A stretch of DNA of 64,000 nucleotides from Dokdonia sp. Dokd-P16 (GTDB taxonomy: Bacteria > Bacteroidota > Bacteroidia > Flavobacteriales > Flavobacteriaceae): assembly GCF_003095655.1 (NCBI RefSeq), contig NZ_CP029151.1, positions 1,425,001 through 1,489,000 on the forward strand, in the 5' to 3' direction. The notes beneath the pieces were generated by a model. It saw only the letters and a list, made by a program, of their open reading frames with translations, made no database searches and was not told the DNA's origin. Each line of letters starts with the position of its first letter. The stretch's first letter is position 1. This document shows, one piece after another, positions 1 through 64,000 of the stretch. Made by a program: the position numbers and the translations under genes.

Positions 1-2
1 AG

Positions 3-542
3 GTAAATGACGTTGCAAACTCTGTAATGGACGGAGCAGACGCAGTAATGCTCTCTGGAGAAACTTCTGTAGGTCAATATCCAGTACAGGTTATTGAAAA
101 GATGGCTTCTATATGTCGTAATGTAGAGGATTCAGATCTTATAAAAGTCCCGCAGGCACCACCACATATTAAGACTAAACGTTACATTACTAAAGCAATA
201 TGTTATCACGCGGCTCACATGGCAGACGAGATAGATGCAAAAGCAATTACTACCTTAACAAATAGTGGTTACACAGCTTTTCAAATCTCGGCATGGAGAC
301 CGTCATCTCATATTCTTGTATTTACATCAAACAAGCGCATACTTACACAGCTTAATCTATTATGGGGTGTAAAAGCACTGTTTTATGACAAGTTCGTAAG
401 TACAGATGAGACGGTAGAAGATATTAGACAAATGGCTTTAAATACAGAATTAGTAGATAAAGGAGATATGCTTATCAATCTTGTGGCAATGCCATTACTA
501 GATAAAGGAATGGTTAATACACTTCGAGTTTCTGAGGCGTAA
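3..542 (+). CDS. pyk: Pyruvate kinase, C-terminal part (cut by window edge)
   Basis: This is the end of pyruvate kinase, which converts phosphoenolpyruvate and ADP to pyruvate and ATP in the last step of glycolysis. The frame is open from base 3, so the gene begins before the window. The visible 179 codons start in the last strands of the TIM barrel with [20 protein letters not shown], a family signature, followed by [13 protein letters not shown]. The remainder is the C-terminal domain (about residues 55-179 of the visible part), which carries effector sites in many family members. A strong hairpin lies 20 bases after the stop. The identification is secure; the N-terminal catalytic residues are outside the window. 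Confidence 0.95.
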
Positions 543-561
543 TTATCTGTATAGTGCATAA

Positions 562-590
562 AAATAGGGTAGCCAGCGGCTACCCTATTT
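562..590. terminator. Bidirectional intrinsic terminator between pyk and the SH3 lipoprotein gene
   Basis: A 13-bp perfect stem (AAATAGGGTAGCC and its complement) closes a 3-base loop, with A and T runs at the two edges. It lies between the convergent ends at 542 (+) and 604 (-), so it can serve both genes. Confidence 0.85.
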
Positions 591-603
591 TAGTTAATGA
601 GAT

Positions 604-1374
604 TTATAGAGACATTTCTTCCTCTGTAATGACAAAAGCATTATTAGATTTTTTAATCATAACAGTGCGCTTATAATCTCTTAGCGAATAGGAGTAGGTA
701 ATATTTGCTATATCACCCTTAGGAGTAATATTGATAGTAAGTTGATCAGTTTGTGTACGATCTCTTTTATCCCCATTTATGATAGTCACTGTTTCTTTTC
801 TATTTGAAAGTTCAGGATTTATCCCTTTAGGAAGATTAAAGAGACGTTGAGAAATTCGGTATGCTTCATTCCAGTTTTTTGCAGGAAGCTCTAGCGTTGT
901 AGTCATTCCATAATCCTCTCCCTTTTTATTAGCTTTCTTTAATACTTTAATAGGGCGTTCTGGAGTGCTTATGCGGTTTGTGTATGCTTCTAGATCTTCA
1001 TTTGGTTGCGGTGGAGCAAGCGACGTTAAATAGCCATTAAAAGCAAAGCCTGTTGCACCTTGATAGTTCACTTCTATCATCTCACCAGTAATTCCATCTA
1101 CGGTCATTTCTGTGTGCTCAGGATTACTTAATAGGGATACCTGTGCACCATAAGGAAGTGTGAGAATTTTTTTTGAGGTGAGATTTGTTCCAGATCTTAG
1201 TGATAAACCAGAGGAGGAATTCACATAAAAGTGAGTTGGAGTCGCGAGAACTTTTGGAGTTGTGATGGCAAGATTTTCTTGAGTAGAGTGTTCACTCTTA
1301 TTTTCTGTTGAAGAATCACAGCTTAAAAAGATAGTGAAGCAAATTGCGGAGAGGATGATGGTGTTGATTTTCAT
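604..1374 (-). CDS. Lipoprotein with bacterial SH3 domain
   Basis: A predicted lipoprotein of 256 residues. The N-terminus is a lipoprotein signal ending in LSC, with Cys19 as the likely lipidated residue, followed by a Ser/Thr/Glu-rich linker to about residue 40. Residues 47-120 look like a bacterial SH3 domain (FYVNSSSGLSLRSG, then GAQVSLL and a closing GATGFAFNGYL). Such domains usually bind cell-wall or protein ligands outside the cytoplasm. The C-terminal half (about 130-256) is an unassigned alpha/beta region. The gene stands alone on the minus strand, with 132 bp to the patatin gene behind it. The fold call is good, but no function can be assigned. Confidence 0.7.
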   Translation of the reverse strand: MKINTIILSAICFTIFLSCDSSTENKSEHSTQENLAITTPKVLATPTHFYVNSSSGLSLRSGTNLTSKKILTLPYGAQVSLLSNPEHTEMTVDGITGEMIEVNYQGATGFAFNGYLTSLAPPQPNEDLEAYTNRISTPERPIKVLKKANKKGEDYGMTTTLELPAKNWNEAYRISQRLFNLPKGINPELSNRKETVTIINGDKRDRTQTDQLTINITPKGDIANITYSYSLRDYKRTVMIKKSNNAFVITEEEMSL

Positions 1375-1506
1375 GATGAATGAGTTTTTAGATTAAACAT
1401 TTATCAATAGAAACCACGATATGTGCCAAATATTAAATCGAAAAGGTTAAAAAAATGGTAAAAACCCAACAACGTGCGGACTATTTAAATATTGCTTAAG
1501 AATTGT

Positions 1507-3738
1507 TTAAAATTCGTAACCTAGACTTATAAACCACTCACTACGTTTAACTTCTGGGCTATAGGTATATTTAAGTCGCAAAGGTCCAAGTAGCGTTTCA
1601 GAGCCATACCCTAGAGAATAACCAGAAAATGTAGCCGGTGGCAACCAGTTGTCTGGATTGTCAAAAATATCGTAACCCACATTTGCAAAGTTTGCCGAGA
1701 GGTTGAGGTGGTTTTTTGGGAAAACCTCAAAATCAACTTCAAATAGTGCTTTTACATAGCCATCTCCAGCAATACTTAAGTAATCATATCCTAAGAAGGG
1801 GACAATGTTATTTACTTTCTTTGCGCCATAACCTCCTAAGAAAAAGTCGAGAGAATTATTATCTGCTCCACCTACTTTAAAGCCTCCTGCCGCCTCAACA
1901 GTAGCGGTAAATACATTACCTATACTACCAGCATATTTAATACGTGCATTTGCAACCCCAAACTCTGTAAAATCATTATTATAATCTGATGAGGCTAGAA
2001 ATAAATCAAAGTCTGCATCAAAAAGAACTCCTGAGTTAGGAAAGTACTTATTATCTAGGGAATCATATTTTAATTGAGAGTATAGTCCTCCCAGGTTACT
2101 TCGTTCAAAAATAACAGCTGTTTCTTCCACATCTGTAGAGACCACAGTTTCCGTTTCTATATCCAAAAACTTGTGCTGTATACCTATGTCAAATGTAAAT
2201 TGCTTCGCTAGTAGTGTTTGTATATAAATCCTATTTGTTAAGTCTTGATAATTGAGACTCACCCTATTAATTCCATCTAGAGGTATACCGCGTAAATCTT
2301 CAATAAGACGAGCGCTTACGCCTTGTTCAAAAGAGGTATAAGAAGAGTTTACTCCCACACTCCAGTAAAAACCTTTATCAATGTAGTAATCAAAATCGTA
2401 TCTAATATTATCTCCTAGAATAAAATCTAGTGAGGCAATATCATTTTTAAAAAGGACTCTTTTTTTAGTAAAATTAATAAGTGCTGCCGTGCGAAAAAGA
2501 TCGTCATAATGTAACGCTAGGCGCAATGATTGGGTGCTACTAGATTCCTTAAGCTCAATATGAAGTACAAATTCATCATTTACCTTCTGCAGCCTGTGAC
2601 CTATTCTATTAAAGTTTTCGGTGGCTGTGAGGTTGTTGATGCCATTGTAAAAGTCATCATATGACACCGTTATTGGTGGTGTAAGTTTCAATTTTCCGAG
2701 AATGTAGGCTCTAGTATATTGCTCATTACCTGTAATGCTCACGGCGGCAATTTGTAATGAATCTTGTGGAGTGGGTTTTATACGCTTTCGCGAAAGCGGT
2801 TTTTGCCTCATTGCAACTTCCTTAAGTGCATCATACTGCTCCATTGCTTTTGTATTTCCTGTACCCATAATAACTTTTCCATCATTAAAGGAAACCACAG
2901 AGTAAGCATCAATAGATGGTCGTATGTAAATATCTGTTTGTGCGCGTTTTTCCTCCATCGCTTTCGCAGTGCGATAGTTGTTGATTTGCAATAACACCTC
3001 AGATGCAGATTTGAGATTGGATCTACCGCGTAGTGTATCTTGTACATCAACCCCAATAATGATATCCATTCCTTTTGCGCGCAACTCTTCTACAGGGTAG
3101 TTATTTGTAACGCCTCCATCTATAAGGAGTTTTCCGTTTATAAGTACGGGGCTAAAAAGTGAAGGTAGCGCTCCACTAGCTCCTAGTGCTTCTGGTAAGT
3201 ATCCTTTATCCAGAATAACCTGCTCTCCTTTTTCTACATCTGTAGCGATGCAGAAAAAAGGAATAGGGAGTTTACTAAAATCATTAATATTCGAAGTATG
3301 ATCGAGATTTTTAGCCAGTAAATTGTACGTGTTTTGCCCTTTACTTAAGGAGCTAGGAAGCGATAGTTTAAGGTGATCAAATGGTAGTGATACTACATAT
3401 CGCTCTGCATCATCACGCTCATAAGAGGTCTTTGCCTTACGAGGTAAGTTATCTTGAATGATGTTATTAAAATTTACAGAAGTAAAAATAGAATCTAACT
3501 CTGCCGCATTATATCCAGATGCGTATAATCCTCCTACTATAGCGCCCATGCTAGTACCTGCAATATAATCTATGCGTACACCAGCTTCTTCTATAACTTT
3601 AAGAACGCCTATGTGAGCAAAACCTTTTGCGCCACCACCACTAAGTACAAGACCTACTTTTACATCCTCCTTTTGTGCTTCTTGCGCAAATGTAGAGAAG
3701 CTTAATATTAAGGCTGTAATTAGTATGAAGTACTTCAT
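1507..3738 (-). CDS. Patatin-like phospholipase with C-terminal outer-membrane beta-barrel
   Basis: A 743-residue secreted lipolytic enzyme fused to a BamA/surface-antigen-like barrel, an arrangement like PlpD of Pseudomonas. A signal peptide ends near TFAQ (residue 19). The patatin domain spans about 26-225: glycine-rich oxyanion loop GGGAKG (34-39), nucleophile Ser63 in GTSMG, and catalytic Asp207 in DGG. Residues about 328-400 look POTRA-like (SITGNEQYTRAYILGKL). The rest is a beta-rich barrel ending in GYEF, with the terminal aromatic residue expected of an outer-membrane protein. The start codon overlaps the uvrC stop by 3 bases (ATGA), so the two are translationally coupled. A perfect genome palindrome at 2784-2797 is translated here as LSRK, between the patatin and POTRA-like parts. 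Confidence 0.9.
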   Translation of the reverse strand: MKYFILITALILSFSTFAQEAQKEDVKVGLVLSGGGAKGFAHIGVLKVIEEAGVRIDYIAGTSMGAIVGGLYASGYNAAELDSIFTSVNFNNIIQDNLPRKAKTSYERDDAERYVVSLPFDHLKLSLPSSLSKGQNTYNLLAKNLDHTSNINDFSKLPIPFFCIATDVEKGEQVILDKGYLPEALGASGALPSLFSPVLINGKLLIDGGVTNNYPVEELRAKGMDIIIGVDVQDTLRGRSNLKSASEVLLQINNYRTAKAMEEKRAQTDIYIRPSIDAYSVVSFNDGKVIMGTGNTKAMEQYDALKEVAMRQKPLSRKRIKPTPQDSLQIAAVSITGNEQYTRAYILGKLKLTPPITVSYDDFYNGINNLTATENFNRIGHRLQKVNDEFVLHIELKESSSTQSLRLALHYDDLFRTAALINFTKKRVLFKNDIASLDFILGDNIRYDFDYYIDKGFYWSVGVNSSYTSFEQGVSARLIEDLRGIPLDGINRVSLNYQDLTNRIYIQTLLAKQFTFDIGIQHKFLDIETETVVSTDVEETAVIFERSNLGGLYSQLKYDSLDNKYFPNSGVLFDADFDLFLASSDYNNDFTEFGVANARIKYAGSIGNVFTATVEAAGGFKVGGADNNSLDFFLGGYGAKKVNNIVPFLGYDYLSIAGDGYVKALFEVDFEVFPKNHLNLSANFANVGYDIFDNPDNWLPPATFSGYSLGYGSETLLGPLRLKYTYSPEVKRSEWFISLGYEF
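2784..2797. repeat. Genome palindrome copy 1 (GCTTTCGCGAAAGC), inside the patatin gene
   Basis: Perfect 14-bp palindrome, flanked by TAC and GG. It is read on the minus strand as LSRK in a linker of the patatin/barrel protein. Confidence 0.95.
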
Positions 3739-5531
3739 TCTTTAAGGTGGTAGTGATTATATATGATAGCTGCTTTTGATGGTCCTATTACCTCTGTGAG
3801 ACTCTTTTTACTTGCCACTTTTACTTTTGAAACAGAGCGGTAATGTTTTAATAAATCTACAATTGTTTTTTCACCTATACCACGTATAGCGTCAAGTTCT
3901 GTTCCTAGGGCTGCATTACTACGTTGATTACGGTGAAAGGTGATGCCAAAGCGGTGCGCCTCATTACGTAATTGTTGTATAATTTTAAGAGTCTCACTTT
4001 TTTTGTCGAGATATAATGGAATACTATCACCAGGGTAAAATAATTCTTCTAGACGTTTTGCAATACCTATAATTGCTATTTTGCCACGCAAGCCTAGGTC
4101 ATCTAGTGCCTTAACACCACTAGATAATTGACCCTTACCACCATCTACAATTATGAGTTGAGGTAGTGGTTGATCTTCGGCTAGTAGTCGTTTGTAACGT
4201 CTATAAACTACTTCTTCCATGCTCGCAAAATCATCTGGTCCTTCTACTGTTTTGATATTAAATTTACGATAATCACTCTTGCTAGCCTTTCCATTCTTAA
4301 AAACCACGCAAGCGGCTACAGGGTTTGAGCCTTGTATGTTTGAGTTATCAAAGCACTCTATATGTCTAGGCTCCTCACTCAATCTCAGGTCTGCCTTCAT
4401 TTGTGCCATGATGCGGTTAGTATGGCGGTCTGGATCTACTATTTTAGTTTGTTTAAAACGCTCCATCCTGTAATACTTTGCATTACGTTCAGAGAGTTCT
4501 AGTATACGTTTTTTGTCACCTAGTTTAGGCACGGTAATTTTATATTGATCACCTAGCTCTACTTCAAAGGGAACATAGATTTCCTTTGAGTTATGGTCAA
4601 AACGTTGCTGGATTTCAATAATACCCAGCTCTAGTAATTCTTTATCAGTTTCGTCTAGTTGCTTTTTGAGTTCTAGCGTATGACTTTTAATAATAGCACC
4701 GTGTGATATCTGTAAGAAGTTTACATACCCATAACCCTCATCGCTTATAATGGAGAATACATCAACATCGCTTATCTTAGGATTAACCACCGTACTTTTA
4801 GATTGGTACCCTTCAAGAATGTCAAGCTTTTCTTTAATGCGTTGTGCATCTTCAAATTCCATGGCAGCAGCGTGCTCCTTCATTTTTTCGCGAAAGCGAG
4901 CTAGAGAATCTTTAAAATCTCCTTTTACAATCTGGCGTATGTGTTCTATGTGTTCGTGATATTCTTTTTCTGACTGCTTGTCTTCACAAGGACCTTCACA
5001 GTTGCCTAGATGATATTCAAGGCACACTTTATACTTCCCAGCGTCTATCTTATCCTTAGAAAGATCATAATTACAAGTGCGAAGCTTATATAAACTTTTA
5101 ATCAAGTCTAGTAGCGTGCGCACTGTTTTCATACTCGTGTATGGACCATAATACTCGCTACCGTCTTTGATGAGTCTACGCGTAGGGAAAATCCTAGGGA
5201 AGCGTTCATTTTTTATACAGATCCAAGGGTAGCTTTTATCGTCCTTAAGTAAGACGTTGTACCGTGGCTGATATTCTTTTATAAGACTGTTTTCAAGAAG
5301 AAGCGCATCTGTCTCGGTCTCGACCACGATATGCTTCATCTCGTGAATCTTTTTAACCATAGTTCTAATACGACCGTTATCTAGGGTTTTATTAAAATAG
5401 GAAAGTACTCGTTTTTTTAAGTTCTTTGCTTTTCCTACGTAAAGCAGTTTTCCGTTTTTATCGTAGTATTGATATATTCCCGGACTTGTAGGAAGTGTTT
5501 TGAGTTGAAGTTCTATTGGAGCAGCAGGCAT
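3735..5531 (-). CDS. uvrC: Excinuclease ABC subunit C
   Basis: UvrC makes the two incisions around a DNA lesion in nucleotide excision repair, acting with UvrA and UvrB in the cytoplasm. The protein is 598 residues from the ATG at 5531, close to the family norm. Domain order: GIY-YIG nuclease at the N-terminus (SPGIYQYYD and LLYVGKAKNLKKR), a Cys-rich segment (CLEYHLGNCEGPC), a UVR motif around EFEDAQRIKEKL, an RNase H-like nuclease (ECFDNSNIQG, IIVDGGKGQL), and C-terminal helix-hairpin-helix motifs (LDAIRGIGEKT). The frame is open 33 codons further upstream to 5630, but that extension runs across the palindrome at 5561 and looks like non-coding DNA, so MPAAPIE is the chosen start. The stop overlaps the patatin gene. 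Confidence 0.95.
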   Translation of the reverse strand: MPAAPIELQLKTLPTSPGIYQYYDKNGKLLYVGKAKNLKKRVLSYFNKTLDNGRIRTMVKKIHEMKHIVVETETDALLLENSLIKEYQPRYNVLLKDDKSYPWICIKNERFPRIFPTRRLIKDGSEYYGPYTSMKTVRTLLDLIKSLYKLRTCNYDLSKDKIDAGKYKVCLEYHLGNCEGPCEDKQSEKEYHEHIEHIRQIVKGDFKDSLARFREKMKEHAAAMEFEDAQRIKEKLDILEGYQSKSTVVNPKISDVDVFSIISDEGYGYVNFLQISHGAIIKSHTLELKKQLDETDKELLELGIIEIQQRFDHNSKEIYVPFEVELGDQYKITVPKLGDKKRILELSERNAKYYRMERFKQTKIVDPDRHTNRIMAQMKADLRLSEEPRHIECFDNSNIQGSNPVAACVVFKNGKASKSDYRKFNIKTVEGPDDFASMEEVVYRRYKRLLAEDQPLPQLIIVDGGKGQLSSGVKALDDLGLRGKIAIIGIAKRLEELFYPGDSIPLYLDKKSETLKIIQQLRNEAHRFGITFHRNQRSNAALGTELDAIRGIGEKTIVDLLKHYRSVSKVKVASKKSLTEVIGPSKAAIIYNHYHLKE

Positions 5532-5560
5532 ACTCAAAGATAATATATGAGGCGGATTAC

Positions 5561-5574
5561 GCTTTCGCGAAAGC
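5561..5574. repeat. Genome palindrome copy 2, between uvrC and the RimK-operon protease
   Basis: Perfect GCTTTCGCGAAAGC, 29 bp upstream of the chosen uvrC start in the 102-bp divergent gap. Its left flank is TTAC. Confidence 0.95.
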
Positions 5575-5633
5575 ATAAAAAATCGCATTAAAATCTTTAT
5601 AAAGAAAGTACATATTTTATACCTTGCCATACT

Positions 5634-6080
5634 ATGCCAAAACGCACTATAGGTCGCACTGACAAAGCAGATTTTCCAGTTTTAGGATTTTACGATATTG
5701 ATATTAAGATTGATACGGGTGCTTACACCTCCTCGATACATTGTCACAGTATTGTTGAAAAGGAAAACAAACTAGTGTGCACATTCTTTGATGAAGAGCA
5801 TCCACTCTATAATGGTCAAGAAATGATTTTTGAGGAGTATGATATTGCCATCGTGCGAAGTAGTAATGGAGAAACTCAATATAGATATCAAGTTCAGAGT
5901 AGTATTACTATCTTTAGTAAGACTTATAAGATATCATTAACGCTCTCGTCAAGGGAGGATATGAGGTTTCCTGTTCTGATAGGAAGGAAATTTCTAACAA
6001 AAAAATTCATCGTGGATACTGAGTTTACAGACGTATCCTACAACCTTAAAAACAATGAATCTAAAGATATTATCTCGTAA
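5634..6080 (+). CDS. RimK-associated aspartic-type protease (ATP-dependent zinc protease family)
   Basis: A 148-residue protein of the family annotated as putative ATP-dependent zinc protease (COG4067), whose fold is retropepsin-like. It shows the hallmark DTGA at residues 27-30 within [13 protein letters not shown], followed by a conserved [11 protein letters not shown] block near residues 121-131. Family members regularly sit beside rimK, and here the reading frame overlaps rimK by 26 bp. A role in processing or reversing the ligase product is inference from context. It is first in a four-gene run with rimK, an M14 hydrolase and a cyclo-ligase. The last residues (NNES and beyond) are shared with the rimK start region in another frame. 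Confidence 0.85.
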
Positions 6081-6927
6081 CCCGCATTTATACAGTACAT
6101 CTAGACTTGTAGAAGTAGGATTAAAGAGAGGGCATAGCGTTGAGGTGATTGATCCTCTTAAATGTGACCTTATCATAGAAAAGAAAAAGCCTACCGTCTT
6201 TTACAAAGGACGCACGCTAGAAACAGCAGATGCAATTATACCTCGTATAGGTGCTTCTATTACGTTTTATGGTACTGCAGTGGTGAGGCAATTTGAGATG
6301 ATGGATGCTTTTACCACGACAACCTCTCAGGCACTTGTAAGAAGTCGAGATAAACTGCGTAGTTTACAGGTGTTATCTAGATCAAAACTAGGTCTACCCA
6401 AGACCATTTTTACAAACTACTCGAGAGATGTGGAGGAGATGATTGCTCATGTAGGAGGAGCACCTCTTATTATAAAACTACTTGAGGGAACTCAAGGTCT
6501 AGGTGTAGTACTTGCCGAAACCAAAAATGCAGCCGAGTCTGTAATCGAGGCTTTTAATGGACTAGAAGCCCGAGTGATTGTGCAGGAATATATTAAGGAA
6601 GCAAAAGGAGCAGACATTAGAGCATTTGTAGTAGATGGTCAGATTGTAGGAGCTATGAAGCGCCAAGGTAAAGAAGGAGAGTTCCGTTCTAATTTGCATA
6701 GAGGAGGAACTGCAGAAATTATAAGCTTAACAGACGAAGAGGAAAATGCCGCTATAAAAGCAGCAAAAGCAATGGGTCTAGGAGTAGCTGGTGTAGATAT
6801 GCTGCAAAGTGATCGCGGCCCACTCATTCTAGAAGTAAATTCATCTCCAGGTTTAGAAGGAATTGAAAAAGCTACAGGGAAGGATATTGCCAAAACAATT
6901 ATTCGCTATATTGAACGTAATATATAA
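6055..6927 (+). CDS. rimK: RimK-type ATP-grasp ligase (ribosomal protein S6 glutamate ligase family)
   Basis: A 290-residue ATP-grasp enzyme. In E. coli RimK adds glutamates to the C-terminus of ribosomal protein S6; relatives glutamylate or otherwise ligate amino acids to other targets. The N-terminal Rossmann-like part begins [18 protein letters not shown]. The ATP-grasp core follows with [14 protein letters not shown] (about residues 138-151), [20 protein letters not shown], and metal-binding [15 protein letters not shown] near the C-terminus. The ATG overlaps the upstream protease gene by 26 bp, so expression is tightly coupled. The substrate cannot be read from sequence. Family assignment is secure; the S6 target is inferred by homology. 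Confidence 0.9.
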
Positions 6928-6933
6928 GAGATT

Positions 6934-7932
6934 GTGCCAAAAATAGACGAAAATAACATCCTGACACTACTAGGTAAACAGGTATTACCTGGTGAGAGCG
7001 TTACAATAAATTTCAATATTGCAAAGCTTTATACGGCCACCTCTGTAGAGGTTCCCATCATCATAGAGCGAGCAAAAAAACCTGGTCCAGTAATTTTAAT
7101 TACTTCTGGAATTCATGGTGATGAAATTAATGGAGTTGAAATTGTACGCCAGCTCATAGCAAAAAAAATAAATAAGCCTAAGCGCGGAACCATCATCTGT
7201 GTACCGGTGGTAAATATCTTTGGGTTTTTAGATATGAAACGCACTTTTCCAGATGGAAGAGATCTCAACCGCGTATTCCCAGGAAATCCAAGAGGATCAC
7301 TTGCGAGCAGGTTTGCCTATCAATTTGTAAAGAAAATATTGCCTGTAGCAGATATATGTTTAGATTTTCACACCGGTGGAGCATCTAGATTTAATGTTGC
7401 ACAAGTACGCATAGAACCCTCAGATGAGACATCATTAAAGTATGGATCTATCTTTAACGCACCATTTACTTTGCACTCTAAAATGATACCAAAATCATAT
7501 AGAGCCACTTGTGCGAGAATGGGAAAACCAGTGATTCTTTTTGAAGGTGGGAAGTCTAAAGTAAGTGACAAGGAAATTGCACGATTAGGTGTTTTTGGAA
7601 CTATGAGAATATTAGACCATCTAGAAATGCTTGGTGCTAATTTTGAAGTTCCAGAAGTTTTAAAAGAATCGGTAACGGTAGATGCTACTACGTGGCTTAG
7701 AGCGCAATATTCTGGATTATTACATACTAAAGTGAGTTGTGGTGAGCGGCTATCTGTAGGCCAGCATATAGCTACAATTACAGATCCGTACGGTAAATTT
7801 CGTCATGTTGTAAAGGCAAAAAACGAAGGATACGTGATTAATGTAAACGAGGCATCCCTAGTCTATCAAGGAGACGCAATTTTTAATATATCTATAGACC
7901 GCATACCTAACGATGACCAAGCAGGAGCTTAG
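6934..7932 (+). CDS. M14-type succinylglutamate desuccinylase/aspartoacylase family hydrolase
   Basis: A 332-residue zinc hydrolase of the aspartoacylase/succinylglutamate desuccinylase branch of carboxypeptidase fold enzymes. Zinc ligands are visible as H61 and E64 in SGIHGDEINGVE and H146 in LDFHTGG; GRDLNRVFPG (108-117) is the usual arginine-bearing substrate loop. The C-terminal part (about 245-332) is a biotinyl-like beta domain typical of the subfamily. The chosen start is GTG at 6934, 6 bp after rimK, with a weak purine stretch in front. Together with the protease and RimK it suggests a make-and-trim pathway for amide-linked amino acids; this is inference from gene order. Confidence 0.85.
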   Translation: MPKIDENNILTLLGKQVLPGESVTINFNIAKLYTATSVEVPIIIERAKKPGPVILITSGIHGDEINGVEIVRQLIAKKINKPKRGTIICVPVVNIFGFLDMKRTFPDGRDLNRVFPGNPRGSLASRFAYQFVKKILPVADICLDFHTGGASRFNVAQVRIEPSDETSLKYGSIFNAPFTLHSKMIPKSYRATCARMGKPVILFEGGKSKVSDKEIARLGVFGTMRILDHLEMLGANFEVPEVLKESVTVDATTWLRAQYSGLLHTKVSCGERLSVGQHIATITDPYGKFRHVVKAKNEGYVINVNEASLVYQGDAIFNISIDRIPNDDQAGA

Positions 7933-8476
7933 AAAAAAGTATAAAGATTTAAGAGATGCCCTCACACAAGATGAGCGCGACGAGAGAAGTTTAGAAATCG
8001 CAAATCAAGCGCTCTCTCTGGATATATGGAATCATAATTACTATCATATTTTCTTACCAATAGACCGCTTACGCGAAATAGACACTCAGTATCTACTCTC
8101 CATTCTAGGAGGAAAAGACAAGAATGTTATAATCTCAAAGTCAAATTTTGAGGAAAACACGCTATCTCATTATTTGCTCACAGACAGCACTAAAATAGTG
8201 GTTAATGATTACGGAATACCAGAACCCGAAGACGGAATAGAAATACCTGCGTCTAAACTTGATGTTGTATTTATCCCACTTCTTGCTTATGATAAGCAGG
8301 GTAATCGTATAGGGTACGGTAAAGGTTTTTATGACCGTTTTCTCGCTCAGTGCAAGCCAGATGTTATAAAAATAGGCTTGAGCTATTTTGAGCCAGAAGA
8401 GCACTTAATCGATATAAACACACAAGACATCGGTATAAATAGCTGTATTTCACCGAAAAAAATATATAGTTTTTAA
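7913..8476 (+). CDS. fau: 5-formyltetrahydrofolate cyclo-ligase
   Basis: A 187-residue enzyme that converts 5-formyl-THF to 5,10-methenyl-THF with ATP, returning the stored folate to one-carbon metabolism. The family signature is clear: basic N-terminus KQELRKKYKDLRDAL, the VFIPLLAYDKQGNRIGYGKG block and GFYDRFL near residues 140-146. The gene overlaps the M14 hydrolase by 20 bp and ends the four-gene operon. Its link to the RimK trio is probably only shared transcription. Confidence 0.92.
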   Translation: MTKQELRKKYKDLRDALTQDERDERSLEIANQALSLDIWNHNYYHIFLPIDRLREIDTQYLLSILGGKDKNVIISKSNFEENTLSHYLLTDSTKIVVNDYGIPEPEDGIEIPASKLDVVFIPLLAYDKQGNRIGYGKGFYDRFLAQCKPDVIKIGLSYFEPEEHLIDINTQDIGINSCISPKKIYSF

Positions 8477-8481
8477 AAAAT

Positions 8482-8505
8482 TATGAATATTATGGTATAT
8501 TCATA
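8482..8505. promoter_or_regulatory. Inverted repeat upstream of the PAS histidine kinase
   Basis: Two perfect 9-bp arms, TATGAATAT and ATATTCATA, are separated by 6 bp. The element starts 6 bp after the cyclo-ligase stop and ends 19 bp before the kinase ATG. It could be an operator or a weak RNA hairpin; no T-run follows, so it is not a good terminator. The role is inferred only from position. Confidence 0.4.
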
Positions 8506-8523
8506 GCTATATAACTTATAGTA

Positions 8524-9672
8524 ATGAATTTATCTAGATTGTCTTTAAAGGGAAAAAAGAACGCTACCGTAGAAAAAAATATTACGAGTACTTCTGATTA
8601 TTTTTCGATGGATAATTTCTACTATAGACAGATTTCTGAACTTACAGGAGCAGGAGGATGGAGCGTCGATTTTAAGAATAAAAAGAGCTTCTTTGATGAT
8701 CAAGCAAGAAATATTCTTAACGTACCTAAAGACTATAATCCTACATTAAATACCGGTTTTAATTTTTATGCAGAGGAGCATATGGACAAAGCCACAGCAC
8801 TCTTTTTTGATTGTGCTCAAGGGAAATCTTTTTCTACTCATGTAAAGATGAGAACCTATGATGGAGAGATATTCTGGGCAAAAGCAATCGGACGCCCTCT
8901 TAGGAATAATGATGGGGAAATTATTGGTATACGAGGAGTTTTTCAAAATATTCATGAGGAGAAGTTTCGTGAAGAACAGTTAGAACAGTCTTTTAGATTA
9001 ATACAGGGACATAACTCCCGGCTATACGATTTTGCTCATATTATTTCCCATAATTTGAGATCCCAAGTTGGAAACTTACAAATGTCTGCAGCACTATTTG
9101 ACACCTCAAACCTAAGTGCAGACCAAAACGAATTACTTGAGAATTTTACAAAAATTGGAAAGAGTTTAGATATCACTTTAAAACATCTTAACAAGATAGT
9201 AAGCGTGCATAACGTAGCTAGTGAAACAAGAGATAGCGTTGTAATTGAAGAGGTCTACCAGCGCGTAGTCGCCGGACTATCTCAAACAATTAGAGAAAAC
9301 AAGGTCATGATGTACACAGATTTCTCAGAAGTAGAGGAGATTCCATACATCGAAGCGTATCTAGAAAGTATTTTACAAAACTTAATTACAAACGCAATAC
9401 GATATAAGCATCCAGATCGTGATCCAGAAATCTCTTTGTATACCTATGAGGAAGATGGAAAAGTACACCTTCTTGTAAAAGACAACGGATTAGGCATAGA
9501 CTTAGAGAAGCATGGAGAAGAGCTTTTTAAAATCTATAAAACTTTTCACGGTAATGATGATGCATTAGGCCTAGGCTTGTTTCTCACTCGTAATGAAGTA
9601 GAGGCAATGGGCGGAGAAATCAACGTAGAAAGTAAAGTAGGTAAAGGATCAAAATTTATTGTAACGTTATAA
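8524..9672 (+). CDS. PAS-domain sensor histidine kinase
   Basis: A cytoplasmic sensor kinase of 382 residues without membrane segments. Residues about 35-150 form a PAS fold with a PAC tail (GEIIGIRGVFQNIHEEK). The phospho-acceptor is His176 in ISHNLRSQVGNL, the variant H-box common in Bacteroidota. The HATPase domain covers about 270-382: N-box NLITNAIRYKH, G1 box DNGLGIDLE, then ALGLGLFLTRNEVEAMGG and closing GKGSKF. A stand-alone receiver gene follows after 21 bp and is the likely phospho-partner. The signal sensed is unknown. Confidence 0.9.
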   Translation: MNLSRLSLKGKKNATVEKNITSTSDYFSMDNFYYRQISELTGAGGWSVDFKNKKSFFDDQARNILNVPKDYNPTLNTGFNFYAEEHMDKATALFFDCAQGKSFSTHVKMRTYDGEIFWAKAIGRPLRNNDGEIIGIRGVFQNIHEEKFREEQLEQSFRLIQGHNSRLYDFAHIISHNLRSQVGNLQMSAALFDTSNLSADQNELLENFTKIGKSLDITLKHLNKIVSVHNVASETRDSVVIEEVYQRVVAGLSQTIRENKVMMYTDFSEVEEIPYIEAYLESILQNLITNAIRYKHPDRDPEISLYTYEEDGKVHLLVKDNGLGIDLEKHGEELFKIYKTFHGNDDALGLGLFLTRNEVEAMGGEINVESKVGKGSKFIVTL

Positions 9673-9693
9673 CAAACCAGTACAGCATTAACA

Positions 9694-10110
9694 ATGACAG
9701 AATATCCGATAGAAATAGCATGTATAATTGACGACGATGAGATGTATGTAAGTTTAATCACAAAGGTGATAGACATACGTAAACTTGCAAAAGATCTTAT
9801 CGTTTTTAAAAATGGCGAAGAAGCTCTTGATTACTTTGTCAAAACATTTTTACACAAAGAAGAACAAGCAATCCCGCAAATTATCCTGCTGGATCTCAAT
9901 ATGCCGGTAATGGATGGTTGGAAGTTTCTAGAAGAGCTCAGTAAGTACAATTTTCCAGCACTTAAAAACAGCACGCTATATATTGTAAGCTCCTCTATAA
10001 ACCCTGTTGATATAAAGCGATCTCAAGAATTTAATCTAGTAAAAGACTTCTTAGTAAAACCTATTGGTCTTGACGACTTAGCAGCGGTCTTTAAAAAGAA
10101 AGTGGCTTAA
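9694..10110 (+). CDS. Stand-alone receiver domain (CheY-like response regulator)
   Basis: A 138-residue single-domain receiver. The acidic pocket is D13-D14-D15, the phosphorylated residue is Asp67 in LLDLNMP, the switch Ser is in SSS (99-101), and the conserved Lys is K122 in LVKPIG. There is no output domain, so it probably acts by protein contact or passes the phosphate on. It follows the PAS kinase by 21 bp and was probably evolved as its partner. The stop overlaps the stop of convergent lspA by 2 bases, leaving no room for a terminator between them. Confidence 0.9.
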   Translation: MTEYPIEIACIIDDDEMYVSLITKVIDIRKLAKDLIVFKNGEEALDYFVKTFLHKEEQAIPQIILLDLNMPVMDGWKFLEELSKYNFPALKNSTLYIVSSSINPVDIKRSQEFNLVKDFLVKPIGLDDLAAVFKKKVA

Positions 10111-10742
10111 GCTACAACCTTATTATCCTTCTCGTCCTGAGGAAATACTCTTTTATTAAATACAAGCAGTATTCCTACTCCAGTGCTTATTGCCATATCT
10201 GCTATGTTGAAGATAGCATTAAAGAAAGTAAATGTTTTACCACCTAAAAATGGAACCCATTCTGGCCACATTGCATCTTGAATAAACGGGAAATAGAGCA
10301 TGTCTACCACCTTCCCAAAGAGAGGGTCTGCATATCCACCACCATCAGGCATAAAAGTTGCAATCTGACTCGTGGTACTCTCGCTAAAAATAGATCCATA
10401 GATAAGCGAATCTATAATATTACCTACTGCTCCAGCAAAGACGAGTGATAGTGCAATCACGAGAAGCTTAGGTGCATTATTTACTGCAGATTTATATAGA
10501 TAATACCCAATTACAGGCGCTATGATAAGTCTAAAAAGTGATAAGGTTATTTTACCATACTTGCCAGGTAACTCTACTCCCCAAGCGGCTCCTTGATTTT
10601 CAACAAAAAAGATTTGAAACCAGTCCATACCAAAAACTTGTATACTCTCACGTAAGTAAAAGTTAGTTTTGATATAAACCTTTAACACCTGATCTACTAA
10701 TAAAATCAGGAAAACAATAAGGGCGACTTTCTTAAGAGACAT
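10107..10742 (-). CDS. lspA: Lipoprotein signal peptidase (signal peptidase II)
   Basis: LspA cuts the signal peptide from prolipoproteins in the inner membrane after lipidation of the +1 Cys. The protein has 211 residues and four hydrophobic segments. The two catalytic aspartates are Asp111 in GAVGNIIDSL and Asp182 in FNIADMAIS. It is longer than the E. coli enzyme because of an insertion at about 117-165 between the catalytic motifs, which is usual in this phylum. The TraR/DksA and ileS genes lie upstream on the same strand, separated by the gene at 10777. Confidence 0.93.
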   Translation of the reverse strand: MSLKKVALIVFLILLVDQVLKVYIKTNFYLRESIQVFGMDWFQIFFVENQGAAWGVELPGKYGKITLSLFRLIIAPVIGYYLYKSAVNNAPKLLVIALSLVFAGAVGNIIDSLIYGSIFSESTTSQIATFMPDGGGYADPLFGKVVDMLYFPFIQDAMWPEWVPFLGGKTFTFFNAIFNIADMAISTGVGILLVFNKRVFPQDEKDNKVVA

Positions 10743-10776
10743 AATTATTTTTTGACAAGGGACAAAAATAGGTTAT

Positions 10777-11403
10777 TCACAACGATTTTACTATCGTGAT
10801 ATCACCATGTATACTTTGTAGTTTGAGAGTTGGTCCCAGAGTGATTTCTGGCGATATAACGATAGTACCGTTACGAGATTGTGCAGTAACATGTGCTTTA
10901 TCAATATCAAGTTCAATACTTCCAGAGATAGTGTTTATAGTTGCGCTTTCGCGAAAGCGGAATCCTTCTCCTTTAAAGTGTCCTCTTCCTAAATCCATGT
11001 GCACTTGCCCGAAGGCTCCATAGGTACCTACGCCTGCAAGTGTACTGTACACAGACACGTTTAGTCCCACAGGAACAGTTATTTCAAGCTCTATAGCCAT
11101 CACTTTATGCGCAGAGAGCTTATCATTAAAAGGTTCGTAATCTGGTGTTTTGCCCGTAGTGATCTTAAGTACATTACTTGCGATAGCAGTGTTTAACAAG
11201 GTAGACGCAAATATTTCTCCGTCTATAATGGTATGCACTGTAATTTGATCAGTATCTGCAGCAGTAATTGTAATCTCAAAAATCTCATTACTATTAATGT
11301 ATAACTCTTTTACACTCTCCGCATCGTATGTTTGAGACAAGCGTTTTTGTGCAACCACAGCCGTAGTAAGTAAGAAAAGTAATAAACAGAGAGATATCCT
11401 CAT
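10777..11403 (-). CDS. Secreted beta-helical/adhesin-like protein (DUF4097-like)
   Basis: A 208-residue exported protein with signal peptide MRISLCLLLFLLTTAVVAQ. The rest is beta-rich with repeated short turns such as INTISGSIELDI, AQSRNGTIVI and LQSIHGDITIV, the pattern seen in DUF4097-type putative adhesins. No catalytic residues stand out. The perfect palindrome at 10945-10958 is translated here as FRES. It lies 34 bp upstream of lspA on the same strand and may be co-transcribed with it. Function unknown. Confidence 0.6.
   Translation of the reverse strand: MRISLCLLLFLLTTAVVAQKRLSQTYDAESVKELYINSNEIFEITITAADTDQITVHTIIDGEIFASTLLNTAIASNVLKITTGKTPDYEPFNDKLSAHKVMAIELEITVPVGLNVSVYSTLAGVGTYGAFGQVHMDLGRGHFKGEGFRFRESATINTISGSIELDIDKAHVTAQSRNGTIVISPEITLGPTLKLQSIHGDITIVKSL
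10945..10958. repeat. Genome palindrome copy 3, inside the DUF4097-like gene
   Basis: Perfect GCTTTCGCGAAAGC, read on the minus strand as FRES within GFRFRESAT. Confidence 0.95.
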
Positions 11404-11423
11404 TATAAAAACTTGTAAAAATT

Positions 11424-11446
11424 AAAAGCGCTCAGAGAGCGCTTTT
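11424..11446 (-). terminator. Intrinsic terminator after the DksA-like gene
   Basis: A 10-bp stem (AAAAGCGCTC with GAGCGCTTTT) closes a 3-base loop with A/T runs on both edges. It lies between the stop at 11499 and the start of the next gene at 11403, so it ends the ileS/DksA-like transcript. Confidence 0.75.
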
Positions 11447-11498
11447 TAATAACATCCTTTTGAGAATGGAGTACTTTTTATTTTATCTAAGAAAGAAC

Positions 11499-11882
11499 TT
11501 ACGCCTGCATATTCTTAGCCTCAATACTCAATGTAGCATGTGGTACAAGCTTTAATCTCTCAGGATTAATAAGTTTACCAGTCACACGACAAATCCCGTA
11601 AGTCTTGTTCTGTATGCGCGTAATCGCATTTTTAAGATCGCGTATAAATTTCTCTTGACGTATAGCAAGTGCACTGTTTGCCTCTTTACTCATCGTGGCG
11701 CTACCTTCCTCAAAAGATTTAAATTGTGGAGAGGTATCATCTGTACCGTTATCTCCATCGTTGAGGTAGGCACTTTTAATAAGCTCGAGATCGTGTTGTG
11801 CTTTCTCAATCTTCTTTTCTATTAATTCTCTAAACTCAGCGAGCTGTGCATCGCTAAATCTTTCTTGTATATCGTCTGCCAT
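11499..11882 (-). CDS. TraR/DksA-family protein with degenerate zinc finger
   Basis: A 127-residue protein with the DksA plan: a long helical coiled coil (about residues 10-95) and a short C-terminal finger. DksA-family proteins bind the RNA polymerase secondary channel. The finger keeps the fold pattern YGICRVTGKLI...HATLSIEA, but only Cys98 of the usual four cysteines remains; the others are replaced by Thr101, Ser119 and Ala122, so it should not bind zinc in the classical way. It starts 2 bases after the ileS stop, so the two are co-transcribed. Family confident; its action on transcription is inferred. Confidence 0.85.
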   Translation of the reverse strand: MADDIQERFSDAQLAEFRELIEKKIEKAQHDLELIKSAYLNDGDNGTDDTSPQFKSFEEGSATMSKEANSALAIRQEKFIRDLKNAITRIQNKTYGICRVTGKLINPERLKLVPHATLSIEAKNMQA

Positions 11883-11884
11883 TA

Positions 11885-14800
11885 CTATTGTTTTGAAATG
11901 GTTAAAAATGTTGTTATATCATCAAAAGCAATCTCCAGTCCATCACTTAATGTAGGAACTAATTCAAGAGAATCTGCTAGTGTTTCTGCTTTAATATAGT
12001 CTGCGTTAGTCAGTACTGTCTGAGCAATTGATGGCTCTTCCTGTAGCTGTATATGGATACGATCTGTCACTTCAAATCCAGAGTCCTTACGTAGGTTCTG
12101 TATACGGTTAACCAATTCTCGTGCCACACCTTCTTTTTTGAGCTCTTCACTTATCGTAACATCTAGAGCTACTGTTACTCCAGCATTACTTGCAACTAGC
12201 CACCCTTCAATGTCTTGCGATGTTATCTCAACGTCACCAGCCTGCAAAATAGTATTTTCCCCATTAATTTCGACTGTTAATTCTCCATCTTGCTCAATTT
12301 TTGCAATATCCTCAGCTTGTAGTGAGTTTATCTTGCTGGCAATGAGTTTCATATCCTTCCCAAAACGAGGTCCTAATACCTTAAAATTAGGTTTGATTTG
12401 CTTCACTAAGATCCCAGAATCATCAGAAATGAGCTCAATTTCCTTCACATTTACCTCAGACTTAATCAAATCTGCCACGGCAAGGATCTCATTTTTATCA
12501 TTTTCATTAAGCACAGGGATCATAATACGCTGCAAAGGTTGGCGTACTTTGATTTTTTCTTTTGCTCTTAATGAGAGTGTTAGTGAGCTTACTATTTGTG
12601 CTTTTTGCATTTTATGCTCAAGAGCAACATCTATATAAGTTGCATCACTCACTGGAAATTCTGCAAGGTGTATGCTTTCAAAATCTTCTCTTCCAGTAGC
12701 TGCATTTAAGTCTTTATAGAGTTTTTCCATAAAGAATGGTGCCACAGGAGCGCTAAGCTTTGCTACAGTCTCAAGACAAGTATATAGTGTTTGGTATGCA
12801 GAGATTTTATCTGTTGCATATTCACCTTTCCAAAAACGTCTTCTACTTAATCGTACAAACCAGTTAGATAGGTTTTCTTGTACAAAGGTGTCTATCGCTC
12901 TAGTTGCTTTGGTAGGCTCGTATTCTTCATAAAACTTATCTACAGTTGCGATAAGACTATGAAGTTCAGATAGTATCCACCTGTCTATTTCAGGTCGTTG
13001 AGAAAGTGCTATTTCCGCTTCCGCGAAAGAGAAATTATCAAGGTTTGCATACAGTGCAAAGAAGTTGTACGTGTTATAAAGCGTCCCAAAGAACTTACGC
13101 TTTACTTCTTCTATTCCTTCTAGATCAAACTTGAGATTGTCCCAAGGGTTTGCGTTAGAAATCATGTACCAGCGTGTTGCATCTGGACCGTATTTTTCTA
13201 AGGTCTCAAAAGGATCTGTTGCATTACCAAGACGCTTAGACATCTTTTGCCCGTTCTTGTCAAGTACTAGTCCGTTAGAAACTACATTTTTATAAGCAAC
13301 ATCGTCAAAAATCATCGTTGCAATTGCGTGCAGCGTGTAAAACCATCCACGAGTTTGATCTACGCCTTCGGCTATAAAATCTGCTTTACGCCAAGTGTCT
13401 TCTACGAGTTCTTTATTTTCAAAAGGGTAGTGCCATTGTGCATACGGCATAGATCCAGAGTCAAACCATACATCAATAAGGTCTGCCTCACGTGACATAG
13501 GCTTCCCGCTCTCTGATACTAAAGTGATTTTATCTACAATGTTTTTATGGAGATCTACGAGCTCATAATTCTCCTCACTCATATCGCCCACTTTAAATCC
13601 TTCAAAAGGATCTGCATCCATCACACCTTTGTCAAGTGCTTTTTGGATTTCGGCTTTAAGTTCGGCTATAGAGCCTATGAGGATTTCTTCTTTCCCGTCT
13701 TCCGTTCTCCATATAGGAAGCGGTATTCCCCAGAAACGGCTACGTGATAAGTTCCAGTCGTTTGCATTTGCAAGCCAGTTTCCAAAACGTCCTTCACCTG
13801 TAGACTTAGGTTTCCAATTTACACCAAGGTTAAGCTCGTGCATACGATCTTTAAAATCGGTCACTTTTATAAACCAAGAATCTAGCGGGTAGTAAAGTAC
13901 CGGCTTATCTGTACGCCAGCAATGTGGGTAACTGTGCACGTACTTCTCTACCTTAAAGGCTTTGTTTTCTTCTTTTAAGCGTATCGCAAGTTCCACGTCC
14001 ATAGAACGTTCTGGAGCCTCACCATCTGCATAATATTCATTCTTGATGTACTTGTTTCCAAACTCTTTGAGCTCAGGGCGAAATTTACCCTGAAGATCCA
14101 CAAGCGGCACAAGGTTACCATCTTCATTTTTAATAAGAAGTGGCGGAATTTCTGGTGAAGCTAGCTTTGCAACCAAAGCATCATCTGCACCAAAAGTAGG
14201 TGCTGTGTGTACGATACCTGTTCCATCCTCTGTCGTTACAAAGTCTCCAGCTATCACACGGAAAGCATCTTGAGGATTATCATTAGGTTGTACAAAGTCA
14301 AATAGTTGCTCGTAGCGAAGTTCAAGAAGGTCTGCTCCTTTAAATTCTCTAGCTACATAGTATGGTATTTTCTTATCTCCAGCAGTATATGCGTCCAGTT
14401 CCTCTTTCGCGGAAGCGGAAACAAATTTCTTATCAAACTGCTTAGAGATTAAATTCTTTGCAAGGATAACTTTTACTGGCTCAAATGTGTACTGGTTAAA
14501 TGTCTCAACAAGTACATAATCTATCTTCTTCCCTACGGTAAGTGCTGTGTTTGAAGGTAGTGTCCAAGGAGTCGTCGTCCAGGCGATAAAGTAGGTCTGC
14601 CCATCTGCAAGTTCTTTTGCAAGTGGGTTTTCACCTTGATCTGTGATTTTAAATTGTGCAACTACCGTAGTATCTGTCACATCGCGGTAACAGCCAGGCT
14701 GGTTAAGTTCGTGAGAGCTTAATCCCGTTCCCGCCTTAGGAGAATACGGCTGGATGGTGTAGCCTTTGTACAGTAAATCTTTGTTATAGATTTGCTTAAG

Positions 14801-15292
14801 TAGCCACCATACGGTTTCCATATACTTGGCCTTGTAGGTGATGTATGGGTCTTCCATATCTACCCAGTAGCCCATTTTTTCGGTAAGGTCGTTCCAGATA
14901 TCCGTGTAGCGCATCACGGCTTTTTTACAAGCTTCGTTATACTCTTCTACAGTGATTTTTGTGCCGATATCTTCTTTGGTAATACCAAGTTCTTTTTCAA
15001 CACCAAGTTCTACAGGAAGTCCGTGTGTATCCCATCCCGCTTTACGCTTAACCTGAAAGCCTTTCATCGTTTTGTAACGAGGAAAAATATCTTTAATCGC
15101 ACGTGCTAGTACGTGGTGTACACCCGGTAGTCCGTTTGCCGAAGGTGGTCCTTCAAAAAACACATACGGTTTTGCTCCTTCTCGAGAAGTAACCGACTTC
15201 TCAAAAACGTCATTTTCTTTCCAATAGGCAAGTACCTCGCTAGCGATGTTAGGAAGGTCTAATCCTTTATATTCAGTGAACTTAGCGCTCAT
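11885..15292 (-). CDS. ileS: Isoleucyl-tRNA synthetase
   Basis: IleRS charges tRNA-Ile and edits mischarged valine. The protein has 1135 residues from the ATG at 15292 (MSAKFTEYKG); a further 16 in-frame codons upstream are less likely to be translated. The HIGH-type signature is in GPPSANGLPGVHH, the large CP1 editing domain follows (WTTTPWTLPSNTAL, DGTGIVHTAPTFG), and the KMSKR loop is in GQKMSKRLGNA. The length and the C-terminal extension fit the long IleS2-like/eukaryote-like form common in Bacteroidota. Two diverged palindrome copies fall in the gene (13017 and 14403). A DksA-family gene follows in the same transcript. Confidence 0.95.
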   Translation of the reverse strand: MSAKFTEYKGLDLPNIASEVLAYWKENDVFEKSVTSREGAKPYVFFEGPPSANGLPGVHHVLARAIKDIFPRYKTMKGFQVKRKAGWDTHGLPVELGVEKELGITKEDIGTKITVEEYNEACKKAVMRYTDIWNDLTEKMGYWVDMEDPYITYKAKYMETVWWLLKQIYNKDLLYKGYTIQPYSPKAGTGLSSHELNQPGCYRDVTDTTVVAQFKITDQGENPLAKELADGQTYFIAWTTTPWTLPSNTALTVGKKIDYVLVETFNQYTFEPVKVILAKNLISKQFDKKFVSASAKEELDAYTAGDKKIPYYVAREFKGADLLELRYEQLFDFVQPNDNPQDAFRVIAGDFVTTEDGTGIVHTAPTFGADDALVAKLASPEIPPLLIKNEDGNLVPLVDLQGKFRPELKEFGNKYIKNEYYADGEAPERSMDVELAIRLKEENKAFKVEKYVHSYPHCWRTDKPVLYYPLDSWFIKVTDFKDRMHELNLGVNWKPKSTGEGRFGNWLANANDWNLSRSRFWGIPLPIWRTEDGKEEILIGSIAELKAEIQKALDKGVMDADPFEGFKVGDMSEENYELVDLHKNIVDKITLVSESGKPMSREADLIDVWFDSGSMPYAQWHYPFENKELVEDTWRKADFIAEGVDQTRGWFYTLHAIATMIFDDVAYKNVVSNGLVLDKNGQKMSKRLGNATDPFETLEKYGPDATRWYMISNANPWDNLKFDLEGIEEVKRKFFGTLYNTYNFFALYANLDNFSFAEAEIALSQRPEIDRWILSELHSLIATVDKFYEEYEPTKATRAIDTFVQENLSNWFVRLSRRRFWKGEYATDKISAYQTLYTCLETVAKLSAPVAPFFMEKLYKDLNAATGREDFESIHLAEFPVSDATYIDVALEHKMQKAQIVSSLTLSLRAKEKIKVRQPLQRIMIPVLNENDKNEILAVADLIKSEVNVKEIELISDDSGILVKQIKPNFKVLGPRFGKDMKLIASKINSLQAEDIAKIEQDGELTVEINGENTILQAGDVEITSQDIEGWLVASNAGVTVALDVTISEELKKEGVARELVNRIQNLRKDSGFEVTDRIHIQLQEEPSIAQTVLTNADYIKAETLADSLELVPTLSDGLEIAFDDITTFLTISKQ

Positions 15293-15341
15293 TTTGTAGT
15301 CTTTAAATGTTGTGCGCGAATTTACGAGATTTTTAGGCAAT

Positions 15342-15383
15342 AAAGAAGCGCCTCAAGATGATAACATCTTGAGGCGCTTCTTT
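15342..15383 (-). terminator. Strong intrinsic terminator between the outer-membrane protein gene and ileS
   Basis: A 19-bp perfect stem with a 4-base loop (ATAA). It lies 15 bases after the stop of the minus-strand gene at 15399, so it ends that transcript before ileS begins. Confidence 0.85.
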
Positions 15384-15398
15384 GAAATTTATTAATAA

Positions 15399-16052
15399 CT
15401 AAAGTTTATAAGCAAGCCCCAGTTGAAACACTGAAGCCTTGATTCCATCTCGATGATTTAAACCAAAGTAATAGCCTCCTTCAATTTCTATTTTGGAAGA
15501 CAAATCATAACTACTTTGTATTATTAAATCAACGCCAAATGGTTCTTCGTCTATAAAAACTATAGGGCCTTCATTAGTGTCTCCATCATAATCATCTTTT
15601 GTAGATAGGAGGTAATTAACCTGAGGTCCAAAACCTAAACTTAGTTTATGCCAGATGTTATACTCTATGAAAAAGGGTATAAGTATACTAGTTTCACCTA
15701 AAACAGAACCATTAACATCCTCTCTAAAATTGTTGTCGTTAGAGTCAAAAATATTTTGGTTACTATAATTTATATCCACTTTAGTTCCCCAGAATGATAA
15801 CAGCAAACCTGAGGAGAGTTCAACCTTATAAGAAAGAGGCACACTAACTCCTCCTCCAAAATAACCTCCAAGTACATAATCAAATACTAAAAAATCACTC
15901 TTTACAGATTGGAGTTTACTAGATGAATACTTAGAGTAGTTTGCTCCAGCTTTTAATTTATAGCTAATTATTTTTTGACCGTAGGATAACGCAGTAATAG
16001 AGCAACCTATAAAAAACATTACAATATTCTTTGTCATAAATATATTTTTCAT
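15399..16052 (-). CDS. Outer-membrane beta-barrel protein (PorT-like)
   Basis: A 217-residue exported protein. The signal peptide ends near SYGQ; a second Met six codons in (MTKNIVMF) is an equally plausible start. The mature part alternates polar and hydrophobic residues in eight or so strands, with aromatic girdles (KLKAGANYSKYS, GLLLSFWG, LSLGFGPQVNYLL, IEGGYYFGLNH) and ends in LGLAYKL. This is the small porin-like barrel common in Bacteroidota. It starts 16 bases after the AhpD-like gene upstream and may share its transcript. The cargo or role is unknown. Confidence 0.7.
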   Translation of the reverse strand: MKNIFMTKNIVMFFIGCSITALSYGQKIISYKLKAGANYSKYSSSKLQSVKSDFLVFDYVLGGYFGGGVSVPLSYKVELSSGLLLSFWGTKVDINYSNQNIFDSNDNNFREDVNGSVLGETSILIPFFIEYNIWHKLSLGFGPQVNYLLSTKDDYDGDTNEGPIVFIDEEPFGVDLIIQSSYDLSSKIEIEGGYYFGLNHRDGIKASVFQLGLAYKL

Positions 16053-16068
16053 TCTTTTAAATATAAAC

Positions 16069-16659
16069 TTACACGTGTTTTCCTACTTCAAATCCGTGTT
16101 TTCCGAGATATTGATTTCCAGAATCTATGGCATCTTCCTCTAGGGTAGTTCCCATCGAGTCGTTCCAGCGGTTAAGGTATCCAAAGAGTGAAATCACTCC
16201 CAGCATCTCTACAATCTCACCTTCATTCCAGTATTTATATAATTCTTCCTTGATTTTTGCATCTACAGCATTTGGTACTTGACTTGCTGCTAGTGAGAAA
16301 TCAAGCGCAGCACGCTCTGCATCAGAAAAGGCAGCGTGATGTCTGTATTCCCAGATGTTATCTAGTTGCTCTTGCTCTGCTCCATAACGCTCTGCAGCAC
16401 GTATGGCGTGCGCCTGGCAATAACGACATCCAGTAGCATTACTAGATACCCAAGCAATCATACGTTTTAAGGCAGAAGTCACTCGGCCTTGGTTTGCCAT
16501 CACAGCTTTGTTAAGATTTATAAATGCGCGTGAGATATCAGGACGACGCTGCATTGTAAGTACCGAGTTGGGACAAAAGCCTAGTGTCTCATTAAAAAAT
16601 AGGGCAAGTTCTTTGGTTGTCTCATCATGTTCGGCAGAGAGTGGAGTTACTAATGGCAT
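16069..16659 (-). CDS. AhpD/carboxymuconolactone decarboxylase-like peroxidase-related protein
   Basis: A 196-residue all-helical protein of the AhpD-like superfamily. The redox motif is C78-R-Y-C81 with His84 two residues on (CxxCxxH), in the usual place after a basic helix (SALKRMIAWVSSNATG). Members reduce peroxides or disulfides; the exact substrate is unknown. It faces an OsmC-family gene across a 106-bp divergent gap that contains palindrome copy 4. Two thiol-redox proteins sharing one control region suggests a common oxidative-stress response (inference). Confidence 0.8.
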   Translation of the reverse strand: MPLVTPLSAEHDETTKELALFFNETLGFCPNSVLTMQRRPDISRAFINLNKAVMANQGRVTSALKRMIAWVSSNATGCRYCQAHAIRAAERYGAEQEQLDNIWEYRHHAAFSDAERAALDFSLAASQVPNAVDAKIKEELYKYWNEGEIVEMLGVISLFGYLNRWNDSMGTTLEEDAIDSGNQYLGKHGFEVGKHV

Positions 16660-16691
16660 CGTATATATTTTAAATTAATGTTCTTATTTAC

Positions 16692-16705
16692 GCTTTCGCG
16701 AAAGC
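16692..16705. repeat. Genome palindrome copy 4, in the AhpD-like/OsmC divergent gap
   Basis: Perfect GCTTTCGCGAAAGC with a TTAC left flank, 32 bp upstream of the AhpD-like start and 60 bp upstream of osmC. Confidence 0.95.
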
Positions 16706-16765
16706 AATATAGGCATTTTATCTACCAATTTTGTACCTTCATATTTCAAGCAAAACACACATAAA

Positions 16766-17218
16766 ATGGCTGGACATACAGTAACTACAATTTATAAGCA
16801 AGGAATGCAATTTGAAACAGATAGCCCTACGGGTTATAAGGTTTTAATAGATACTTCTCCAGAAAATGGAGGTAATAACGATGGAATGGGGCCTAAGGCA
16901 ATGATGCTTTCTGGTCTTGCGGGATGTACTGGTTTAGACATTGTTTTTGTGCTAAATAAAATGAGGGTAGACGTGCCTAAATTTAAAATGATTGTAAAAG
17001 GAGAACTCACAGAGGAGCACCCTAAAACATATCACACCGTATGGCTAGATTATCACTTTTATGGTGATGACTTAAATGAAGAAAAAATCCAAAAAGCAGT
17101 AACACTCTCTGAAGATCAATACTGTGGAGTGATGGAAATGTTTAGAAAATTTGCCGATTTAAAAGTAGGCGTACACTTTCACGCACTTTCTGAATTAAAT
17201 GAAGAGAGCGAAAACTAG
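16766..17218 (+). CDS. OsmC/Ohr-family peroxiredoxin-like protein
   Basis: A 150-residue OsmC-fold protein. The two reactive cysteines of the family are visible: Cys54 in GLAGCTGLDIV and Cys120 in EDQYCGVMEMF. OsmC/Ohr proteins reduce organic hydroperoxides using a Cys pair. The sequence resembles the YhfA-like branch more than Ohr (inference). It is divergent from an AhpD-like gene and 4 bp upstream of the next gene, whose start lies just after its stop. Confidence 0.88.
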   Translation: MAGHTVTTIYKQGMQFETDSPTGYKVLIDTSPENGGNNDGMGPKAMMLSGLAGCTGLDIVFVLNKMRVDVPKFKMIVKGELTEEHPKTYHTVWLDYHFYGDDLNEEKIQKAVTLSEDQYCGVMEMFRKFADLKVGVHFHALSELNEESEN

Positions 17219-17222
17219 AAAA

Positions 17223-18764
17223 ATGAAAAAACTATTGAGTTTCCTGTGCATACTTCCTATAATAGCAATTGCTCAGGATTCAAAAACTTTTACTAGAGAT
17301 AAAGAATTTTACATACGCGGCAACACTGCCGTGGTGGGTAATAATATATTAAGCAAAGACTCAGAAAAACCATTTAATGATCTCGAGAAAATAAACGATG
17401 AGTTCAAAATGCGCTATGTGGATATTGATAATGATCAAAGCACATGGAGTTCAAGTAGCGCTCACTTAGCGTTGAGAGAAGGAGTAAAGGTTGTGTATGC
17501 TGGATTGTATTGGTCGGGAACTTATCATGGTGAGCGCAGTGGAAAACGTCTTAAAGATGGTCAGGTTTACCACAAAAAACTAGACGATCGTGCTCATGAT
17601 ATAAGAGCCGTAAAATTAAAATTACCTGGTGGCACGTATGAGAATATACAAGGCTCGCTCATTTATGATGGCGAGAATGCGACACATAACTCTATAAGCT
17701 CTCGAGCGCCTTATGCATGTATAGCAGACGTTACAGCTTTAGTACAAGGTGATGTTAATGGCCAAGTTACGGTTGCAAATGTAAGTGCAACTCAAGGTGA
17801 AATCATAGGAGGAAGCTCTGCCGGATGGTTGTTATATGTGGTGTATGAAGATGAGACACAGCCACTGCAATATGTGACTACCTTTCACGGATTTGAATTT
17901 GTAAATAAAAAAGCCGTCGAAGTCGATTTTGGTAATTTTCAATCTTCAGAAATAGGGGAGTTGGAAACAGCTATTACCATTGGAGCTTTAGAAGGTGATG
18001 GGACTCTAGGTCGTGATGAGATTGGTATTTTTGATCCAAAAACTAAAATTTTTGTGACGCTAGACAATAGCGTGAGAGCGTCAAGTAATTTCTTTAATAG
18101 CACCATAACTATTAATGACAAGAGAGCCACAAACAGAATTCCTAATAGTTTAAATACACTAGGCTTTGACCTTGCGAAAATTAAAATTCCGACCGCTCAA
18201 AATGCGATCATTGCTAATAGTACAGGAGGGGTGAAAATGAGGTTTAAGACAAGATCAGATCGATTTTTCTTATTCTTTACCGCATTCCAAACAACGATAA
18301 GTGAGCGTTATTATAAAGAGAAAAATAACAATGCCACTAGCGTTGCTTCTGCTGAGCAAGTGGTAACTGCGCAACCACTTAAGAAGGTGATCACAAATCA
18401 GCAAGTTGCTATTGCGGTACCTCCAGCTCCAGACGAGCCTAAGCCAGCATATGTTGCGCCAAAAGTGGTAAACAAAGAACTTGCTTCGCTACTTGAAAAA
18501 CCGTCGCTTAAGGTTGAAAATATAGGAGCCGGATATTACGTAGTGACTAACGTATTTTCAAACGCAACAAATGCCGAAAACTGGATGGCTATTCTTGCCA
18601 CAAAAGGTCTCGAGCCACAAATGTTTTTCCGTCCAGATAATAATTACTTTTATGTGTTTGTAGACGCTGGGATGAATGCAGCCGCACTCTATAAAAAACT
18701 CGAAGAAGTAAGAACAATGCCCGACTTAAAAGAATCATGGATGCTCAAAATTAATCTTGATTAA
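17223..18764 (+). CDS. Exported DUF3344-like protein with C-terminal SPOR domain
   Basis: A 513-residue exported protein starting at MKKLLSF, with signal peptide ending at IAIAQ; the frame is open eight codons further upstream but the signal argues for this start. Residues about 25-370 resemble the beta-rich repeat seen in large Bacteroidota surface proteins (VVYAGLYWSGTYHG, APYACIADVTALV, GGSSAGWLLYVVYEDE). After a Pro-rich linker (about 405-425) comes a SPOR-like domain (about 440-513; GAGYYVVTNVFSNATNAENW, FYVFVDAG). SPOR domains bind denuded peptidoglycan, so the protein may link the surface module to the cell wall. The stop overlaps the recJ start by one base (TAATG). Confidence 0.7.
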   Translation: MKKLLSFLCILPIIAIAQDSKTFTRDKEFYIRGNTAVVGNNILSKDSEKPFNDLEKINDEFKMRYVDIDNDQSTWSSSSAHLALREGVKVVYAGLYWSGTYHGERSGKRLKDGQVYHKKLDDRAHDIRAVKLKLPGGTYENIQGSLIYDGENATHNSISSRAPYACIADVTALVQGDVNGQVTVANVSATQGEIIGGSSAGWLLYVVYEDETQPLQYVTTFHGFEFVNKKAVEVDFGNFQSSEIGELETAITIGALEGDGTLGRDEIGIFDPKTKIFVTLDNSVRASSNFFNSTITINDKRATNRIPNSLNTLGFDLAKIKIPTAQNAIIANSTGGVKMRFKTRSDRFFLFFTAFQTTISERYYKEKNNNATSVASAEQVVTAQPLKKVITNQQVAIAVPPAPDEPKPAYVAPKVVNKELASLLEKPSLKVENIGAGYYVVTNVFSNATNAENWMAILATKGLEPQMFFRPDNNYFYVFVDAGMNAAALYKKLEEVRTMPDLKESWMLKINLD

Positions 18765-20458
18765 TGCGTTGGACTTTAAAACCAAAACCAGAAGCACAAA
18801 AAGTTACTAATCTTGCCAAAGAACTTGGAGTAGAGGAGCCTATTTCTCGTTTACTCATACAACGTGACATAGATACCTTTGAAAAGGCAAAACAATTTTT
18901 CCGTCCGTCTCTAGATGACTTGCATGATCCATTCTTAATGAAAGATATGGATGTCGCGGTAGCACGTATTGAACAAGCAATAGCTCAAGGCGAAAATATT
19001 CTTGTCTTTGGTGATTATGACGTAGATGGTACCACTAGTGTTGCTTTAATGAGCTCCTATCTCGATACGATCCATCCACAGGTGGCAACCTACATTCCAG
19101 ACCGTTATGCAGAGGGTTATGGCGTTTCTTATATGGGAATAGACTTTGCTGCAGATAATGATATGACACTCATTATCGCACTAGATTGTGGTGTAAAAGC
19201 TATTGAAAAGGTGGCTTATGCAAAAGAAAAAGGAATCGATTTCATTATTTGTGATCACCACAGACCAGGTGATCAGTTGCCAGATGCGGTCGCTATTTTA
19301 GATCCAAAAAGAGAAGATTGCTCATACCCTTATGATGAGTTATGCGGTTGTGGTGTAGGTTTTAAATTAATAAGTGCAATAGCGCTTTCGCGAAAGCAAA
19401 ACTTTGAAGAGCTTCTTCCTTACTTAGATCTTGTTGCTACTGCCATAGGTGCAGATATCGTACCTATTACAGGAGAAAATAGAATCCTTGCTTACCATGG
19501 ATTAAATGTGATAAACCAAGCGCCTCGAGCAGGTTTTGAAGCCATTATAAAGCAAGTTAAAAAGCAAACGCTTACCATCACAGATGTAGTTTTTATCATA
19601 GGACCGCGTATAAACGCCGCGGGAAGAATGGTACACGGTAACCATGCCGTAACCTTATTAAGGGAGACAAACCTTGATGCGGCCATCAAATTTGCATCAG
19701 AAATAGAGCAATATAACTCCGACCGAAAGGAAGCAGATAAGAGTATCACTCAGCAAGCCCTAGATCAAATTATAGAGAGCAAAGAAGAGGGAAATAAAAC
19801 TACCGTTGTTTTTCAAGAAGACTGGCATAAAGGAGTGATAGGGATTGTGGCTTCAAGATTAATAGAAACATATTACCGTCCTACCTTAGTGTTTACGAGA
19901 AGCGGTGATAAATATGCAGCCTCTGCAAGATCTGTAAAAGGTTTTGACGTGTATAACGCCTTGCATGAATGTGCTGAGCATATAGAGCAATTTGGTGGAC
20001 ATAAATATGCTGCCGGTCTCACATTATTACCAGAGCAATATGAAGCATTTAAGGAAAAGTTTGAACAGGTAGTTGCTGCTAGTTGTGATGAGCGCTTGCT
20101 AGTTCCAGAAATTGCCATTGACTCAGAGATAGACCTTGCAGATATTACGCCTAAATTTCACCGTATTTTAAAACAGTTTGCTCCATTTGGGCCTCAGAAT
20201 ATGTCACCTACATTTATGACTCAAAACCTAATAGACACAGGTTATGGTAAAAAAGTAGGAGCAGATCAAACACACTTAAAGGCCACTGTAATACAAAACA
20301 ATCGAGGGCAACGTATAGGATGTATTGGTTTTAATCTAGGAGATAAATACGAGCTCATTGAAGATAAAAAAATCTTTAAGGCCGCTTATTCCCTTGATGA
20401 AAATGAATGGAATGGAAATGTGAGTTTGCAGTTACGATTAAAAGATATTAAAACTTGA
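18764..20458 (+). CDS. recJ: Single-stranded-DNA-specific exonuclease RecJ
   Basis: RecJ digests single-stranded DNA 5' to 3' in recombination and mismatch repair. The 564 residues show the DHH-family order: motif I FGDYDVDGTTS (Asp84, Asp86, Asp88), IALDCGVKA, DHH at 164-166, then GCGVGFKL, the DHHA1 part with GHKYAAGLTL (GGxxxAAG-like), and a C-terminal OB fold (APFGPQNMSPTF). The start overlaps the upstream SPOR gene by one base. Palindrome copy 5 (19384-19397) is read as LSRK in a loop after the DHH block. A small hairpin spans the stop codon. Confidence 0.95.
   Translation: MRWTLKPKPEAQKVTNLAKELGVEEPISRLLIQRDIDTFEKAKQFFRPSLDDLHDPFLMKDMDVAVARIEQAIAQGENILVFGDYDVDGTTSVALMSSYLDTIHPQVATYIPDRYAEGYGVSYMGIDFAADNDMTLIIALDCGVKAIEKVAYAKEKGIDFIICDHHRPGDQLPDAVAILDPKREDCSYPYDELCGCGVGFKLISAIALSRKQNFEELLPYLDLVATAIGADIVPITGENRILAYHGLNVINQAPRAGFEAIIKQVKKQTLTITDVVFIIGPRINAAGRMVHGNHAVTLLRETNLDAAIKFASEIEQYNSDRKEADKSITQQALDQIIESKEEGNKTTVVFQEDWHKGVIGIVASRLIETYYRPTLVFTRSGDKYAASARSVKGFDVYNALHECAEHIEQFGGHKYAAGLTLLPEQYEAFKEKFEQVVAASCDERLLVPEIAIDSEIDLADITPKFHRILKQFAPFGPQNMSPTFMTQNLIDTGYGKKVGADQTHLKATVIQNNRGQRIGCIGFNLGDKYELIEDKKIFKAAYSLDENEWNGNVSLQLRLKDIKT
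19384..19397. repeat. Genome palindrome copy 5, inside recJ
   Basis: Perfect GCTTTCGCGAAAGC, read on the plus strand as LSRK in ALSRKQNF. Confidence 0.95.
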
Positions 20459-20469
20459 GATCAAGTTTT
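20450..20469 (+). terminator. Terminator hairpin overlapping the recJ stop
   Basis: Arms AAAACTTGA and TCAAGTTTT (9 bp) close a 2-base gap and are followed by T residues. The first arm contains the recJ stop codon. The loop is short, so the inner pairs must open. Confidence 0.55.
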
Positions 20470-20594
20470 TCATTTGATAAGGAAGAATTAATCTGCATGC
20501 ATTTGTTAAAATAAAAGAGCATGTCTATTCTTTGCCTAGTGTAGGTGGGTTTCTTAGTTTATTTAGAGTATTATCCGATAAATATGTTAAAAAT

Positions 20595-20625
20595 TTGTGA
20601 TACGGGTTATTTTTTCTTAAATTTA
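20595..20625 (+). promoter_or_regulatory. Putative Bacteroidota promoter of the 65-residue membrane protein gene
   Basis: TTG at 20595-20597 and TAAATTTA at 20618-20625 are 20 bp apart, close to the Flavobacterium consensus TTG-N19ish-TAnnTTTG. The start codon is 28 bp further on. The same spacing and -7 sequence occur before recA. Confidence 0.5.
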
Positions 20626-20653
20626 TGTTAACGATTAAGATAAATACACCTCT

Positions 20654-20851
20654 ATGGCAACCACAAAAAAATCAAACAATGAGATATACGAAATCATTGA
20701 AGTAGCATTAGTGACCTTTTGTTTGGCCATAGTTATGATTATATTTTACCAGTACAATGATTCAAATGCTATTGAAGAAGCTCACTCATCTTTTGCGAGT
20801 TCTATGGACACTTGGGATAAGCAAATAACTGATAGATTTCATATCTATTAA
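20654..20851 (+). CDS. Small single-pass membrane protein
   Basis: A 65-residue protein with a hydrophilic N-terminus (about 1-15), one membrane helix (about residues 16-36, VALVTFCLAIVMIIFYQY) and an acidic C-terminal tail containing two Trp/Phe-rich turns. It has its own candidate promoter and a long terminator hairpin directly after the stop, so it looks like a genuine monocistronic gene. I do not recognise a family. The positive-inside rule suggests the N-terminus is cytoplasmic. Confidence 0.6.
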   Translation: MATTKKSNNEIYEIIEVALVTFCLAIVMIIFYQYNDSNAIEEAHSSFASSMDTWDKQITDRFHIY

Positions 20852-20891
20852 AATGTAAAAACCCCTTTAACTAAAGGGGTTTTTACATTTT
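20850..20891. terminator. Bidirectional terminator between the small membrane gene and the hydrolase gene
   Basis: Two nearly perfect 20-base arms built around CCCCTTTA/TAAAGGGG with flanking A5/T5 runs. It lies between convergent stops at 20851 and 20897. Confidence 0.85.
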
Positions 20892-20896
20892 GAGAG

Positions 20897-21829
20897 TTAT
20901 TTTAAAAAGTCCAAAATAAGCTTGACCACATCTTCGGGCTTTTCCTCTTGAATAAAGTGCTTTGCTTCTATAATATGGAAGTTCTCATCGTTAATTTTTA
21001 ATTCCTTTTTAAGCCTTTCTTTTTGAGGTTCTATGAGCAAAAAGGAATCATCACCTCCCCATATTACTGCCGTAGGAATATCAAGTTCTTTTATCATATC
21101 GCTATAATCTGGCAAGTCATTACAAGTTTGTGTAAAAAAGTAATACATGCCTCTTGTTTTTCCGTTTCTTAGTGGGGTTTTATAGCCAGTAATATCCTCT
21201 TTGTTGAGGTTGTTCTCCATCATTCCTGACTTAAAAAGGTTCTTAAGCATCATGTTTGTAGTAATGCCGTTGCGATAACTCCACATTGCGGTGCGTGCTA
21301 TAAAGCCCTTTTTAAAACGAACAGGAGGCTCAAAGCCTTCTTCGTAAATGATGGTGTTGAGAAGCACTAGTCGCGCTACCTTTGACGGATTTTTCTTTAA
21401 AAGTTCCCATGTCCACAAACCACCTGCGTCATGCATAACATGCGTCCAGCTGTCTATATTTAATGATTCCATAAGTGCTAGAAGACGCTTTGCATGATTC
21501 TCCTCAGAGTATATCTCATAACCCTTAGGATTATCGCTACTGCCATAGCCTAGCATGTCTGGCACAATCACTCGGTAACCTTGAGCCACAAGTGGGTCAA
21601 TCATTTTTCTATACAACCATCCAGAAGTAGGAACGCCATGTAATAATAGAATGACTTTCTTGCTATTGCCGCGATCTATATAGGCAATAGTGCCATCACT
21701 AGAGGTAAATGTTTTCTGCTCCTTTCTAAAACTATCATAGGTAGTCTGTCCTTCTCTTAAAATCGTAGATTGATAAGGTTTACAAGAAAATAAAGCAAAA
21801 CCACATAGGGCAATAAGAAGTAAACGCAT
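20897..21829 (-). CDS. Lipoprotein alpha/beta hydrolase with aspartate nucleophile (haloalkane dehalogenase/epoxide hydrolase-like)
   Basis: A 310-residue alpha/beta hydrolase. The N-terminus is a lipoprotein signal (FALFSC, Cys16). Oxyanion segment LLLHGVPTSGW (about 61-71), then DMLGYGSSDNP (91-101), nucleophile Asp134 in MHDAGG, and catalytic His291 in KHFIQEE. An Asp at the nucleophile elbow is the mark of haloalkane dehalogenases and epoxide hydrolases, not of esterases. The Trp that follows the nucleophile in both groups (DWG) is replaced by Ala, so the substrate may differ. A membrane-anchored form is unusual. Transcribed towards the terminator at 20850. Confidence 0.8.
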   Translation of the reverse strand: MRLLLIALCGFALFSCKPYQSTILREGQTTYDSFRKEQKTFTSSDGTIAYIDRGNSKKVILLLHGVPTSGWLYRKMIDPLVAQGYRVIVPDMLGYGSSDNPKGYEIYSEENHAKRLLALMESLNIDSWTHVMHDAGGLWTWELLKKNPSKVARLVLLNTIIYEEGFEPPVRFKKGFIARTAMWSYRNGITTNMMLKNLFKSGMMENNLNKEDITGYKTPLRNGKTRGMYYFFTQTCNDLPDYSDMIKELDIPTAVIWGGDDSFLLIEPQKERLKKELKINDENFHIIEAKHFIQEEKPEDVVKLILDFLK

Positions 21830-21874
21830 GGATAAGTATTTGCTTAAAGATAACTAAGCAAGAAGTTTTACATA

Positions 21875-22642
21875 CTATTCCTTCTCAAATTCCTTGAGTT
21901 CAAATCCATTTTCATCATATACTCCATAAGTGTAATGATGTATCCAGTCACCTAGATTATAATATGTGGAGCGCTCGCCCACTTGGATAGTCATAGGTAA
22001 GTGACGGTGTCCAAAAATAAAAAAATCAAAATGCTCCTTCTCTAGTTTGCGCTTAGCATACGTAGCCAGCCATTCCTGATCTTCGCCTAGAAAAACGTGG
22101 TCATCATCACCAGAGATGAGTTTGTTTTTTACAGACATGTATTGAGCAATTTTCATCCCAATATCTGGATGTCCCCATCGAAAAAGCCACTGAAAAAACT
22201 TCCCTCTAAACACCTTTTTCATGCGCTTGTAACCCATGTCTCCAGGACCTAATCCATCACCATGACCTAAAAAGAACTTTTTATCATTTATTGTAAAAAC
22301 TTCTGGATCATGATAAACAGGGATACCTAGCTCATCTTGAAAATAGCCGTTCATCCAGAGATCGTGGTTACCCACGAAAAAGTAAATCTCAATACCTTCG
22401 TCACGCATCTCTGCTAGTTTACCTAGTGTGCGCACAAAGCCTTTAGGCACAACAGTCTTATACTCAAACCAAAAATCAAAGAGGTCTCCCATTAAGAAAA
22501 TAGCCTGTGCGTCCTTGCGTGCCATCTCTAGCCATCGCAAGAATTTACGTTCACGAGGGCGACTTTCTTTCATAGTAGGAGCGCCCAGGTGATTGTCACT
22601 TGAGAAATAGATTTTCTTTCCTTTTGGGAGTGTTATTTTCAT
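21875..22642 (-). CDS. lpxH: UDP-2,3-diacylglucosamine pyrophosphatase
   Basis: LpxH removes UMP from UDP-2,3-diacylglucosamine in lipid A synthesis at the inner membrane. The 255-residue protein shows the calcineurin-like metal sites: SSDNHLG (N-terminus), GDLFDFW, GNHDLW, GHGDGLG and GHRHLP near the C-terminus. The first motif has Asn in place of a more usual residue before His. The start is adjacent to the stop of the QueD-like gene upstream, so both are translated from one message. Bacteroidota homologues are often annotated simply as metallophosphatases; LpxH is the best call. Confidence 0.88.
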   Translation of the reverse strand: MKITLPKGKKIYFSSDNHLGAPTMKESRPRERKFLRWLEMARKDAQAIFLMGDLFDFWFEYKTVVPKGFVRTLGKLAEMRDEGIEIYFFVGNHDLWMNGYFQDELGIPVYHDPEVFTINDKKFFLGHGDGLGPGDMGYKRMKKVFRGKFFQWLFRWGHPDIGMKIAQYMSVKNKLISGDDDHVFLGEDQEWLATYAKRKLEKEHFDFFIFGHRHLPMTIQVGERSTYYNLGDWIHHYTYGVYDENGFELKEFEKE

Positions 22643-23095
22643 TTAATCTTGATCTGCAGCGTGCCATTCGGCATAGCTGGTTGCCGTTTCAGACAGGCGT
22701 AATGAGTGTAATTTTATACTATCTGGTAAAAATGATTGAATTTTTGCAGCAAAGTCTATCACCATCATTTCACTTGTAGGTTGATAGTCTACTAAAAGTA
22801 CATCATGACCACGGTCAGAAAGCTCTTTTGCAAGCTCTACGTGCGGTGTATTTTTATTAAAAACGGTAGCGTGATCAAAAACGTTTACAATCTCTCTATT
22901 TACAATTTTCTTTAAGTCACCAAAATCGATAACCATTCCCAGCTTTGCGTTGTCCATATCTGTAATAGGTTCTCCTATTACGGTAACGCTAAGTTTGTAA
23001 CTGTGCCCGTGTACATTCTTGCACTTGCCATCATAGCCATAAAGCGCGTGACCTGTCTCAAAGGTAAACTGTTTTGTAATTCTAATTTTTGACAT
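22643..23095 (-). CDS. queD: 6-carboxytetrahydropterin synthase/6-pyruvoyl-tetrahydropterin synthase family
   Basis: A 150-residue T-fold enzyme. Zinc ligands are visible: His16 in FETGHALYGY and the HGHSY pair, with catalytic Cys26 in DGKCKNVHGH. In bacteria it usually makes 6-carboxytetrahydropterin for queuosine. The catalytic pattern KCKNVHGHSY fits QueD; a pterin role as PTPS cannot be excluded. It is directly upstream of lpxH. A diverged palindrome copy lies 19 bp upstream of the start. Confidence 0.88.
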   Translation of the reverse strand: MSKIRITKQFTFETGHALYGYDGKCKNVHGHSYKLSVTVIGEPITDMDNAKLGMVIDFGDLKKIVNREIVNVFDHATVFNKNTPHVELAKELSDRGHDVLLVDYQPTSEMMVIDFAAKIQSFLPDSIKLHSLRLSETATSYAEWHAADQD

Positions 23096-23113
23096 ACTGT
23101 ATTATTGGTTTTC

Positions 23114-23127
23114 GCTTTCGCGAAAAT
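23114..23127. repeat. Diverged palindrome copy (12 of 14 bases) upstream of queD
   Basis: GCTTTCGCGAAA is intact and the last two bases are AT in place of GC. Confidence 0.7.
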
Positions 23128-23142
23128 TGAAACTTAAACGAC

Positions 23143-23244
23143 CTAACGTCTGTTTCTAAATTTGTTGAACAAAACTACGATAATCAATACAAGTCCCAAG
23201 ATGAGGAACAAACCGTTACCGCTTAAAAAGCTCATGAAGTCCAT
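23143..23244 (-). CDS. 33-residue single-pass membrane protein
   Basis: An ATG at 23244 opens a 33-codon frame ending in TAG. The product begins MDFMSFLSGNG, continues with one uninterrupted hydrophobic helix (about residues 12-26, LFLILGLVLIIVVLF) and ends in a strongly basic tail (NKFRNRR). That plan, a helix followed by positive charges, is typical of real membrane microproteins with the C-terminus in the cytoplasm. It lies 2 bp after the stop of the gene at 23247 on the same strand and so is probably co-transcribed. Too short for similarity-based naming; function unknown. Confidence 0.55.
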   Translation of the reverse strand: MDFMSFLSGNGLFLILGLVLIIVVLFNKFRNRR

Positions 23245-23246
23245 AG

Positions 23247-23717
23247 TTAATTGTTTTTAAGTGTTGAGTTTTTACCTATTTGTATGCTTACATATATTAT
23301 ATAAATCATCCAAAGCACTTGAAATACCTGCAAAAGCCAACTAAGATTATTCAGTGTATTATTTGCAGTTATTATTTCTAGTGAGGCATCCGTAGTTGCT
23401 GCTATATAATTTAAATCCTTTATAAAATATATAACTAGAGATAAAGCTAGAATTCCAATTACACTGAACGATAAGTAAATATAATTTGCAAAGTTGTCTT
23501 TAAATTTTTTAATGAGACTTCTAACTAGAAAAACGAGACTGAATATCAATACTGCAAATAAAATAAATATTATTCTTTGATCTATTATAAAGTAGGTGTC
23601 CCGAACGTTTATATCAAGTGTCTCATTTCCTAAAACACTTAAATCAAAAACTCCAATAGCTAAAAATAAAAATAGCAGTGTGGTTAAAAAGAACAGGTAT
23701 GTGTTAATTTTTTTCAT
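23247..23717 (-). CDS. Four-helix integral membrane protein of unknown function
   Basis: A 156-residue membrane protein with four predicted helices (about 7-27, 47-66, 78-98, 125-146). The segment DTYFIIDQRIIFILFAV after the first loop resembles the heme-copper oxidase subunit I stretch DTYxVVAHFHYV, but the histidine ligands are missing, so it is not an oxidase. Its start codon overlaps the trpS stop by one base (TAATG). I do not recognise a named family. Confidence 0.55.
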   Translation of the reverse strand: MKKINTYLFFLTTLLFLFLAIGVFDLSVLGNETLDINVRDTYFIIDQRIIFILFAVLIFSLVFLVRSLIKKFKDNFANYIYLSFSVIGILALSLVIYFIKDLNYIAATTDASLEIITANNTLNNLSWLLQVFQVLWMIYIIYVSIQIGKNSTLKNN

Positions 23718-24688
23718 TAATACCCCACAACCTCTCTTACTCTTTCAAGCACTCCATTTGCTACCTTGGTTGCTTTTTCTGCTCCTACTTTTAATGCGGC
23801 ATCTATCTCGTTGAGGTTGTCCATATAATAATGGTATTTCTCACGCTGTGTTGCATATCTCTCTATAATCACTTCATAGACAGCCTGCTTTGCGTGACCA
23901 TAGCCAAAATCTGTGCGTTTATAATTTTGGCGTAAGCGGTCTATTTGTTCTGGTGATGCTAGTAATTTATAAAGGTTAAACACATTACAGCCCTCTGTTT
24001 CCATAGGTTCTTCCATAGGAGTGCTGTCTGTTTTAATCCCCATAATTTGCTTGCGTAGCTTCTTGTCTGGTAAGAAGATATCAATAATATTTCCTTTAGA
24101 CTTAGACATCTTTGCGCCGTCTGTGCCTGGAATATACATAGTTTCTTCATTATGACTAGCTTCTGGTAATACAAAAACTTCCTTGCCGGTAGCTGCATGA
24201 AAACGGCTAGCAACATCACGAGTCATTTCTATATGCTGCGCTTGATCTTTCCCCACGGGAACAATCTCTGCATCATACAGCAATATATCTGCCGCCATAA
24301 GCATAGGATATGAGAATAATCCGGCGTTTACATCTTCTAAGCGATCTGCTTTGTCCTTAAAACTGTGAGCGAGTGTGAGTCGCTGGTATGGAAAGAAACA
24401 GCTCAAATACCAAGTAAGCTCTGTAGTTTGAGGTACATCGCTCTGTCTATAAAATACAGTATTGTTAATGTCAAGACCAAAAGCAAGCCAGGTAGCTGCC
24501 GTACTATAGGTATTATGACGGAGCTGTGCGCCGTCTTTTATCTGAGTAAGCGAGTGCATATCTGCAATAAAGAGAAATGCCTCGTTTGCAGGATTATTTG
24601 CCATCTCGATGGCAGGGATAATTGCTCCTAATAAATTTCCTAAGTGGGGTGTACCTGTACTTTGTACACCAGTAAGTATTCTTGACAT
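23717..24688 (-). CDS. trpS: Tryptophanyl-tRNA synthetase
   Basis: TrpRS charges tRNA-Trp. The 323 residues show class I signatures: HIGH-type TGTPHLGNLLGA at about residues 10-21 and KMSKSKGN near residue 195. FPYQRLTLAHSFKDK and PVGKDQAQHIEMTRD are further family blocks. The length matches the short bacterial form. It is the first gene of a minus-strand run with the membrane protein genes behind it. Confidence 0.95.
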   Translation of the reverse strand: MSRILTGVQSTGTPHLGNLLGAIIPAIEMANNPANEAFLFIADMHSLTQIKDGAQLRHNTYSTAATWLAFGLDINNTVFYRQSDVPQTTELTWYLSCFFPYQRLTLAHSFKDKADRLEDVNAGLFSYPMLMAADILLYDAEIVPVGKDQAQHIEMTRDVASRFHAATGKEVFVLPEASHNEETMYIPGTDGAKMSKSKGNIIDIFLPDKKLRKQIMGIKTDSTPMEEPMETEGCNVFNLYKLLASPEQIDRLRQNYKRTDFGYGHAKQAVYEVIIERYATQREKYHYYMDNLNEIDAALKVGAEKATKVANGVLERVREVVGY

Positions 24689-24745
24689 AAAATTAAGTAA
24701 AAAGCAAAGTTAAGTTTTTCTGCTCATTGGCTAGAGCTAATTACC

Positions 24746-24753
24746 TATTTTTG
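24746..24753 (+). promoter_or_regulatory. Putative -7 box very close to the plsC start
   Basis: TATTTTTG fits TAnnTTTG exactly, and a TTG lies 16 bp upstream (24727-24729), slightly short of normal spacing. Transcription would start at or within a base or two of the plsC ATG at 24759. Confidence 0.4.
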
Positions 24754-24758
24754 GCACC

Positions 24759-25490
24759 ATGCATTTTTTAAGAAACATAGCGGTTGCTGTTTGGAAAGTA
24801 TGGTTTTACTTTTTAATGCTTGTGGTGATACTTATTTTATCTCCACTTCTCATTATAAGTATCCTCAAAGAAACGTGGTACGGAATGTTTTTCCGCCTAG
24901 CGCAAATATGGGCTCGTACGATTATGTTGCTCATGGGGTTATTTCCAAAGGTAAGTCGTGAAGAGAAGTTTGAGCGAGGCAAAGGGTATATGCTGGTGAG
25001 TAATCACACCTCTATGATGGATATTCTGTTAATGCTTCATCTTGCAAAAAGTCCTTTTGTATTTGTAGGTAAAGCAGAGCTGGCAAAGCTGCCATTGTTT
25101 GGGTTCTTTTATAAGCGCACTTGTATCTTAGTAGATAGAGGTAATGCGCGCAGTCGCAAGCAAGTATTTGATCAAGCGCAGCGACGCCTTAGTCAGGGTT
25201 TTAGTATCTGTATTTTTCCAGAAGGCGGCGTTCCTAACGATTTGGCACTAGTGCTAGATACTTTTAAAGATGGAGCTTTTAGACTCGCAATAGACCATCA
25301 TCTTCCTATAGTGCCTATTACCTTTTATGATAATAAGAAGCGATTTCCTTACTCATTTTTCAAAGGAATTCCTGGGGTAATGAGAGCAAAGGTGCATCAT
25401 TTTATTCCTACGATGGAGATGACGCAAGATGATAAGAGAGCTTTGAGAGAGCAAACACGCGAGGTTATCTTACGTGAATTAACTAAGTAG
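24759..25490 (+). CDS. plsC: 1-acyl-sn-glycerol-3-phosphate acyltransferase
   Basis: PlsC acylates lysophosphatidic acid to phosphatidic acid in the inner membrane. The 243-residue protein opens with two hydrophobic segments (about 5-40), then the acyltransferase motifs: NHTSMMD (HxxxxD) near residue 82, FVGKAELAKLPLFG, and FPEGG near residue 153. It is divergent from trpS. A putative -7 box ends 5 bases before the ATG, so the message may be leaderless. Palindrome copy 6 starts 9 bases after the stop. Confidence 0.92.
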   Translation: MHFLRNIAVAVWKVWFYFLMLVVILILSPLLIISILKETWYGMFFRLAQIWARTIMLLMGLFPKVSREEKFERGKGYMLVSNHTSMMDILLMLHLAKSPFVFVGKAELAKLPLFGFFYKRTCILVDRGNARSRKQVFDQAQRRLSQGFSICIFPEGGVPNDLALVLDTFKDGAFRLAIDHHLPIVPITFYDNKKRFPYSFFKGIPGVMRAKVHHFIPTMEMTQDDKRALREQTREVILRELTK

Positions 25491-25499
25491 GATGAGACC

Positions 25500-25513
25500 G
25501 CTTTCGCGAAAGC
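25500..25513. repeat. Genome palindrome copy 6, after plsC
   Basis: Perfect GCTTTCGCGAAAGC, 9 bp after the plsC stop and 13 bp before a separate terminator hairpin. Confidence 0.95.
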
Positions 25514-25526
25514 GTTATAAAAAACA

Positions 25527-25553
25527 AAAGGCTCCGTAACCAGCGGAGCCTTT
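25527..25553. terminator. Terminator between plsC and the sigma-regulator barrel gene
   Basis: A 10-bp stem AAAGGCTCCG/CGGAGCCTTT with a 7-base loop. It lies between convergent genes. A second, weaker 9-bp hairpin (ATACCAAGT/ACTTGGTAT, 25607-25631) is nearer the minus-strand gene end. Confidence 0.8.
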
Positions 25554-25641
25554 CTTGTTATCATTGCAAGAGCAACGATTACCTAACCAACTAAAAAACT
25601 AATCTAATACCAAGTAAACTACACTTGGTATAGCTTCTTTA

Positions 25642-27099
25642 CTAGAACTTATAGCTTACGCCAGTATATACACCTATGTAATATGGCTGAAAATCTACCA
25701 CCTTATTATCAAAACTATTGAGTTGATATTTAAGTGAAGGTTCTATATTAAATATGATTTTTTTTGTGAATTTATAGTCTAAACCTACACCTAGGTTTGT
25801 TGTAAAACTTACTTCATTTACACCATTTGCAGTACCCAGACTTGTAGTGAGCTGTGATGACTTTAAAACAACATCATTCTCATTTAGAAATAGAGTACTT
25901 ACTCCTCCTATAAGAGATAGTCCTACACGTTTATCTGAGATCACATAAATAGCTTCAAGCGGTACTTCTACGTAGCTAAGTTGCTGTTGTAGCGAGCCAT
26001 TTGAAGATACACCTATTCTCGATATCGCGTTATCTGCAGTAAAACTATGTTGAGTAGCGGGATTGTCTAGAATTGCTAACACTTTTGCGTTATCAGTAAA
26101 AGAGATGCCTCGCACACTGCGACCTAATCCATTTGTCGAAAATGATATTTCATTAGTATTGTAACTTAAGTCTACGTTGCTCACCCCAGTACGTATCTTA
26201 AATTTTGGACTTATAGCATAGCTCACTTGAACTCCATAACTTAAATTCACATCACCAGATTTATCATTATCTGCAAACTGTTTATCTAATCCTGAGCCAC
26301 CAAAATCTCCATAATAAACAGGTGCGGCTACGGCTCCAACGTCCCAGCGCTTCATTTTTGTATTGTTATCTACTTGAGCAAGTTTGTCTTCTTGTAGGGT
26401 TTCTATTTTCTGAGCTTCGTCTATGAGGTTTTTATTAGGGTTGTTTTCCTCTTCTAATGTGGTTACTTGAGCAACTGTATTATTATCTTCTTGTGGAGAT
26501 ACATTATTTTTAACTTTAGCTTTATTTAGATGAAGCTGGCTGTTTGTGTTTCCGGTGTTTAGTTGAGGTGAATTTGCTTGATAAGCAATTGCCCCAGCGT
26601 TTTTCTCAGATGTTGCGAGTTTTGCTTTATTTGGACTGTTTTGAGATCCATTTCTAGAGTTATTGTCGTCTCTTCTAGATGCTGGGTTAGCGCTTTTTGG
26701 ATTTCTTGAGGTCGTGTTGTTTTTTATACTTGAAGTAATTTGAGATTCATCAGCAGTTACGAACTTATTGCCTTCTTCATTATTTTTTGATACTTGAGGA
26801 GTAATTGATGTTGTAGCTGTGTTCTCTTCTAAGACTACGTTTTCATCATTTATGATTGGAGTATCTACAATCTGTATATTATTTTGACTAGAAGAGTTGA
26901 TAAATAAACTACCTAAACCAAAAAGTAAAAGAAGTGCTGCAGCTATACCGCCCAACTTCCACCATAATGGGATGACCTTTTTATCTTCTTTTTCTTTTTG
27001 TGCTGCAAGAATATTATTCCACACATGGTCGCTAGGATGCGATTCAAAATCTTTGAATTTCTCTTGGAATAATCTATCTATGTTCTTCTTCTCCTTCAT
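25642..27099 (-). CDS. Anti-sigma-like protein fused to an outer-membrane beta-barrel
   Basis: A 485-residue protein encoded directly after an ECF sigma factor, with a one-base overlap (TAATG). Residues 1-45 form a charged cytoplasmic-type segment (IDRLFQEKFKDFESHPSDHVW) as found in Bacteroidota anti-sigma proteins. A single membrane helix follows (about 47-67, after PLWWKLGG). Residues 68-250 are a low-complexity Asn/Ser/Gln/Lys linker. Residues 251-485 are beta-rich with alternating aromatic residues and end in GVSYKF, as expected for an outer-membrane barrel. Read literally, one chain is anchored in both membranes and could relay an envelope signal to the sigma factor. That topology is inference. 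Confidence 0.7.
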   Translation of the reverse strand: MKEKKNIDRLFQEKFKDFESHPSDHVWNNILAAQKEKEDKKVIPLWWKLGGIAAALLLLFGLGSLFINSSSQNNIQIVDTPIINDENVVLEENTATTSITPQVSKNNEEGNKFVTADESQITSSIKNNTTSRNPKSANPASRRDDNNSRNGSQNSPNKAKLATSEKNAGAIAYQANSPQLNTGNTNSQLHLNKAKVKNNVSPQEDNNTVAQVTTLEEENNPNKNLIDEAQKIETLQEDKLAQVDNNTKMKRWDVGAVAAPVYYGDFGGSGLDKQFADNDKSGDVNLSYGVQVSYAISPKFKIRTGVSNVDLSYNTNEISFSTNGLGRSVRGISFTDNAKVLAILDNPATQHSFTADNAISRIGVSSNGSLQQQLSYVEVPLEAIYVISDKRVGLSLIGGVSTLFLNENDVVLKSSQLTTSLGTANGVNEVSFTTNLGVGLDYKFTKKIIFNIEPSLKYQLNSFDNKVVDFQPYYIGVYTGVSYKF

Positions 27100-27674
27100 T
27101 ATTGTATGTGAGATTTGCTTCTGGGGTTAAACTGGCTCATCTCTATTTTTTCTTTCAATATTCCTCGGGCGCGTGCAAGGTTTGATTTTGAAGTACCCTG
27201 AGAAATGGTAAGCAATGTTGATATTTCTTTGTGTGAGTGCCCATCCATTACATAAAGGTTAAAAACCATTCTGTATCTATCTGGAAGCTCTTGTATAATC
27301 TTAAGTAGGAAATCGAGAGGAATACTTTCTTCTTCTATTTCAACTTCTACCTCCTTTATATTTTCTTCGTTAACTAGATTAAAGACTCCAGGCTTACGGT
27401 AGCGCTGTAGCGCAGTATTTATAACAACTCTTTTAAGCCACCCTTCAAACGAACCTTTGTTTTTGTACTGACTTACTTTGTCAAAAATGGTCATAAAGGC
27501 ATCTTGCAGAATATCTTCTGCTTCTGCATAATTAGGAGCATACTTTAAGCATACAGAAAACAAGACGCTCGAGTAGCGATTGTATAATTCTGCTTGAGCT
27601 TTAGGGAGCTTCTTCTTACAGTTCTTTATAAGTTGGTCTTGACTCAACCGGTTGTTTGGTTTTAATGTTCTCAT
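27099..27674 (-). CDS. ECF-type RNA polymerase sigma-70 factor
   Basis: A 191-residue group IV sigma factor. Region 2 is visible as YAEAEDILQDAFMTIFDKV followed by FEGWLKRVVINTALQRYRKP, and region 4 as LPDRYRMVFNLYVMDG with the helix-turn-helix SHKEISTLLTISQGTSKSNL. A strongly acidic linker (KEVEVEIEEES) joins them. It is co-transcribed with the membrane/barrel protein downstream, the expected place for its anti-sigma. The target promoters are unknown. Confidence 0.9.
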   Translation of the reverse strand: MRTLKPNNRLSQDQLIKNCKKKLPKAQAELYNRYSSVLFSVCLKYAPNYAEAEDILQDAFMTIFDKVSQYKNKGSFEGWLKRVVINTALQRYRKPGVFNLVNEENIKEVEVEIEEESIPLDFLLKIIQELPDRYRMVFNLYVMDGHSHKEISTLLTISQGTSKSNLARARGILKEKIEMSQFNPRSKSHIQ

Positions 27675-27823
27675 AACAAGATAAGAACAGATATCTATTA
27701 AAAGTGCTCATGAGCTACATTATGATATCATTTATGGACGTCTACTCGTATACTTTCTATAAAATTTTACATGGTTAACACTACGTAGATGCTAAAAAAA
27801 TAAAAAGGTTGCGTTTAAAATAC

Positions 27824-27849
27824 AAAAACCTCCCATAAGGGAGGTTTTT
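27824..27849 (-). terminator. recA terminator
   Basis: An 11-bp stem AAAAACCTCCC/GGGAGGTTTTT with a 4-base loop (ATAA), 22 bp after the recA stop. Confidence 0.85.
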
Positions 27850-27871
27850 ATTATCAATATGATATAATTGC

Positions 27872-28879
27872 TTACTCGTTAGATAATTTGATTGCTTCGT
27901 GAATTTTTGTTTCTAGCTCATCCATGAGGTCTGGATTATCTAGTAACAATGCTTTTACAGCATCACGACCTTGACCTAACTTAGTATCTTGATAGCTAAA
28001 CCATGATCCAGCTTTCTTTACAATCTCATAGTTTACACCTATGTCAATAATCTCTCCTACTTTTGAGATTCCTTCACCGTACATGATATCAAATTCTGCC
28101 ATACGGAAAGGTGGTGCAACTTTGTTTTTTACAACTTTAACACGGGTCTTATTACCCATTACATTTGCATTACTATCTTTAATCTGTGTAGAACGACGTA
28201 TGTCAAGACGTACAGATGCATAAAACTTAAGTGCATTACCACCAGTTGTAGTTTCTGGGTTTCCAAACATTACACCAATTTTCTCACGAAGTTGGTTAAT
28301 GAAAATCACAGTACAATTAGTCTTGCTAATGGATCCAGTAAGTTTACGAAGTGCTTGAGACATTAAACGAGCGTGAAGTCCCATTTTTGAATCTCCCATC
28401 TCACCTTCTATCTCACTTTTAGGAGTAAGTGCAGCAACAGAATCGACTACAACGATATCAATAGCTCCAGAGCGTATAAGGTTGTCTGCGATTTCAAGTG
28501 CTTGTTCTCCGTTATCTGGTTGTGATATGATCAAGTTATCAATATCCACACCTAGCTTTTCTGCATAGAAACGATCAAAAGCGTGCTCTGCGTCAATAAA
28601 TGCCGCAATTCCTCCAGCTTTCTGAGCTTGAGCGATGGCATGTAGCGTTAAGGTGGTTTTACCAGAAGATTCTGGTCCATAGATTTCAATCACACGACCT
28701 CTAGGATATCCTCCTACACCTAGAGCAACATCTAGCCCTAGAGAACCCGTTGGTATAGACTCTACATCCACGATAGCTTGATCTCCCATTTTCATCACGG
28801 CTCCTTTACCGTAAGTCTTGTCTAGCTTGTCTAGGGTGAGTTTAAGGGCTTTTAATTTTGCATCTTTTTCACTACTCAT
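27872..28879 (-). CDS. recA: RecA recombinase
   Basis: RecA forms filaments on single-stranded DNA, drives strand exchange and triggers SOS-type responses. The 335 residues show Walker [11 protein letters not shown] (about 67-76), Walker [12 protein letters not shown], the L1/L2 DNA-binding loops ([12 protein letters not shown] and [14 protein letters not shown]) and [14 protein letters not shown] candidate promoter lies at 28898-28928, and palindrome copy 7 sits 5 bp upstream of its -33 element. I saw no clear SOS box. Monocistronic, with its own terminator. Confidence 0.97.
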
Positions 28880-28897
28880 ATCTTCAGTTTTGTATTG

Positions 28898-28928
28898 TAA
28901 ATTTAATTGTTAAATAATGGGTAAACAA
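28898..28928 (-). promoter_or_regulatory. recA: Putative recA promoter
   Basis: Read on the minus strand, TTG (28928-28926) and TAAATTTA (28905-28898) are 20 bp apart, matching the Bacteroidota pattern with A for the final G. The recA ATG is 18 bp downstream of the -7 box. Confidence 0.5.
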
Positions 28929-28933
28929 GGTGC

Positions 28934-28947
28934 GCTTTCGCGAAAGC
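28934..28947. repeat. Genome palindrome copy 7, upstream of recA
   Basis: Perfect GCTTTCGCGAAAGC flanked by GC and GTAA, 55 bp before the recA start and 5 bp from the -33 element. Confidence 0.95.
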
Positions 28948-29178
28948 GTAATATTTTTAACATAATTCTTGTCGATGATGACGCAACCATTTAATTATTA
29001 TTGCATCTTAGCAACGAGAATAAGTCTAACGCACACCAAACACATTATTCCCGACGTTTTGTCAAAGATACTAAAATTTGGAATCTTTACTAAAATTAGG
29101 AAGGCCACAGCTACAAAGTATTAAACAAATTACGACGACATTAAATAAAATGTAAACCTGAATTAGCCAAAATTCACA

Positions 29179-29215
29179 AAAAAATGCCCGCAGGATAGAC
29201 CTCCGGGCATTTTTT
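29179..29215 (+). terminator. Orphan terminator hairpin between divergent recA and trhO
   Basis: AAATGCCCG and CGGGCATTT pair, with a further AGG/CCT pair inside one mismatch, followed by T6. No annotated gene ends here: recA runs away to the left and trhO starts to the right. The 404-bp gap (28880-29283) also holds palindrome copy 7, the recA and trhO promoters, and a weak 49-codon frame (28975-29124, ATGATG start) on the plus strand whose product has no recognisable features. Confidence 0.7.
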
Positions 29216-29243
29216 GTACCCTTAATTCAAAGACTTATATTTG
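29214..29243 (+). promoter_or_regulatory. trhO: Putative trhO promoter
   Basis: TTG at 29214-29216 and TATATTTG at 29236-29243 are 19 bp apart, a full match to the Flavobacterium consensus. The -33 TTG is formed by the end of the T-run of the orphan terminator. The start codon is 40 bp further on. Confidence 0.65.
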
Positions 29244-29283
29244 CCGAAGAAATAATTCTTTTAACTTAAAACGAAGGTATAGC

Positions 29284-30315
29284 ATGCAACTGTACAACAA
29301 ATTAAGCGCAAAAGAGAGAGCACAACTTATAGAAGAGGCGGGAGAAGAACGCCTTACACTCTCTTTTTACCAGTATCATAAGATTGGAAACCCAGAACTT
29401 TTCAGAAACCACCTTTTTGTGGCTTGGGATGAGATGGAAGCCCTGGGACGTATTTATGTGGCAAACGAGGGAATAAATGCCCAGATGTCTGTTCCAGCCA
29501 AAAAATTCACAACATTTAAAGCCTTTCTTGACGGAATAAACTTCCTAGAGAATGTACGCCTCAATATTGCGAGAGAGCAAGACGATAAGTCGTTCTTAAA
29601 ACTCAAAGTAAAAGTGCGTAATAAGATTGTTGCAGATGGACTAGTAGATGAAACTTTTGATGTAACAAACAAAGGAGTTCACGTAGACGCTTCTACTTTT
29701 AATGAACTGATAGAAGACGAGAATACAGTACTCGTTGATATGCGTAATCACTATGAGAGTGAAATAGGGCATTTTAAAAATGCAGTCACTCCAGATGTAG
29801 ATACCTTTAGAGATAGTCTTGATATTATTGAAGAGGATCTAAAAGATCATAAGGAAGATAAAAAACTTGTGATGTACTGTACGGGTGGAATACGTTGTGA
29901 GAAGGCAAGTGCTTATTTTAAGCACAAGGGTTTTAAAAATGTTTTCCAGCTAGAAGGAGGAATCATTGAGTATGCTCGCCAGGTAGAAGCAGAGAAGCTT
30001 GATAACAAGTTCAAGGGTAAGAATTTTGTGTTTGATCACCGTCGTGGAGAGCGTATCTCAGACGATGTTATCTCAAATTGTCACCAGTGTGGTACTCCTT
30101 GCGATGAGCATGTAAACTGTGCAAATGAAGCTTGCCACTTACTTTTTATACAATGTGAGGAATGTGCAAAGGCTAATGAAAACTGCTGCTCTACAGAGTG
30201 TGCAGAGATTAATGCACTGCCATACGAAGAGCAAAAGAAATTACGTTCTGGTAAAGGAAATAGTAATAAGATTTTTAAGAAAGGTAGATCAGAAAAGCTG
30301 GCTTTTAAGAAGTAA
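29284..30315 (+). CDS. trhO: tRNA uridine(34) hydroxylase, rhodanese-related (TrhO/YceA family)
   Basis: A 343-residue protein of the YceA/TrhO family, which hydroxylates U34 of some tRNAs using O2. An N-terminal ferredoxin-like acylphosphatase-type domain (about 20-115, FVAWDEMEALGRIYVANEGINAQ) precedes a rhodanese domain with active Cys in YCTGGIRCEKA (about residue 199). The C-terminus carries a cysteine-rich zinc-like cluster (CHQCGTPC, CANEAC, CEEC). All three parts are intact. It has its own consensus promoter. Confidence 0.93.
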   Translation: MQLYNKLSAKERAQLIEEAGEERLTLSFYQYHKIGNPELFRNHLFVAWDEMEALGRIYVANEGINAQMSVPAKKFTTFKAFLDGINFLENVRLNIAREQDDKSFLKLKVKVRNKIVADGLVDETFDVTNKGVHVDASTFNELIEDENTVLVDMRNHYESEIGHFKNAVTPDVDTFRDSLDIIEEDLKDHKEDKKLVMYCTGGIRCEKASAYFKHKGFKNVFQLEGGIIEYARQVEAEKLDNKFKGKNFVFDHRRGERISDDVISNCHQCGTPCDEHVNCANEACHLLFIQCEECAKANENCCSTECAEINALPYEEQKKLRSGKGNSNKIFKKGRSEKLAFKK

Positions 30316-30346
30316 TCAATAGAAAAACAATCTGTTGATTTTGATT

Positions 30347-30378
30347 TTGGAAAAGGCGCTATAGATTACCTATCTTTA
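30347..30378 (+). promoter_or_regulatory. Putative ricT-gldH-PBP promoter
   Basis: TTG at 30347-30349 and TATCTTTA at 30371-30378 are 21 bp apart. This would give a leader of about 90 bases before the ricT ATG at 30475. Confidence 0.4.
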
Positions 30379-30474
30379 TCGATAGTTCATTGTGAACATA
30401 AATATAACGCGTACACGCGGCTGTTACTCTCTTAACGATTGATATAGAGCGATGTACATTTAAATATACAAAAT

Positions 30475-31941
30475 ATGGCATGTGGCAGTTGTGGCACAGG
30501 TGAAGACGGATCTCCTAAAGGTTGTAAAAACAATGGAACCTGCGGAACCGACGGATGTAATAAACTTACAGTCTTTGACTGGCTTTCTAATATGTCCCTT
30601 CCTGATGGACAAGAAGCTTTTAACTACGTAGAAGTACGTTTTAAAAACGGACGTAAAGATTACTATAAAAACGAAGAAAAAGTTACCCTAAGTATAGGTG
30701 ATATTGTAGCGACTCAAGCAGAGTCTGGCCACGATATTGGAATGGTAACCCTTACTGGTGAGCTTGTGCGAGTGCAAATGAAGCGCAAGAAAGTAAGGCA
30801 AGACACTCCAGAAACGCTTAAGATTTATCGCAAGGCATCACAAAGAGATATAGATATCTGGACTACGGCGCGTGAGAAAGAAGAAAGTATGAAGGTGCGT
30901 GCTAGACAGATAGCAATACGTCTAGATCTCCAAATGAAAATATCAGATATTGAGTTTCAAGGAGACGGTTCTAAAGCGACATTTTATTATACGGCAGAAG
31001 ATCGTGTAGATTTTCGCCAACTCATAAAAGAATTTGCTCAAGATTTTCGTACCCGTATTGAGATGAGACAGATAGGTCTGCGTCAGGAAGCGGCACGTCT
31101 AGGTGGTATAGGTTCTTGTGGTCGTGAGCTATGTTGTTCTACATGGTTAACAGATTTTAGATCTGTGACTACGAGCGCTGCTAGATACCAGCAGTTATCA
31201 CTTAACCCGCAAAAGCTTGCTGGACAATGTGGTAAATTAAAATGCTGTCTTAATTATGAGCTAGATGCTTATATGGATGCGCTCAAAAGTTTTCCAAAAA
31301 GTGAGACTAAACTATACACTCAAAAAGGAACTGCAGTTTGCCAGAAAATTGACATTTTTCAAGGGCACTTGTGGTATGCTTACGAGGGAGAATGGATGAA
31401 CTGGCATAAGCTTACGACAGATCATGCAAATGAAATTATAGCTGCAAATAAGAAGAAAGAGCCGGTTGCAAGCCTAGAAGAATTTGCTGCCGAACTTATT
31501 CAGGAGACGGTAATAGACTTCGGTAATGTGGTAGGTCAAGATAGTCTTACTCGTTTTGACAAGCCTAAAACTACAAACAAGCGTCGCAATAATCGCAAAA
31601 GAAAACCTGCAGGTAACGGCAATAAGCCTCAAGGAGATAGACCAAAAGCTAAGGATAGAACTCCGAGAAAACCTAATCAAGATGGAGCAAAAGGGCCAAG
31701 ACCTGTAGCAAAGAAAGGACCAAAACCTCAAGCAAAGGGACCTAGACCAGAAGGCAAAGGCCCAAGACCGGAGGGTAAAGGACCTAGACCTAAAAGCAGA
31801 GGGCCAAAGCCGCAAGCTAAGGGAGGAACACCTAAAGATGGAACTAGCCAAAAGCCAATTCAAGAAGGTCAAAAAGCTGGAGGATCAAAGCCTGCAAATA
31901 AAAATAAAAGGCGTCCTCAAAAACCAAAACCTAATGCGTAA
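30475..31941 (+). CDS. ricT: PSP1-domain Fe-S complex subunit RicT
   Basis: RicT (YaaT in Bacillus) is part of a Fe-S-containing complex that affects RNase Y and mRNA maturation in Firmicutes; its role in Bacteroidota is less clear. The 488-residue protein has a Cys-rich N-terminus (CGSCGTG, CGTDGC), the PSP1 core (about 50-270) and the signature cysteines CGRELCCSTWL and CGKLKCCLNYE. From about residue 365 the chain is a basic low-complexity tail with six GPxP repeats (407-450). That tail, absent from Bacillus YaaT, may bind RNA or ribosomes (inference). It overlaps gldH by 8 bp. Confidence 0.9.
   Translation: MACGSCGTGEDGSPKGCKNNGTCGTDGCNKLTVFDWLSNMSLPDGQEAFNYVEVRFKNGRKDYYKNEEKVTLSIGDIVATQAESGHDIGMVTLTGELVRVQMKRKKVRQDTPETLKIYRKASQRDIDIWTTAREKEESMKVRARQIAIRLDLQMKISDIEFQGDGSKATFYYTAEDRVDFRQLIKEFAQDFRTRIEMRQIGLRQEAARLGGIGSCGRELCCSTWLTDFRSVTTSAARYQQLSLNPQKLAGQCGKLKCCLNYELDAYMDALKSFPKSETKLYTQKGTAVCQKIDIFQGHLWYAYEGEWMNWHKLTTDHANEIIAANKKKEPVASLEEFAAELIQETVIDFGNVVGQDSLTRFDKPKTTNKRRNNRKRKPAGNGNKPQGDRPKAKDRTPRKPNQDGAKGPRPVAKKGPKPQAKGPRPEGKGPRPEGKGPRPKSRGPKPQAKGGTPKDGTSQKPIQEGQKAGGSKPANKNKRRPQKPKPNA
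31693..31825 (+). repeat. In-gene heptad repeats encoding GPxPxxK in RicT
   Basis: Six units of about 21 bp encode GPRPVAKK, GPKPQAK, GPRPEGK (twice), GPRPKSR and GPKPQAK. Codons differ between units (for example GGC CCA AGA CCG against GGA CCT AGA CCT), so the protein pattern is kept while the DNA has drifted. Confidence 0.85.
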
Positions 31942-32410
31942 CGTATTACTATTGATACTCATTATTTTATGTGTTTCATGTGATTCAAAACAAGTGTATC
32001 ATTCATACACGTCGTTAGGTAGCTCATGGAATATTAATGAACCTGTGGTGTTAGAAGTAAACGAGCTGGATAGTGTACCATTGTATAATGCATTCATTAC
32101 CGTTCGTAATAACAATCAATACCCATACAGTAATCTTTTTTTGATTACAGAGATGCAATTTCCGCAAGGTCGTACGTATACCGATACCCTCGAGTATGAA
32201 ATGGCAAATCCAGACGGAACGTGGATGGGTACTGGTTTTGGAGATATTAAAGAAAGTAAATTGTTGTATAGAGAAGGAGTACGCTTTCGCGAAAGCGGAA
32301 CCTACACCTTTACTATAGAGCACGCAGTAAGAAAAAACGGAAACATCGCTGGAGATGCCTATCTAGAAGGAATTACCGAAGTAGGATTACGTATTGAAAA
32401 GCAAGAATAA
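31934..32410 (+). CDS. gldH: Gliding-motility lipoprotein GldH
   Basis: GldH is a lipoprotein needed for gliding motility and linked to type IX secretion in Flavobacterium. The chosen ATG gives a 158-residue protein with a clean lipoprotein signal (LLILIILCVSC, Cys16); an upstream open frame inside ricT is out of keeping with that signal. Family blocks include FITVRNNNQYPYSNLFL and GTYTFTIEHAVRKN. Palindrome copy 8 is translated as FRES just before the conserved GTYTF. The start overlaps the ricT end by 8 bp, and a penicillin-binding protein follows after 10 bp. Confidence 0.9.
   Translation: MRNVLLLILIILCVSCDSKQVYHSYTSLGSSWNINEPVVLEVNELDSVPLYNAFITVRNNNQYPYSNLFLITEMQFPQGRTYTDTLEYEMANPDGTWMGTGFGDIKESKLLYREGVRFRESGTYTFTIEHAVRKNGNIAGDAYLEGITEVGLRIEKQE
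32283..32296. repeat. Genome palindrome copy 8, inside gldH
   Basis: Perfect GCTTTCGCGAAAGC, read on the plus strand as FRES in VRFRESGTY. Confidence 0.95.
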
Positions 32411-32420
32411 ACAGATCATA

Positions 32421-34751
32421 ATGGCAAAACAAACACCTCCAAAAAAAGCTCCAAAAAAAAGCGAAGGAGATTACAGTAAATATATTTCTTGGTTTTGGCG
32501 ACTATTTGCAGGAGGAGTCACACTGGCAGTACTATTGTTTTTACTAGCGAGTTGGAATGTTTTTGGAACACTCCCCACCTTTGAAGAACTTGAAAACCCA
32601 GAAAGCAACCTTGCTACAAAAATCATCTCTGTAGATGGAAAGCAGCTAGGTACTTATTATAATGAAAATAGGACTCCTATTAAATATGATCAATTACCAC
32701 AAAACCTTGTCGATGCACTAGTCGCAACGGAAGATGAGCGTTATTATGAGCACTCTGGTATAGACTTTAGAGGTACGGCCAGAGCGATGGCTTATCTAGG
32801 TAAAAACGGTGGTGCAAGTACAGTAACACAACAGCTTTCTAAGTTGTTATTTTCAAATCCTCCTAGCTCTACGCTAGAGCGTCTTCTGCAGAAGGCAAAA
32901 GAGTATGTAATTGCAACAAGGCTAGAACGCCAGTATACAAAGCAAGAAATCATTGCGATGTATCTCAATAAATTTGACTTTCTCTTTAATGCTATTGGTA
33001 TAAGTTCTGCCGCTCGTATTTACTTTAATAAAGATGTAAAAGATCTTGATTTGCATGAAAGCGCTGTTTTTGTAGCAATGCTTAAGAATCCAAGACAGTA
33101 TAATCCGTACCGTGAGATATCTAAGGAGAAATCACTAAGAAGGCGCAATCAAGTCTTCAAGCAGATGGAAGTAAACGGAATGATCACTACTGCCGAAAAA
33201 GATTCCCTCACAGCATTACCTATGGAAATAAAGTTTACTCCAGAAGGACATGCAGATGGAACGGCAACGTACTTTAGAGAAAACCTTAAGAAATTCATGG
33301 CTTCATGGATTAAAGAGAATCCTAAAGGAGAAGATGCAGAGGGTAATACCACGTATTATAATATCTACCGTGACGGCCTTACAATAACGACGACTATTGA
33401 TTCTCGTATGCAGAAAATGGCAGAAGATGCTGTTGCTGCTCACATGCCAAGGTTGCAAGCCGAGTTTGATAGACAAAACGAGAAAAATAAAACAGCTCCT
33501 TTTAGAGATATCGAAGAGGAGGATGTGGAGCGCATTTTTAACAATGCTATAAAAAGCTCATCTCGCTGGCGCAAACTCAAAGCGCAAGGAAAAACAGATG
33601 CTGCTATTAGAAAATCATTTGATGTAAAAACAGATATGACCATTTTTACATGGGCAGGAGATGTAGATACATTAATGACTCCGCGTGATTCAATACGTTA
33701 TTACAAGAAATTCTTACGCACAGGGATGATGTCTATGGTACCTCAAACTGGAGAAGTGCGCGCATGGGTAGGTGGTATTAACATGAACCACTTTCAATAT
33801 GATCACGTACAATTAGGAAAGCGCCAGGTAGGATCTACCTTTAAGCCTTTCTTATATGCAACAGCCGTAGATCAGCTTAAGATATCTCCTTGTGATACCT
33901 TGCCTAATACTATTCACTGTATTGCAGCAGGTAGTCATGGAAATACAAAGCAGTGGTGTCCAGAAAACTCAGGAGGAGAAATGGGTGGCATGATTACTTT
34001 GAAAAAAGCACTCGCTGAATCCGTGAATACGGTGTCAGCTAGACTTATAGATAAAGTAGGGCCACAGCCTGTATTAGACTTAGTAAGCAAGCTAGGTATA
34101 GATACGAAGGATATTCCAGTAGTACCTTCTATCGCGCTGGGGACAGCAGATTTAAGTGTGTATGAGATGGTATCTGCTTACGGAGCTTTTGCAAATCAAG
34201 GGGTGTATGTAAAACCACAGATTGTAAGTACCATACAAGATAAAAATGGAACTATTTTATACCAACATGTTCCAGAAACTAGGGATGTATTAAGTGCAGA
34301 GAGTGCTTATGTGACCTTGCAGTTAATGGAAGGAGTTACAAGGTCAGGTTCTGGAGCAAGATTACGTCACACATGGCGTAAAGATGCAATTTATCGCAAT
34401 GCCGTAACGGGTTATCCATACGGGTTTGATAATGCAATAGCTGGTAAAACGGGTACTACACAAAATCAAAGTGATGGATGGTTTATGGGTATTGTACCTA
34501 ATCTTGTGACTGGAGTTTGGGTAGGTGGTGATGATCGCGCAGTTCACTTCCCAGGCATAGGTTATGGTCAGGGAGCAACAATGGCATTACCTATCTGGGG
34601 AATGTATATGAAAGAAGTATACAAAAATGAGGATCTAGAGATTTCTAAAAGCGAATTTTCAAAACCTGATAACTTAACAATCACAACTAATTGTGATGAT
34701 TATAAGAGTTCTGGTGTAAGCGACGAGCTGCCTGATGAGCTAGATTTTTAA
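32421..34751 (+). CDS. mrcA: Penicillin-binding protein 1A (bifunctional transglycosylase/transpeptidase)
   Basis: A class A penicillin-binding protein of 776 residues that polymerises and cross-links peptidoglycan on the outer face of the inner membrane. A Lys-rich cytoplasmic start (AKQTPPKKAPKK) leads to one membrane helix (about 27-50). The GT51 domain shows ATEDERYYEHSGID and GASTVTQQLSK. The transpeptidase has Ser472-xx-Lys475 in GSTFKPF, SVN in AESVNTVSA, and KTGTT near the C-terminus. The ATG at 32421 is preferred over an in-frame ATG inside gldH. The gene follows gldH by 10 bp, an order common in Flavobacteriaceae. Confidence 0.94.
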   Translation: MAKQTPPKKAPKKSEGDYSKYISWFWRLFAGGVTLAVLLFLLASWNVFGTLPTFEELENPESNLATKIISVDGKQLGTYYNENRTPIKYDQLPQNLVDALVATEDERYYEHSGIDFRGTARAMAYLGKNGGASTVTQQLSKLLFSNPPSSTLERLLQKAKEYVIATRLERQYTKQEIIAMYLNKFDFLFNAIGISSAARIYFNKDVKDLDLHESAVFVAMLKNPRQYNPYREISKEKSLRRRNQVFKQMEVNGMITTAEKDSLTALPMEIKFTPEGHADGTATYFRENLKKFMASWIKENPKGEDAEGNTTYYNIYRDGLTITTTIDSRMQKMAEDAVAAHMPRLQAEFDRQNEKNKTAPFRDIEEEDVERIFNNAIKSSSRWRKLKAQGKTDAAIRKSFDVKTDMTIFTWAGDVDTLMTPRDSIRYYKKFLRTGMMSMVPQTGEVRAWVGGINMNHFQYDHVQLGKRQVGSTFKPFLYATAVDQLKISPCDTLPNTIHCIAAGSHGNTKQWCPENSGGEMGGMITLKKALAESVNTVSARLIDKVGPQPVLDLVSKLGIDTKDIPVVPSIALGTADLSVYEMVSAYGAFANQGVYVKPQIVSTIQDKNGTILYQHVPETRDVLSAESAYVTLQLMEGVTRSGSGARLRHTWRKDAIYRNAVTGYPYGFDNAIAGKTGTTQNQSDGWFMGIVPNLVTGVWVGGDDRAVHFPGIGYGQGATMALPIWGMYMKEVYKNEDLEISKSEFSKPDNLTITTNCDDYKSSGVSDELPDELDF

Positions 34752-34775
34752 TAGTATAATACAGACATAATTATA

Positions 34776-34806
34776 AAGAGTGCGAGCAATCGCGCTTTTT
34801 TTTTTT
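34776..34806 (+). terminator. Terminator after the PBP1A gene
   Basis: A 7-bp stem AGTGCGA/TCGCGCT (one G-U pair) with a GCAA loop, followed by a run of about 13 T. Confidence 0.8.
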
Positions 34807-34832
34807 GGATTCATTTTTAGATGTTCAATTAC

Positions 34833-34846
34833 GCTTTCGCGAAAGC
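34833..34846. repeat. Genome palindrome copy 9, upstream of scoA
   Basis: Perfect GCTTTCGCGAAAGC. Here the symmetry extends outwards on both sides (AATTAC left, GTAATT right), making a 26-bp dyad, the longest in the window. It ends 47 bp before the scoA ATG. Confidence 0.95.
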
Positions 34847-34893
34847 GTAATTTGATACAAAATCCGTATTTTTAGTACTTATAAACTAAGAAT

Positions 34894-35595
34894 ATGATAA
34901 CAAAGAAAGTGACTGGAGTAGACGCCGCACTAGAAGGTGTTGAAAGTGGAATGACAATGATGCTTGGAGGTTTTGGTCTCAGCGGTATTCCAGAAAATTC
35001 TATAGCTAAACTAGTAGCTCTTGACGTTAATAATCTCACCTGTATTTCTAATAATGCCGGAGTGGATGATTTTGGACTCGGGTTGTTGTTACAGAAAAAG
35101 CAAATAAAGAAAATGGTTTCTAGTTATGTGGGTGAAAACGCCGAGTTTGAACGCCAGATGCTTAGTGGTGAGCTTGATGTAGAGCTTATACCACAAGGAA
35201 CCCTTGCAGAGCGATGCAGAGCAGCGCAAGCAGGATTTCCAGCAATATATACACCAGCAGGATACGGAACAGAAGTAGCCGAAGGAAAAGAAACAAGAGA
35301 ATTTGACGGGAAAATGTATGTGCTAGAACACGCTTTCAAAGCAGATTTTGCTTTTGTAAAGGCATGGAAAGGTGATGCTGCAGGTAACTTAATATTTAAA
35401 GGGACTGCAAGAAACTTTAATCCTAATATGTGTGGTGCAGCTACTATAACTGTTGCAGAGGTGGAGGAGCTTGTACCGGTAGGGACACTTGATCCCAATC
35501 AAATTCACATCCCAGGGATTTTTGTACAACGTATTTTCCAAGGAGAAACGTATGAAAAGAGAATAGAACAACGCACCGTTAGAACAAGAGACTAA
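34894..35595 (+). CDS. scoA: 3-oxoacid CoA-transferase, subunit A
   Basis: Subunit A of a succinyl-CoA:3-ketoacid CoA-transferase, which moves CoA from succinyl-CoA to acetoacetate in ketone-body or short-chain acid use. The 233-residue protein shows the glycine-rich [13 protein letters not shown] block near the N-terminus and RARGTLAER-type [16 protein letters not shown] and FYTP-like [16 protein letters not shown] blocks of the family. It is followed by the B subunit after 2 bases. The exact acid substrate is inferred. Confidence 0.93.
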
Positions 35596-35597
35596 TT

Positions 35598-36254
35598 ATG
35601 GCTTTAGATAAAAATCAAATTGCACAACGCATTGCAAGAGAAGTACAAGATGGATATTATGTAAACCTAGGTATCGGTATCCCTACGCTTGTTGCAAACT
35701 ATGTACGTGAAGATATTGACGTAGAGTTTCAAAGTGAGAATGGAGTTTTAGGGATGGGGCCTTTTCCGTATGATGGAGAAGAGGATGCAGATATTATAAA
35801 TGCTGGAAAGCAGACCATTACAACCTTGCCAGGAGCAAGTTTTTTTGATAGTGCTACTAGCTTTAGTATGATACGTGGTAAACATGTAGACCTTACCATT
35901 CTAGGTGCTATGGAAGTTGCAGAAAATGGTGATATCGCAAACTGGAAAATCCCAGGTAAAATGGTAAAAGGTATGGGAGGAGCAATGGATCTCGTTGCAA
36001 GTGCAGAGAATATTATTGTAGCCATGATGCATACTAATCGCGCAGGAGAATCAAAACTTTTAAAAAAATGTAGCCTGCCACTTACTGGTGTAGGATGTGT
36101 AAAAAAGATTGTAAGTAACCTTGCTGTGTTAGAAGTCACTGAAGATGGCTTTAAACTACTCGAGAGAGCTCCAGGAGTATCTGTAGAAGAGATTCAAGCA
36201 GCAACCGAGGGAACATTAATCGTAGATGGTGATATCCCAGAAATGAAGTTTTAA
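35598..36254 (+). CDS. scoB: 3-oxoacid CoA-transferase, subunit B
   Basis: Subunit B, 218 residues. The catalytic glutamate is Glu47 in QSENGVLGMGPFP, which forms the enzyme-CoA thioester. NLGIGIPTLVANY precedes it and GGAMDLVASAENIIVAM follows, both family blocks. Only 2 bases separate it from subunit A. A long hairpin and T-run end the operon. Confidence 0.93.
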   Translation: MALDKNQIAQRIAREVQDGYYVNLGIGIPTLVANYVREDIDVEFQSENGVLGMGPFPYDGEEDADIINAGKQTITTLPGASFFDSATSFSMIRGKHVDLTILGAMEVAENGDIANWKIPGKMVKGMGGAMDLVASAENIIVAMMHTNRAGESKLLKKCSLPLTGVGCVKKIVSNLAVLEVTEDGFKLLERAPGVSVEEIQAATEGTLIVDGDIPEMKF

Positions 36255-36279
36255 TCTACTTCAATCTAGTAAAACATAG

Positions 36280-36329
36280 TCTCCAATTATCTTATAAACC
36301 ATTAAAAGTGGTTTTGAGATAGTTGGAGA
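36280..36329 (+). terminator. scoAB terminator
   Basis: TCTCCAA pairs with TTGGAGA across a 36-base internal part that itself pairs (TATC/GATA, AAACCA/TGGTTT), followed by TTTTTCTTTT. The AT-rich stretch from 36340 to 36670 shows no gene. Confidence 0.7.
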
Positions 36330-36672
36330 TTTTTCTTTTAAATAAACCTTGTAGTCATATTTTCTTCTTAAGATCACACAGGTTTTAAGCACCTGGCGAG
36401 TTATTTTCTCCTCAAAAACAATCCTTTGTCTTGTGGATGAGCATATAGATGTTTTAATAATAAATATACTTGATTTAAAACGCTTCCCTCAAGATAGTTT
36501 TAATGAGCCTTATATGGCTATTCTTTAGTTGTTAAAAATGTAGAGCGCTTTCTCCTTGATTTTGCACAAATAGAGAATATTCTTACAATTTATATGGTGT
36601 TTTATTTACATAAATCAAAAGAGAGGTTTCTTAGCTTAAATTCGAAAACACCAATTAAAGACGTTTAAAAAC

Positions 36673-36718
36673 TTAATATTTCGATGAAATACACAATAAT
36701 TTAACATTTCGATAAATT
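36673..36718. promoter_or_regulatory. Pair of direct repeats upstream of the putative small-RNA promoter
   Basis: TTAATATTTCGATGAAAT (36673-36690) and TTAACATTTCGATAAATT (36701-36718) match at 15 of 18 bases, start to start 28 bp. They lie just before the -33 element at 36735, where an activator would bind. Confidence 0.35.
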
Positions 36719-36734
36719 TTCTTAATCAAAACCC

Positions 36735-36764
36735 TTGCAGATGTGTAATTTTATAGTACTTTAG
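36735..36764 (+). promoter_or_regulatory. Putative promoter of the candidate small RNA
   Basis: TTG at 36735-36737 and TACTTTAG at 36757-36764 are 19 bp apart. Spacing is ideal; the -7 box has A for T at one position. Confidence 0.5.
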
Positions 36765-36768
36765 CAGT

Positions 36769-36917
36769 CCCCCAAATCAAGTAATTGATTTCGATTAAAT
36801 GCTAAGTAAGTTCGTTAACGAGCGTAGTAATTTAGTTTTATAGTATGACTTAAACGTATAAGAGTGTTTTAAGTTATGATTTGTTAGAAATCCGCGGGGG
36901 GAGCCCTGCGGATTTTG
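36769..36917 (+). ncRNA. Candidate structured small RNA of about 150 bases
   Basis: A promoter-like pair ends just upstream and an intrinsic terminator closes the unit. Between them four hairpins follow one another: AAATCA/TGATTT (36774-36791); CTAAGT/ATTTAG (36802-36835) enclosing GTTCG-TTAA-CGAGC (36810-36823); ACTTAAAC/GTTTTAAGT (36848-36874); and the GC-rich terminator. No open frame of useful length lies in it on the plus strand. It does not match tRNA, 5S, SRP RNA, RNase P or tmRNA features I know. A 6S-like RNA, an sRNA or the leader of the small frame at 36949 are the options. Confidence 0.45.
36888..36915 (+). terminator. GC-rich terminator of the candidate small RNA
   Basis: AAATCCGCGGG pairs with CCC and GCGGATTT (one bulged T) around a GGGAG loop, followed by TTTTG TTTT. 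It is by far the most GC-rich hairpin in an otherwise AT-rich 800-bp gap. Confidence 0.75.
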
Positions 36918-36948
36918 TTTTAAACCTCATTTGCTTTTCATCCCTACT

Positions 36949-37062
36949 ATGGAAAAAATAACAAACTCCACGAGATCATTTGTCTCTGGTGTAAAACATG
37001 CTGCAGATTTTACTACAAATTGTGCTAGGCTAGCAAAGAAGGTATTTCTATTTATGATCTAG
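36949..37062 (+). CDS. Possible 37-residue small protein
   Basis: An ATG-started frame of 37 codons, ending in TAG 6 bp before the convergent ABC gene end. The product starts MEKITNSTRSF, contains HAADFTTNCARLAKKV and ends in VFLFMI. It could form one amphipathic helix with a basic face. There is no recognised family. It lies 34 bp after the small-RNA terminator. Chance occurrence is quite possible at this length. Confidence 0.3.
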   Translation: MEKITNSTRSFVSGVKHAADFTTNCARLAKKVFLFMI

Positions 37063-37068
37063 TAACCC

Positions 37069-38757
37069 TTACATTCCTTTTGGAATGGCATGAATAAGTC
37101 TTTGAGTATACTCCTTTTCTGGATGCTCATAAATATGATCTGCATCACCCATTTCTTCTATTTTACCTTTATTCATAATCACTAGCTGATCAGACATGTA
37201 TTTTACTACCGCAAGATCATGCGATATAAAAATGTAGGTAAAGCCAAAATCTTTCTTAAGTTCATTAAGTAAATTAAGTACTTGTGCTTGTACAGATATA
37301 TCTAGCGCACTTACAGACTCATCACAAATAATTAATTTAGGATTTACGGCAATAGTACGAGCAATCCCTATGCGTTGTCGCTGCCCCCCAGAAAACTCAT
37401 GAGGATAACGATCATAATGCGATGCTTCTAGACCCACTCGTTCTAACAATTCTAGCACGCGCTTTTTTCTCATAGCTTTAGAATCATAAAGTTTATGGAC
37501 TTCCATAGGCTCTATGATAGCCTGGCCTACAGTAAGCCTTGGATTGAGAGAGGCAAAGGGATCTTGAAAAATGATTTGTATTTCCTTTCTTAAACTTCTC
37601 AGTGCTGCTCCACGCATTTCATTAATAGCCATTCCTTTGTACAAAATGGTTCCTGCAGTCGCTTTATCTAATTGCAAGATGGCATTTCCCAGGGTAGATT
37701 TACCACAACCAGACTCGCCTACAAGACCTAAGGTTTCTCCTTCATAAATGGAAAATGAAACATCATCTACAGCTTTAAAGGCAATATCTTCAGCGAAGAT
37801 GCCGGCACTAGAAAAGTATGTTTTTTCTACATTAATAACCTCTAGTAAAGGTGGCTGTGCATACAGATTTTTTAGATGTTCGGCTCTTTCGGATGTTGTT
37901 TCGGCTTCAGATAGTGGTTTTTTATCTAGGTAATCTTTTATAGTGGGTAACATTTTAAGGCGCTCATCTAGAGACGGTCTCGCACTTAATAATGCTTTTG
38001 TGTACTCATGTTGTGGATTTGAAAATAACGCTTTCGCGAAAGCGTACTCAACAATATCTCCCTTGTACATTACAGCAACTCTGTCTGCTATCTCGCTTAC
38101 CAAGGAAAGGTCGTGAGAAATGAAAATAATACTCATCTGATTTTCTAACTGCAATTCCTTAAGTAATACTATAATCTCTTGCTGAACGGTAACATCTAGG
38201 GCAGTAGTGGGCTCATCTGCAATCAGGATTTTAGGTTTACAAGCGATAGCCATCGCAATCATTACGCGCTGTTTTTGACCTCCAGAAATCTCATGAGGAT
38301 AGGCGCTATAAATCTTCTCTACAGTAGGTAGTTTCACCTTTTCAAATAAGCGCAGCGTTTCTTCTTTGGCAGATTTTCGGTTGAGTGAAGTATGTTGTAA
38401 AAGAATTTCTACTACTTGCTCACCGCATCGCATTGACGGATTGAGACTACTCATAGGCTCTTGAAAAATCATGGAGATTTCATTACCTCGTATTTTCTGA
38501 AAATCCTTTTCTTTCGTTTCTAGCAATGATTGATTTTCAAAAACGATGGAGCCCTCAATAAGCGTATTTTTCTTAGGTAAAAGTCCTAGAATAGCAAGTG
38601 ATGACACACTCTTTCCGGATCCGGACTCACCCACAATGGCCAGAATTTCATTTTTATAAAGATCAAACGAAATATTATGTATTACTTCTTGTACTTCTCC
38701 TTGCTGTTTAAAGGATATAGATAGTTGGTTTACAGTAAGGATTTTTTGTGGCTGCAT
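37069..38757 (-). CDS. Peptide-type ABC transporter, two ATPase domains in one chain
   Basis: A 562-residue ATPase of the DppD-DppF/YejF kind, which powers uptake of oligopeptides or similar solutes through separate permeases. Two complete cassettes are present. First: Walker A GESGSGKS (about residue 39), signature SGGQKQRVMIA, Walker B LIADEPTTALD. Second (from about 308): Walker A GESGCGKST, signature SGGQRQRIGIA, Walker B IICDESVSALD with Ser-Val in place of Pro-Thr. Each carries the oligopeptide-type C-terminal extension. No permease or binding protein is nearby. Palindrome copy 10 is read as AFAKA between the cassettes. Confidence 0.93.
   Translation of the reverse strand: MQPQKILTVNQLSISFKQQGEVQEVIHNISFDLYKNEILAIVGESGSGKSVSSLAILGLLPKKNTLIEGSIVFENQSLLETKEKDFQKIRGNEISMIFQEPMSSLNPSMRCGEQVVEILLQHTSLNRKSAKEETLRLFEKVKLPTVEKIYSAYPHEISGGQKQRVMIAMAIACKPKILIADEPTTALDVTVQQEIIVLLKELQLENQMSIIFISHDLSLVSEIADRVAVMYKGDIVEYAFAKALFSNPQHEYTKALLSARPSLDERLKMLPTIKDYLDKKPLSEAETTSERAEHLKNLYAQPPLLEVINVEKTYFSSAGIFAEDIAFKAVDDVSFSIYEGETLGLVGESGCGKSTLGNAILQLDKATAGTILYKGMAINEMRGAALRSLRKEIQIIFQDPFASLNPRLTVGQAIIEPMEVHKLYDSKAMRKKRVLELLERVGLEASHYDRYPHEFSGGQRQRIGIARTIAVNPKLIICDESVSALDISVQAQVLNLLNELKKDFGFTYIFISHDLAVVKYMSDQLVIMNKGKIEEMGDADHIYEHPEKEYTQRLIHAIPKGM
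38030..38043. repeat. Genome palindrome copy 10, inside the ABC ATPase gene
   Basis: Perfect GCTTTCGCGAAAGC, read on the minus strand as AFAK in YAFAKALF. Confidence 0.95.
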
Positions 38758-39015
38758 ACTTCAAAAATACGATTTCTTACGGTCTGTTTTTATAAGGACT
38801 CATCGCAATTTTTAGCACAAAAGCGAGCATGATTTGAGACTTTTTATGATTAGGGATTGTCATAGTATTTCAAAACATTATTAAATCCATTCGGGTATAG
38901 AAAACATCTAGTTCTTGTTTAAGGATTCATTCAGTTCTTCATACAAACCGTATTTCTTAAAAAAATCTTAAAAAATTTTGTGTAGTTCATCGAAAAGATT
39001 ATGATTTCTTTAATG

Positions 39016-39029
39016 AAATGACGTCATTT
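39016..39029. promoter_or_regulatory. Palindrome AAATGACGTCATTT upstream of the M36 protease
   Basis: A perfect 14-bp dyad centred on TGACGTCA, 87 bp before the ATG. It is unrelated to the genome palindrome and I saw it once. It lies in a 358-bp gap (38758-39115) that otherwise shows only AT-rich sequence and no clear consensus promoter. Operator function is inferred. Confidence 0.4.
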
Positions 39030-39115
39030 ACTAGGTAAGCATATAGTTTTAGCCAATTTTTTGCTATAAAATATATTTTATTAAGATTTCCCTATAATTA
39101 ATTTAAAACTACAGT

Positions 39116-42100
39116 ATGAAGAAAATCTACTCCTTTTTCCTAATGACTTTTCTATTAGGAACCACCGTTTATGCACAGACCAGTGTGGACGGAATCGTCC
39201 AAAATTATCTAAGTAGCAATGCGGAAGAAGTTGGCTTAAAGTCTACAGACGTTGCTCAATGGAAGATTACAGATATCGTACCTTCTCTTAATCCTGAAAT
39301 ACAGCACGTTTATGTAAAACAAATGTATCAAGGTATTCCAGTACAAAACGGAACATACAAACTCACCGTAAGAGATGGTAAAGTAACCTACGAGATCAAC
39401 CAGTTTGCAAAGGATGTTGCTCAAAAAGCAGCTGGAGCATCACTTTCATTAACGCCAGAAAACGCAATCTTGAAGGTTGTAAATGCTCATAGTCTTAAGA
39501 CACCAAGCAATCTAGGAGTTACAAAATCTTCTGGTAACCTTCTTGAATATGCAAACTCTGGAATAAGCCTTGAGCCAATTAAGGTAGAAAAAACATACCT
39601 AGCAATAGGTGATAAGATGCATCTCACTTGGAATGTATCTCTTTATCAACTTGATGCCCAGCACTGGTGGAATGTAAATGTAGATGCATCTACAGGGGAA
39701 ATTCTTAAAACTACAGACTGGGTAATTTCTTGTTCTTTTGAAGATCCTAATCATAAAGAGCATGGTCATACAACTACAGAAGAGCCAGAAGTAGTAAATT
39801 ATGGACCAGTTAAAGCAACAGAAGCTACTTATGCAGCTGCTGCAGTAGGAGGAGGTTCTTATAATGTTTTCCCGCTAGGGGTTGAAAGTCCTAGTCACGG
39901 TAATCGTGTGGTAGTAACAGATCCAGCAAATGCTAATGCTTCTCCTTATGGATGGCACGACACAAACGGATCTGCTGGTGCAGAGTTTACAACAACGCGT
40001 GGTAATAATGTACTTGCGCAAGATGATACTAATGGTAATAATGGAACAGGTACAAGTCCTAATGGAGGAAGTGCTCTTAATTTTGACTTTAGCCTTAATT
40101 TAAATAACACTCCATCTACTTTCTTACCAGCAGCTACTACAAACTTATTTTACTGGAATAATATCATGCATGATGTATGGTACCAATATGGATTTACAGA
40201 GGCAGCAGGTAATTTTCAAGAGAATAACTATGGTAAAGGTGGTGCGGGAAGTGATTCTGTAAATGCAGATGCTCAAGACGGTAGTGATAGTAATAATGCA
40301 AACTTTGCAACTCCACCAGATGGTCAAAACCCTAGAATGCAAATGTTTTTATTCACAAATCCTACCCGTGATGGTGATTTTGATAACGTAATTATTGCAC
40401 ATGAGTACGGTCATGGTATTTCTACACGTCTCGTAGGAGGTCCTGGTACTAATGCTCTTGGTGGATCTGAGCAAATGGGTGAAGGATGGTCAGACTGGCT
40501 AGGTATGGTAATGACTATACGTCCAGGAGATACGAGAGATACTGCTAGAGGAGTAGGAACCTATGCAATAGCACAACCTACAACTGGTCCAGGAATACGC
40601 CCTACGAGATATTCTACAGATCTTGCTGTAAATGGAACAACTTATAATGATGTACCTAATCTAGTAGCTCCACACGGAGTAGGATACGGATTTGCTACAA
40701 TCCTTTGGGATATGACTTGGGATTTAATAGATGAGAAAGGGTATGATCCTAATCAATACAGTGGTAATGGTGGTAATAATATTGCAATGTCACTTGTAAT
40801 AGAGGGACTTAAAAATACAGCTAATAATCCAGGGTATGTTTCTGGTCGTAATGGAATTCTTCAAGCAGATCAAGATCTTTATGGAGGTCAATACAACTGT
40901 TTGATATGGGATGCTTTTGCTAGACGTGGAGTAGGTGTAGATGCTGTTGAAAATAGTAATGGAGGAACAAATACTAAAACTGACCAAGTTACATCATTCG
41001 CGAGTGGATGTTCTGGACCACCAGCACCAGTATCTTGTAGTGCTACAGTAGCAGCCTTCCCTTATGCAGAAGGTTTTGAAAATACCATAGGATCTTGGTC
41101 TCAAGATACTTCTGATAATATTGACTGGACAGTAAACTCTTCTGGAACACCATCTAGTGATACGGGACCAGCAGCTGCAAATGAAGGATCATTTTACATT
41201 TATGTAGAAGCATCTGGGGACGGAGCAGGGTTTCCAACAAAAACAGCTATTTTAAATTCTCCTTGTTTTGACCTATCAAGTGTAAGCGCAGCAGAGGCGA
41301 CATTTAGTTATCAAATGACAGGTAATGCTGTAGGAACTGTGCGTCTTGAAGCAAGAGATGATACTTCTCAAACTTGGGATGAATTATGGGTACAATCAGG
41401 AGATAAAGGAGCGGCATGGCTTGATGCAACAGTAAGTCTTGCGGCTTATGATGGAGCGACGCAATTGCGTTTCCGTGCTACTACTGGAACTTCTTGGCAA
41501 GGTGATATTGCTATTGACGGCTTTGCAATTGATGGTACTGCTCCGGCAGATACTCAAGCACCTACCGCGCCTACTAATCTTGCAGTAACAGATGTTACTA
41601 CAACATCTGTAGCCTTATCATGGACCGCAGCTACAGATAATGTAGCAGTAACAGCATATGACGTGTTCCAAGGAACTAATAACCTAGGAGAAGTAACAGC
41701 TACTTCGGCAAATATTACAGGTTTAGTAGAAGGAACTACCTATCAATTTACGGTTCGCGCCAAAGATGAAGCAGGTAATATCTCAGGAAATAGCAATACC
41801 GTAACTGCGACAACAGAAACTACTGCACCACCTAGTGGATGTGTAGGTACAGCAAGTGCTCCATATAGTGAGAGTTTTGAGTCAGGACTAGGTCAGTGGT
41901 CACAAGCTACAGGAGATGATATAAACTGGACACGTGATGCGTCAGGAACGCCATCTAATAATACGGGTCCAAGTTCTGGAGCAGATGGATCTTTCTACTT
42001 ATATGTAGAAGCGTCAGGTAATGGAGCAGGTTTCCCTAACAAAAGAGCGATTATAAACTCACCTTGTTTTGATCTAACAGGAGAAACAGAAGCAAACTTT

Positions 42101-43084
42101 ACATTTGATTATCACATGTTTGGATCTACAGACGGTGGCCGTATAGATCTTGAAGCAAGTGCAGATGGAGGAACGACATGGACAAGCCTATGGAACCAAA
42201 CTGGAAACCAAGGTAACCAGTGGAATGCAGTAACAATCAATCTTGATGGATACACTGGCGGGACAGTGCAATTACGTTTCAACCGTATTACTGGTGGTAC
42301 ATGGGAATCTGATGTTGCTATAGATAATGTAGCACTATCTACCGGAGCTGGCGGAGGTGATACAGGTGCACCATCTGGATACTGTGCATCAAACGGAAAT
42401 AGTGTTAGTGACGAGTACATACAACGTGTACAGATTGGAAGCATTAATAATGCAACCGGAGCATCCGCTGGAGGTTATGGAGATTTTACAAACCTTTCTA
42501 CAACACTAGGAAGTAGTAATACAATCACAATTACTCCAAGATGGACTGGAACTGTATATAATGAAGGGTATGCAGTATTTGTAGACTGGAACCGTGATGG
42601 AGATTTTACAGATGCAGGAGAAACCGTATACACGAGAGCTGCAACATCTGCTACTCCTATTACGGGAACATTTAGCGTGCCTTCTGGAGCATCTCAAGGA
42701 GCAACGAGAATGAGAGTTTCTATGAAGTATAACGGGATCCCTACAGCTTGTGAGAGCTTCCAGTATGGAGAAGTAGAGGATTATATTGTAAATGTGGTAA
42801 GTAGTGCTGGATTTGGAGCAAATGATGCTCAGAGCAGTCTAACCGAAGCATCAGGAAGTGGAGAATTCTCCATATTCCCTAATCCTGTAACTCGTGGAGA
42901 ACTTTCAATTAACTTAAACGGTACAGAAGCAACCGCCGTGACTATCTATAATCTATTAGGTCAGGTAGTACACAAAGGTAATTTTGAAAACACACTTGAT
43001 GTTTCAAGATTAGAGACTGGTGTTTATATTCTTGAAGTGGAAACAGCAACTACAAAAATGGTAAAACGTTTTATTAAGAAATAG
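39116..43084 (+). CDS. Secreted M36 (fungalysin) metalloprotease with MAM, FN3, GEVED and T9SS sorting domains
   Basis: A 1322-residue secreted zinc protease. After the signal peptide (ending VYAQ) comes an FTP-type propeptide (about 30-200). The M36 catalytic domain (about 225-640) has the zinc motif HEYGH at 429-433 and the third-ligand region EQMGEGWSDW. Then a MAM-like module (about 642-810), an FN3 domain (815-902), a second MAM-like module (910-1080), a GEVED domain (1085-1235; GEVEDYIVNV) and a type IX secretion sorting tail (1245-1322; FSIFPNP, then LSRLETGVYIL-like DVSRLETGVYILEV and ending KRFIKK). It is exported by Sec and then T9SS to the cell surface or medium to degrade proteins. 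The gene is single and has its own terminator. Confidence 0.94.
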   Translation: MKKIYSFFLMTFLLGTTVYAQTSVDGIVQNYLSSNAEEVGLKSTDVAQWKITDIVPSLNPEIQHVYVKQMYQGIPVQNGTYKLTVRDGKVTYEINQFAKDVAQKAAGASLSLTPENAILKVVNAHSLKTPSNLGVTKSSGNLLEYANSGISLEPIKVEKTYLAIGDKMHLTWNVSLYQLDAQHWWNVNVDASTGEILKTTDWVISCSFEDPNHKEHGHTTTEEPEVVNYGPVKATEATYAAAAVGGGSYNVFPLGVESPSHGNRVVVTDPANANASPYGWHDTNGSAGAEFTTTRGNNVLAQDDTNGNNGTGTSPNGGSALNFDFSLNLNNTPSTFLPAATTNLFYWNNIMHDVWYQYGFTEAAGNFQENNYGKGGAGSDSVNADAQDGSDSNNANFATPPDGQNPRMQMFLFTNPTRDGDFDNVIIAHEYGHGISTRLVGGPGTNALGGSEQMGEGWSDWLGMVMTIRPGDTRDTARGVGTYAIAQPTTGPGIRPTRYSTDLAVNGTTYNDVPNLVAPHGVGYGFATILWDMTWDLIDEKGYDPNQYSGNGGNNIAMSLVIEGLKNTANNPGYVSGRNGILQADQDLYGGQYNCLIWDAFARRGVGVDAVENSNGGTNTKTDQVTSFASGCSGPPAPVSCSATVAAFPYAEGFENTIGSWSQDTSDNIDWTVNSSGTPSSDTGPAAANEGSFYIYVEASGDGAGFPTKTAILNSPCFDLSSVSAAEATFSYQMTGNAVGTVRLEARDDTSQTWDELWVQSGDKGAAWLDATVSLAAYDGATQLRFRATTGTSWQGDIAIDGFAIDGTAPADTQAPTAPTNLAVTDVTTTSVALSWTAATDNVAVTAYDVFQGTNNLGEVTATSANITGLVEGTTYQFTVRAKDEAGNISGNSNTVTATTETTAPPSGCVGTASAPYSESFESGLGQWSQATGDDINWTRDASGTPSNNTGPSSGADGSFYLYVEASGNGAGFPNKRAIINSPCFDLTGETEANFTFDYHMFGSTDGGRIDLEASADGGTTWTSLWNQTGNQGNQWNAVTINLDGYTGGTVQLRFNRITGGTWESDVAIDNVALSTGAGGGDTGAPSGYCASNGNSVSDEYIQRVQIGSINNATGASAGGYGDFTNLSTTLGSSNTITITPRWTGTVYNEGYAVFVDWNRDGDFTDAGETVYTRAATSATPITGTFSVPSGASQGATRMRVSMKYNGIPTACESFQYGEVEDYIVNVVSSAGFGANDAQSSLTEASGSGEFSIFPNPVTRGELSINLNGTEATAVTIYNLLGQVVHKGNFENTLDVSRLETGVYILEVETATTKMVKRFIKK

Positions 43085-43111
43085 TATTTGTTTCTTAATG
43101 TAGTGGATCAT

Positions 43112-43146
43112 AAAAATCCCGATATCAATTTGATATCGGGATTTTT
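43112..43146 (+). terminator. M36 protease terminator
   Basis: A 15-bp perfect stem (AAAAATCCCGATATC and complement) with a 5-base loop, followed by C and T residues. Also usable by the convergent gene at 43203. Confidence 0.85.
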
Positions 43147-43162
43147 CTTTGTGAATAATTAC

Positions 43163-43176
43163 GCTTTCGCGAAAGC
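43163..43176. repeat. Genome palindrome copy 11, between the M36 terminator and the GldL-like gene
   Basis: Perfect GCTTTCGCGAAAGC with TTAC and GTAC flanks, in a convergent gap. Confidence 0.95.
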
Positions 43177-43202
43177 GTACTCAGCTTAATAAGACAACAT
43201 TA

Positions 43203-43400
43203 TTACTTATTAAGAAATTTCTTAAATTCTTCTGTAGTATATATTTTCCAGATACCTATAATCCCAGCGATAACTTGTAAAAACGTGCCGCCACTTAATA
43301 ATTCTGGTGCTAAAGGCCAGTGCATAACCTTAAATAGCGCACCTAACACAGTGCAGATAAGACCTAAAATAAATATGGTTAAAATATGTTTTACCTTCAT
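43203..43400 (-). CDS. Small membrane protein with GldL-like motif
   Basis: A 65-residue protein with two hydrophobic helices (about 5-25 and 34-52). The stretch GALFKVMHWP matches the N-terminal motif of the gliding motor protein GldL (GALFKIxHWP), but the periplasmic and cytoplasmic parts of GldL are absent. Short relatives are common in Flavobacteriaceae and lack a known function. It follows the exonuclease gene by 16 bp. Confidence 0.6.
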   Translation of the reverse strand: MKVKHILTIFILGLICTVLGALFKVMHWPLAPELLSGGTFLQVIAGIIGIWKIYTTEEFKKFLNK

Positions 43401-43416
43401 GATGAGTAGTAACTAG

Positions 43417-44133
43417 TTATACAGAAATGATTTCACTCTCTTCGAGTAGTTTCTCGTTGCGCAGTCTCAATACAATTTGAGCAACAGCAACGGTGTCTTT
43501 TTCACAATATACTACAATACGTTTTATATCCTTTTCTTCGTAGTAGACTGCCCTTACTTGGCTGCCGTCTATATCGTCCTTAGGAGAAGGGATGCCGAGT
43601 ATTTTTGTGAGCAGTTTTAAGGAGGTGTAGTGTTTGTAATCTCCAAACTTCCATAAGTCTAAGGTATCAATGTGAGGTATCTCCCAAGGTTTTTTTCCAA
43701 AGAGGTTAAGCTTATGAGGTAATGTAATGCCATTTATAATCATCCTACGAGCGATATATGGAAAGTCAAACTCCTTACCATTATGAGCACAAAGAAGATG
43801 CTGCTTGCCATTAAAATGTGTTTCTAGTAGGGTTTTAAAATCATTGAGGAGAATTGATTCATCATCTCCAGCAAAAGAGGTGGTTCTAAATCTCTTGCCT
43901 GCTACACTAGCGTTAAAATAACCTACAGAAATACACACGATTTTTCCAAACTCTGCCCAAATGCCAGCGCGTTCATAAAAAGTCTCTGGAGTATGCTCAT
44001 CTTTACGCAGGTATTTTGTCTTATCTGCGTAAAGTGCCTTTTCTACATCGTCTAGATCAGAAAAATCTTGATGTTGAGGTACTGTCTCAATATCCAAAAA
44101 AAGGATATGTTCTAGTTGTAACGTATCTATCAT
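43417..44133 (-). CDS. DnaQ-like 3'-5' exonuclease (PolB-like)
   Basis: A 238-residue stand-alone exonuclease of the RNase H fold. The acidic residues are in ILFLDIETVP (Exo I, DxE), LCAHNGKEFDFPYIAR (Exo II) and VVYCEKDTVAVAQI (Exo III, with YxxxD). It resembles the predicted PolB-type exonuclease domain not attached to a polymerase. It may proofread or trim DNA or RNA ends; the substrate is unknown. The gldL-like gene follows on the same strand. Confidence 0.85.
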   Translation of the reverse strand: MIDTLQLEHILFLDIETVPQHQDFSDLDDVEKALYADKTKYLRKDEHTPETFYERAGIWAEFGKIVCISVGYFNASVAGKRFRTTSFAGDDESILLNDFKTLLETHFNGKQHLLCAHNGKEFDFPYIARRMIINGITLPHKLNLFGKKPWEIPHIDTLDLWKFGDYKHYTSLKLLTKILGIPSPKDDIDGSQVRAVYYEEKDIKRIVVYCEKDTVAVAQIVLRLRNEKLLEESEIISV

Positions 44134-44282
44134 TTGTTTATTCGGTTATTTTCAAGCCTAAAATCTTATTTAATGACGTTAAAATACAATAAAATGCTAA
44201 TTGACAGCGATTTGTGTGTTTTGATATTTGTAATTAGGTTATTCGAAAGATTATTTTAGGTAGGCAAATGTCAATTTTTTTT

Positions 44283-44296
44283 GCTTTCGCGAAAGC
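44283..44296. repeat. Genome palindrome copy 12, after ogt
   Basis: Perfect GCTTTCGCGAAAGC, 19 bp downstream of the ogt stop and preceded by a run of T. Confidence 0.95.
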
Positions 44297-44314
44297 GAGA
44301 TTGAAACCTTTACT

Positions 44315-44788
44315 TCAAAACAACGAACCCTGAGTAACGGGACTTTCGTGTTCAAGCAGCCATTTTTTACGATATAATCCGCCAGCATAACCCGTTAGAG
44401 AGCCATCGCTGCCTATCACGCGATGACAAGGAATGATTATAGAAAGGGGGTTCTTACCATTTGCGCTTGCTGCTGCACGTATTACTTTAGGGTCGCCTAG
44501 CTGTTTTGCCATAGCTAGATACGAGGTTGTTTTTCCAAATGGTATAGCCTCTAACTCTCTCCAAACTCGACGTTGAAAATCTGTACCTGACGGATTGAGC
44601 TTGAGGGAAAAAGTAGTGCGTTCTCTCGCAAAGTATTCTAGAATTTGGGCGACAGCATCATCAAGTGCTTTTGGAATTATCGTAGTGGGTAATGCATCTG
44701 TTTCTATAAATAATACAGAACTCAGGCCATCGCTAGAGGCTTTTAACTCTAATAATCCTATAGGTGTGGCTATAATTGCGTGTTCCAT
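44315..44788 (-). CDS. ogt: Methylated-DNA-protein-cysteine methyltransferase
   Basis: Ogt/MGMT removes methyl groups from O6-methylguanine onto its own cysteine, a one-shot repair. The 157-residue protein has acceptor Cys121 in IIIPCHRVIG, with the helix-turn-helix FGKTTSYLAMAKQLGDPKVIRAAASANGK split across the preceding residues. The N-terminal domain is short, as in Ogt. It is divergent from the hybrid kinase across 75 bp. Confidence 0.94.
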   Translation of the reverse strand: MEHAIIATPIGLLELKASSDGLSSVLFIETDALPTTIIPKALDDAVAQILEYFARERTTFSLKLNPSGTDFQRRVWRELEAIPFGKTTSYLAMAKQLGDPKVIRAAASANGKNPLSIIIPCHRVIGSDGSLTGYAGGLYRKKWLLEHESPVTQGSLF

Positions 44789-44863
44789 TATCTCAAATAT
44801 ACCAATTAAGGTGTTGTTTATCTTACTGCCAATCAGTACTTTTATGGATTATAATATCTACAT

Positions 44864-47098
44864 ATGCGGCTCGCGCAACACCTTACTTATCTGGTTTTTA
44901 GCTTATTTTCTTTAATAATGATGGCACAAACGCCGTCTCAAGACATAGAAAATTATCAGAGTATTACATTAGATCTCGCTGCTATTCAATTGCAGAATCA
45001 GGAGTATAAAAGCGCTATCCAGACGCTAGATGATGTTCTAAAAAGAGCACAAAAGCAAGATGATAAAAACAAGCAGTATAGTGGTTACTCCATTCTAGGC
45101 GCCGTGTATTTATCATTGCAAGACACGGTAAAATCACGAGATGTTTTTGAAAAAGCGCTTGTGATAGCACAAGAACTTAAAAATGATACACTACTAGCAT
45201 CTTCTTACAATGATTTAGGAAAGTTATACGCATCTTCTGAGGGGTATCAAGACAAGGCGATTAACTACTTGCAGAAAAATATCCAGTTAATAGAAAAACT
45301 TGATGGCTCAGATAAGTCACTTGGCGCGCGTATAAACCTCGCTACACTGTACTTAAAGCAAGAAAATTTTGACGAAGCATACCCTGCTTTAATGCAAGCT
45401 AAATTTGCAAGTTTAAGAGATTCCTTAGACCGTAAAAGCCGCGCAAGAGTGCTCACATTACTAGGAAGATATTACACTAGTAGTAAACAAGAAACGCTCG
45501 CCGAAGATGCTTTTATGGAAGCGATAGAAATCAGTTTTTCAGAAGGCCTAGTTGCCGAAGAGGAGGAAGCTCAAAAGCAACTTGCAAAATTTTATGAAAG
45601 CAATAAAAATTTTGAGGCAGCATACTACCACTCACAACGTCAGTTACAACTAGCAAATGAAGTTTTTAAAAATGAAAGCCAGAAGGAATTGCAGGTTGCA
45701 AGCGCACAGTTTTACTCTCGAGAAAATGAACGTGACCTTGAGATAGCCACAAAAGAAAAAGAATTATTGGATCAAGTAGCCGAGAGTTCGCTCAAAACTA
45801 CAACGGCGCTTCTTTTTGCTTCATCCATACTACTTGTGGCGCTTTTTATAATTTTCACATTGTATCGAGCACGCAAGCAAAACTTATTACGCTTACGCGA
45901 AAAAAATAAGCAACTAGAAAAAGCAAAAAACGACGCCGAAGAACTTTCTAAACTTAAAACTCAATTCTTCTCAACAATTAGCCATGAGCTGCGTACACCG
46001 CTTTATGGAGTGATAGGGATTGCATCAATCCTACTTGAAGATACAGAGGTAAACAAGCATAGGCATGATTTGAGATCGCTTAAATTCTCGGCAGATTATC
46101 TGCTCGCACTCATTAACGATGTGCTTCTTATGAGTAAAATGGAAGCAAAAAATATTAAGCTCGAGCATACACCTTTTAAACTTAATACACTTTTAAGGAG
46201 TATCACGCATTCATTTGAATTTAGTCTAGAGCAAAATAATAATAAATTACATTTAGAGATTGATAAAGACCTTCCTAACCAACTTGTAGGAGACTCAGTA
46301 AGGCTTTCTCAAATTTTAATGAATCTCATAGGGAATGCCATTAAATTTAATGAAAATGGAAATATATGGGTTCGTATAAAAAAGGAGTCTATTACCGCAG
46401 ATGGGCTATATAGAACAGCATTTAGCATAGAAGATGATGGGATGGGAATTCCAAAAAATAGCCAGCAAAGTATTTTTGAAGAATTCTCTCAGGTAGAAAA
46501 TAAAAACTACAATTATCAAGGTACTGGTTTAGGTTTACCTATTGTGAAGAAACTACTAGCGCTTTACGATAGCGATATTACGTTAGTAAGCGAAGAAGGA
46601 AATGGAGCAACTTTCTCATTTGTAATTAACCTAGAGAAAGCCACGGGAATAGCTTCTGTAGAGCAAAAACAAATTGATACAATAGAGAGTATACACACGC
46701 TTCAGGGAACACATCTCTTAGTGGTAGATGATAACCGTATTAATCAAAAGATTACTCAAAAACTACTTGAAAATAAAGGGTTTTCATGCGATCTCGCTAG
46801 CGATGGTATAGAGGCAGTAAGCATGGTTCAAAACGGAATGTATGACTTAATTCTTATGGACATTCACATGCCTAAAAAAGATGGTATCGAGGCAACTAAG
46901 GATATTAGAAAATTTGATACGAGTATACCAATAGTCGCACTTACAGCCGTAGAGATTGATGAGATACGTCATAAAATCTACAAAGCTGGTATGGATGACA
47001 TACTAGTAAAGCCTTATGATGTATCTCAATTCTTGAGCGTCATATTGCGCAATATTAAAAATAAAAAATCACAAGCAATAGCTTCTGCGAGTGAGTAA
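44864..47098 (+). CDS. Hybrid sensor histidine kinase with TPR sensor and receiver
   Basis: A 744-residue membrane kinase. A signal peptide (ending MMAQT) leads to a periplasmic TPR array (about 30-265, repeats such as YSGYSILGAVYLSLQDTVKSR). A helix at about 316-336 crosses the membrane. A short coiled coil precedes HisKA with His374 in ISHELRTPLYG, then HATPase (N-box NLIGNAIKFNENG, DDGMGIP, TGLGLPIVKKL) and a receiver with phospho-Asp666 in LMDIHMP and Lys in VKPYD. No output domain, so it needs a separate partner. The TPR sensor is a frequent Bacteroidota design. A putative promoter (TTG 44814-44816, TACTTTTA 44837-44844) lies upstream. Confidence 0.92.
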   Translation: MRLAQHLTYLVFSLFSLIMMAQTPSQDIENYQSITLDLAAIQLQNQEYKSAIQTLDDVLKRAQKQDDKNKQYSGYSILGAVYLSLQDTVKSRDVFEKALVIAQELKNDTLLASSYNDLGKLYASSEGYQDKAINYLQKNIQLIEKLDGSDKSLGARINLATLYLKQENFDEAYPALMQAKFASLRDSLDRKSRARVLTLLGRYYTSSKQETLAEDAFMEAIEISFSEGLVAEEEEAQKQLAKFYESNKNFEAAYYHSQRQLQLANEVFKNESQKELQVASAQFYSRENERDLEIATKEKELLDQVAESSLKTTTALLFASSILLVALFIIFTLYRARKQNLLRLREKNKQLEKAKNDAEELSKLKTQFFSTISHELRTPLYGVIGIASILLEDTEVNKHRHDLRSLKFSADYLLALINDVLLMSKMEAKNIKLEHTPFKLNTLLRSITHSFEFSLEQNNNKLHLEIDKDLPNQLVGDSVRLSQILMNLIGNAIKFNENGNIWVRIKKESITADGLYRTAFSIEDDGMGIPKNSQQSIFEEFSQVENKNYNYQGTGLGLPIVKKLLALYDSDITLVSEEGNGATFSFVINLEKATGIASVEQKQIDTIESIHTLQGTHLLVVDDNRINQKITQKLLENKGFSCDLASDGIEAVSMVQNGMYDLILMDIHMPKKDGIEATKDIRKFDTSIPIVALTAVEIDEIRHKIYKAGMDDILVKPYDVSQFLSVILRNIKNKKSQAIASASE

Positions 47099-47111
47099 TT
47101 TACGGGTTAAG

Positions 47112-48227
47112 CTACGAGCCAGAAGGTGTGTTTTCTGAGTTCTTGTCATCATAAAGACCTAAGGTTTTTGCACGCTTTTGCCAGTTTTTTCGAGCTAGTG
47201 TTTGCAAGTCGGCCACGTTGTCGCTTTCATCCATGATTTCTAGTCCTAATAAAGTTTCAATAACGTCTTCCATAGTAACAAGACCGCTCATAGTTCCATA
47301 CTCGTCTACTACTAGTGCTATATGGTTTTTAGTAGAAATAAGCTGATCAAATAGATCTGGAATAGGCAGATTGCGTTTTGTAACAAGAATAGGACGTTCT
47401 ATCTCCTTTAAAGTAGTTGAATGTTTGTCTAAAGCCATCTCACGATACACTTCGCTTTTTAAAACAATACCTGTGATATGATCTCTTGTTCCTTCAAAAA
47501 TAGGAATACGAGAAAAACGTAATGATTGATTCTCAGCAAAAAAGTCGGCAACGGTGGTTGATGCGTCTGCCATTTTTATCACGGTGCGAGGCGTCATAAT
47601 ATCTTTAGTAAGCACCTCTTTAAATGTAAGAAGGTTGTTAAGTATTTTTGATTCGCTTTCTTCAAAAACACCATCTTCACCTGCCATTTGTGCCATTGCA
47701 GTAAAGTCCTCACGGCTCAACACGCTCTCGTGGTGACCGCCACCACCTACCATACGCGTAAAAAGCTGTAGTAACCATAAAATACCGGTGTATTTTAAAC
47801 TGGCCACCATAATTGTGAGCGTCTTTGCAGAGAAATTTGCAAGAGACTTCCAGAATTTTGCACCTATAGTTTTAGGTATAATCTCACTTGCAATTAAAAT
47901 AAGCAACGTCATAAGTGCAGATACAAAACCAAGAAAGTTAATCTCTGTAAATCCAAGGTTAATAATAAATTCTGGATACAAATCTGCAGCAACAGTACCT
48001 ACCATCATTGCACCTACAGTATGGGCAAGTGTGTTTAAGGTAAGGATTGCAATAAGTGGTTTATCTACATCTTTTTTAAGTTCTTCAAGAGTTTCGGCAT
48101 AGGCTTTTCCTTCGTTTTTCTTGATGTTTATAAAAGTAGGTGTCACACTTAGAAGTACAGCTTCAAGTATAGAACACAAGAATGAAAAAAAGATTGATAT
48201 AGTTGCCCACAACAGTAATTGACCCAT
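47112..48227 (-). CDS. CNNM/CorC-like membrane protein with CBS pair
   Basis: A 371-residue hemolysin-type membrane protein. The DUF21/CNNM transmembrane domain covers about 1-150 with four hydrophobic segments (ends at IIPKTIGAKFWKSL). A CBS pair follows (about 215-340: KDIMTPRTVIKM, GTMSGLVTMEDVIETLLG). The C-terminal CorC/HlyC domain found in many relatives is missing, so it is the short form. Family members are linked to Mg2+ or Co2+ transport or resistance. Divergent from the HAD phosphatase gene across 184 bp that contains palindrome copy 13. Confidence 0.88.
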   Translation of the reverse strand: MGQLLLWATISIFFSFLCSILEAVLLSVTPTFINIKKNEGKAYAETLEELKKDVDKPLIAILTLNTLAHTVGAMMVGTVAADLYPEFIINLGFTEINFLGFVSALMTLLILIASEIIPKTIGAKFWKSLANFSAKTLTIMVASLKYTGILWLLQLFTRMVGGGGHHESVLSREDFTAMAQMAGEDGVFEESESKILNNLLTFKEVLTKDIMTPRTVIKMADASTTVADFFAENQSLRFSRIPIFEGTRDHITGIVLKSEVYREMALDKHSTTLKEIERPILVTKRNLPIPDLFDQLISTKNHIALVVDEYGTMSGLVTMEDVIETLLGLEIMDESDNVADLQTLARKNWQKRAKTLGLYDDKNSENTPSGS

Positions 48228-48308
48228 AATAAAGTGATTGTTTTATGTAAATGTAGGGAAAAAGCGACGATACTTTAGCGGTGTTAGACGTACTTTATAT
48301 GTAGGCAC

Positions 48309-48322
48309 GCTTTCGCGAAAGC
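48309..48322. repeat. Genome palindrome copy 13, in the CNNM/HAD divergent gap
   Basis: Perfect GCTTTCGCGAAAGC with GTAATTAA on its right. After this copy no perfect one occurs for 10 kb. Confidence 0.95.
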
Positions 48323-48411
48323 GTAATTAATCATACCAGTCCTAAATCATAACAATAATTTAAGACCAAACCCTTGATTTTTGGGTAGGTTCGCATCTCT
48401 TATAATTAGAT

Positions 48412-49083
48412 ATGAAAAAGCAAGAATTAAAGGCAGTACTTTTTGATTTTGACGGAACTTTAGTAAACTCAGAGTCGCTTCATTTTGATGCATTTAATGA
48501 GTTGTTGGAGCCGTTTAATATCCAATATTCTTGGGAAGAATATGCAGAAACCATGGCAGGAAAGCCTGCATATTATGCCTTGGAGCAAATCATTAAGGAG
48601 CACAATCTTGATATTCCCTTTGAAGAAACGCTTAAGAAAAAAGAAGCGCTGTCTTATAAAAACCTCCGTAACTCACCAGTTGCATTTATGCCTCATGCAA
48701 TAGAGACGCTCAATTATTATAAAGATAAGGGAATCACCCTAGCACTTGTCACAGGAAGTGATCGTGAGATGGTAGATATTATTTTTGGCAAGGAAGATCT
48801 TGCACACTTTTTTGAGATTACAGTGACTTCCTCAGATGTAAAGGACACTAAACCTAGTCCAGAATCTTACCTCAAAGCACTTAGTGATTTAGGACTCCAG
48901 TCAGAAAATTGTATCGCCATAGAAGATACACACAGCGGTATGACTTCTGCAAAAGACGCAGGATTGCAGTGTTTGATAGTACAACATGATACCACACAAC
49001 ATAAAAGACTACAAAGAGCAGATGCACTCTTTTCAGATCTAAGAGAAGCACGAGCCCATATTGAAAAGCATTTTTCTTTCTAG
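48412..49083 (+). CDS. HAD-family phosphatase (beta-phosphoglucomutase-like)
   Basis: A 223-residue HAD hydrolase. Motif I is VLFDFDGTLVNSE (nucleophile Asp13), with a helical cap (about 18-90), motif II TGSD, Lys of motif III in DTKPSPESY, and motif IV CIAIEDTHSGM. The cap and IEDTHSGMTSAKDAG fit the beta-phosphoglucomutase/ sugar phosphatase subgroup. The substrate is unknown. Confidence 0.88.
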   Translation: MKKQELKAVLFDFDGTLVNSESLHFDAFNELLEPFNIQYSWEEYAETMAGKPAYYALEQIIKEHNLDIPFEETLKKKEALSYKNLRNSPVAFMPHAIETLNYYKDKGITLALVTGSDREMVDIIFGKEDLAHFFEITVTSSDVKDTKPSPESYLKALSDLGLQSENCIAIEDTHSGMTSAKDAGLQCLIVQHDTTQHKRLQRADALFSDLREARAHIEKHFSF

Positions 49084-49112
49084 AAACTCATTTTTTCGCG
49101 CAAGCGGAAAGT

Positions 49113-49562
49113 TTACACAGGCTTTTCAAAAACTTCTTTAAAAGTAAACGCATGGGCACTAGTGCCATTTTTTTGGAGATATTCTAGTCGTTCGATAGCT
49201 TCTTTTTCTGTGGGAGTGGTTCCGGCTTCTATCCACCATAGCGCATAATGTGCTTCACCATACTTTTGAAACCATTCCTTCTGGCGTTTCATAATGGCTG
49301 TATGGAACGTCGTGTAAGTATAGGTTCTAAGCGACTCTACATCCTCCCATATAGAGAAATTTATAAGCACTTGCTCATCGGCTAGGGCATTGGGTTGAGG
49401 TGTGGCATTCTCATCAAAAACATCCCGCCACACAAAACCTTTAGATTGCTCTGCAAGTGTATTTACCTCATCTGTATGGTCTCTAAAATCCTTCATCTCT
49501 GGATCATTTATGGAGACCCCTTTCATGCGGGCAACGTTAACTTGAGCGAGATGGTAGTTCAT
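49113..49562 (-). CDS. DUF3291-like protein
   Basis: A 149-residue protein of a ferredoxin-like (dimeric alpha/beta barrel) kind. Recognisable blocks are HLAQVNVARMKG at the N-terminus, INFSIWEDVESLRTYTYTTFH and WWIEAGTTPTEKEAIERLEYL, which match DUF3291 proteins. Related folds include monooxygenases such as antibiotic-biosynthesis ABM domains, but no catalytic role is known. It lies 25 bp after hemB on the same strand, so it may be co-transcribed. Confidence 0.8.
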   Translation of the reverse strand: MNYHLAQVNVARMKGVSINDPEMKDFRDHTDEVNTLAEQSKGFVWRDVFDENATPQPNALADEQVLINFSIWEDVESLRTYTYTTFHTAIMKRQKEWFQKYGEAHYALWWIEAGTTPTEKEAIERLEYLQKNGTSAHAFTFKEVFEKPV

Positions 49563-49587
49563 AAAATTACGTTCTTACTCCTACAAA

Positions 49588-50571
49588 TTAACTTATCAAC
49601 TTCACGACATCCTTTGCAAAGTAACTTGCCATCATAGTTGCCCCTGCACGTTTAATGGCAATTACTTGTTCCATCATCACGCTATCGTGATCTAACCAAC
49701 CTTTTTCGGCAGCGGCTTTGAGCATTGCATACTCACCACTCACTTGATATACGGCAATAGGCACATTTACTGCTTCTCGCAAATCACGCACAATATCTAG
49801 GTAGCATAATCCTGGTTTTACCATCACGATATCTGCCCCTTCTTCTATATCCATGAGCGTTTCTTTAATCGCCTCATCACGATTTGCAAAGTCCATCTGA
49901 TATGTTTTCTTATCCTTTGGAACATCTTTGAGATCAACAGGGGCACTATCCAGTGCATCACGGAAAGGGCCATAAAAGGAACTTGCATACTTTGCACTAT
50001 AGCTCATAATGCCAGTGTTATAAAAACCTTCATCTTCTAGCAATGTGCGCATTTCAAAAATACGACCGTCCATCATATCACTTGGCGCGAGAATATCTGC
50101 ACCAGCGCGAGCGTGGCTTAATCCCATTTCGGCAAGAACAGCGGCGGTATCATCATTTATTATCTCTCCGTTACCTACAATCCCATCGTGGCCAAAAGAA
50201 GAATAAGGATCTAGTGCCACATCTGTCATCACTACCATTTCTGGGCATGCATTTTTTACTGTTTTAATAGCACGTTGCATGAGCCCGTCACTATTGAGTG
50301 CTTCTGTTCCAGAGTTGTCTTTAAGGTTGTCTGGCACTTTTACAAAAAGCAATACAGATTTTAATCCCATTGACCACAACTCTTTAACTTCTTTTTCTAT
50401 GAGTTCAAGGCTATACCTATAATATCCAGGCATAGAGTTTATTTCTTCTTTTACACCTTTTCCTTCCACAACAAAGAGTGGTACAATAAAATCATTAGGA
50501 GTGATGTATGTCTCGCGCACTAGTGAGCGTATAGCTTCTGAGGTGCGTAGTCTGCGATTTCTGCGTAGCAT
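49588..50571 (-). CDS. hemB: Delta-aminolevulinic acid dehydratase (porphobilinogen synthase)
   Basis: HemB condenses two 5-aminolevulinate molecules to porphobilinogen, the first common tetrapyrrole step. The 327-residue protein has the active Lys-bearing block MVKPGLCYLD and SDMMDGR. The catalytic-zinc triad of the human and yeast enzymes (three Cys) is replaced: DVALDPYSSFGHDG has Ala119, Asp121 and Asp129. That pattern marks the Mg2+-dependent or metal-switched class known from Pseudomonas. It heads a heme-gene cluster but points away from hemF, with the helicase gene between. Confidence 0.95.
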   Translation of the reverse strand: MLRRNRRLRTSEAIRSLVRETYITPNDFIVPLFVVEGKGVKEEINSMPGYYRYSLELIEKEVKELWSMGLKSVLLFVKVPDNLKDNSGTEALNSDGLMQRAIKTVKNACPEMVVMTDVALDPYSSFGHDGIVGNGEIINDDTAAVLAEMGLSHARAGADILAPSDMMDGRIFEMRTLLEDEGFYNTGIMSYSAKYASSFYGPFRDALDSAPVDLKDVPKDKKTYQMDFANRDEAIKETLMDIEEGADIVMVKPGLCYLDIVRDLREAVNVPIAVYQVSGEYAMLKAAAEKGWLDHDSVMMEQVIAIKRAGATMMASYFAKDVVKLIS

Positions 50572-50697
50572 AAAAAGAGGTATATAGATTTATAATCGTC
50601 TAGTTAGGTGGTCACAACTCTTTTACAAATAGTCGTTCGTACTTCGAATTGTGTGCCTTATATTTAAACAAATTTACCAATTAATTTACCACTCCCT

Positions 50698-53361
50698 TTG
50701 CTTAAAGAAGCCTTTCATTTCATATACCCGTGGCGCACCTATCAGGAGCGATTTTTAAAGGATTTTAAAAGTCATGCTTTAGATAATCATTTGCATGTAG
50801 TTGCACCTCCAGGGTCTGGTAAAACAGTGCTTGGGCTCGAGATGATGCGCCGTGTAAATGAGAAAACGCTTGTGCTTGCACCTACAATTACAATCAGAAA
50901 CCAGTGGGAACAACGTATGTTTGAGTGCTTTGTGAGCGAGGAAGATTGTACTATTCCGCTTTCGCGAAATATAAAAGAGCCTGCACACATCACTTTTGCA
51001 ACTTACCAATCATTACATGCTTTTTCAAAAAATGAAATGGAAGGTGATATGAGTCGGCTGGTAGCTTTTTTCGCGGAAGCGGGCATCAAACATATTGTAT
51101 TAGATGAAGCACATCACCTTAAAAACGAGTGGTGGAAACCACTTTTTGCCCTCAAAAAACTAGAGGGAACACTCACTGCGTTGACCGCCACACCACCTTA
51201 TGATAGTGAGCAACGAGAAATAGCCAAATATTTCCAATTATGCGGCCCGATAGATATTGAAATAAGCGTTCCAGAATTAGTAAGAGAAGGAAATCTATGC
51301 GCGCATCAAGATTACATTTATTTCTCCGAACCAGACGAAGCACAAATTCAATACATTCTCAAGTACCGAGTAAAATCAAAGGTTTTCATTGATTCGTTAG
51401 TAGAAAATGATAACTTTGGAACGTTCGTTTTAGAACATACTTTGTATACTTTGACAGATGGATTACTTGATCCTATCTATGAAAAACCAGATTTTTACGT
51501 TGCCATTCTCGTATATCTTCAAGCACGTGGTCATGAGATTCCAAAAGAGAAAATAGAGGTACTAGGAGTAGACACCGAGAAAGCTCAATTGCCACTTTTT
51601 AATCAAGAATGGGCAGAGCGATTATTACAACCTATACTCGTTACAGATAGAGAACTATTTATAGAAGACGAAGAGATGCTGCTGGATGTAGAAAAGCAGT
51701 TGCGTAGGGTAGGTGCCTTTGACAATAACCGGGTGAACTTTAAAGGAGAGCGCCAGCTTTATAAATCACTTGCGCAAAGTCCTAATAAGCTTAAAAGTAT
51801 TTGCGAGATTATAGATTTTGAATCCCAAGGAATGGGTGAAGATCTACGTGCAGTAATCCTCACGGATTATGTACGCAAGGAATTCTTAGAAAGCGTAAAC
51901 GATGATCTGGCAGATGTAAATAAACTTGGTGTTGTTCCAATTTTTCATCACCTGCGACATTCACTATCAAAAAAAACTGAAGATTTACACGGAGTAAGCA
52001 AATTAGAAAAACTAGCTGTTCTCACGGGTACACTTGTTATTGTGCATAAACGCTTAGAAAGCGAAATCATCAAAGTACTTTCTAATGATGATTATACCAT
52101 TACACCTCTTGATGGAACGGAGTTTATCATTGTAAAAACAAAGGAACGAGCAAAGAGCATTATTGTGAGTGTAATTACTCAGTTATTTACAGATGGTCAC
52201 ATACAAATTCTGGTAGGCACCGCTGCCTTGCTAGGAGAAGGATGGGATGCTCCCGCTATTAATACATTGGTACTTGGTTCCTACGTGAGTTCTTTTGTGA
52301 TGTCTAACCAGATGCGCGGTCGTGCGATACGCGTGCAATCTGGTAATCCAGATAAAGTAGCTTCTATCTGGCACCTTGCGTGTATAGATCCTACCATTGA
52401 TGGTGGTGGTGAAGATGTGGCAAAACTTGTAAAACGTTTTGACGCCTTTTGCGGAGTCTCTCTAGAAAATGATCCTTTTATAGAAAATGGCGCCGACCGG
52501 TTTGCACTGCCTACAACCACAATCAACAAGGAGACGATTAATGAAAAAATGCTCCAGCTAGCAGTAAACAGAAGCCATATTAAAGAGCGCTGGAATAAAG
52601 CTATAGGGACTGGAAAGCTACTTGTGCGAGAACTAAAGTTTGATTTTAGCCCAAGTAGCAAGAAGAAAGAAGCCGAAACGCAAAAGGTCTATTACAAAGA
52701 TGCTGTAAAATATAGTTTCTTGCAGCTAGGAGCTGTTATTACTATGACCATTCCAGAGGTGATAATTAATAATGTAGGAAGCTATTTTTCTAAAGGAATG
52801 CTGTTTTTTATATATGCCACCTTAGGTTCTATTGTGCTCGTACTGGCGCCCAAAACATATAAGGCTATCGTGAAGTACCTTAAATTTGGTCGTATCGATA
52901 AGCAAGTGTATAAAATGGGGCAAGTAGTATTAAAGTCACTGCGTGAGCAATTATTAATCACCACCCAACTACAGCAAATGAAGCTCGGCGTAGAGTATTT
53001 ACCTAATGGGGAGATTGCTTGTTTTCTCACAGGCGCCACCGCAAAGGAGGAAATACTTTTTGTAACCTGCCTGCAAGAACTTCTAGAACCCGTATATAAT
53101 GCACGCTATATGATTGAGCAGTCCGGTTGGTTTCAAGAGAAATTTGGACTTGCAAATTACTACAGCGTCCCGTCTATATTTACAGCCAGTAAGAAAGATG
53201 CTGCCTTGTTTTTCAAGTACTGGGAGATTTTTGTGAGTGATGACGCACGACTGACTTTTACAAGAACACGAGACGGCAGGAAGCAATTACTTAAAGCACG
53301 TTTTCATTACTTGAATACCGAGAATGGTCTTAAGACCAAGACTTGTGCTATCTGGAGGTAA
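50698..53361 (+). CDS. SF2 DEAD/DEAH helicase with C-terminal membrane segments
   Basis: An 887-residue superfamily 2 helicase. Motif I APPGSGKT (36-43), DEAH at 136-139, motif III TAT (163-165), and C-terminal motifs VGTAALLGEGWDAPAINTLVLGSY and QMRGRAIR. After the core (to about 590), residues about 672-722 form two hydrophobic stretches (FLQLGAVITM, then GMLFFIYATLGSIVLVLAP), followed by a 165-residue tail. A helicase with membrane helices is unusual. The first available start is TTG at 50698; no ATG lies between the upstream stop at 50665 and the Walker motif. Diverged palindromes occur at 50958 and 51067. Confidence 0.85.
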   Translation: MLKEAFHFIYPWRTYQERFLKDFKSHALDNHLHVVAPPGSGKTVLGLEMMRRVNEKTLVLAPTITIRNQWEQRMFECFVSEEDCTIPLSRNIKEPAHITFATYQSLHAFSKNEMEGDMSRLVAFFAEAGIKHIVLDEAHHLKNEWWKPLFALKKLEGTLTALTATPPYDSEQREIAKYFQLCGPIDIEISVPELVREGNLCAHQDYIYFSEPDEAQIQYILKYRVKSKVFIDSLVENDNFGTFVLEHTLYTLTDGLLDPIYEKPDFYVAILVYLQARGHEIPKEKIEVLGVDTEKAQLPLFNQEWAERLLQPILVTDRELFIEDEEMLLDVEKQLRRVGAFDNNRVNFKGERQLYKSLAQSPNKLKSICEIIDFESQGMGEDLRAVILTDYVRKEFLESVNDDLADVNKLGVVPIFHHLRHSLSKKTEDLHGVSKLEKLAVLTGTLVIVHKRLESEIIKVLSNDDYTITPLDGTEFIIVKTKERAKSIIVSVITQLFTDGHIQILVGTAALLGEGWDAPAINTLVLGSYVSSFVMSNQMRGRAIRVQSGNPDKVASIWHLACIDPTIDGGGEDVAKLVKRFDAFCGVSLENDPFIENGADRFALPTTTINKETINEKMLQLAVNRSHIKERWNKAIGTGKLLVRELKFDFSPSSKKKEAETQKVYYKDAVKYSFLQLGAVITMTIPEVIINNVGSYFSKGMLFFIYATLGSIVLVLAPKTYKAIVKYLKFGRIDKQVYKMGQVVLKSLREQLLITTQLQQMKLGVEYLPNGEIACFLTGATAKEEILFVTCLQELLEPVYNARYMIEQSGWFQEKFGLANYYSVPSIFTASKKDAALFFKYWEIFVSDDARLTFTRTRDGRKQLLKARFHYLNTENGLKTKTCAIWR

Positions 53362-53371
53362 GAGGTTTTTC

Positions 53372-53385
53372 GCTTTCGCGAAAAA
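53372..53385. repeat. Diverged palindrome copy (12 of 14) after the helicase gene
   Basis: GCTTTCGCGAAA is intact with AA in place of the final GC, 11 bp after the helicase stop. Confidence 0.7.
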
Positions 53386-53395
53386 GTGAAGATTC

Positions 53396-53432
53396 ATTGG
53401 TCATAAGTCACACACGGTAATTTATGACCAAT
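53396..53432. terminator. Hairpin between helicase and hemF
   Basis: Two perfect 11-bp arms ATTGGTCATAA and TTATGACCAAT with a 15-base loop, between convergent stops at 53361 and 53448. There is no T-run, so it is a weak terminator candidate or a regulatory hairpin. Confidence 0.45.
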
Positions 53433-53447
53433 AAGTAGTTTCGGTGT

Positions 53448-54353
53448 TTAAGAAACCCACTCCTTCGGCTCCTGCAACACTTTAATTAATCGTTCTTCCT
53501 CGCTTCCTGGTGCTGGGTGGTGATCATATTTCCACTGTACTACGGGTGGTAGGCTCATTAAGATACTTTCAATACGGCCATTTGTTTTTAGACCAAAAAG
53601 GGTTCCTTTATCGTGTACGAGGTTAAATTCTACGTAACGACCACGGCGTACTTCTTGCCAGTCTTTTTGTTCTTTCGCAAAAGCGGTGTCTTTTCTACGC
53701 TCCACAATAGGGACATACGCCTCTAAGAAACTGTCGCCCACAGTGGTTACAAAATTGTACCAGTCTTGCATAGAACGCTCTTCGGTAGCTTTGCAATAAT
53801 CAAAAAACAAGCCTCCTATACCGCGACCTTCATTACGGTGTGCGTTGTAAAAATACTCATCACAACGTGCTTTATATTTAGGATAAAAGTCTGCATCATG
53901 TTTATCGCAAGCAGTTTTGCACGTCTGGTGAAAATGAGTAGCATCTTCATCAAAAAGGTAATAAGGAGTGAGGTCTTGCCCTCCACCAAACCATTGGTCT
54001 ACAATGTTTCCTTCTTTATCATACATCTCAAAGTAACGCCAGTTTGCGTGTACCGTAGGCACCATTGGGCTTGTAGGGTGCAAGACCAGTGATAGGCCGC
54101 AGGCAAAGAAATTTGCATCTTCTACGCCAAAATATTGTTGCATCGCCTTCGGAAGTTCGCCGTGAACTTGTGAAGTGTTTACACCGCCTTTTTCGAAGAT
54201 ATTGCCGTTTTCAATGACGCGCGTGCGACCACCACCACCTTCTGGACGTTTCCAGTTATCTTCTTGAAAGCTGGCCTTACCATCTAGTTGCTCTAGTGTG
54301 GCAGTAATTAGATCTTGAAGATTTAGTATGTAGTTTACAAATTGATCTTTCAT
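53448..54353 (-). CDS. hemF: Oxygen-dependent coproporphyrinogen III oxidase
   Basis: HemF oxidises coproporphyrinogen III to protoporphyrinogen IX with O2. The 301-residue protein has family blocks GGGGRTRVIENGNIFEKGGVN, MVPTVHANWRYFE, FGGGQDLTPYY and GRYVEFNLVHDKGTLFGL. The presence of an oxygen-dependent enzyme fits an aerobe. It follows the EI24 gene by 23 bp and closes the minus-strand run that starts at hemE. A diverged palindrome is translated as AFAKE at 53671. Confidence 0.95.
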   Translation of the reverse strand: MKDQFVNYILNLQDLITATLEQLDGKASFQEDNWKRPEGGGGRTRVIENGNIFEKGGVNTSQVHGELPKAMQQYFGVEDANFFACGLSLVLHPTSPMVPTVHANWRYFEMYDKEGNIVDQWFGGGQDLTPYYLFDEDATHFHQTCKTACDKHDADFYPKYKARCDEYFYNAHRNEGRGIGGLFFDYCKATEERSMQDWYNFVTTVGDSFLEAYVPIVERRKDTAFAKEQKDWQEVRRGRYVEFNLVHDKGTLFGLKTNGRIESILMSLPPVVQWKYDHHPAPGSEEERLIKVLQEPKEWVS

Positions 54354-54376
54354 TATATGTTTTTTTAGGTGGTGAC

Positions 54377-55135
54377 CTATGCAGTCAGGCTAGTGTGATG
54401 GTCCTTGTCAAGCAATTTTATGGTTTGCACCGTTGCTGCAGTTACAGATATGGGTAAAACGAGTATAATTCCCACAAGTGGGATGATAAGAAACAGCATA
54501 AATACAATACCGTTACCTATGGCTTGACCCTTGTTTCTTTTTATAAAATCTACGCTTTCTCTATACTTAAAATGACGTTCTAGTGTATAGTCCATATTAC
54601 CAAAACCTGCGTAGTAAGCTTGTGTAAGAAATAGTAAAATAGTGGCAGCAATACTTCCTATAATTGGGATAAAATTGAGCAGTAAGATAGGTAGCGTGAT
54701 AAGCAATTCTAGTCCCAAGTTACGCACGTTTATGCGTATACCTCGTATAAGTTGTTCAGTATTTGAGGTGTCTCTGTGGGTGTGATTTTCTCCTTTAAGG
54801 TGAGCCTCTATTTTTTCTGAAACTGGGCTCATAAATGGCGCACTTAGTGCCATAATAATGTGCTTATATAAAATAAGACCTATGGCAATGATAAGCAGTG
54901 CACTCACAATCTCTGCAAAAATAAAAAAGGCGTGTCTTCCCGTTTCCCAGGGCCAGATTTGCTCTACCCAGTGCCCTATATTATCAGAAAAGCCCCAGGC
55001 AGATGCCGCAATCATCGAGGCAGTAATAAGACTGATAACCATGGGGATGGCAAAATACTTCCAAAGCCCCAACTTTGAGATTAACCCAAAAGACGATTTA
55101 TACGTTTGTAGTCCGTTTAAGATGCCTTTTATCAT
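54377..55135 (-). CDS. EI24/CysZ-like membrane protein
   Basis: A 252-residue membrane protein with four to five helices (about 28-48, 68-90, 138-170, 200-235). It has the EI24 pattern with LYKHIIMALSAPFMSPVSEKIE in the loop. CysZ in enteric bacteria is a sulfate permease of this family; the substrate here is unknown. It is tightly followed by hemF and preceded by trkH one base away, suggesting one transcript. Confidence 0.75.
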   Translation of the reverse strand: MIKGILNGLQTYKSSFGLISKLGLWKYFAIPMVISLITASMIAASAWGFSDNIGHWVEQIWPWETGRHAFFIFAEIVSALLIIAIGLILYKHIIMALSAPFMSPVSEKIEAHLKGENHTHRDTSNTEQLIRGIRINVRNLGLELLITLPILLLNFIPIIGSIAATILLFLTQAYYAGFGNMDYTLERHFKYRESVDFIKRNKGQAIGNGIVFMLFLIIPLVGIILVLPISVTAATVQTIKLLDKDHHTSLTA

Positions 55136-55136
55136 A

Positions 55137-56492
55137 TTATACTGCTATATCTTCTTTGAGAATTTCTCTGTCTTCCTTTGTGATTCCTTTTGACCAAATG
55201 GCGAGGCCAAAGGTAAGTACACCTAGTCGACCTATAAACATAAGGATTATGATAATAATCTTACCTATACTGCTTAAATCTCCAGTAATCCCAGTACTCA
55301 CACCCACAGTACCAAGTGCAGAGGCAACTTCAAATAAAATATTTTCAAAATCAAAATCTTCTGAGAAGGTTAGTACAAACGTCCCTACAAAAATAAGTGT
55401 TGTATAAAATATAAAAGATGATGTTGCTACGTATAGTCGCTCATAAGGAATGCGTTTTCCTAAGAAGGTGATGTTTTTAGATCCTTTGAGTCGGCTTTGC
55501 ATTATGGCAAATACGGCAGTAAGTGTGGTAATTTTCATACCTCCAGCCGTACCAGAAGGAGAGGCGCCTATGTACATCAAAAATATAGTTACTAGTAGCA
55601 TAGGTAATATAAAAGTACCAAAGTCAACAGTATTAAAACCTACTGTAGTCATCGCGGTCATAGATTGAAAAAATGCAGCACTCACTCGAGCTGACCCACT
55701 CAAACTTGAGATGGACGGCTCTAAGAAGTAAAAAAACAGGTATCCAAAAGCTAGAAGTATAAGCGAACCTATTGTGACAATCTTTGTTGTAAAGCTAAGC
55801 GAGTGTGTTCTGTTTTTTATCCATAAGCCCACGTCTGTAATCACTATAAAACCTAGCGAACCGCAAATAGCGAGCATTGATATGGTAAAGTTTATGAGTC
55901 CATTATCTACGTAAGGTGTAAATCCACTATTAAAAAGACTAAAACCAGCGGTACAAAAAGCACTTATACTATGAAAAATAGATGACCAGATTGCCTCTCC
56001 CGTTCCCATACCATCTGACTTAAAAGCAATAAAGAATAATATGGCGCCTAGAACTTCCATTATTACCGTATACAGTACTACAGATTTTAAAAAGTCTTTG
56101 ATACGTATAGTAACGGGTAATGTAAACTCTGTATTGAGAATACTTTTATGCCAGGGTGTTATTTTATGGGTAGTAGATAGCAGCATAAATGTAGTAAAGG
56201 TCAAGTAACCTATACCTCCCAGCTGGAAAAGTGCCATTATAACAAATTGTCCTCCTATGTTATATGAGTCAAAAATAGACATCGTAACCAGCCCCGTAGT
56301 ACTCACTGCAGAGGTTGCAATAAAAAGATGATCTAATATTGAAGCACTCGTCTTTTGTAACCAAGGCAAGCTCAGGAGTAAAGTTCCTACTAAAACATAC
56401 GTGAGAAAACCATAAAATAAATTTTGCTGTGGCGTCCAGCTCCTTTTAAGTGCGGTGTATCGTAAACTCAGCTTATTGTAGAATGTTCTCAT
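55137..56492 (-). CDS. TrkH/KtrB-type potassium uptake transporter
   Basis: A 451-residue K+ transporter with the four pore loops of the TrkH/KtrB family: STTGLVTM, CTAGFSLFN, TTVGFNTVD and GTVGVSTGI. The Gly in each loop lines the selectivity filter. Eight or more helices are visible. Such channels normally pair with a cytoplasmic TrkA/KtrA gating protein; none is in this window. One base separates it from the EI24 gene. Confidence 0.92.
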   Translation of the reverse strand: MRTFYNKLSLRYTALKRSWTPQQNLFYGFLTYVLVGTLLLSLPWLQKTSASILDHLFIATSAVSTTGLVTMSIFDSYNIGGQFVIMALFQLGGIGYLTFTTFMLLSTTHKITPWHKSILNTEFTLPVTIRIKDFLKSVVLYTVIMEVLGAILFFIAFKSDGMGTGEAIWSSIFHSISAFCTAGFSLFNSGFTPYVDNGLINFTISMLAICGSLGFIVITDVGLWIKNRTHSLSFTTKIVTIGSLILLAFGYLFFYFLEPSISSLSGSARVSAAFFQSMTAMTTVGFNTVDFGTFILPMLLVTIFLMYIGASPSGTAGGMKITTLTAVFAIMQSRLKGSKNITFLGKRIPYERLYVATSSFIFYTTLIFVGTFVLTFSEDFDFENILFEVASALGTVGVSTGITGDLSSIGKIIIIILMFIGRLGVLTFGLAIWSKGITKEDREILKEDIAV

Positions 56493-56557
56493 AACTAGAA
56501 ATTATAATCAAAAGTATTTGTTTTGCCCTCCATAGCCTGTTACATATGGTTAAATTA

Positions 56558-57043
56558 TCACTCTAAGTGAACCAGTATCGTATCACAACGCTTGATTTCT
56601 TTTAGGCTAGTACGCTTTCGTGAAAGCGGAACCATCTCCAGCAGTTGTGTCACCAGTTGTTCTTCGTCTTGCCCGCAAAGGCTTGTGATAAGATCACGTC
56701 CCACACGGTTGTTATGTAAGTCCATCGCACGTTCTAAAGGTGCGTTAGGAGAAAAATCCTCGTGCCAGTCTGTAAAACGTTTTGTCCACGCTAGTGATCG
56801 CTGCAGCGGCAAGCCTCGTTGCACACTAAGGTGCACGATAAGCATATTCCACAAGGCGTGTCTAAAAGCATTTTCTGGGCCGTTGAGATGCTGCTTCTCG
56901 CCATACAAGTCATTGCAAATAGCAACCGTTTTGCGAGTCCCCTTAATGGTAGGAATCACAAATCTTGGATGGCGTGCACTGAGCCAAAAAAGGCTCCACA
57001 GCTGTTTAAAATCCATAGATTTGACAACAGCCCAGACGTTCAT
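56558..57043 (-). CDS. DUF6973-like protein of unknown function
   Basis: A 161-residue soluble protein without a signal. Notable block: GPENAFRHALWNMLIVHLSV, then FTDWHEDFSPN and MDLHNNRVGRDL, with several conserved His, Asn and Arg residues. This resembles the DUF6973 kind seen in Bacteroidota next to heme genes. Its start overlaps the hemE stop by one base, so it is likely co-translated with hemE. The palindrome here (56614-56627, one mismatch) is translated as LSRK. A heme-pathway role is possible but not shown. Confidence 0.6.
   Translation of the reverse strand: MNVWAVVKSMDFKQLWSLFWLSARHPRFVIPTIKGTRKTVAICNDLYGEKQHLNGPENAFRHALWNMLIVHLSVQRGLPLQRSLAWTKRFTDWHEDFSPNAPLERAMDLHNNRVGRDLITSLCGQDEEQLVTQLLEMVPLSRKRTSLKEIKRCDTILVHLE
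56614..56627. repeat. Diverged palindrome copy (13 of 14) inside the DUF6973-like gene
   Basis: GCTTTCGTGAAAGC, a single C to T change that breaks the central CGCG; still read as LSRK on the minus strand because of codon degeneracy (TCA for TCG, or similar). Confidence 0.85.
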
Positions 57044-58071
57044 TATGCTTTATACTCTTTTACAGCTTCTATAAATGCACCTGCATTTTCTATAGGAATG
57101 TTAGGTAAGATACCGTGACCAAGATTTACAATGTACTTGTCTTTGCCAAATTCATTAATCATCTCGTGCACCATTCTCTTGATCTCGCTAGGAGGTGAGA
57201 ATAATCGAGTAGGGTCAAAGTTACCTTGCAGCGTGATATTACCACCAGTAAGGTAGCGCGCGTTGCGTGCAGAGCACGTCCAATCTACGCCCAGTGCAGA
57301 TGCTCCAGACTTTGCCATTTTATCAAGTGCAAACCAGCATCCTTTCCCAAAAGCAATTATTGGCGCCTCATCTTTAAGAGCGTCTATAATTTGCTGTATG
57401 TATTGCCAAGAGAATTCTTGATAATCTACCGGTGAAAGCATCCCTCCCCAGCTATCAAAAACCTGTACAGCATTTACACCTGCTTCCACCTTTTTCTTGA
57501 GGTAAGCAATGGTAGTATCTGTGATTTTTTGAAGTAAAGCGTGAGCTGCTAGCGGTTGTGTAAAACAAAATTCCTTTGCTTTGTCAAAGTTTTTTGACCC
57601 TTGACCTTGTACACAATAACATAGTATCGTCCACGGTGATCCTGCAAAACCTATAAGCGGAATCTCGTCATTGAGTTTTTCCTTAGTCATTTTAATGGCA
57701 TCCATCACATAGCCTAGCGTCTCATCGATATCAGGAACAATTACTTGCTCCACATCCTTTGCAGATCGTATAGGGTTAGGTAACCACGGCCCTACATTAG
57801 GCTTCATTTCTACCTCAATATTCATTGCCTGAGGGATCACTAGAATATCAGAAAATAAAATGGCTGCATCCATCCCATAACGGCGTATAGGTTGTACAGT
57901 AATCTCACTCGCAAGCTCAGGAGTCTGGCAGCGTGTAAAGAAGTCATACTTTGCTTTAATTTCCATAAATTCTGGAAGGTATCTTCCAGCCTGACGCATC
58001 ATCCATACTGGTGGGCGGTCTACAGTTTCTCCTTTAAGTGCTCTTAAAAATAGGTCGTTTTTTATGCTCAT
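57043..58071 (-). CDS. hemE: Uroporphyrinogen decarboxylase
   Basis: HemE decarboxylates uroporphyrinogen III to coproporphyrinogen III. The 342 residues begin with the family block [15 protein letters not shown], with [14 protein letters not shown] and [12 protein letters not shown] further on, and end with [14 protein letters not shown]. The stop overlaps the next gene by one base. A 66-bp inverted-repeat element separates it from hemD upstream, and this is the largest gap in the hemA-C-D-E run. Confidence 0.96.
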
Positions 58072-58083
58072 ATCTCTAGGTCT

Positions 58084-58149
58084 GTTCGAGCGCAGTCGAG
58101 AACTTAATTGTACTCTTATAATGAACCTCTCGACTGCGCTCGAGGGAAC
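58084..58149. repeat. REP-like inverted-repeat element between hemD and hemE
   Basis: Two 16-bp perfect arms (TCGAGCGCAGTCGAGA at 58086-58101, TCTCGACTGCGCTCGA at 58128-58143) with 26 bp between. The symmetry extends outwards to GTTC/GAAC-like ends. Each arm is itself a partial palindrome (TCGA...TCGA). It resembles repetitive extragenic elements known from flavobacterial genomes, but only this pair is in the window. Confidence 0.7.
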
Positions 58150-58171
58150 AATTTTATGTTTTTCTAGATAG

Positions 58172-58852
58172 TTAAGTTCTAGATTCTTCTTTCAATGTTT
58201 TCACCGCCTTTGCAATCGTGCTTTCTATGCTTGTTGCATCAGATACGATTACTTTTTTAAAGTGCAATCTTGCCGTTGTGGCAGTGGTCTCACCTATGCA
58301 AAACGCTATACTGTCTATTGCTGGTGTGTTTTTGTTCGCTTTCGCGAAAGCGTTAACACCACTCGGACTAAAAAATAATATACCATCAAATGTACGGTCA
58401 AAAGACTGTGTTATTTGATGTGTTTCATAAACCACTACTTCTTTACACGCTACATTATTTTCTTTGAGTAATGTAGGTAACTCATCTCTGCGCTGTCTCC
58501 CGCAGAAGTAAGTGAACGATTCGATTTTATGGTTTTCGACTATAAAACGAGCCAATTCTTCTCCATTTTGCGCTGTTTTTGTCACTTTTATGCCATTTTC
58601 GACTAAAAGCGCTGTTGTTTTTTCGCCAACAGCAAAACAACTTTTTATACTTTCTAATTGCTCACTAGAAAGATTATTAAGTAAAGCGCGTGCTCCATTT
58701 TGACTAGTGATGATTACTTTTTTATGCTTTCGCGAAAGCGTAAAAGCAACCTCTTGTGTGCGTATCGCATCATATTCCACAAATTGTAAACCTGCATTGA
58801 GAAGTAGCTCTCGTTGGTTAGGCTTTAATTTTTTTGTGAATAGTACGGTCAT
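58172..58852 (-). CDS. hemD: Uroporphyrinogen-III synthase
   Basis: HemD closes and flips ring D of hydroxymethylbilane to give uroporphyrinogen III. The 226-residue protein belongs to a poorly conserved family; it is recognised by [44 protein letters not shown]-like and FSPSGVNAF blocks and by its place in a hem operon. It overlaps hemC by 4 bp. Two perfect genome palindromes are inside the gene, read as LSRK (39-42) and AFAK, only 388 bp apart. Confidence 0.88.
58338..58351. repeat. Genome palindrome copy 14, inside hemD
   Basis: Perfect GCTTTCGCGAAAGC, read on the minus strand as AFAK in NAFAKANK. Confidence 0.95.
58726..58739. repeat. Genome palindrome copy 15, inside hemD
   Basis: Perfect GCTTTCGCGAAAGC, read on the minus strand as LSRK in TLSRKHKK. 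Second copy in the same gene. Confidence 0.95.
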
Positions 58853-59763
58853 TTTTTTAAATTACTCTTAATCTCCTTCATCAACTCTCGTCCGCCATCA
58901 TCAAGAATATCAAGGGCACAATCTGTTCCAAAACCAACAGCATTTGCTTTTGAAACTACCTGCTCTACTTCAATTTTTGTGGCACCATCGAGAGAAAATA
59001 ATACCCCTCTAAATCGTATGTCGTCACCTATTTCTTCTGCGAGAGCTCCTATAGGAGCGGTACAACCGCCTTCAAGAGTTTTTAAAAACTCACGTTCTAT
59101 ATAAGTGCACAAAGCTGTAGGCTTGTGGTTTAGTGTGGCGCATGCCTCTAGACAAAACTGATCCTCTTCCATCGCGACAATGAGCATGGCTCCTTGTGCT
59201 GGTGCAGGAAGCATCCAGTCTAGTACTTCGTAATTTTCTGGAAGTACCTCAATACGTTCTAAGCCAGCTTTTGCAAATATGGCACCCGTCCAGTCACTAT
59301 CTTCTAGTTTTTGAAGTCGTGTATTTACATTGCCACGTAAATCTGTAGTCTGATGGTTAGGGTATCTATTGAGCCATTGAGCCTGTCTTCTTAAACTTCC
59401 CGTAGCAATTGTGCAAGGTTGTTTGTAGTCTGGTGCTCCTTTATGTACAAGAATATCTTCGGTTGCAGCTCTTTTGAGAACTGCGGCTTGGACAATCCCT
59501 ATAGGTAAGGCGGTTGGAACATCTTTCATGCTGTGTACAGCAATATCGACGGTGCCGTTAAGCATTGCAACATCTAGGGTTTTTGTAAAAATACCTGTGA
59601 TTCCTAGCTCGTAGAGTGGCTTATCTAAGATAAGATCTCCAGTAGATTTTACCGGTACAAGTTCAGTTTTGTATCCGTTTGCTTCTAGTTGTGATTGCAC
59701 GGTTTTAGCTTGCCAGAGTGCTAGTTCGCTATCTCGAGTACCAATTCGTATGGTTTTACTCAT
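58849..59763 (-). CDS. hemC: Hydroxymethylbilane synthase (porphobilinogen deaminase)
   Basis: HemC joins four porphobilinogens to hydroxymethylbilane on a dipyrromethane cofactor. The 304-residue protein has RIGTRDSELALWQA at the start, SMKDVPTALP, RRQAQW, and the cofactor Cys234 in EGGCTAPIGA. It overlaps both neighbours: hemA by 8 bp upstream and hemD by 4 bp downstream, so the three are co-translated. Confidence 0.96.
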   Translation of the reverse strand: MSKTIRIGTRDSELALWQAKTVQSQLEANGYKTELVPVKSTGDLILDKPLYELGITGIFTKTLDVAMLNGTVDIAVHSMKDVPTALPIGIVQAAVLKRAATEDILVHKGAPDYKQPCTIATGSLRRQAQWLNRYPNHQTTDLRGNVNTRLQKLEDSDWTGAIFAKAGLERIEVLPENYEVLDWMLPAPAQGAMLIVAMEEDQFCLEACATLNHKPTALCTYIEREFLKTLEGGCTAPIGALAEEIGDDIRFRGVLFSLDGATKIEVEQVVSKANAVGFGTDCALDILDDGGRELMKEIKSNLKK

Positions 59764-61000
59764 TGTCGTTTTCGAGTTGAAATATAGATTGTATAAGTGC
59801 TATACTTTGATCTGTAGATCCGTTTGCATTGCGTAAATGATGCGCAAACTGATTTGTAATTTTTTGAATAATCTTGTCACTCATAGCCGTTGCACTCGCC
59901 TCACTAAAATCTGGCGTTTTCTTACGTACATTTTCAATCTCTGCAGCTTGTACTTCTTGAAGTCTCACTTTGAGAGCTTTCATGGTAGGAGCAAACTTTC
60001 TAGTTTGTAACCACACATTAAACTCATCTGTAATTTCTGCAATGATTGCTTCTGCTTGAGGAATATAACCCTGGCGACGTTTTAAGGTCGCGTCTGTCAT
60101 TTTTGATAATTGGTCTAAGTGGAGGAGCGTGACATTCTCAAGCTCTTCTACATCATTAGACACATTTTTAGGAATAGAGAGATCAAGAATAAGTAAAGGC
60201 TTTTTACTGTGTAGTAATTCTTTACTTATTGTAGGTTTCTGAGCACCTGTAGCAACTACAAGGATGTCCGTTTGTGCAATCTCACTTTGTATATCTGCAT
60301 ATTCCTTTACAAGTAAATTAAATTTACCTGCAATTTTTTCTGCCTTTTCTTTAGTTCTATTAATAAGCGTGATATGCTCATTTTTAGTATGCTTTACTAA
60401 ATTCTCGCAAGTATTACGTCCTATTTTTCCAGTTCCAAAAAGAAGGATATTCTTGTCTGAAACATAGGGCACGCGAGCCATAATATATTGTACTGCGGCA
60501 AAGCTCACTGAGGTAGCACCACTTGAGATTTCTGTCTCGTTCTTAATACGTTTACTTGCTTGGATAACAGCATTTACTAATCGTTCCATAAATGGATTGA
60601 TAAGCTGTAATTTTTTAGCACGCTTAAAACCAATTTTGAGTTGGCCAATGATTTCAAAGTCACCTAGAATCTGACTATCAAGGCCAGTCCCTACTTTAAA
60701 GAGATGAGCAATCGCATCATCGCCTTTGTGTAAATATGCTACGTCTAGAAACTCTTCTATGGTTCCGTGGGTGTGCTCGCAGAGAATTTTAACGAGCGTC
60801 ATTGCGTCTGGCGCAAAGCCGTATAACTCTGTTCTATTGCAGGTAGAAATAACAGTAAGAGCAGTTACTCCTTCATTTTTGGCACCTTTTAGAATTGCCT
60901 CTTGAGCAGTTTCAGATATTGCAAAATGACCGCGCGTAGTTGCGTCGGCTTTTTTGTAACTAATACCTATGGCGTAAAATCGTTGTCTTTTCAAAAGCAA
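59756..61000 (-). CDS. hemA: Glutamyl-tRNA reductase
   Basis: HemA reduces glutamyl-tRNA to glutamate-1-semialdehyde, the committed step of the C5 heme pathway. The 414-residue protein has catalytic Cys54 in ISTCNRTELYG, the SQILGDFEIIGQ block, the NADPH fold GTGKIGRNTCENL, and a C-terminal dimerisation helix region. The partner enzyme hemL is outside the window. It is the first gene of the hemA-C-D run and is divergent from the AraC-type regulator over a 210-bp gap. Confidence 0.96.
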   Translation of the reverse strand: MLLKRQRFYAIGISYKKADATTRGHFAISETAQEAILKGAKNEGVTALTVISTCNRTELYGFAPDAMTLVKILCEHTHGTIEEFLDVAYLHKGDDAIAHLFKVGTGLDSQILGDFEIIGQLKIGFKRAKKLQLINPFMERLVNAVIQASKRIKNETEISSGATSVSFAAVQYIMARVPYVSDKNILLFGTGKIGRNTCENLVKHTKNEHITLINRTKEKAEKIAGKFNLLVKEYADIQSEIAQTDILVVATGAQKPTISKELLHSKKPLLILDLSIPKNVSNDVEELENVTLLHLDQLSKMTDATLKRRQGYIPQAEAIIAEITDEFNVWLQTRKFAPTMKALKVRLQEVQAAEIENVRKKTPDFSEASATAMSDKIIQKITNQFAHHLRNANGSTDQSIALIQSIFQLENDNE

Positions 61001-61210
61001 ATATTCATTTCCTCTGATACTATCAGGGACGCAAAAGTAATAGTCACTTTCTTAAAAAAATAACGCTAGCGGTATCATTTATATCGTACAAGGTGTAAAA
61101 TGAACGATAGAAGGCGTAATTTTACATGAAGCACAGTGTTTACGGTAAAGTACACGCACTTGCTATTTCATTTATTTAGAGTGATTCTAAATAAAAAAAT
61201 AACTTTTGTT

Positions 61211-62101
61211 ATGGATGTATCACAAAAAAACAACGCTGAAAGCCTAACTAATGAAACTCTCATAGAAGATGGCTTTTTTATATTAAGATTTGATAACGAA
61301 TCTGCTCAAAAACAGCAAGTTGAGCGTACGGTAAATAGTAGTTACATTCAGTTTCACTTTTGCTTAAAAGGTGCAGCTATTTTTAATTTTAATGATGGCG
61401 CTTATCAACTACCTATACAAGAAGAAAACTCACTATTACTCTATAATCCTCAGCGAGATTTACCTATGAATTTAGAGCTAGCACCAGAAACTTGGGTCGT
61501 TACACTCTTAATGTCTATTAAAAAGTTTCACAACTTATTTTCAAATGAGGCGAGTTTCATTCACTTTTTGAGTGATGAAAATAAAGATCGTAAATACTAT
61601 AAAGACGGTAGTATTTCTCCCAGTATGGCAATTGTGCTTAATCAGTTAATGAATTACAGTCTCCATCCTTCTATCCAGAAACTATATTTTAAGGGAAAGG
61701 CTTATGAGCTGCTTAGTCTATATTTTAATCGTCCAGCAGATGCAGATATTGAGCAATGTCCTTTCCTTGTAGATGAAGATAATGTGCAAAAAATAAAACG
61801 TGCTAAGCAAATTATCATTGCGAGAATGGACGCACCACCCACTCTAAGCGAACTATCAGATGAAATAGGCTTATCACTTAATAAACTTAAGGAAGGCTTC
61901 AAGCAGATTTATGGAGATTCTGTGTTTAGTTTTCTGTTTGACTATAAGATGGAAGTTGCGCGCCAGTTGCTGGAGACAGGCTCTCACAATGTGAACGAAG
62001 TAGGGCTAAAGGTAGGCTATAGCACAGCAAGTCACTTTATTACGGCATTCAAGAAGAAATTTGGTACTACGCCAAAGAAATATTTAATGAGCTTAGGGTA
62101 A
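61211..62101 (+). CDS. AraC-family transcriptional regulator
   Basis: A 296-residue AraC-type regulator. The ATG at 61211 (MDVSQKNN) is preferred; an upstream in-frame ATG (61136) adds a poorly conserved stretch. The N-terminal cupin-like sensor covers about 15-180 (IQFHFCLKGAAIFNF, NPQRDLPMN). The C-terminal double helix-turn-helix is at about 205-296: PPTLSELSDEIGLSLNKLKEGFKQIYG, then VNEVGLKVGYSTASHFITAFKKKFGTTPKKY. It is between hemA (divergent) and hemH (downstream), so heme genes are the natural targets (inference). Palindrome copy 16 starts 10 bp after the stop. Confidence 0.93.
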   Translation: MDVSQKNNAESLTNETLIEDGFFILRFDNESAQKQQVERTVNSSYIQFHFCLKGAAIFNFNDGAYQLPIQEENSLLLYNPQRDLPMNLELAPETWVVTLLMSIKKFHNLFSNEASFIHFLSDENKDRKYYKDGSISPSMAIVLNQLMNYSLHPSIQKLYFKGKAYELLSLYFNRPADADIEQCPFLVDEDNVQKIKRAKQIIIARMDAPPTLSELSDEIGLSLNKLKEGFKQIYGDSVFSFLFDYKMEVARQLLETGSHNVNEVGLKVGYSTASHFITAFKKKFGTTPKKYLMSLG

Positions 62102-62111
62102 AAGTTATCAC

Positions 62112-62125
62112 GCTTTCGCGAAAGC
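62112..62125. repeat. Genome palindrome copy 16, between the AraC gene and hemH
   Basis: Perfect GCTTTCGCGAAAGC, 10 bp after the AraC-type stop and 97 bp before the hemH start. Confidence 0.95.
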
Positions 62126-62193
62126 ATAAAAAAGACAATACCAGTATCATAAAGTCTTATAGATAACATGAGGATGATACGATTGATATACTG

Positions 62194-62201
62194 TATTTTT
62201 G
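62194..62201 (+). promoter_or_regulatory. hemH: Putative -7 box of hemH
   Basis: TATTTTTG fits TAnnTTTG exactly, 21 bp before the ATG. No TTG lies at the normal distance upstream, so it may need an activator. Confidence 0.35.
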
Positions 62202-62222
62202 TTAAGGAAAAACTGAGAATAA

Positions 62223-63263
62223 ATGAACAAAGGAGTTTTAATGGTAAATCTGGGATCACCAGATAGTACAGATCCAAAAGACGTAAAAAAATATTTAGGC
62301 GAGTTCTTAATGGACGAACGCGTAATTGATGTTCCTTATGCAGCACGCGCATTGCTAGTAAAAGGAATCATATTAAATACACGTCCTAAGAAGAGTGCAG
62401 AGGCGTATAGTAAAATATGGTGGGATGAAGGATCACCGTTAATAGTCCTTACACAGCGGCTTCAGAAAAAAGTACAACAACATACAAAACTTCCTGTTGA
62501 GATTGCGATGCGCTATGGTTCTCTATCTATCAAAGAAGGGCTTCAGAAATTGCATGATCAAGGAGTAGATGAGGTAATGTTATTACCGCTTTACCCTCAT
62601 TATGCCATGGCAACTACAGAAACAATTACCGTGCTTGCAGAGGAGCTAAGAGCTGAGTTTTTCCCGAAGATGAAAATAACTGATGTAAAACCATTTTACA
62701 AGGATGCAGATTACATCAAAGTATTAGGAGATTCAATTGCAGAGAGTCTTGAAGGTGTAGATTATGAGCATGTATTATTTTCATATCACGGGGTTCCTGA
62801 GCGCCACATACGTAAAAGCGATGTAACAAAGGTACACTGTAAGATTGACGGATCTTGCTGTATGTCTGAGTCTGCAGCACATGAATTTTGCTATAGGCAC
62901 CAGTGCTATGAAACTACCCGAATGGTAGGAGAATATCTAGGATGGGAGCCTTTAAAGTTTTCAACTAGTTTCCAGTCTCGTTTAGGTTTTGATCCATGGT
63001 TACAACCTTATACAGACCGTACTGTAGAGCGTATGGGGAAAGAAGGATTTAAGAAAATGGCCATTGCTACACCAGCATTTGTTTCAGACTGCCTTGAGAC
63101 GTTAGAAGAAATTGCGATGGAGGGTGAAGAGATTTTTCACGAAGCAGGAGGAAAGGATTTCCATACCATTCCTTGTATAAATGACCGAGATGACTGGGCT
63201 GCACTTATTGCCAAATGGGCAAATGAGTGGGCACTTGTAGAAAGTGGAAAAGCTATAGCTTAA
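62223..63263 (+). CDS. hemH: Ferrochelatase
   Basis: HemH inserts Fe2+ into protoporphyrin IX. The 346-residue protein shows GVLMVNLGSPDS at the start, LLPLYPHYAMATTET, catalytic His189 in FSYHGVPERHI, and PAFVSDCLETLEEI. A cysteine-rich stretch occurs at 206-228 (Cys206, 212, 213, 223, 228), in the middle of the chain. Some bacterial ferrochelatases carry a [2Fe-2S] cluster through internal cysteines, which this could be. It lies downstream of the AraC-type regulator on the same strand. Confidence 0.95.
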   Translation: MNKGVLMVNLGSPDSTDPKDVKKYLGEFLMDERVIDVPYAARALLVKGIILNTRPKKSAEAYSKIWWDEGSPLIVLTQRLQKKVQQHTKLPVEIAMRYGSLSIKEGLQKLHDQGVDEVMLLPLYPHYAMATTETITVLAEELRAEFFPKMKITDVKPFYKDADYIKVLGDSIAESLEGVDYEHVLFSYHGVPERHIRKSDVTKVHCKIDGSCCMSESAAHEFCYRHQCYETTRMVGEYLGWEPLKFSTSFQSRLGFDPWLQPYTDRTVERMGKEGFKKMAIATPAFVSDCLETLEEIAMEGEEIFHEAGGKDFHTIPCINDRDDWAALIAKWANEWALVESGKAIA

Positions 63264-63316
63264 TAGAAGCTATAATCATGATTTAAAGAATAGAAAGTGA
63301 ATTTTGCTTGATATAA

Positions 63317-63727
63317 TTACCCTAACGGTTGTTCTGTAAGTGGTGATTTTTCGCCAAATTTCACTTTCTTTATTTCTTTTTGAGCTTCCTCAAGGGTATT
63401 AAAAACAGTGAGTTTGTACTTTGAGAAGTTTTGCTCAAACTGTACAATTTGTTTTGTAGCAATTTTTTCTGCAACTATAAACATTGCATTTATATCTGCA
63501 TAATAAGGGCACTGTATATAAACAATAGGGTCAATTGTATAATCAATAGTCCTGTCAAATATGAATCCATATTTTAAACCGTTGTAGAAAGGGCGAGATT
63601 GCTCATGAAGAGCTATTGCTTTAGGAACATCTAGAACGATACCTTCATTCATTTTACAAATCACATAGGTTTTGTAAAACTCAATTATAGCAAAATTGAG
63701 ATCTTTTTTTTGTAGTAAATCATCCAT
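63317..63727 (-). CDS. Hypothetical protein, SpoIIAA/STAS-like fold possible
   Basis: A 136-residue soluble protein with alternating strands and helices (FAIIEFYKTYVICKM, VYIQCPYYADINAMFIVAEKIA, KLTVFNTLEEAQKEIKK). The pattern of a short sheet and a last helix after TLEEAQ resembles SpoIIAA/STAS-like proteins of Bacteroidota, but this is a visual judgement. No catalytic residues stand out. It is convergent with hemH. Confidence 0.5.
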   Translation of the reverse strand: MDDLLQKKDLNFAIIEFYKTYVICKMNEGIVLDVPKAIALHEQSRPFYNGLKYGFIFDRTIDYTIDPIVYIQCPYYADINAMFIVAEKIATKQIVQFEQNFSKYKLTVFNTLEEAQKEIKKVKFGEKSPLTEQPLG

Positions 63728-63885
63728 AGTTGCACTAGTTTGGGAGGTTTCAATGTATTGAAAAACATCAGTTTAAATAGGGATATCATGTAATTTAAGC
63801 ATTATATATTTGATTAACTGATAACTACCGACTAAATAATATCTTAATTGTATCATAGCAACTAGTATTAAAACTCAAGATTAAC

Positions 63886-64000
63886 TTGGCAAATAAAAAT
63901 TCTACAGCATTAGGCACAGAGCCCATTTCAAAACTATTGGTTAAGCAAGCTGTTCCTGCATCTATAGGAATACTTGTAATGTCGCTTAATATGATTGTAG
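63886..64000 (+). CDS. MATE-family efflux transporter, N-terminus only
   Basis: The last 115 bases open a frame from a TTG at 63886 that runs off the window. The 38 visible residues (ending VMSLNMIV) include ALGTEPISKLLVKQAVPASIG, typical of the start of MATE drug/sodium antiporters (consensus LGxxPIxKLLxxxAxPxxxxxLV). No ATG lies between the in-frame stop at 63856 and this TTG, so a TTG start is likely. The assignment rests on a short stretch. Confidence 0.65.
   Translation, partial: MANKNSTALGTEPISKLLVKQAVPASIGILVMSLNMIV

What the first reader, a model, noticed from the sequence alone, without database searches (positions are those of the whole stretch)
2784..62125. GCTTTCGCGAAAGC: a highly iterated 14-bp genome palindrome, 16 perfect copies in 64 kb
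Perfect copies start at 2784, 5561, 10945, 16692, 19384, 25500, 28934, 32283, 34833, 38030, 43163, 44283, 48309, 58338, 58726 and 62112, mean spacing about 4 kb. By a rough base-composition estimate (about 38% GC assumed, not computed) fewer than 0.001 copies are expected. Most flanks extend the dyad to TAC...GTA, the longest being a 26-bp dyad at 34827-34852. The copies are unlinked to any single gene type, orientation or operon, so they are not ordinary operators or terminators. Such density recalls HIP1 in cyanobacteria, uptake sequences, or sites for nucleoid occlusion, segregation or methylation. The biological reader is unknown to me.
Basis: seen in the sequence. Interest (0 to 1): 0.88.

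Follow-up and report, generated by a model that had tools for sequence, protein, structure and literature searches.

The report
Evenly spaced palindromic genome tag
Marine bacteria of the genus Dokdonia and two other genera of the same family carry hundreds of copies of one long, exactly kept palindromic DNA word spread evenly through their chromosomes, most likely a self-recognition tag for DNA exchange, though its reader is not yet known.

Summary
All 16 copies of GCTTTCGCGAAAGC are there, and the 3.62 Mb genome has 808; the backwards control has 0. All 18 searched genomes of the genus (Dokdonia) have 369-905. In a sample of 236 genera of the family only two more are rich in it, Nonlabens and g191. 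The site is longer than 14 bp: TTAC/GTAA shoulders plus about 19 nt per side poor in C (5') or G (3'), with no pairing between the flanks, so it looks like a protein-read DNA site, not a hairpin. Within the genus sites stay intact in place (16/16, 15/15, 15/16, 13/14, 10/13 at 94 to 76% identity); between genera most places have changed (2/26). Spacing is more even than random, without ori/ter gradient. Two phage groups carry sites, with an integrase in one; two Nonlabens phages without annotated integrase carry none. One search's paper reports a similar contrast for Pasteurellaceae uptake signals. Best reading: a DNA uptake (self-recognition) signal, 0.40; main rival: a chromosome-organising protein's site.

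The parts
2784..2797 (.). 14-bp palindrome copy 1 (inside a patatin/Omp85 ORF)
   Evidence: intact at the aligned place in G301, G302, G313, G299 and G312, 1 mismatch in G314, absent in G304
5561..5574 (.). copy 2 (in the uvrC ORF)
   Evidence: intact in all five relatives
10945..10958 (.). copy 3 (in ORF 10777-11403, no Pfam family)
   Evidence: intact in all five relatives
16692..16705 (.). copy 4 (between ORFs)
   Evidence: intact in G301, G302, G313 and G299, not aligned in G304; absent in G314
19384..19397 (.). copy 5 (in the recJ ORF)
   Evidence: intact in all five relatives and in G312, G314 and G306
25500..25513 (.). copy 6 (just past the stop of ORF 24759-25490)
   Evidence: intact in all five relatives, absent in G312 and G314
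28934..28947 (.). copy 7, about 55 bp upstream of the recA ORF (27872-28879, - strand)
   Evidence: intact in all five relatives and in G312, G314 and G306
32283..32296 (.). copy 8 (in the gldH ORF), the most widely kept copy
   Evidence: intact in all five relatives and in G312, G314, G306, G206, G190 and G242
34833..34846 (.). copy 9, centre of a 26-bp dyad 34827-34852
   Evidence: intact in G301, G302, G313 and G299, not G304; intact in G312, 1 mismatch in G314
38030..38043 (.). copy 10 (in an ABC-transporter ORF); ancestral, lost in some relatives
   Evidence: intact in G301, G302, G306 and G206, 1 mismatch in G190, absent in G313, G299, G304, G312 and G314
43163..43176 (.). copy 11 (between ORFs)
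   Evidence: intact in all five relatives, absent in G206
44283..44296 (.). copy 12 (between ORFs)
   Evidence: intact in G301 and G313, not aligned in G302, G299 and G304
48309..48322 (.). copy 13 (between ORFs)
   Evidence: intact in G301, G302 and G313, not aligned in G299 and G304
58338..58351 (.). copy 14 (in the hemD ORF)
   Evidence: intact in all five relatives and in G306
58726..58739 (.). copy 15 (in the hemD ORF)
   Evidence: intact in G301, G302, G313 and G299, not aligned in G304; absent in G314 and G306
62112..62125 (.). copy 16 (just past the stop of ORF 61136-62101)
   Evidence: intact in all five relatives, in several of them with diverged flanks; absent in G306
23114..23125 (+). 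single-arm site (GCTTTCGCGAAA without the second GC)
50958..50969 (+). single-arm site
53372..53383 (+). single-arm site
4886..4897 (-). single-arm site
56614..56627 (.). copy with one substitution in this genome
   Evidence: one mismatch in the window; the aligned place is a perfect 14-mer in G301, G302, G313 and G299

Best explanation
The palindrome is the core of a protein-read DNA site that marks DNA as 'own', and its most likely use is as a DNA uptake signal for natural transformation. SHOWN: a core of 14 bp with TTAC/GTAA shoulders and about 19 nt of C-poor 5' / G-poor 3' flank; 369-905 perfect sites per Dokdonia genome; even spacing; strong site-by-site conservation within the genus; richness confined, in the samples searched, to Dokdonia, Nonlabens and one more genus; carriage by some phages. 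INFERRED: a surface receptor of the competent cell binds the symmetric site, so DNA from close kin is taken up preferentially. Copies broken by mutation are then rewritten by recombination with incoming perfect copies, which keeps the sequence sharp and the number saturated at about one site per few kb.
For: (1) Density and sharpness: 808 copies, with 197 perfect against 23 one-mismatch copies in 864 kb. (2) Limited to a clade: rich only in g1, g11 and g191 of 236 genera sampled, while words of the motif top the 10-mer list in samples of all three, whose GC runs from 0.36 to 0.46. (3) Even spacing: 13 neighbour pairs under 1 kb against 37.7 expected, none of 5000 simulations as low. (4) Copy number does not grow with genome size: by hand, nine g1 genomes at least 90% complete and up to 3.7 Mb average 779 copies (238 per Mb), four of 4.3-5.5 Mb average 794 (163 per Mb), as if the extra DNA lacks sites; phylogeny was not corrected for. 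(5) Two phage groups carry sites, 10 of 10 loci, several at shared positions. Six of the ten come from contigs already in the motif-selected set; four (L326-L329) were reached by protein only. One group encodes a tyrosine integrase (L377) and a further motif contig a serine recombinase (L203). Two Nonlabens phages whose records show no annotated integrase have none. PMC6776037 (passages read) reports that Pasteurellaceae-lysogenising phages accumulate uptake signals, that large likely-lytic ones are poor in them, and that density is higher in core genes. (6) The transformation channel ComEC is in 13 of 13 carriers. (7) Positions turn over between genera (2 of 26 kept) while the word stays the same, so density, not any one locus, seems to be maintained.
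Against: Uptake was not tested, and my searches brought no paper on this motif (judged from listings). The uptake signals I know (DUS, USS; recalled) are not palindromic. ComEC is equally present in 16 of 16 non-carriers, so it does not discriminate. Type IV pilin N-termini are found in only 3 of 13 carriers, so a ComP-like receptor is not indicated. The phage evidence is thin: few groups, mostly found because they have the motif, possibly related to each other, and no integrase seen among the 6 proteins scanned of the L174/L325 group. In a third case 47 of 47 relatives of the motif contig L111 lack the site; their hosts are unknown. Evenness, sharpness and clade restriction would also fit a chromosome-organising protein.
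Confidence: 0.4

Rival explanations
1. Chromosome-organising site: an abundant dimeric DNA-binding protein (nucleoid-associated or condensin-related) found in these three genera binds about 1000 evenly spaced sites and helps fold or anchor the chromosome. Resident prophages carry sites because they are part of the chromosome.
For: Symmetric half-sites without flank pairing, an extended footprint of about 52 bp, even spacing and no ori/ter gradient, near-complete retention among close relatives, and absence from two Nonlabens phages without annotated integrase.
Against: The known site-specific organisers I recall (Noc, SlmA, MatP, ParB) have tens of sites with ori or ter bias; here there is none and no extra ParB paralogue. 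Extra DNA in larger genomes seems to lack sites, although it too would need folding. No candidate protein was found.
Confidence: 0.29
2. HIP1-type word kept by an orphan DNA methyltransferase and a methylation-guided repair bias, with no selected function of its own (the ratchet proposed for cyanobacterial HIP1 in PMC4390886, passages).
For: Same look: palindromic, iterated, in coding and intergenic DNA. The HIP1 paper (passages) ties HIP words to methyltransferases.
Against: 8 of 13 carriers, this genome included, have no C5 methyltransferase. Fourteen fixed bases plus about 19-nt flank preferences exceed what I know of a methyltransferase site. I would expect a per-base ratchet to leave many one-off copies, but there are 23 against 197 perfect. 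N6-A and N4-C methyltransferases were not tested.
Confidence: 0.1
3. Recombination-control site (Chi-like), recognised by a helicase-nuclease from either direction. The C-poor, G/T-rich strand running up to each side of the centre would be a good 3' tail for RecA (recalled preference).
For: G/T-rich, C-poor 5' flanks on both strands; density of one per 4.5 kb; a site about 55 bp upstream of recA and sites in recJ and uvrC.
Against: The single-arm, directional sites show no strand bias: 26 of 57 on the presumed leading strand, origin guessed from GC skew. Known Chi sites are short and polar (recalled), and nothing explains the restriction to three genera.
Confidence: 0.06
4. Mobile or transcribed repeat (REP or MITE relic, terminator hairpin or operator).
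For: Intergenic sites are over-represented: 83 of 197 (42%), while 12% of the sampled DNA is non-coding by a crude ORF call.
Against: 58% lie in ORFs, with no excess between convergent or divergent genes. There is no covariation between flanks, no common sequence beyond core, shoulders and flank composition, and the alignments show no clean insertions at lost or gained sites except one possible case in G304.
Confidence: 0.03

Closest known systems
USS of Pasteurellaceae / DUS of Neisseriaceae (DNA uptake signals)
   Same: Clade-limited exact word with a sharp mismatch spectrum (PMC1939737 passages), carried by lysogenising phages and poor in likely-lytic ones (USS; PMC6776037 passages).
   Different: Palindromic, 14 bp or more with symmetric flanks, in another phylum; no pilin-type receptor indicated; uptake not shown.
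HIP1 (GCGATCGC) of cyanobacteria
   Same: Highly iterated palindrome (PMC4390886 passages).
   Different: Unrelated, longer sequence, no GATC, no general C5 methyltransferase, extended flank preferences.
Noc, SlmA, MatP and parS site families
   Same: Palindromic, protein-read chromosomal sites; TTTC/GAAA halves recall parS and Noc sites (recalled).
   Different: Many more copies than the recalled families, no ori/ter bias, different half-site spacing (recalled), no extra ParB.
Chi and KOPS
   Same: Spaced at kb scale around the chromosome (recalled).
   Different: Palindromic; directional variants unbiased; much longer.

Membership tests
DNA uptake signal (USS/DUS type) | Strong genome-wide over-representation of one exact word | tested here: met
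   808 against 0 reversed-control copies; words of the motif top the 10-mer lists in carriers
DNA uptake signal (USS/DUS type) | Perfect copies far outnumber near copies | tested here: met
   197 perfect, 23 one-mismatch, 52 two-mismatch in 864 kb
DNA uptake signal (USS/DUS type) | Present in lysogenising phages, poor in lytic phages | tested here: inconclusive
   Agrees so far: 10 of 10 loci of two phage groups with 1-3 perfect sites, an integrase in L377 and a serine recombinase in L203, 0 in two Nonlabens phages without annotated integrase. But few groups, mostly motif-selected, and 0 of 47 relatives of L111
DNA uptake signal (USS/DUS type) | Denser in core than in accessory DNA | tested here: inconclusive
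   Copies do not rise with genome size (computed by hand); one AT-rich 20-kb stretch, L052, has none, but three other stretches of GC below 0.35 have 2, 4 and 7
DNA uptake signal (USS/DUS type) | Transformation machinery present (ComEC) | tested here: met
   13 of 13 carriers, but also 16 of 16 non-carriers
DNA uptake signal (USS/DUS type) | Type IV pilin-like DNA receptor | tested here: inconclusive
   PF07963 in 3 of 13 carriers and 2 of 17 others; the short profile can miss divergent pilins
DNA uptake signal (USS/DUS type) | Motif-bearing DNA is preferentially taken up | not testable with these tools
   needs an uptake assay
HIP1 | Sequence GCGATCGC or a close relative | tested here: not met
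   motif is GCTTTCGCGAAAGC
HIP1 | Cognate methyltransferase in carriers | tested here: inconclusive
   C5 type absent in 8 of 13 carriers; N6-A and N4-C types not tested
Nucleoid occlusion / ter-organising sites (Noc, SlmA, MatP) | Biased distribution between ori and ter | tested here: not met
   Spearman 0.10, p 0.53 against distance from the GC-skew minimum, 41 stretches, 24% of the genome
ParB/Noc-read sites | Additional ParB-type reader in carriers | tested here: not met
   exactly one ParB in 10 of 10 carriers tested
Chi / KOPS | Polarity relative to replication | tested here: not met
   palindrome; single-arm variants 26 of 57 leading
REP / MITE / terminator hairpin | Intergenic, stem-forming with covariation | tested here: not met
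   114 of 197 in ORFs; no flank covariation

The most novel reading that the evidence does not exclude
A palindromic DNA uptake (self-recognition) signal in the phylum Bacteroidota, shared by Dokdonia, Nonlabens and a third genus, read by a symmetric receptor unrelated to the type IV pilin ComP, with about 52 bp of recognised sequence. Prophages and outgoing resistance islands carry the tag, so it can be used to trace where mobile DNA has lived.
Probability: 0.34. Interest if true: 0.9.

Novelty: new variant of a known kind. Interest (0 to 1): 0.76.

Why it matters
Very few long, exact, genome-wide words of this kind are known to me, and the function of one (HIP1) is still open. This one is longer, perfectly symmetric, clade-limited and testable in cultured marine bacteria. 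If it is an uptake signal, it opens sequence-specific natural transformation in a phylum for which two searches of the held library brought me no description. If it is a chromosome-organising site, it is a class with about a thousand sites. Either way it can serve as a provenance tag: copies in some other genera cluster in a shared island that looks like copper/heavy-metal resistance, and copies in viral contigs point to phages that have lived in these hosts (host inferred).

Tried and rejected
Hairpin or cruciform: no covariation at flank positions 1-19. Operator or terminator: intergenic orientation classes follow background. Local repeat: spread around the chromosome. Extra ParB, C5 methyltransferase and type IV pilin as carrier-specific readers: none fits. 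Decayed or relaxed motif in other genera: with 2 mismatches some non-carriers exceed the control (G042 69 against 8, G144 86 against 20), and the relaxed pattern shows a low excess in many genera; but 19 of 20 sampled relaxed matches are in-frame Ala-x-Ala-x-Ala codons, and the top 8- and 10-mer lists of 60-140 kb from four such genomes show no motif word. Plasmid and phage records by BLAST with a 31-nt query around the 26-bp dyad: 8 and 5 records at E up to 10, none convincing; this search cannot see a bare 14-mer. Isolated phages related to the viral contigs: matches below 60% identity only.


Full report
WHAT WAS CHECKED. The 16 reported copies are exact; 100 dinucleotide shuffles gave none. 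The third-order Markov expectation for 64 kb is 1.5e-4. The window is G000:C1:1425001-1489000 of a 3,623,447-bp single-contig genome that holds 808 copies; the pattern read backwards gives 0. Forty 20-kb stretches (800 kb) hold 181 copies, and with the window 197 in 864 kb, 24% of the genome. Density does not depend on distance from the GC-skew minimum (Spearman 0.10, p 0.53; 4.6, 4.4 and 4.6 per 20 kb in near, middle and far stretches). Gaps exist: 36.8 kb at 82-119 kb, and two of the 40 stretches have no copy.

WHO HAS IT. All 18 genomes of the genus that were searched have 369-905 copies. In 299 genomes sampled from 236 genera of the family, only five are rich: G000 808, G206 857, G010 578, G242 664 and G190 408, from genera g1, g11 and g191; 56 others have 1-19 copies and 238 none. 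In 395 genomes sampled from the phylum (this one included) 22 have a match; the others have at most 6 copies. Names: a 24-mer extension was found in 12 stretches of named contigs, six of Nonlabens, four of Dokdonia, one of strain BBFL7 and one of an unnamed Flavobacteriaceae MAG. Dokdonia contigs L215 and L221 match the held G000 DNA at 94% (3,495 of 7,665 bases) and 80.6% (7,919 of 8,000); two other Dokdonia-labelled contigs match little or not at all (L219 67.9% over 1,958 bases, L212 none), and Nonlabens contigs match at 66-72% or not at all (only a quarter of G000 was held). I therefore take g1 as Dokdonia. G242 contig 1 has the same length, 1,129,740, as the named Nonlabens xylanidelens scaffold 1, so I take g11 as Nonlabens. 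g191 is unnamed.

WHAT THE SITE IS. Over 197 sites, position -1 is C in 84%, -2 A in 66%, -3 T in 71% and -4 T in 62% (both strands pooled). From -5 to -19, C is 3-11% against 15-19% in 10-nt blocks further out, with G and T raised; the 3' side mirrors this. The signal holds inside genes and between genes. Observed pairing between -i and +i equals expectation from the base frequencies (largest deviation z -2.2, fewer pairs than expected), so there is no extended stem. Every one of 254 TTTCGCGAAA cores has at least one GC arm: 197 have both and 57 one. Of the one-arm sites 56 could be aligned and have their own continuation, roughly GCTTTCGCGAAA-ATGTGA. One-mismatch copies number 23. I infer a dimeric protein with one strong half-site obligatory. 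In genes all three frames occur (56, 28 and 30), frame 0 giving Ala-Phe-Ala-Lys-Ala; 83 of 197 sites are intergenic where 12% of the DNA is non-coding by a crude ORF call.

CONSERVATION. Comparing the window with relatives, sites are identical in 16 of 16 (G301, 94% identity), 15 of 15 (G302, 88%), 15 of 16 (G313, 79%), 13 of 14 (G299, 80%) and 10 of 13 (G304, 76%). Identical 14-mers near the sites run at 0.58, 0.30, 0.14, 0.13 and 0.01. Farther relatives: 6 of 8 (G312), 4 of 10 (G314), 6 of 8 (G306), 2 of 3 (G206), 1 of 2 (G190) and 1 of 1 (G242). One search, which required flanks in one alignment block, gave 5 of 7, 3 of 9, 5 of 7, 2 of 3, 1 of 2 and 1 of 1. In intergenic DNA the motif itself can anchor the alignment. 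Against g191, 26 in-gene sites could be aligned by protein and only 2 hold the motif at the same place; a few others keep a partial one. So positions persist within the genus and turn over between genera while the word itself stays. In g191 the word is also looser: 60 perfect copies and 78 cores in 455 kb, with weaker flank preferences. A broken copy is visible at 56614, intact in four relatives.

SPACING. Neighbour pairs closer than 1 kb number 13 against 37.7 in random placement, with no simulation of 5000 as low (minimum 21). In the first 100 sites of G299 there are 4 such pairs where 22.9 are expected (CV 0.74); in G000's first 100 there are 6 against 18.4, but its CV of 1.07 lies within the random range because of long gaps.

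PHAGES AND ISLANDS. Viral contigs with the site include ones with portal, capsid, tape-measure and terminase genes. Following two of their proteins into the collection gave 6 and 4 loci; all 10 carry 1-3 perfect sites, several at shared positions although the tape-measure proteins differ (73% identity). Six of the ten loci come from contigs already listed by the motif search, so only four are independent of it, and the two groups have similar gene order and may be related. Relatives of a third motif contig's portal protein (L111; 41-71% identity) carry no site: 0 of 47 loci. L377 encodes a tyrosine integrase and L203 a serine recombinase; no integrase was among the six proteins scanned of the L174/L325 group. 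Two Nonlabens phages, P12024S (whole record) and P12024L (35,000 of 35,652 bases), have no site and no annotated integrase in the part seen. PMC6776037 (passages only) reports for Pasteurellaceae that lysogenising phages accumulate uptake signals while large, likely lytic ones are poor in them. Low counts in other genera often cluster: stretches from at least eight such genomes align to one island, which by eye from its translations carries metal-efflux, P-type ATPase and multicopper-oxidase genes (no family search). There, sites are also kept above background (for example 24 of 46 pairwise comparisons, not independent, at 75-80% identity against 0.06), so the island probably diverged mostly in motif-bearing hosts; that is inference.

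READER. Not found. Ten carriers tested have one ParB each, like most others. C5 methyltransferases are absent in 8 of 13 carriers. Pilin N-termini are in 3 of 13. ComEC is in all 13 and in all 16 non-carriers tested.

JUDGEMENT. The pattern matches uptake signals best: an exact clade-limited word, even kb-scale spacing, turnover of positions without change of the word, copy number independent of genome size (hand calculation), and carriage by some phages, at least two contigs of which encode integrases. It differs in being palindromic and in lacking a known receptor. A chromosome-organising protein remains a serious rival. No paper in the held library contains the 14-mer; ten contain the 10-mer core, none of them on this subject by title; and searches on related terms brought no report of it, judged from the listings. 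Subscription papers are not held.

Noticed in passing
L031, L032-L035, L037-L045, L050 (G078, G087, G215, G201, G101, G012, G111, G175): An island that by eye looks like copper/heavy-metal resistance is shared between flavobacterial genera and carries intact motif copies although those genomes have at most 6 copies in all, suggesting export from motif-bearing hosts.
   Followed up: partly
G000:C1:82016-118849 (L052 = 90001-110000): 36.8 kb without any site; the sampled 20 kb is AT-rich (GC 0.33), and only 2 of 8 large ORFs have a Pfam family: perhaps a recent island.
   Followed up: partly
L051 6279-15911 and L090 16509-19675: A 3210-aa ORF and Ig-like/DUF11 surface-protein ORFs near the contig ends, in stretches almost free of sites.
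   Followed up: no
   Followed up: partly
L278-L297: GCTTYCGCGRAAGC occurs slightly more often than its control in many other genera, in 19 of 20 sampled cases in frame as Ala-Ser/Phe-Ala-Glu/Lys-Ala; the reason is unclear.
   Followed up: partly
window 27872-28947: recA, with a motif copy about 55 bp upstream; recJ and uvrC ORFs in the window also contain copies. Whether repair genes are enriched was not tested.
   Followed up: no
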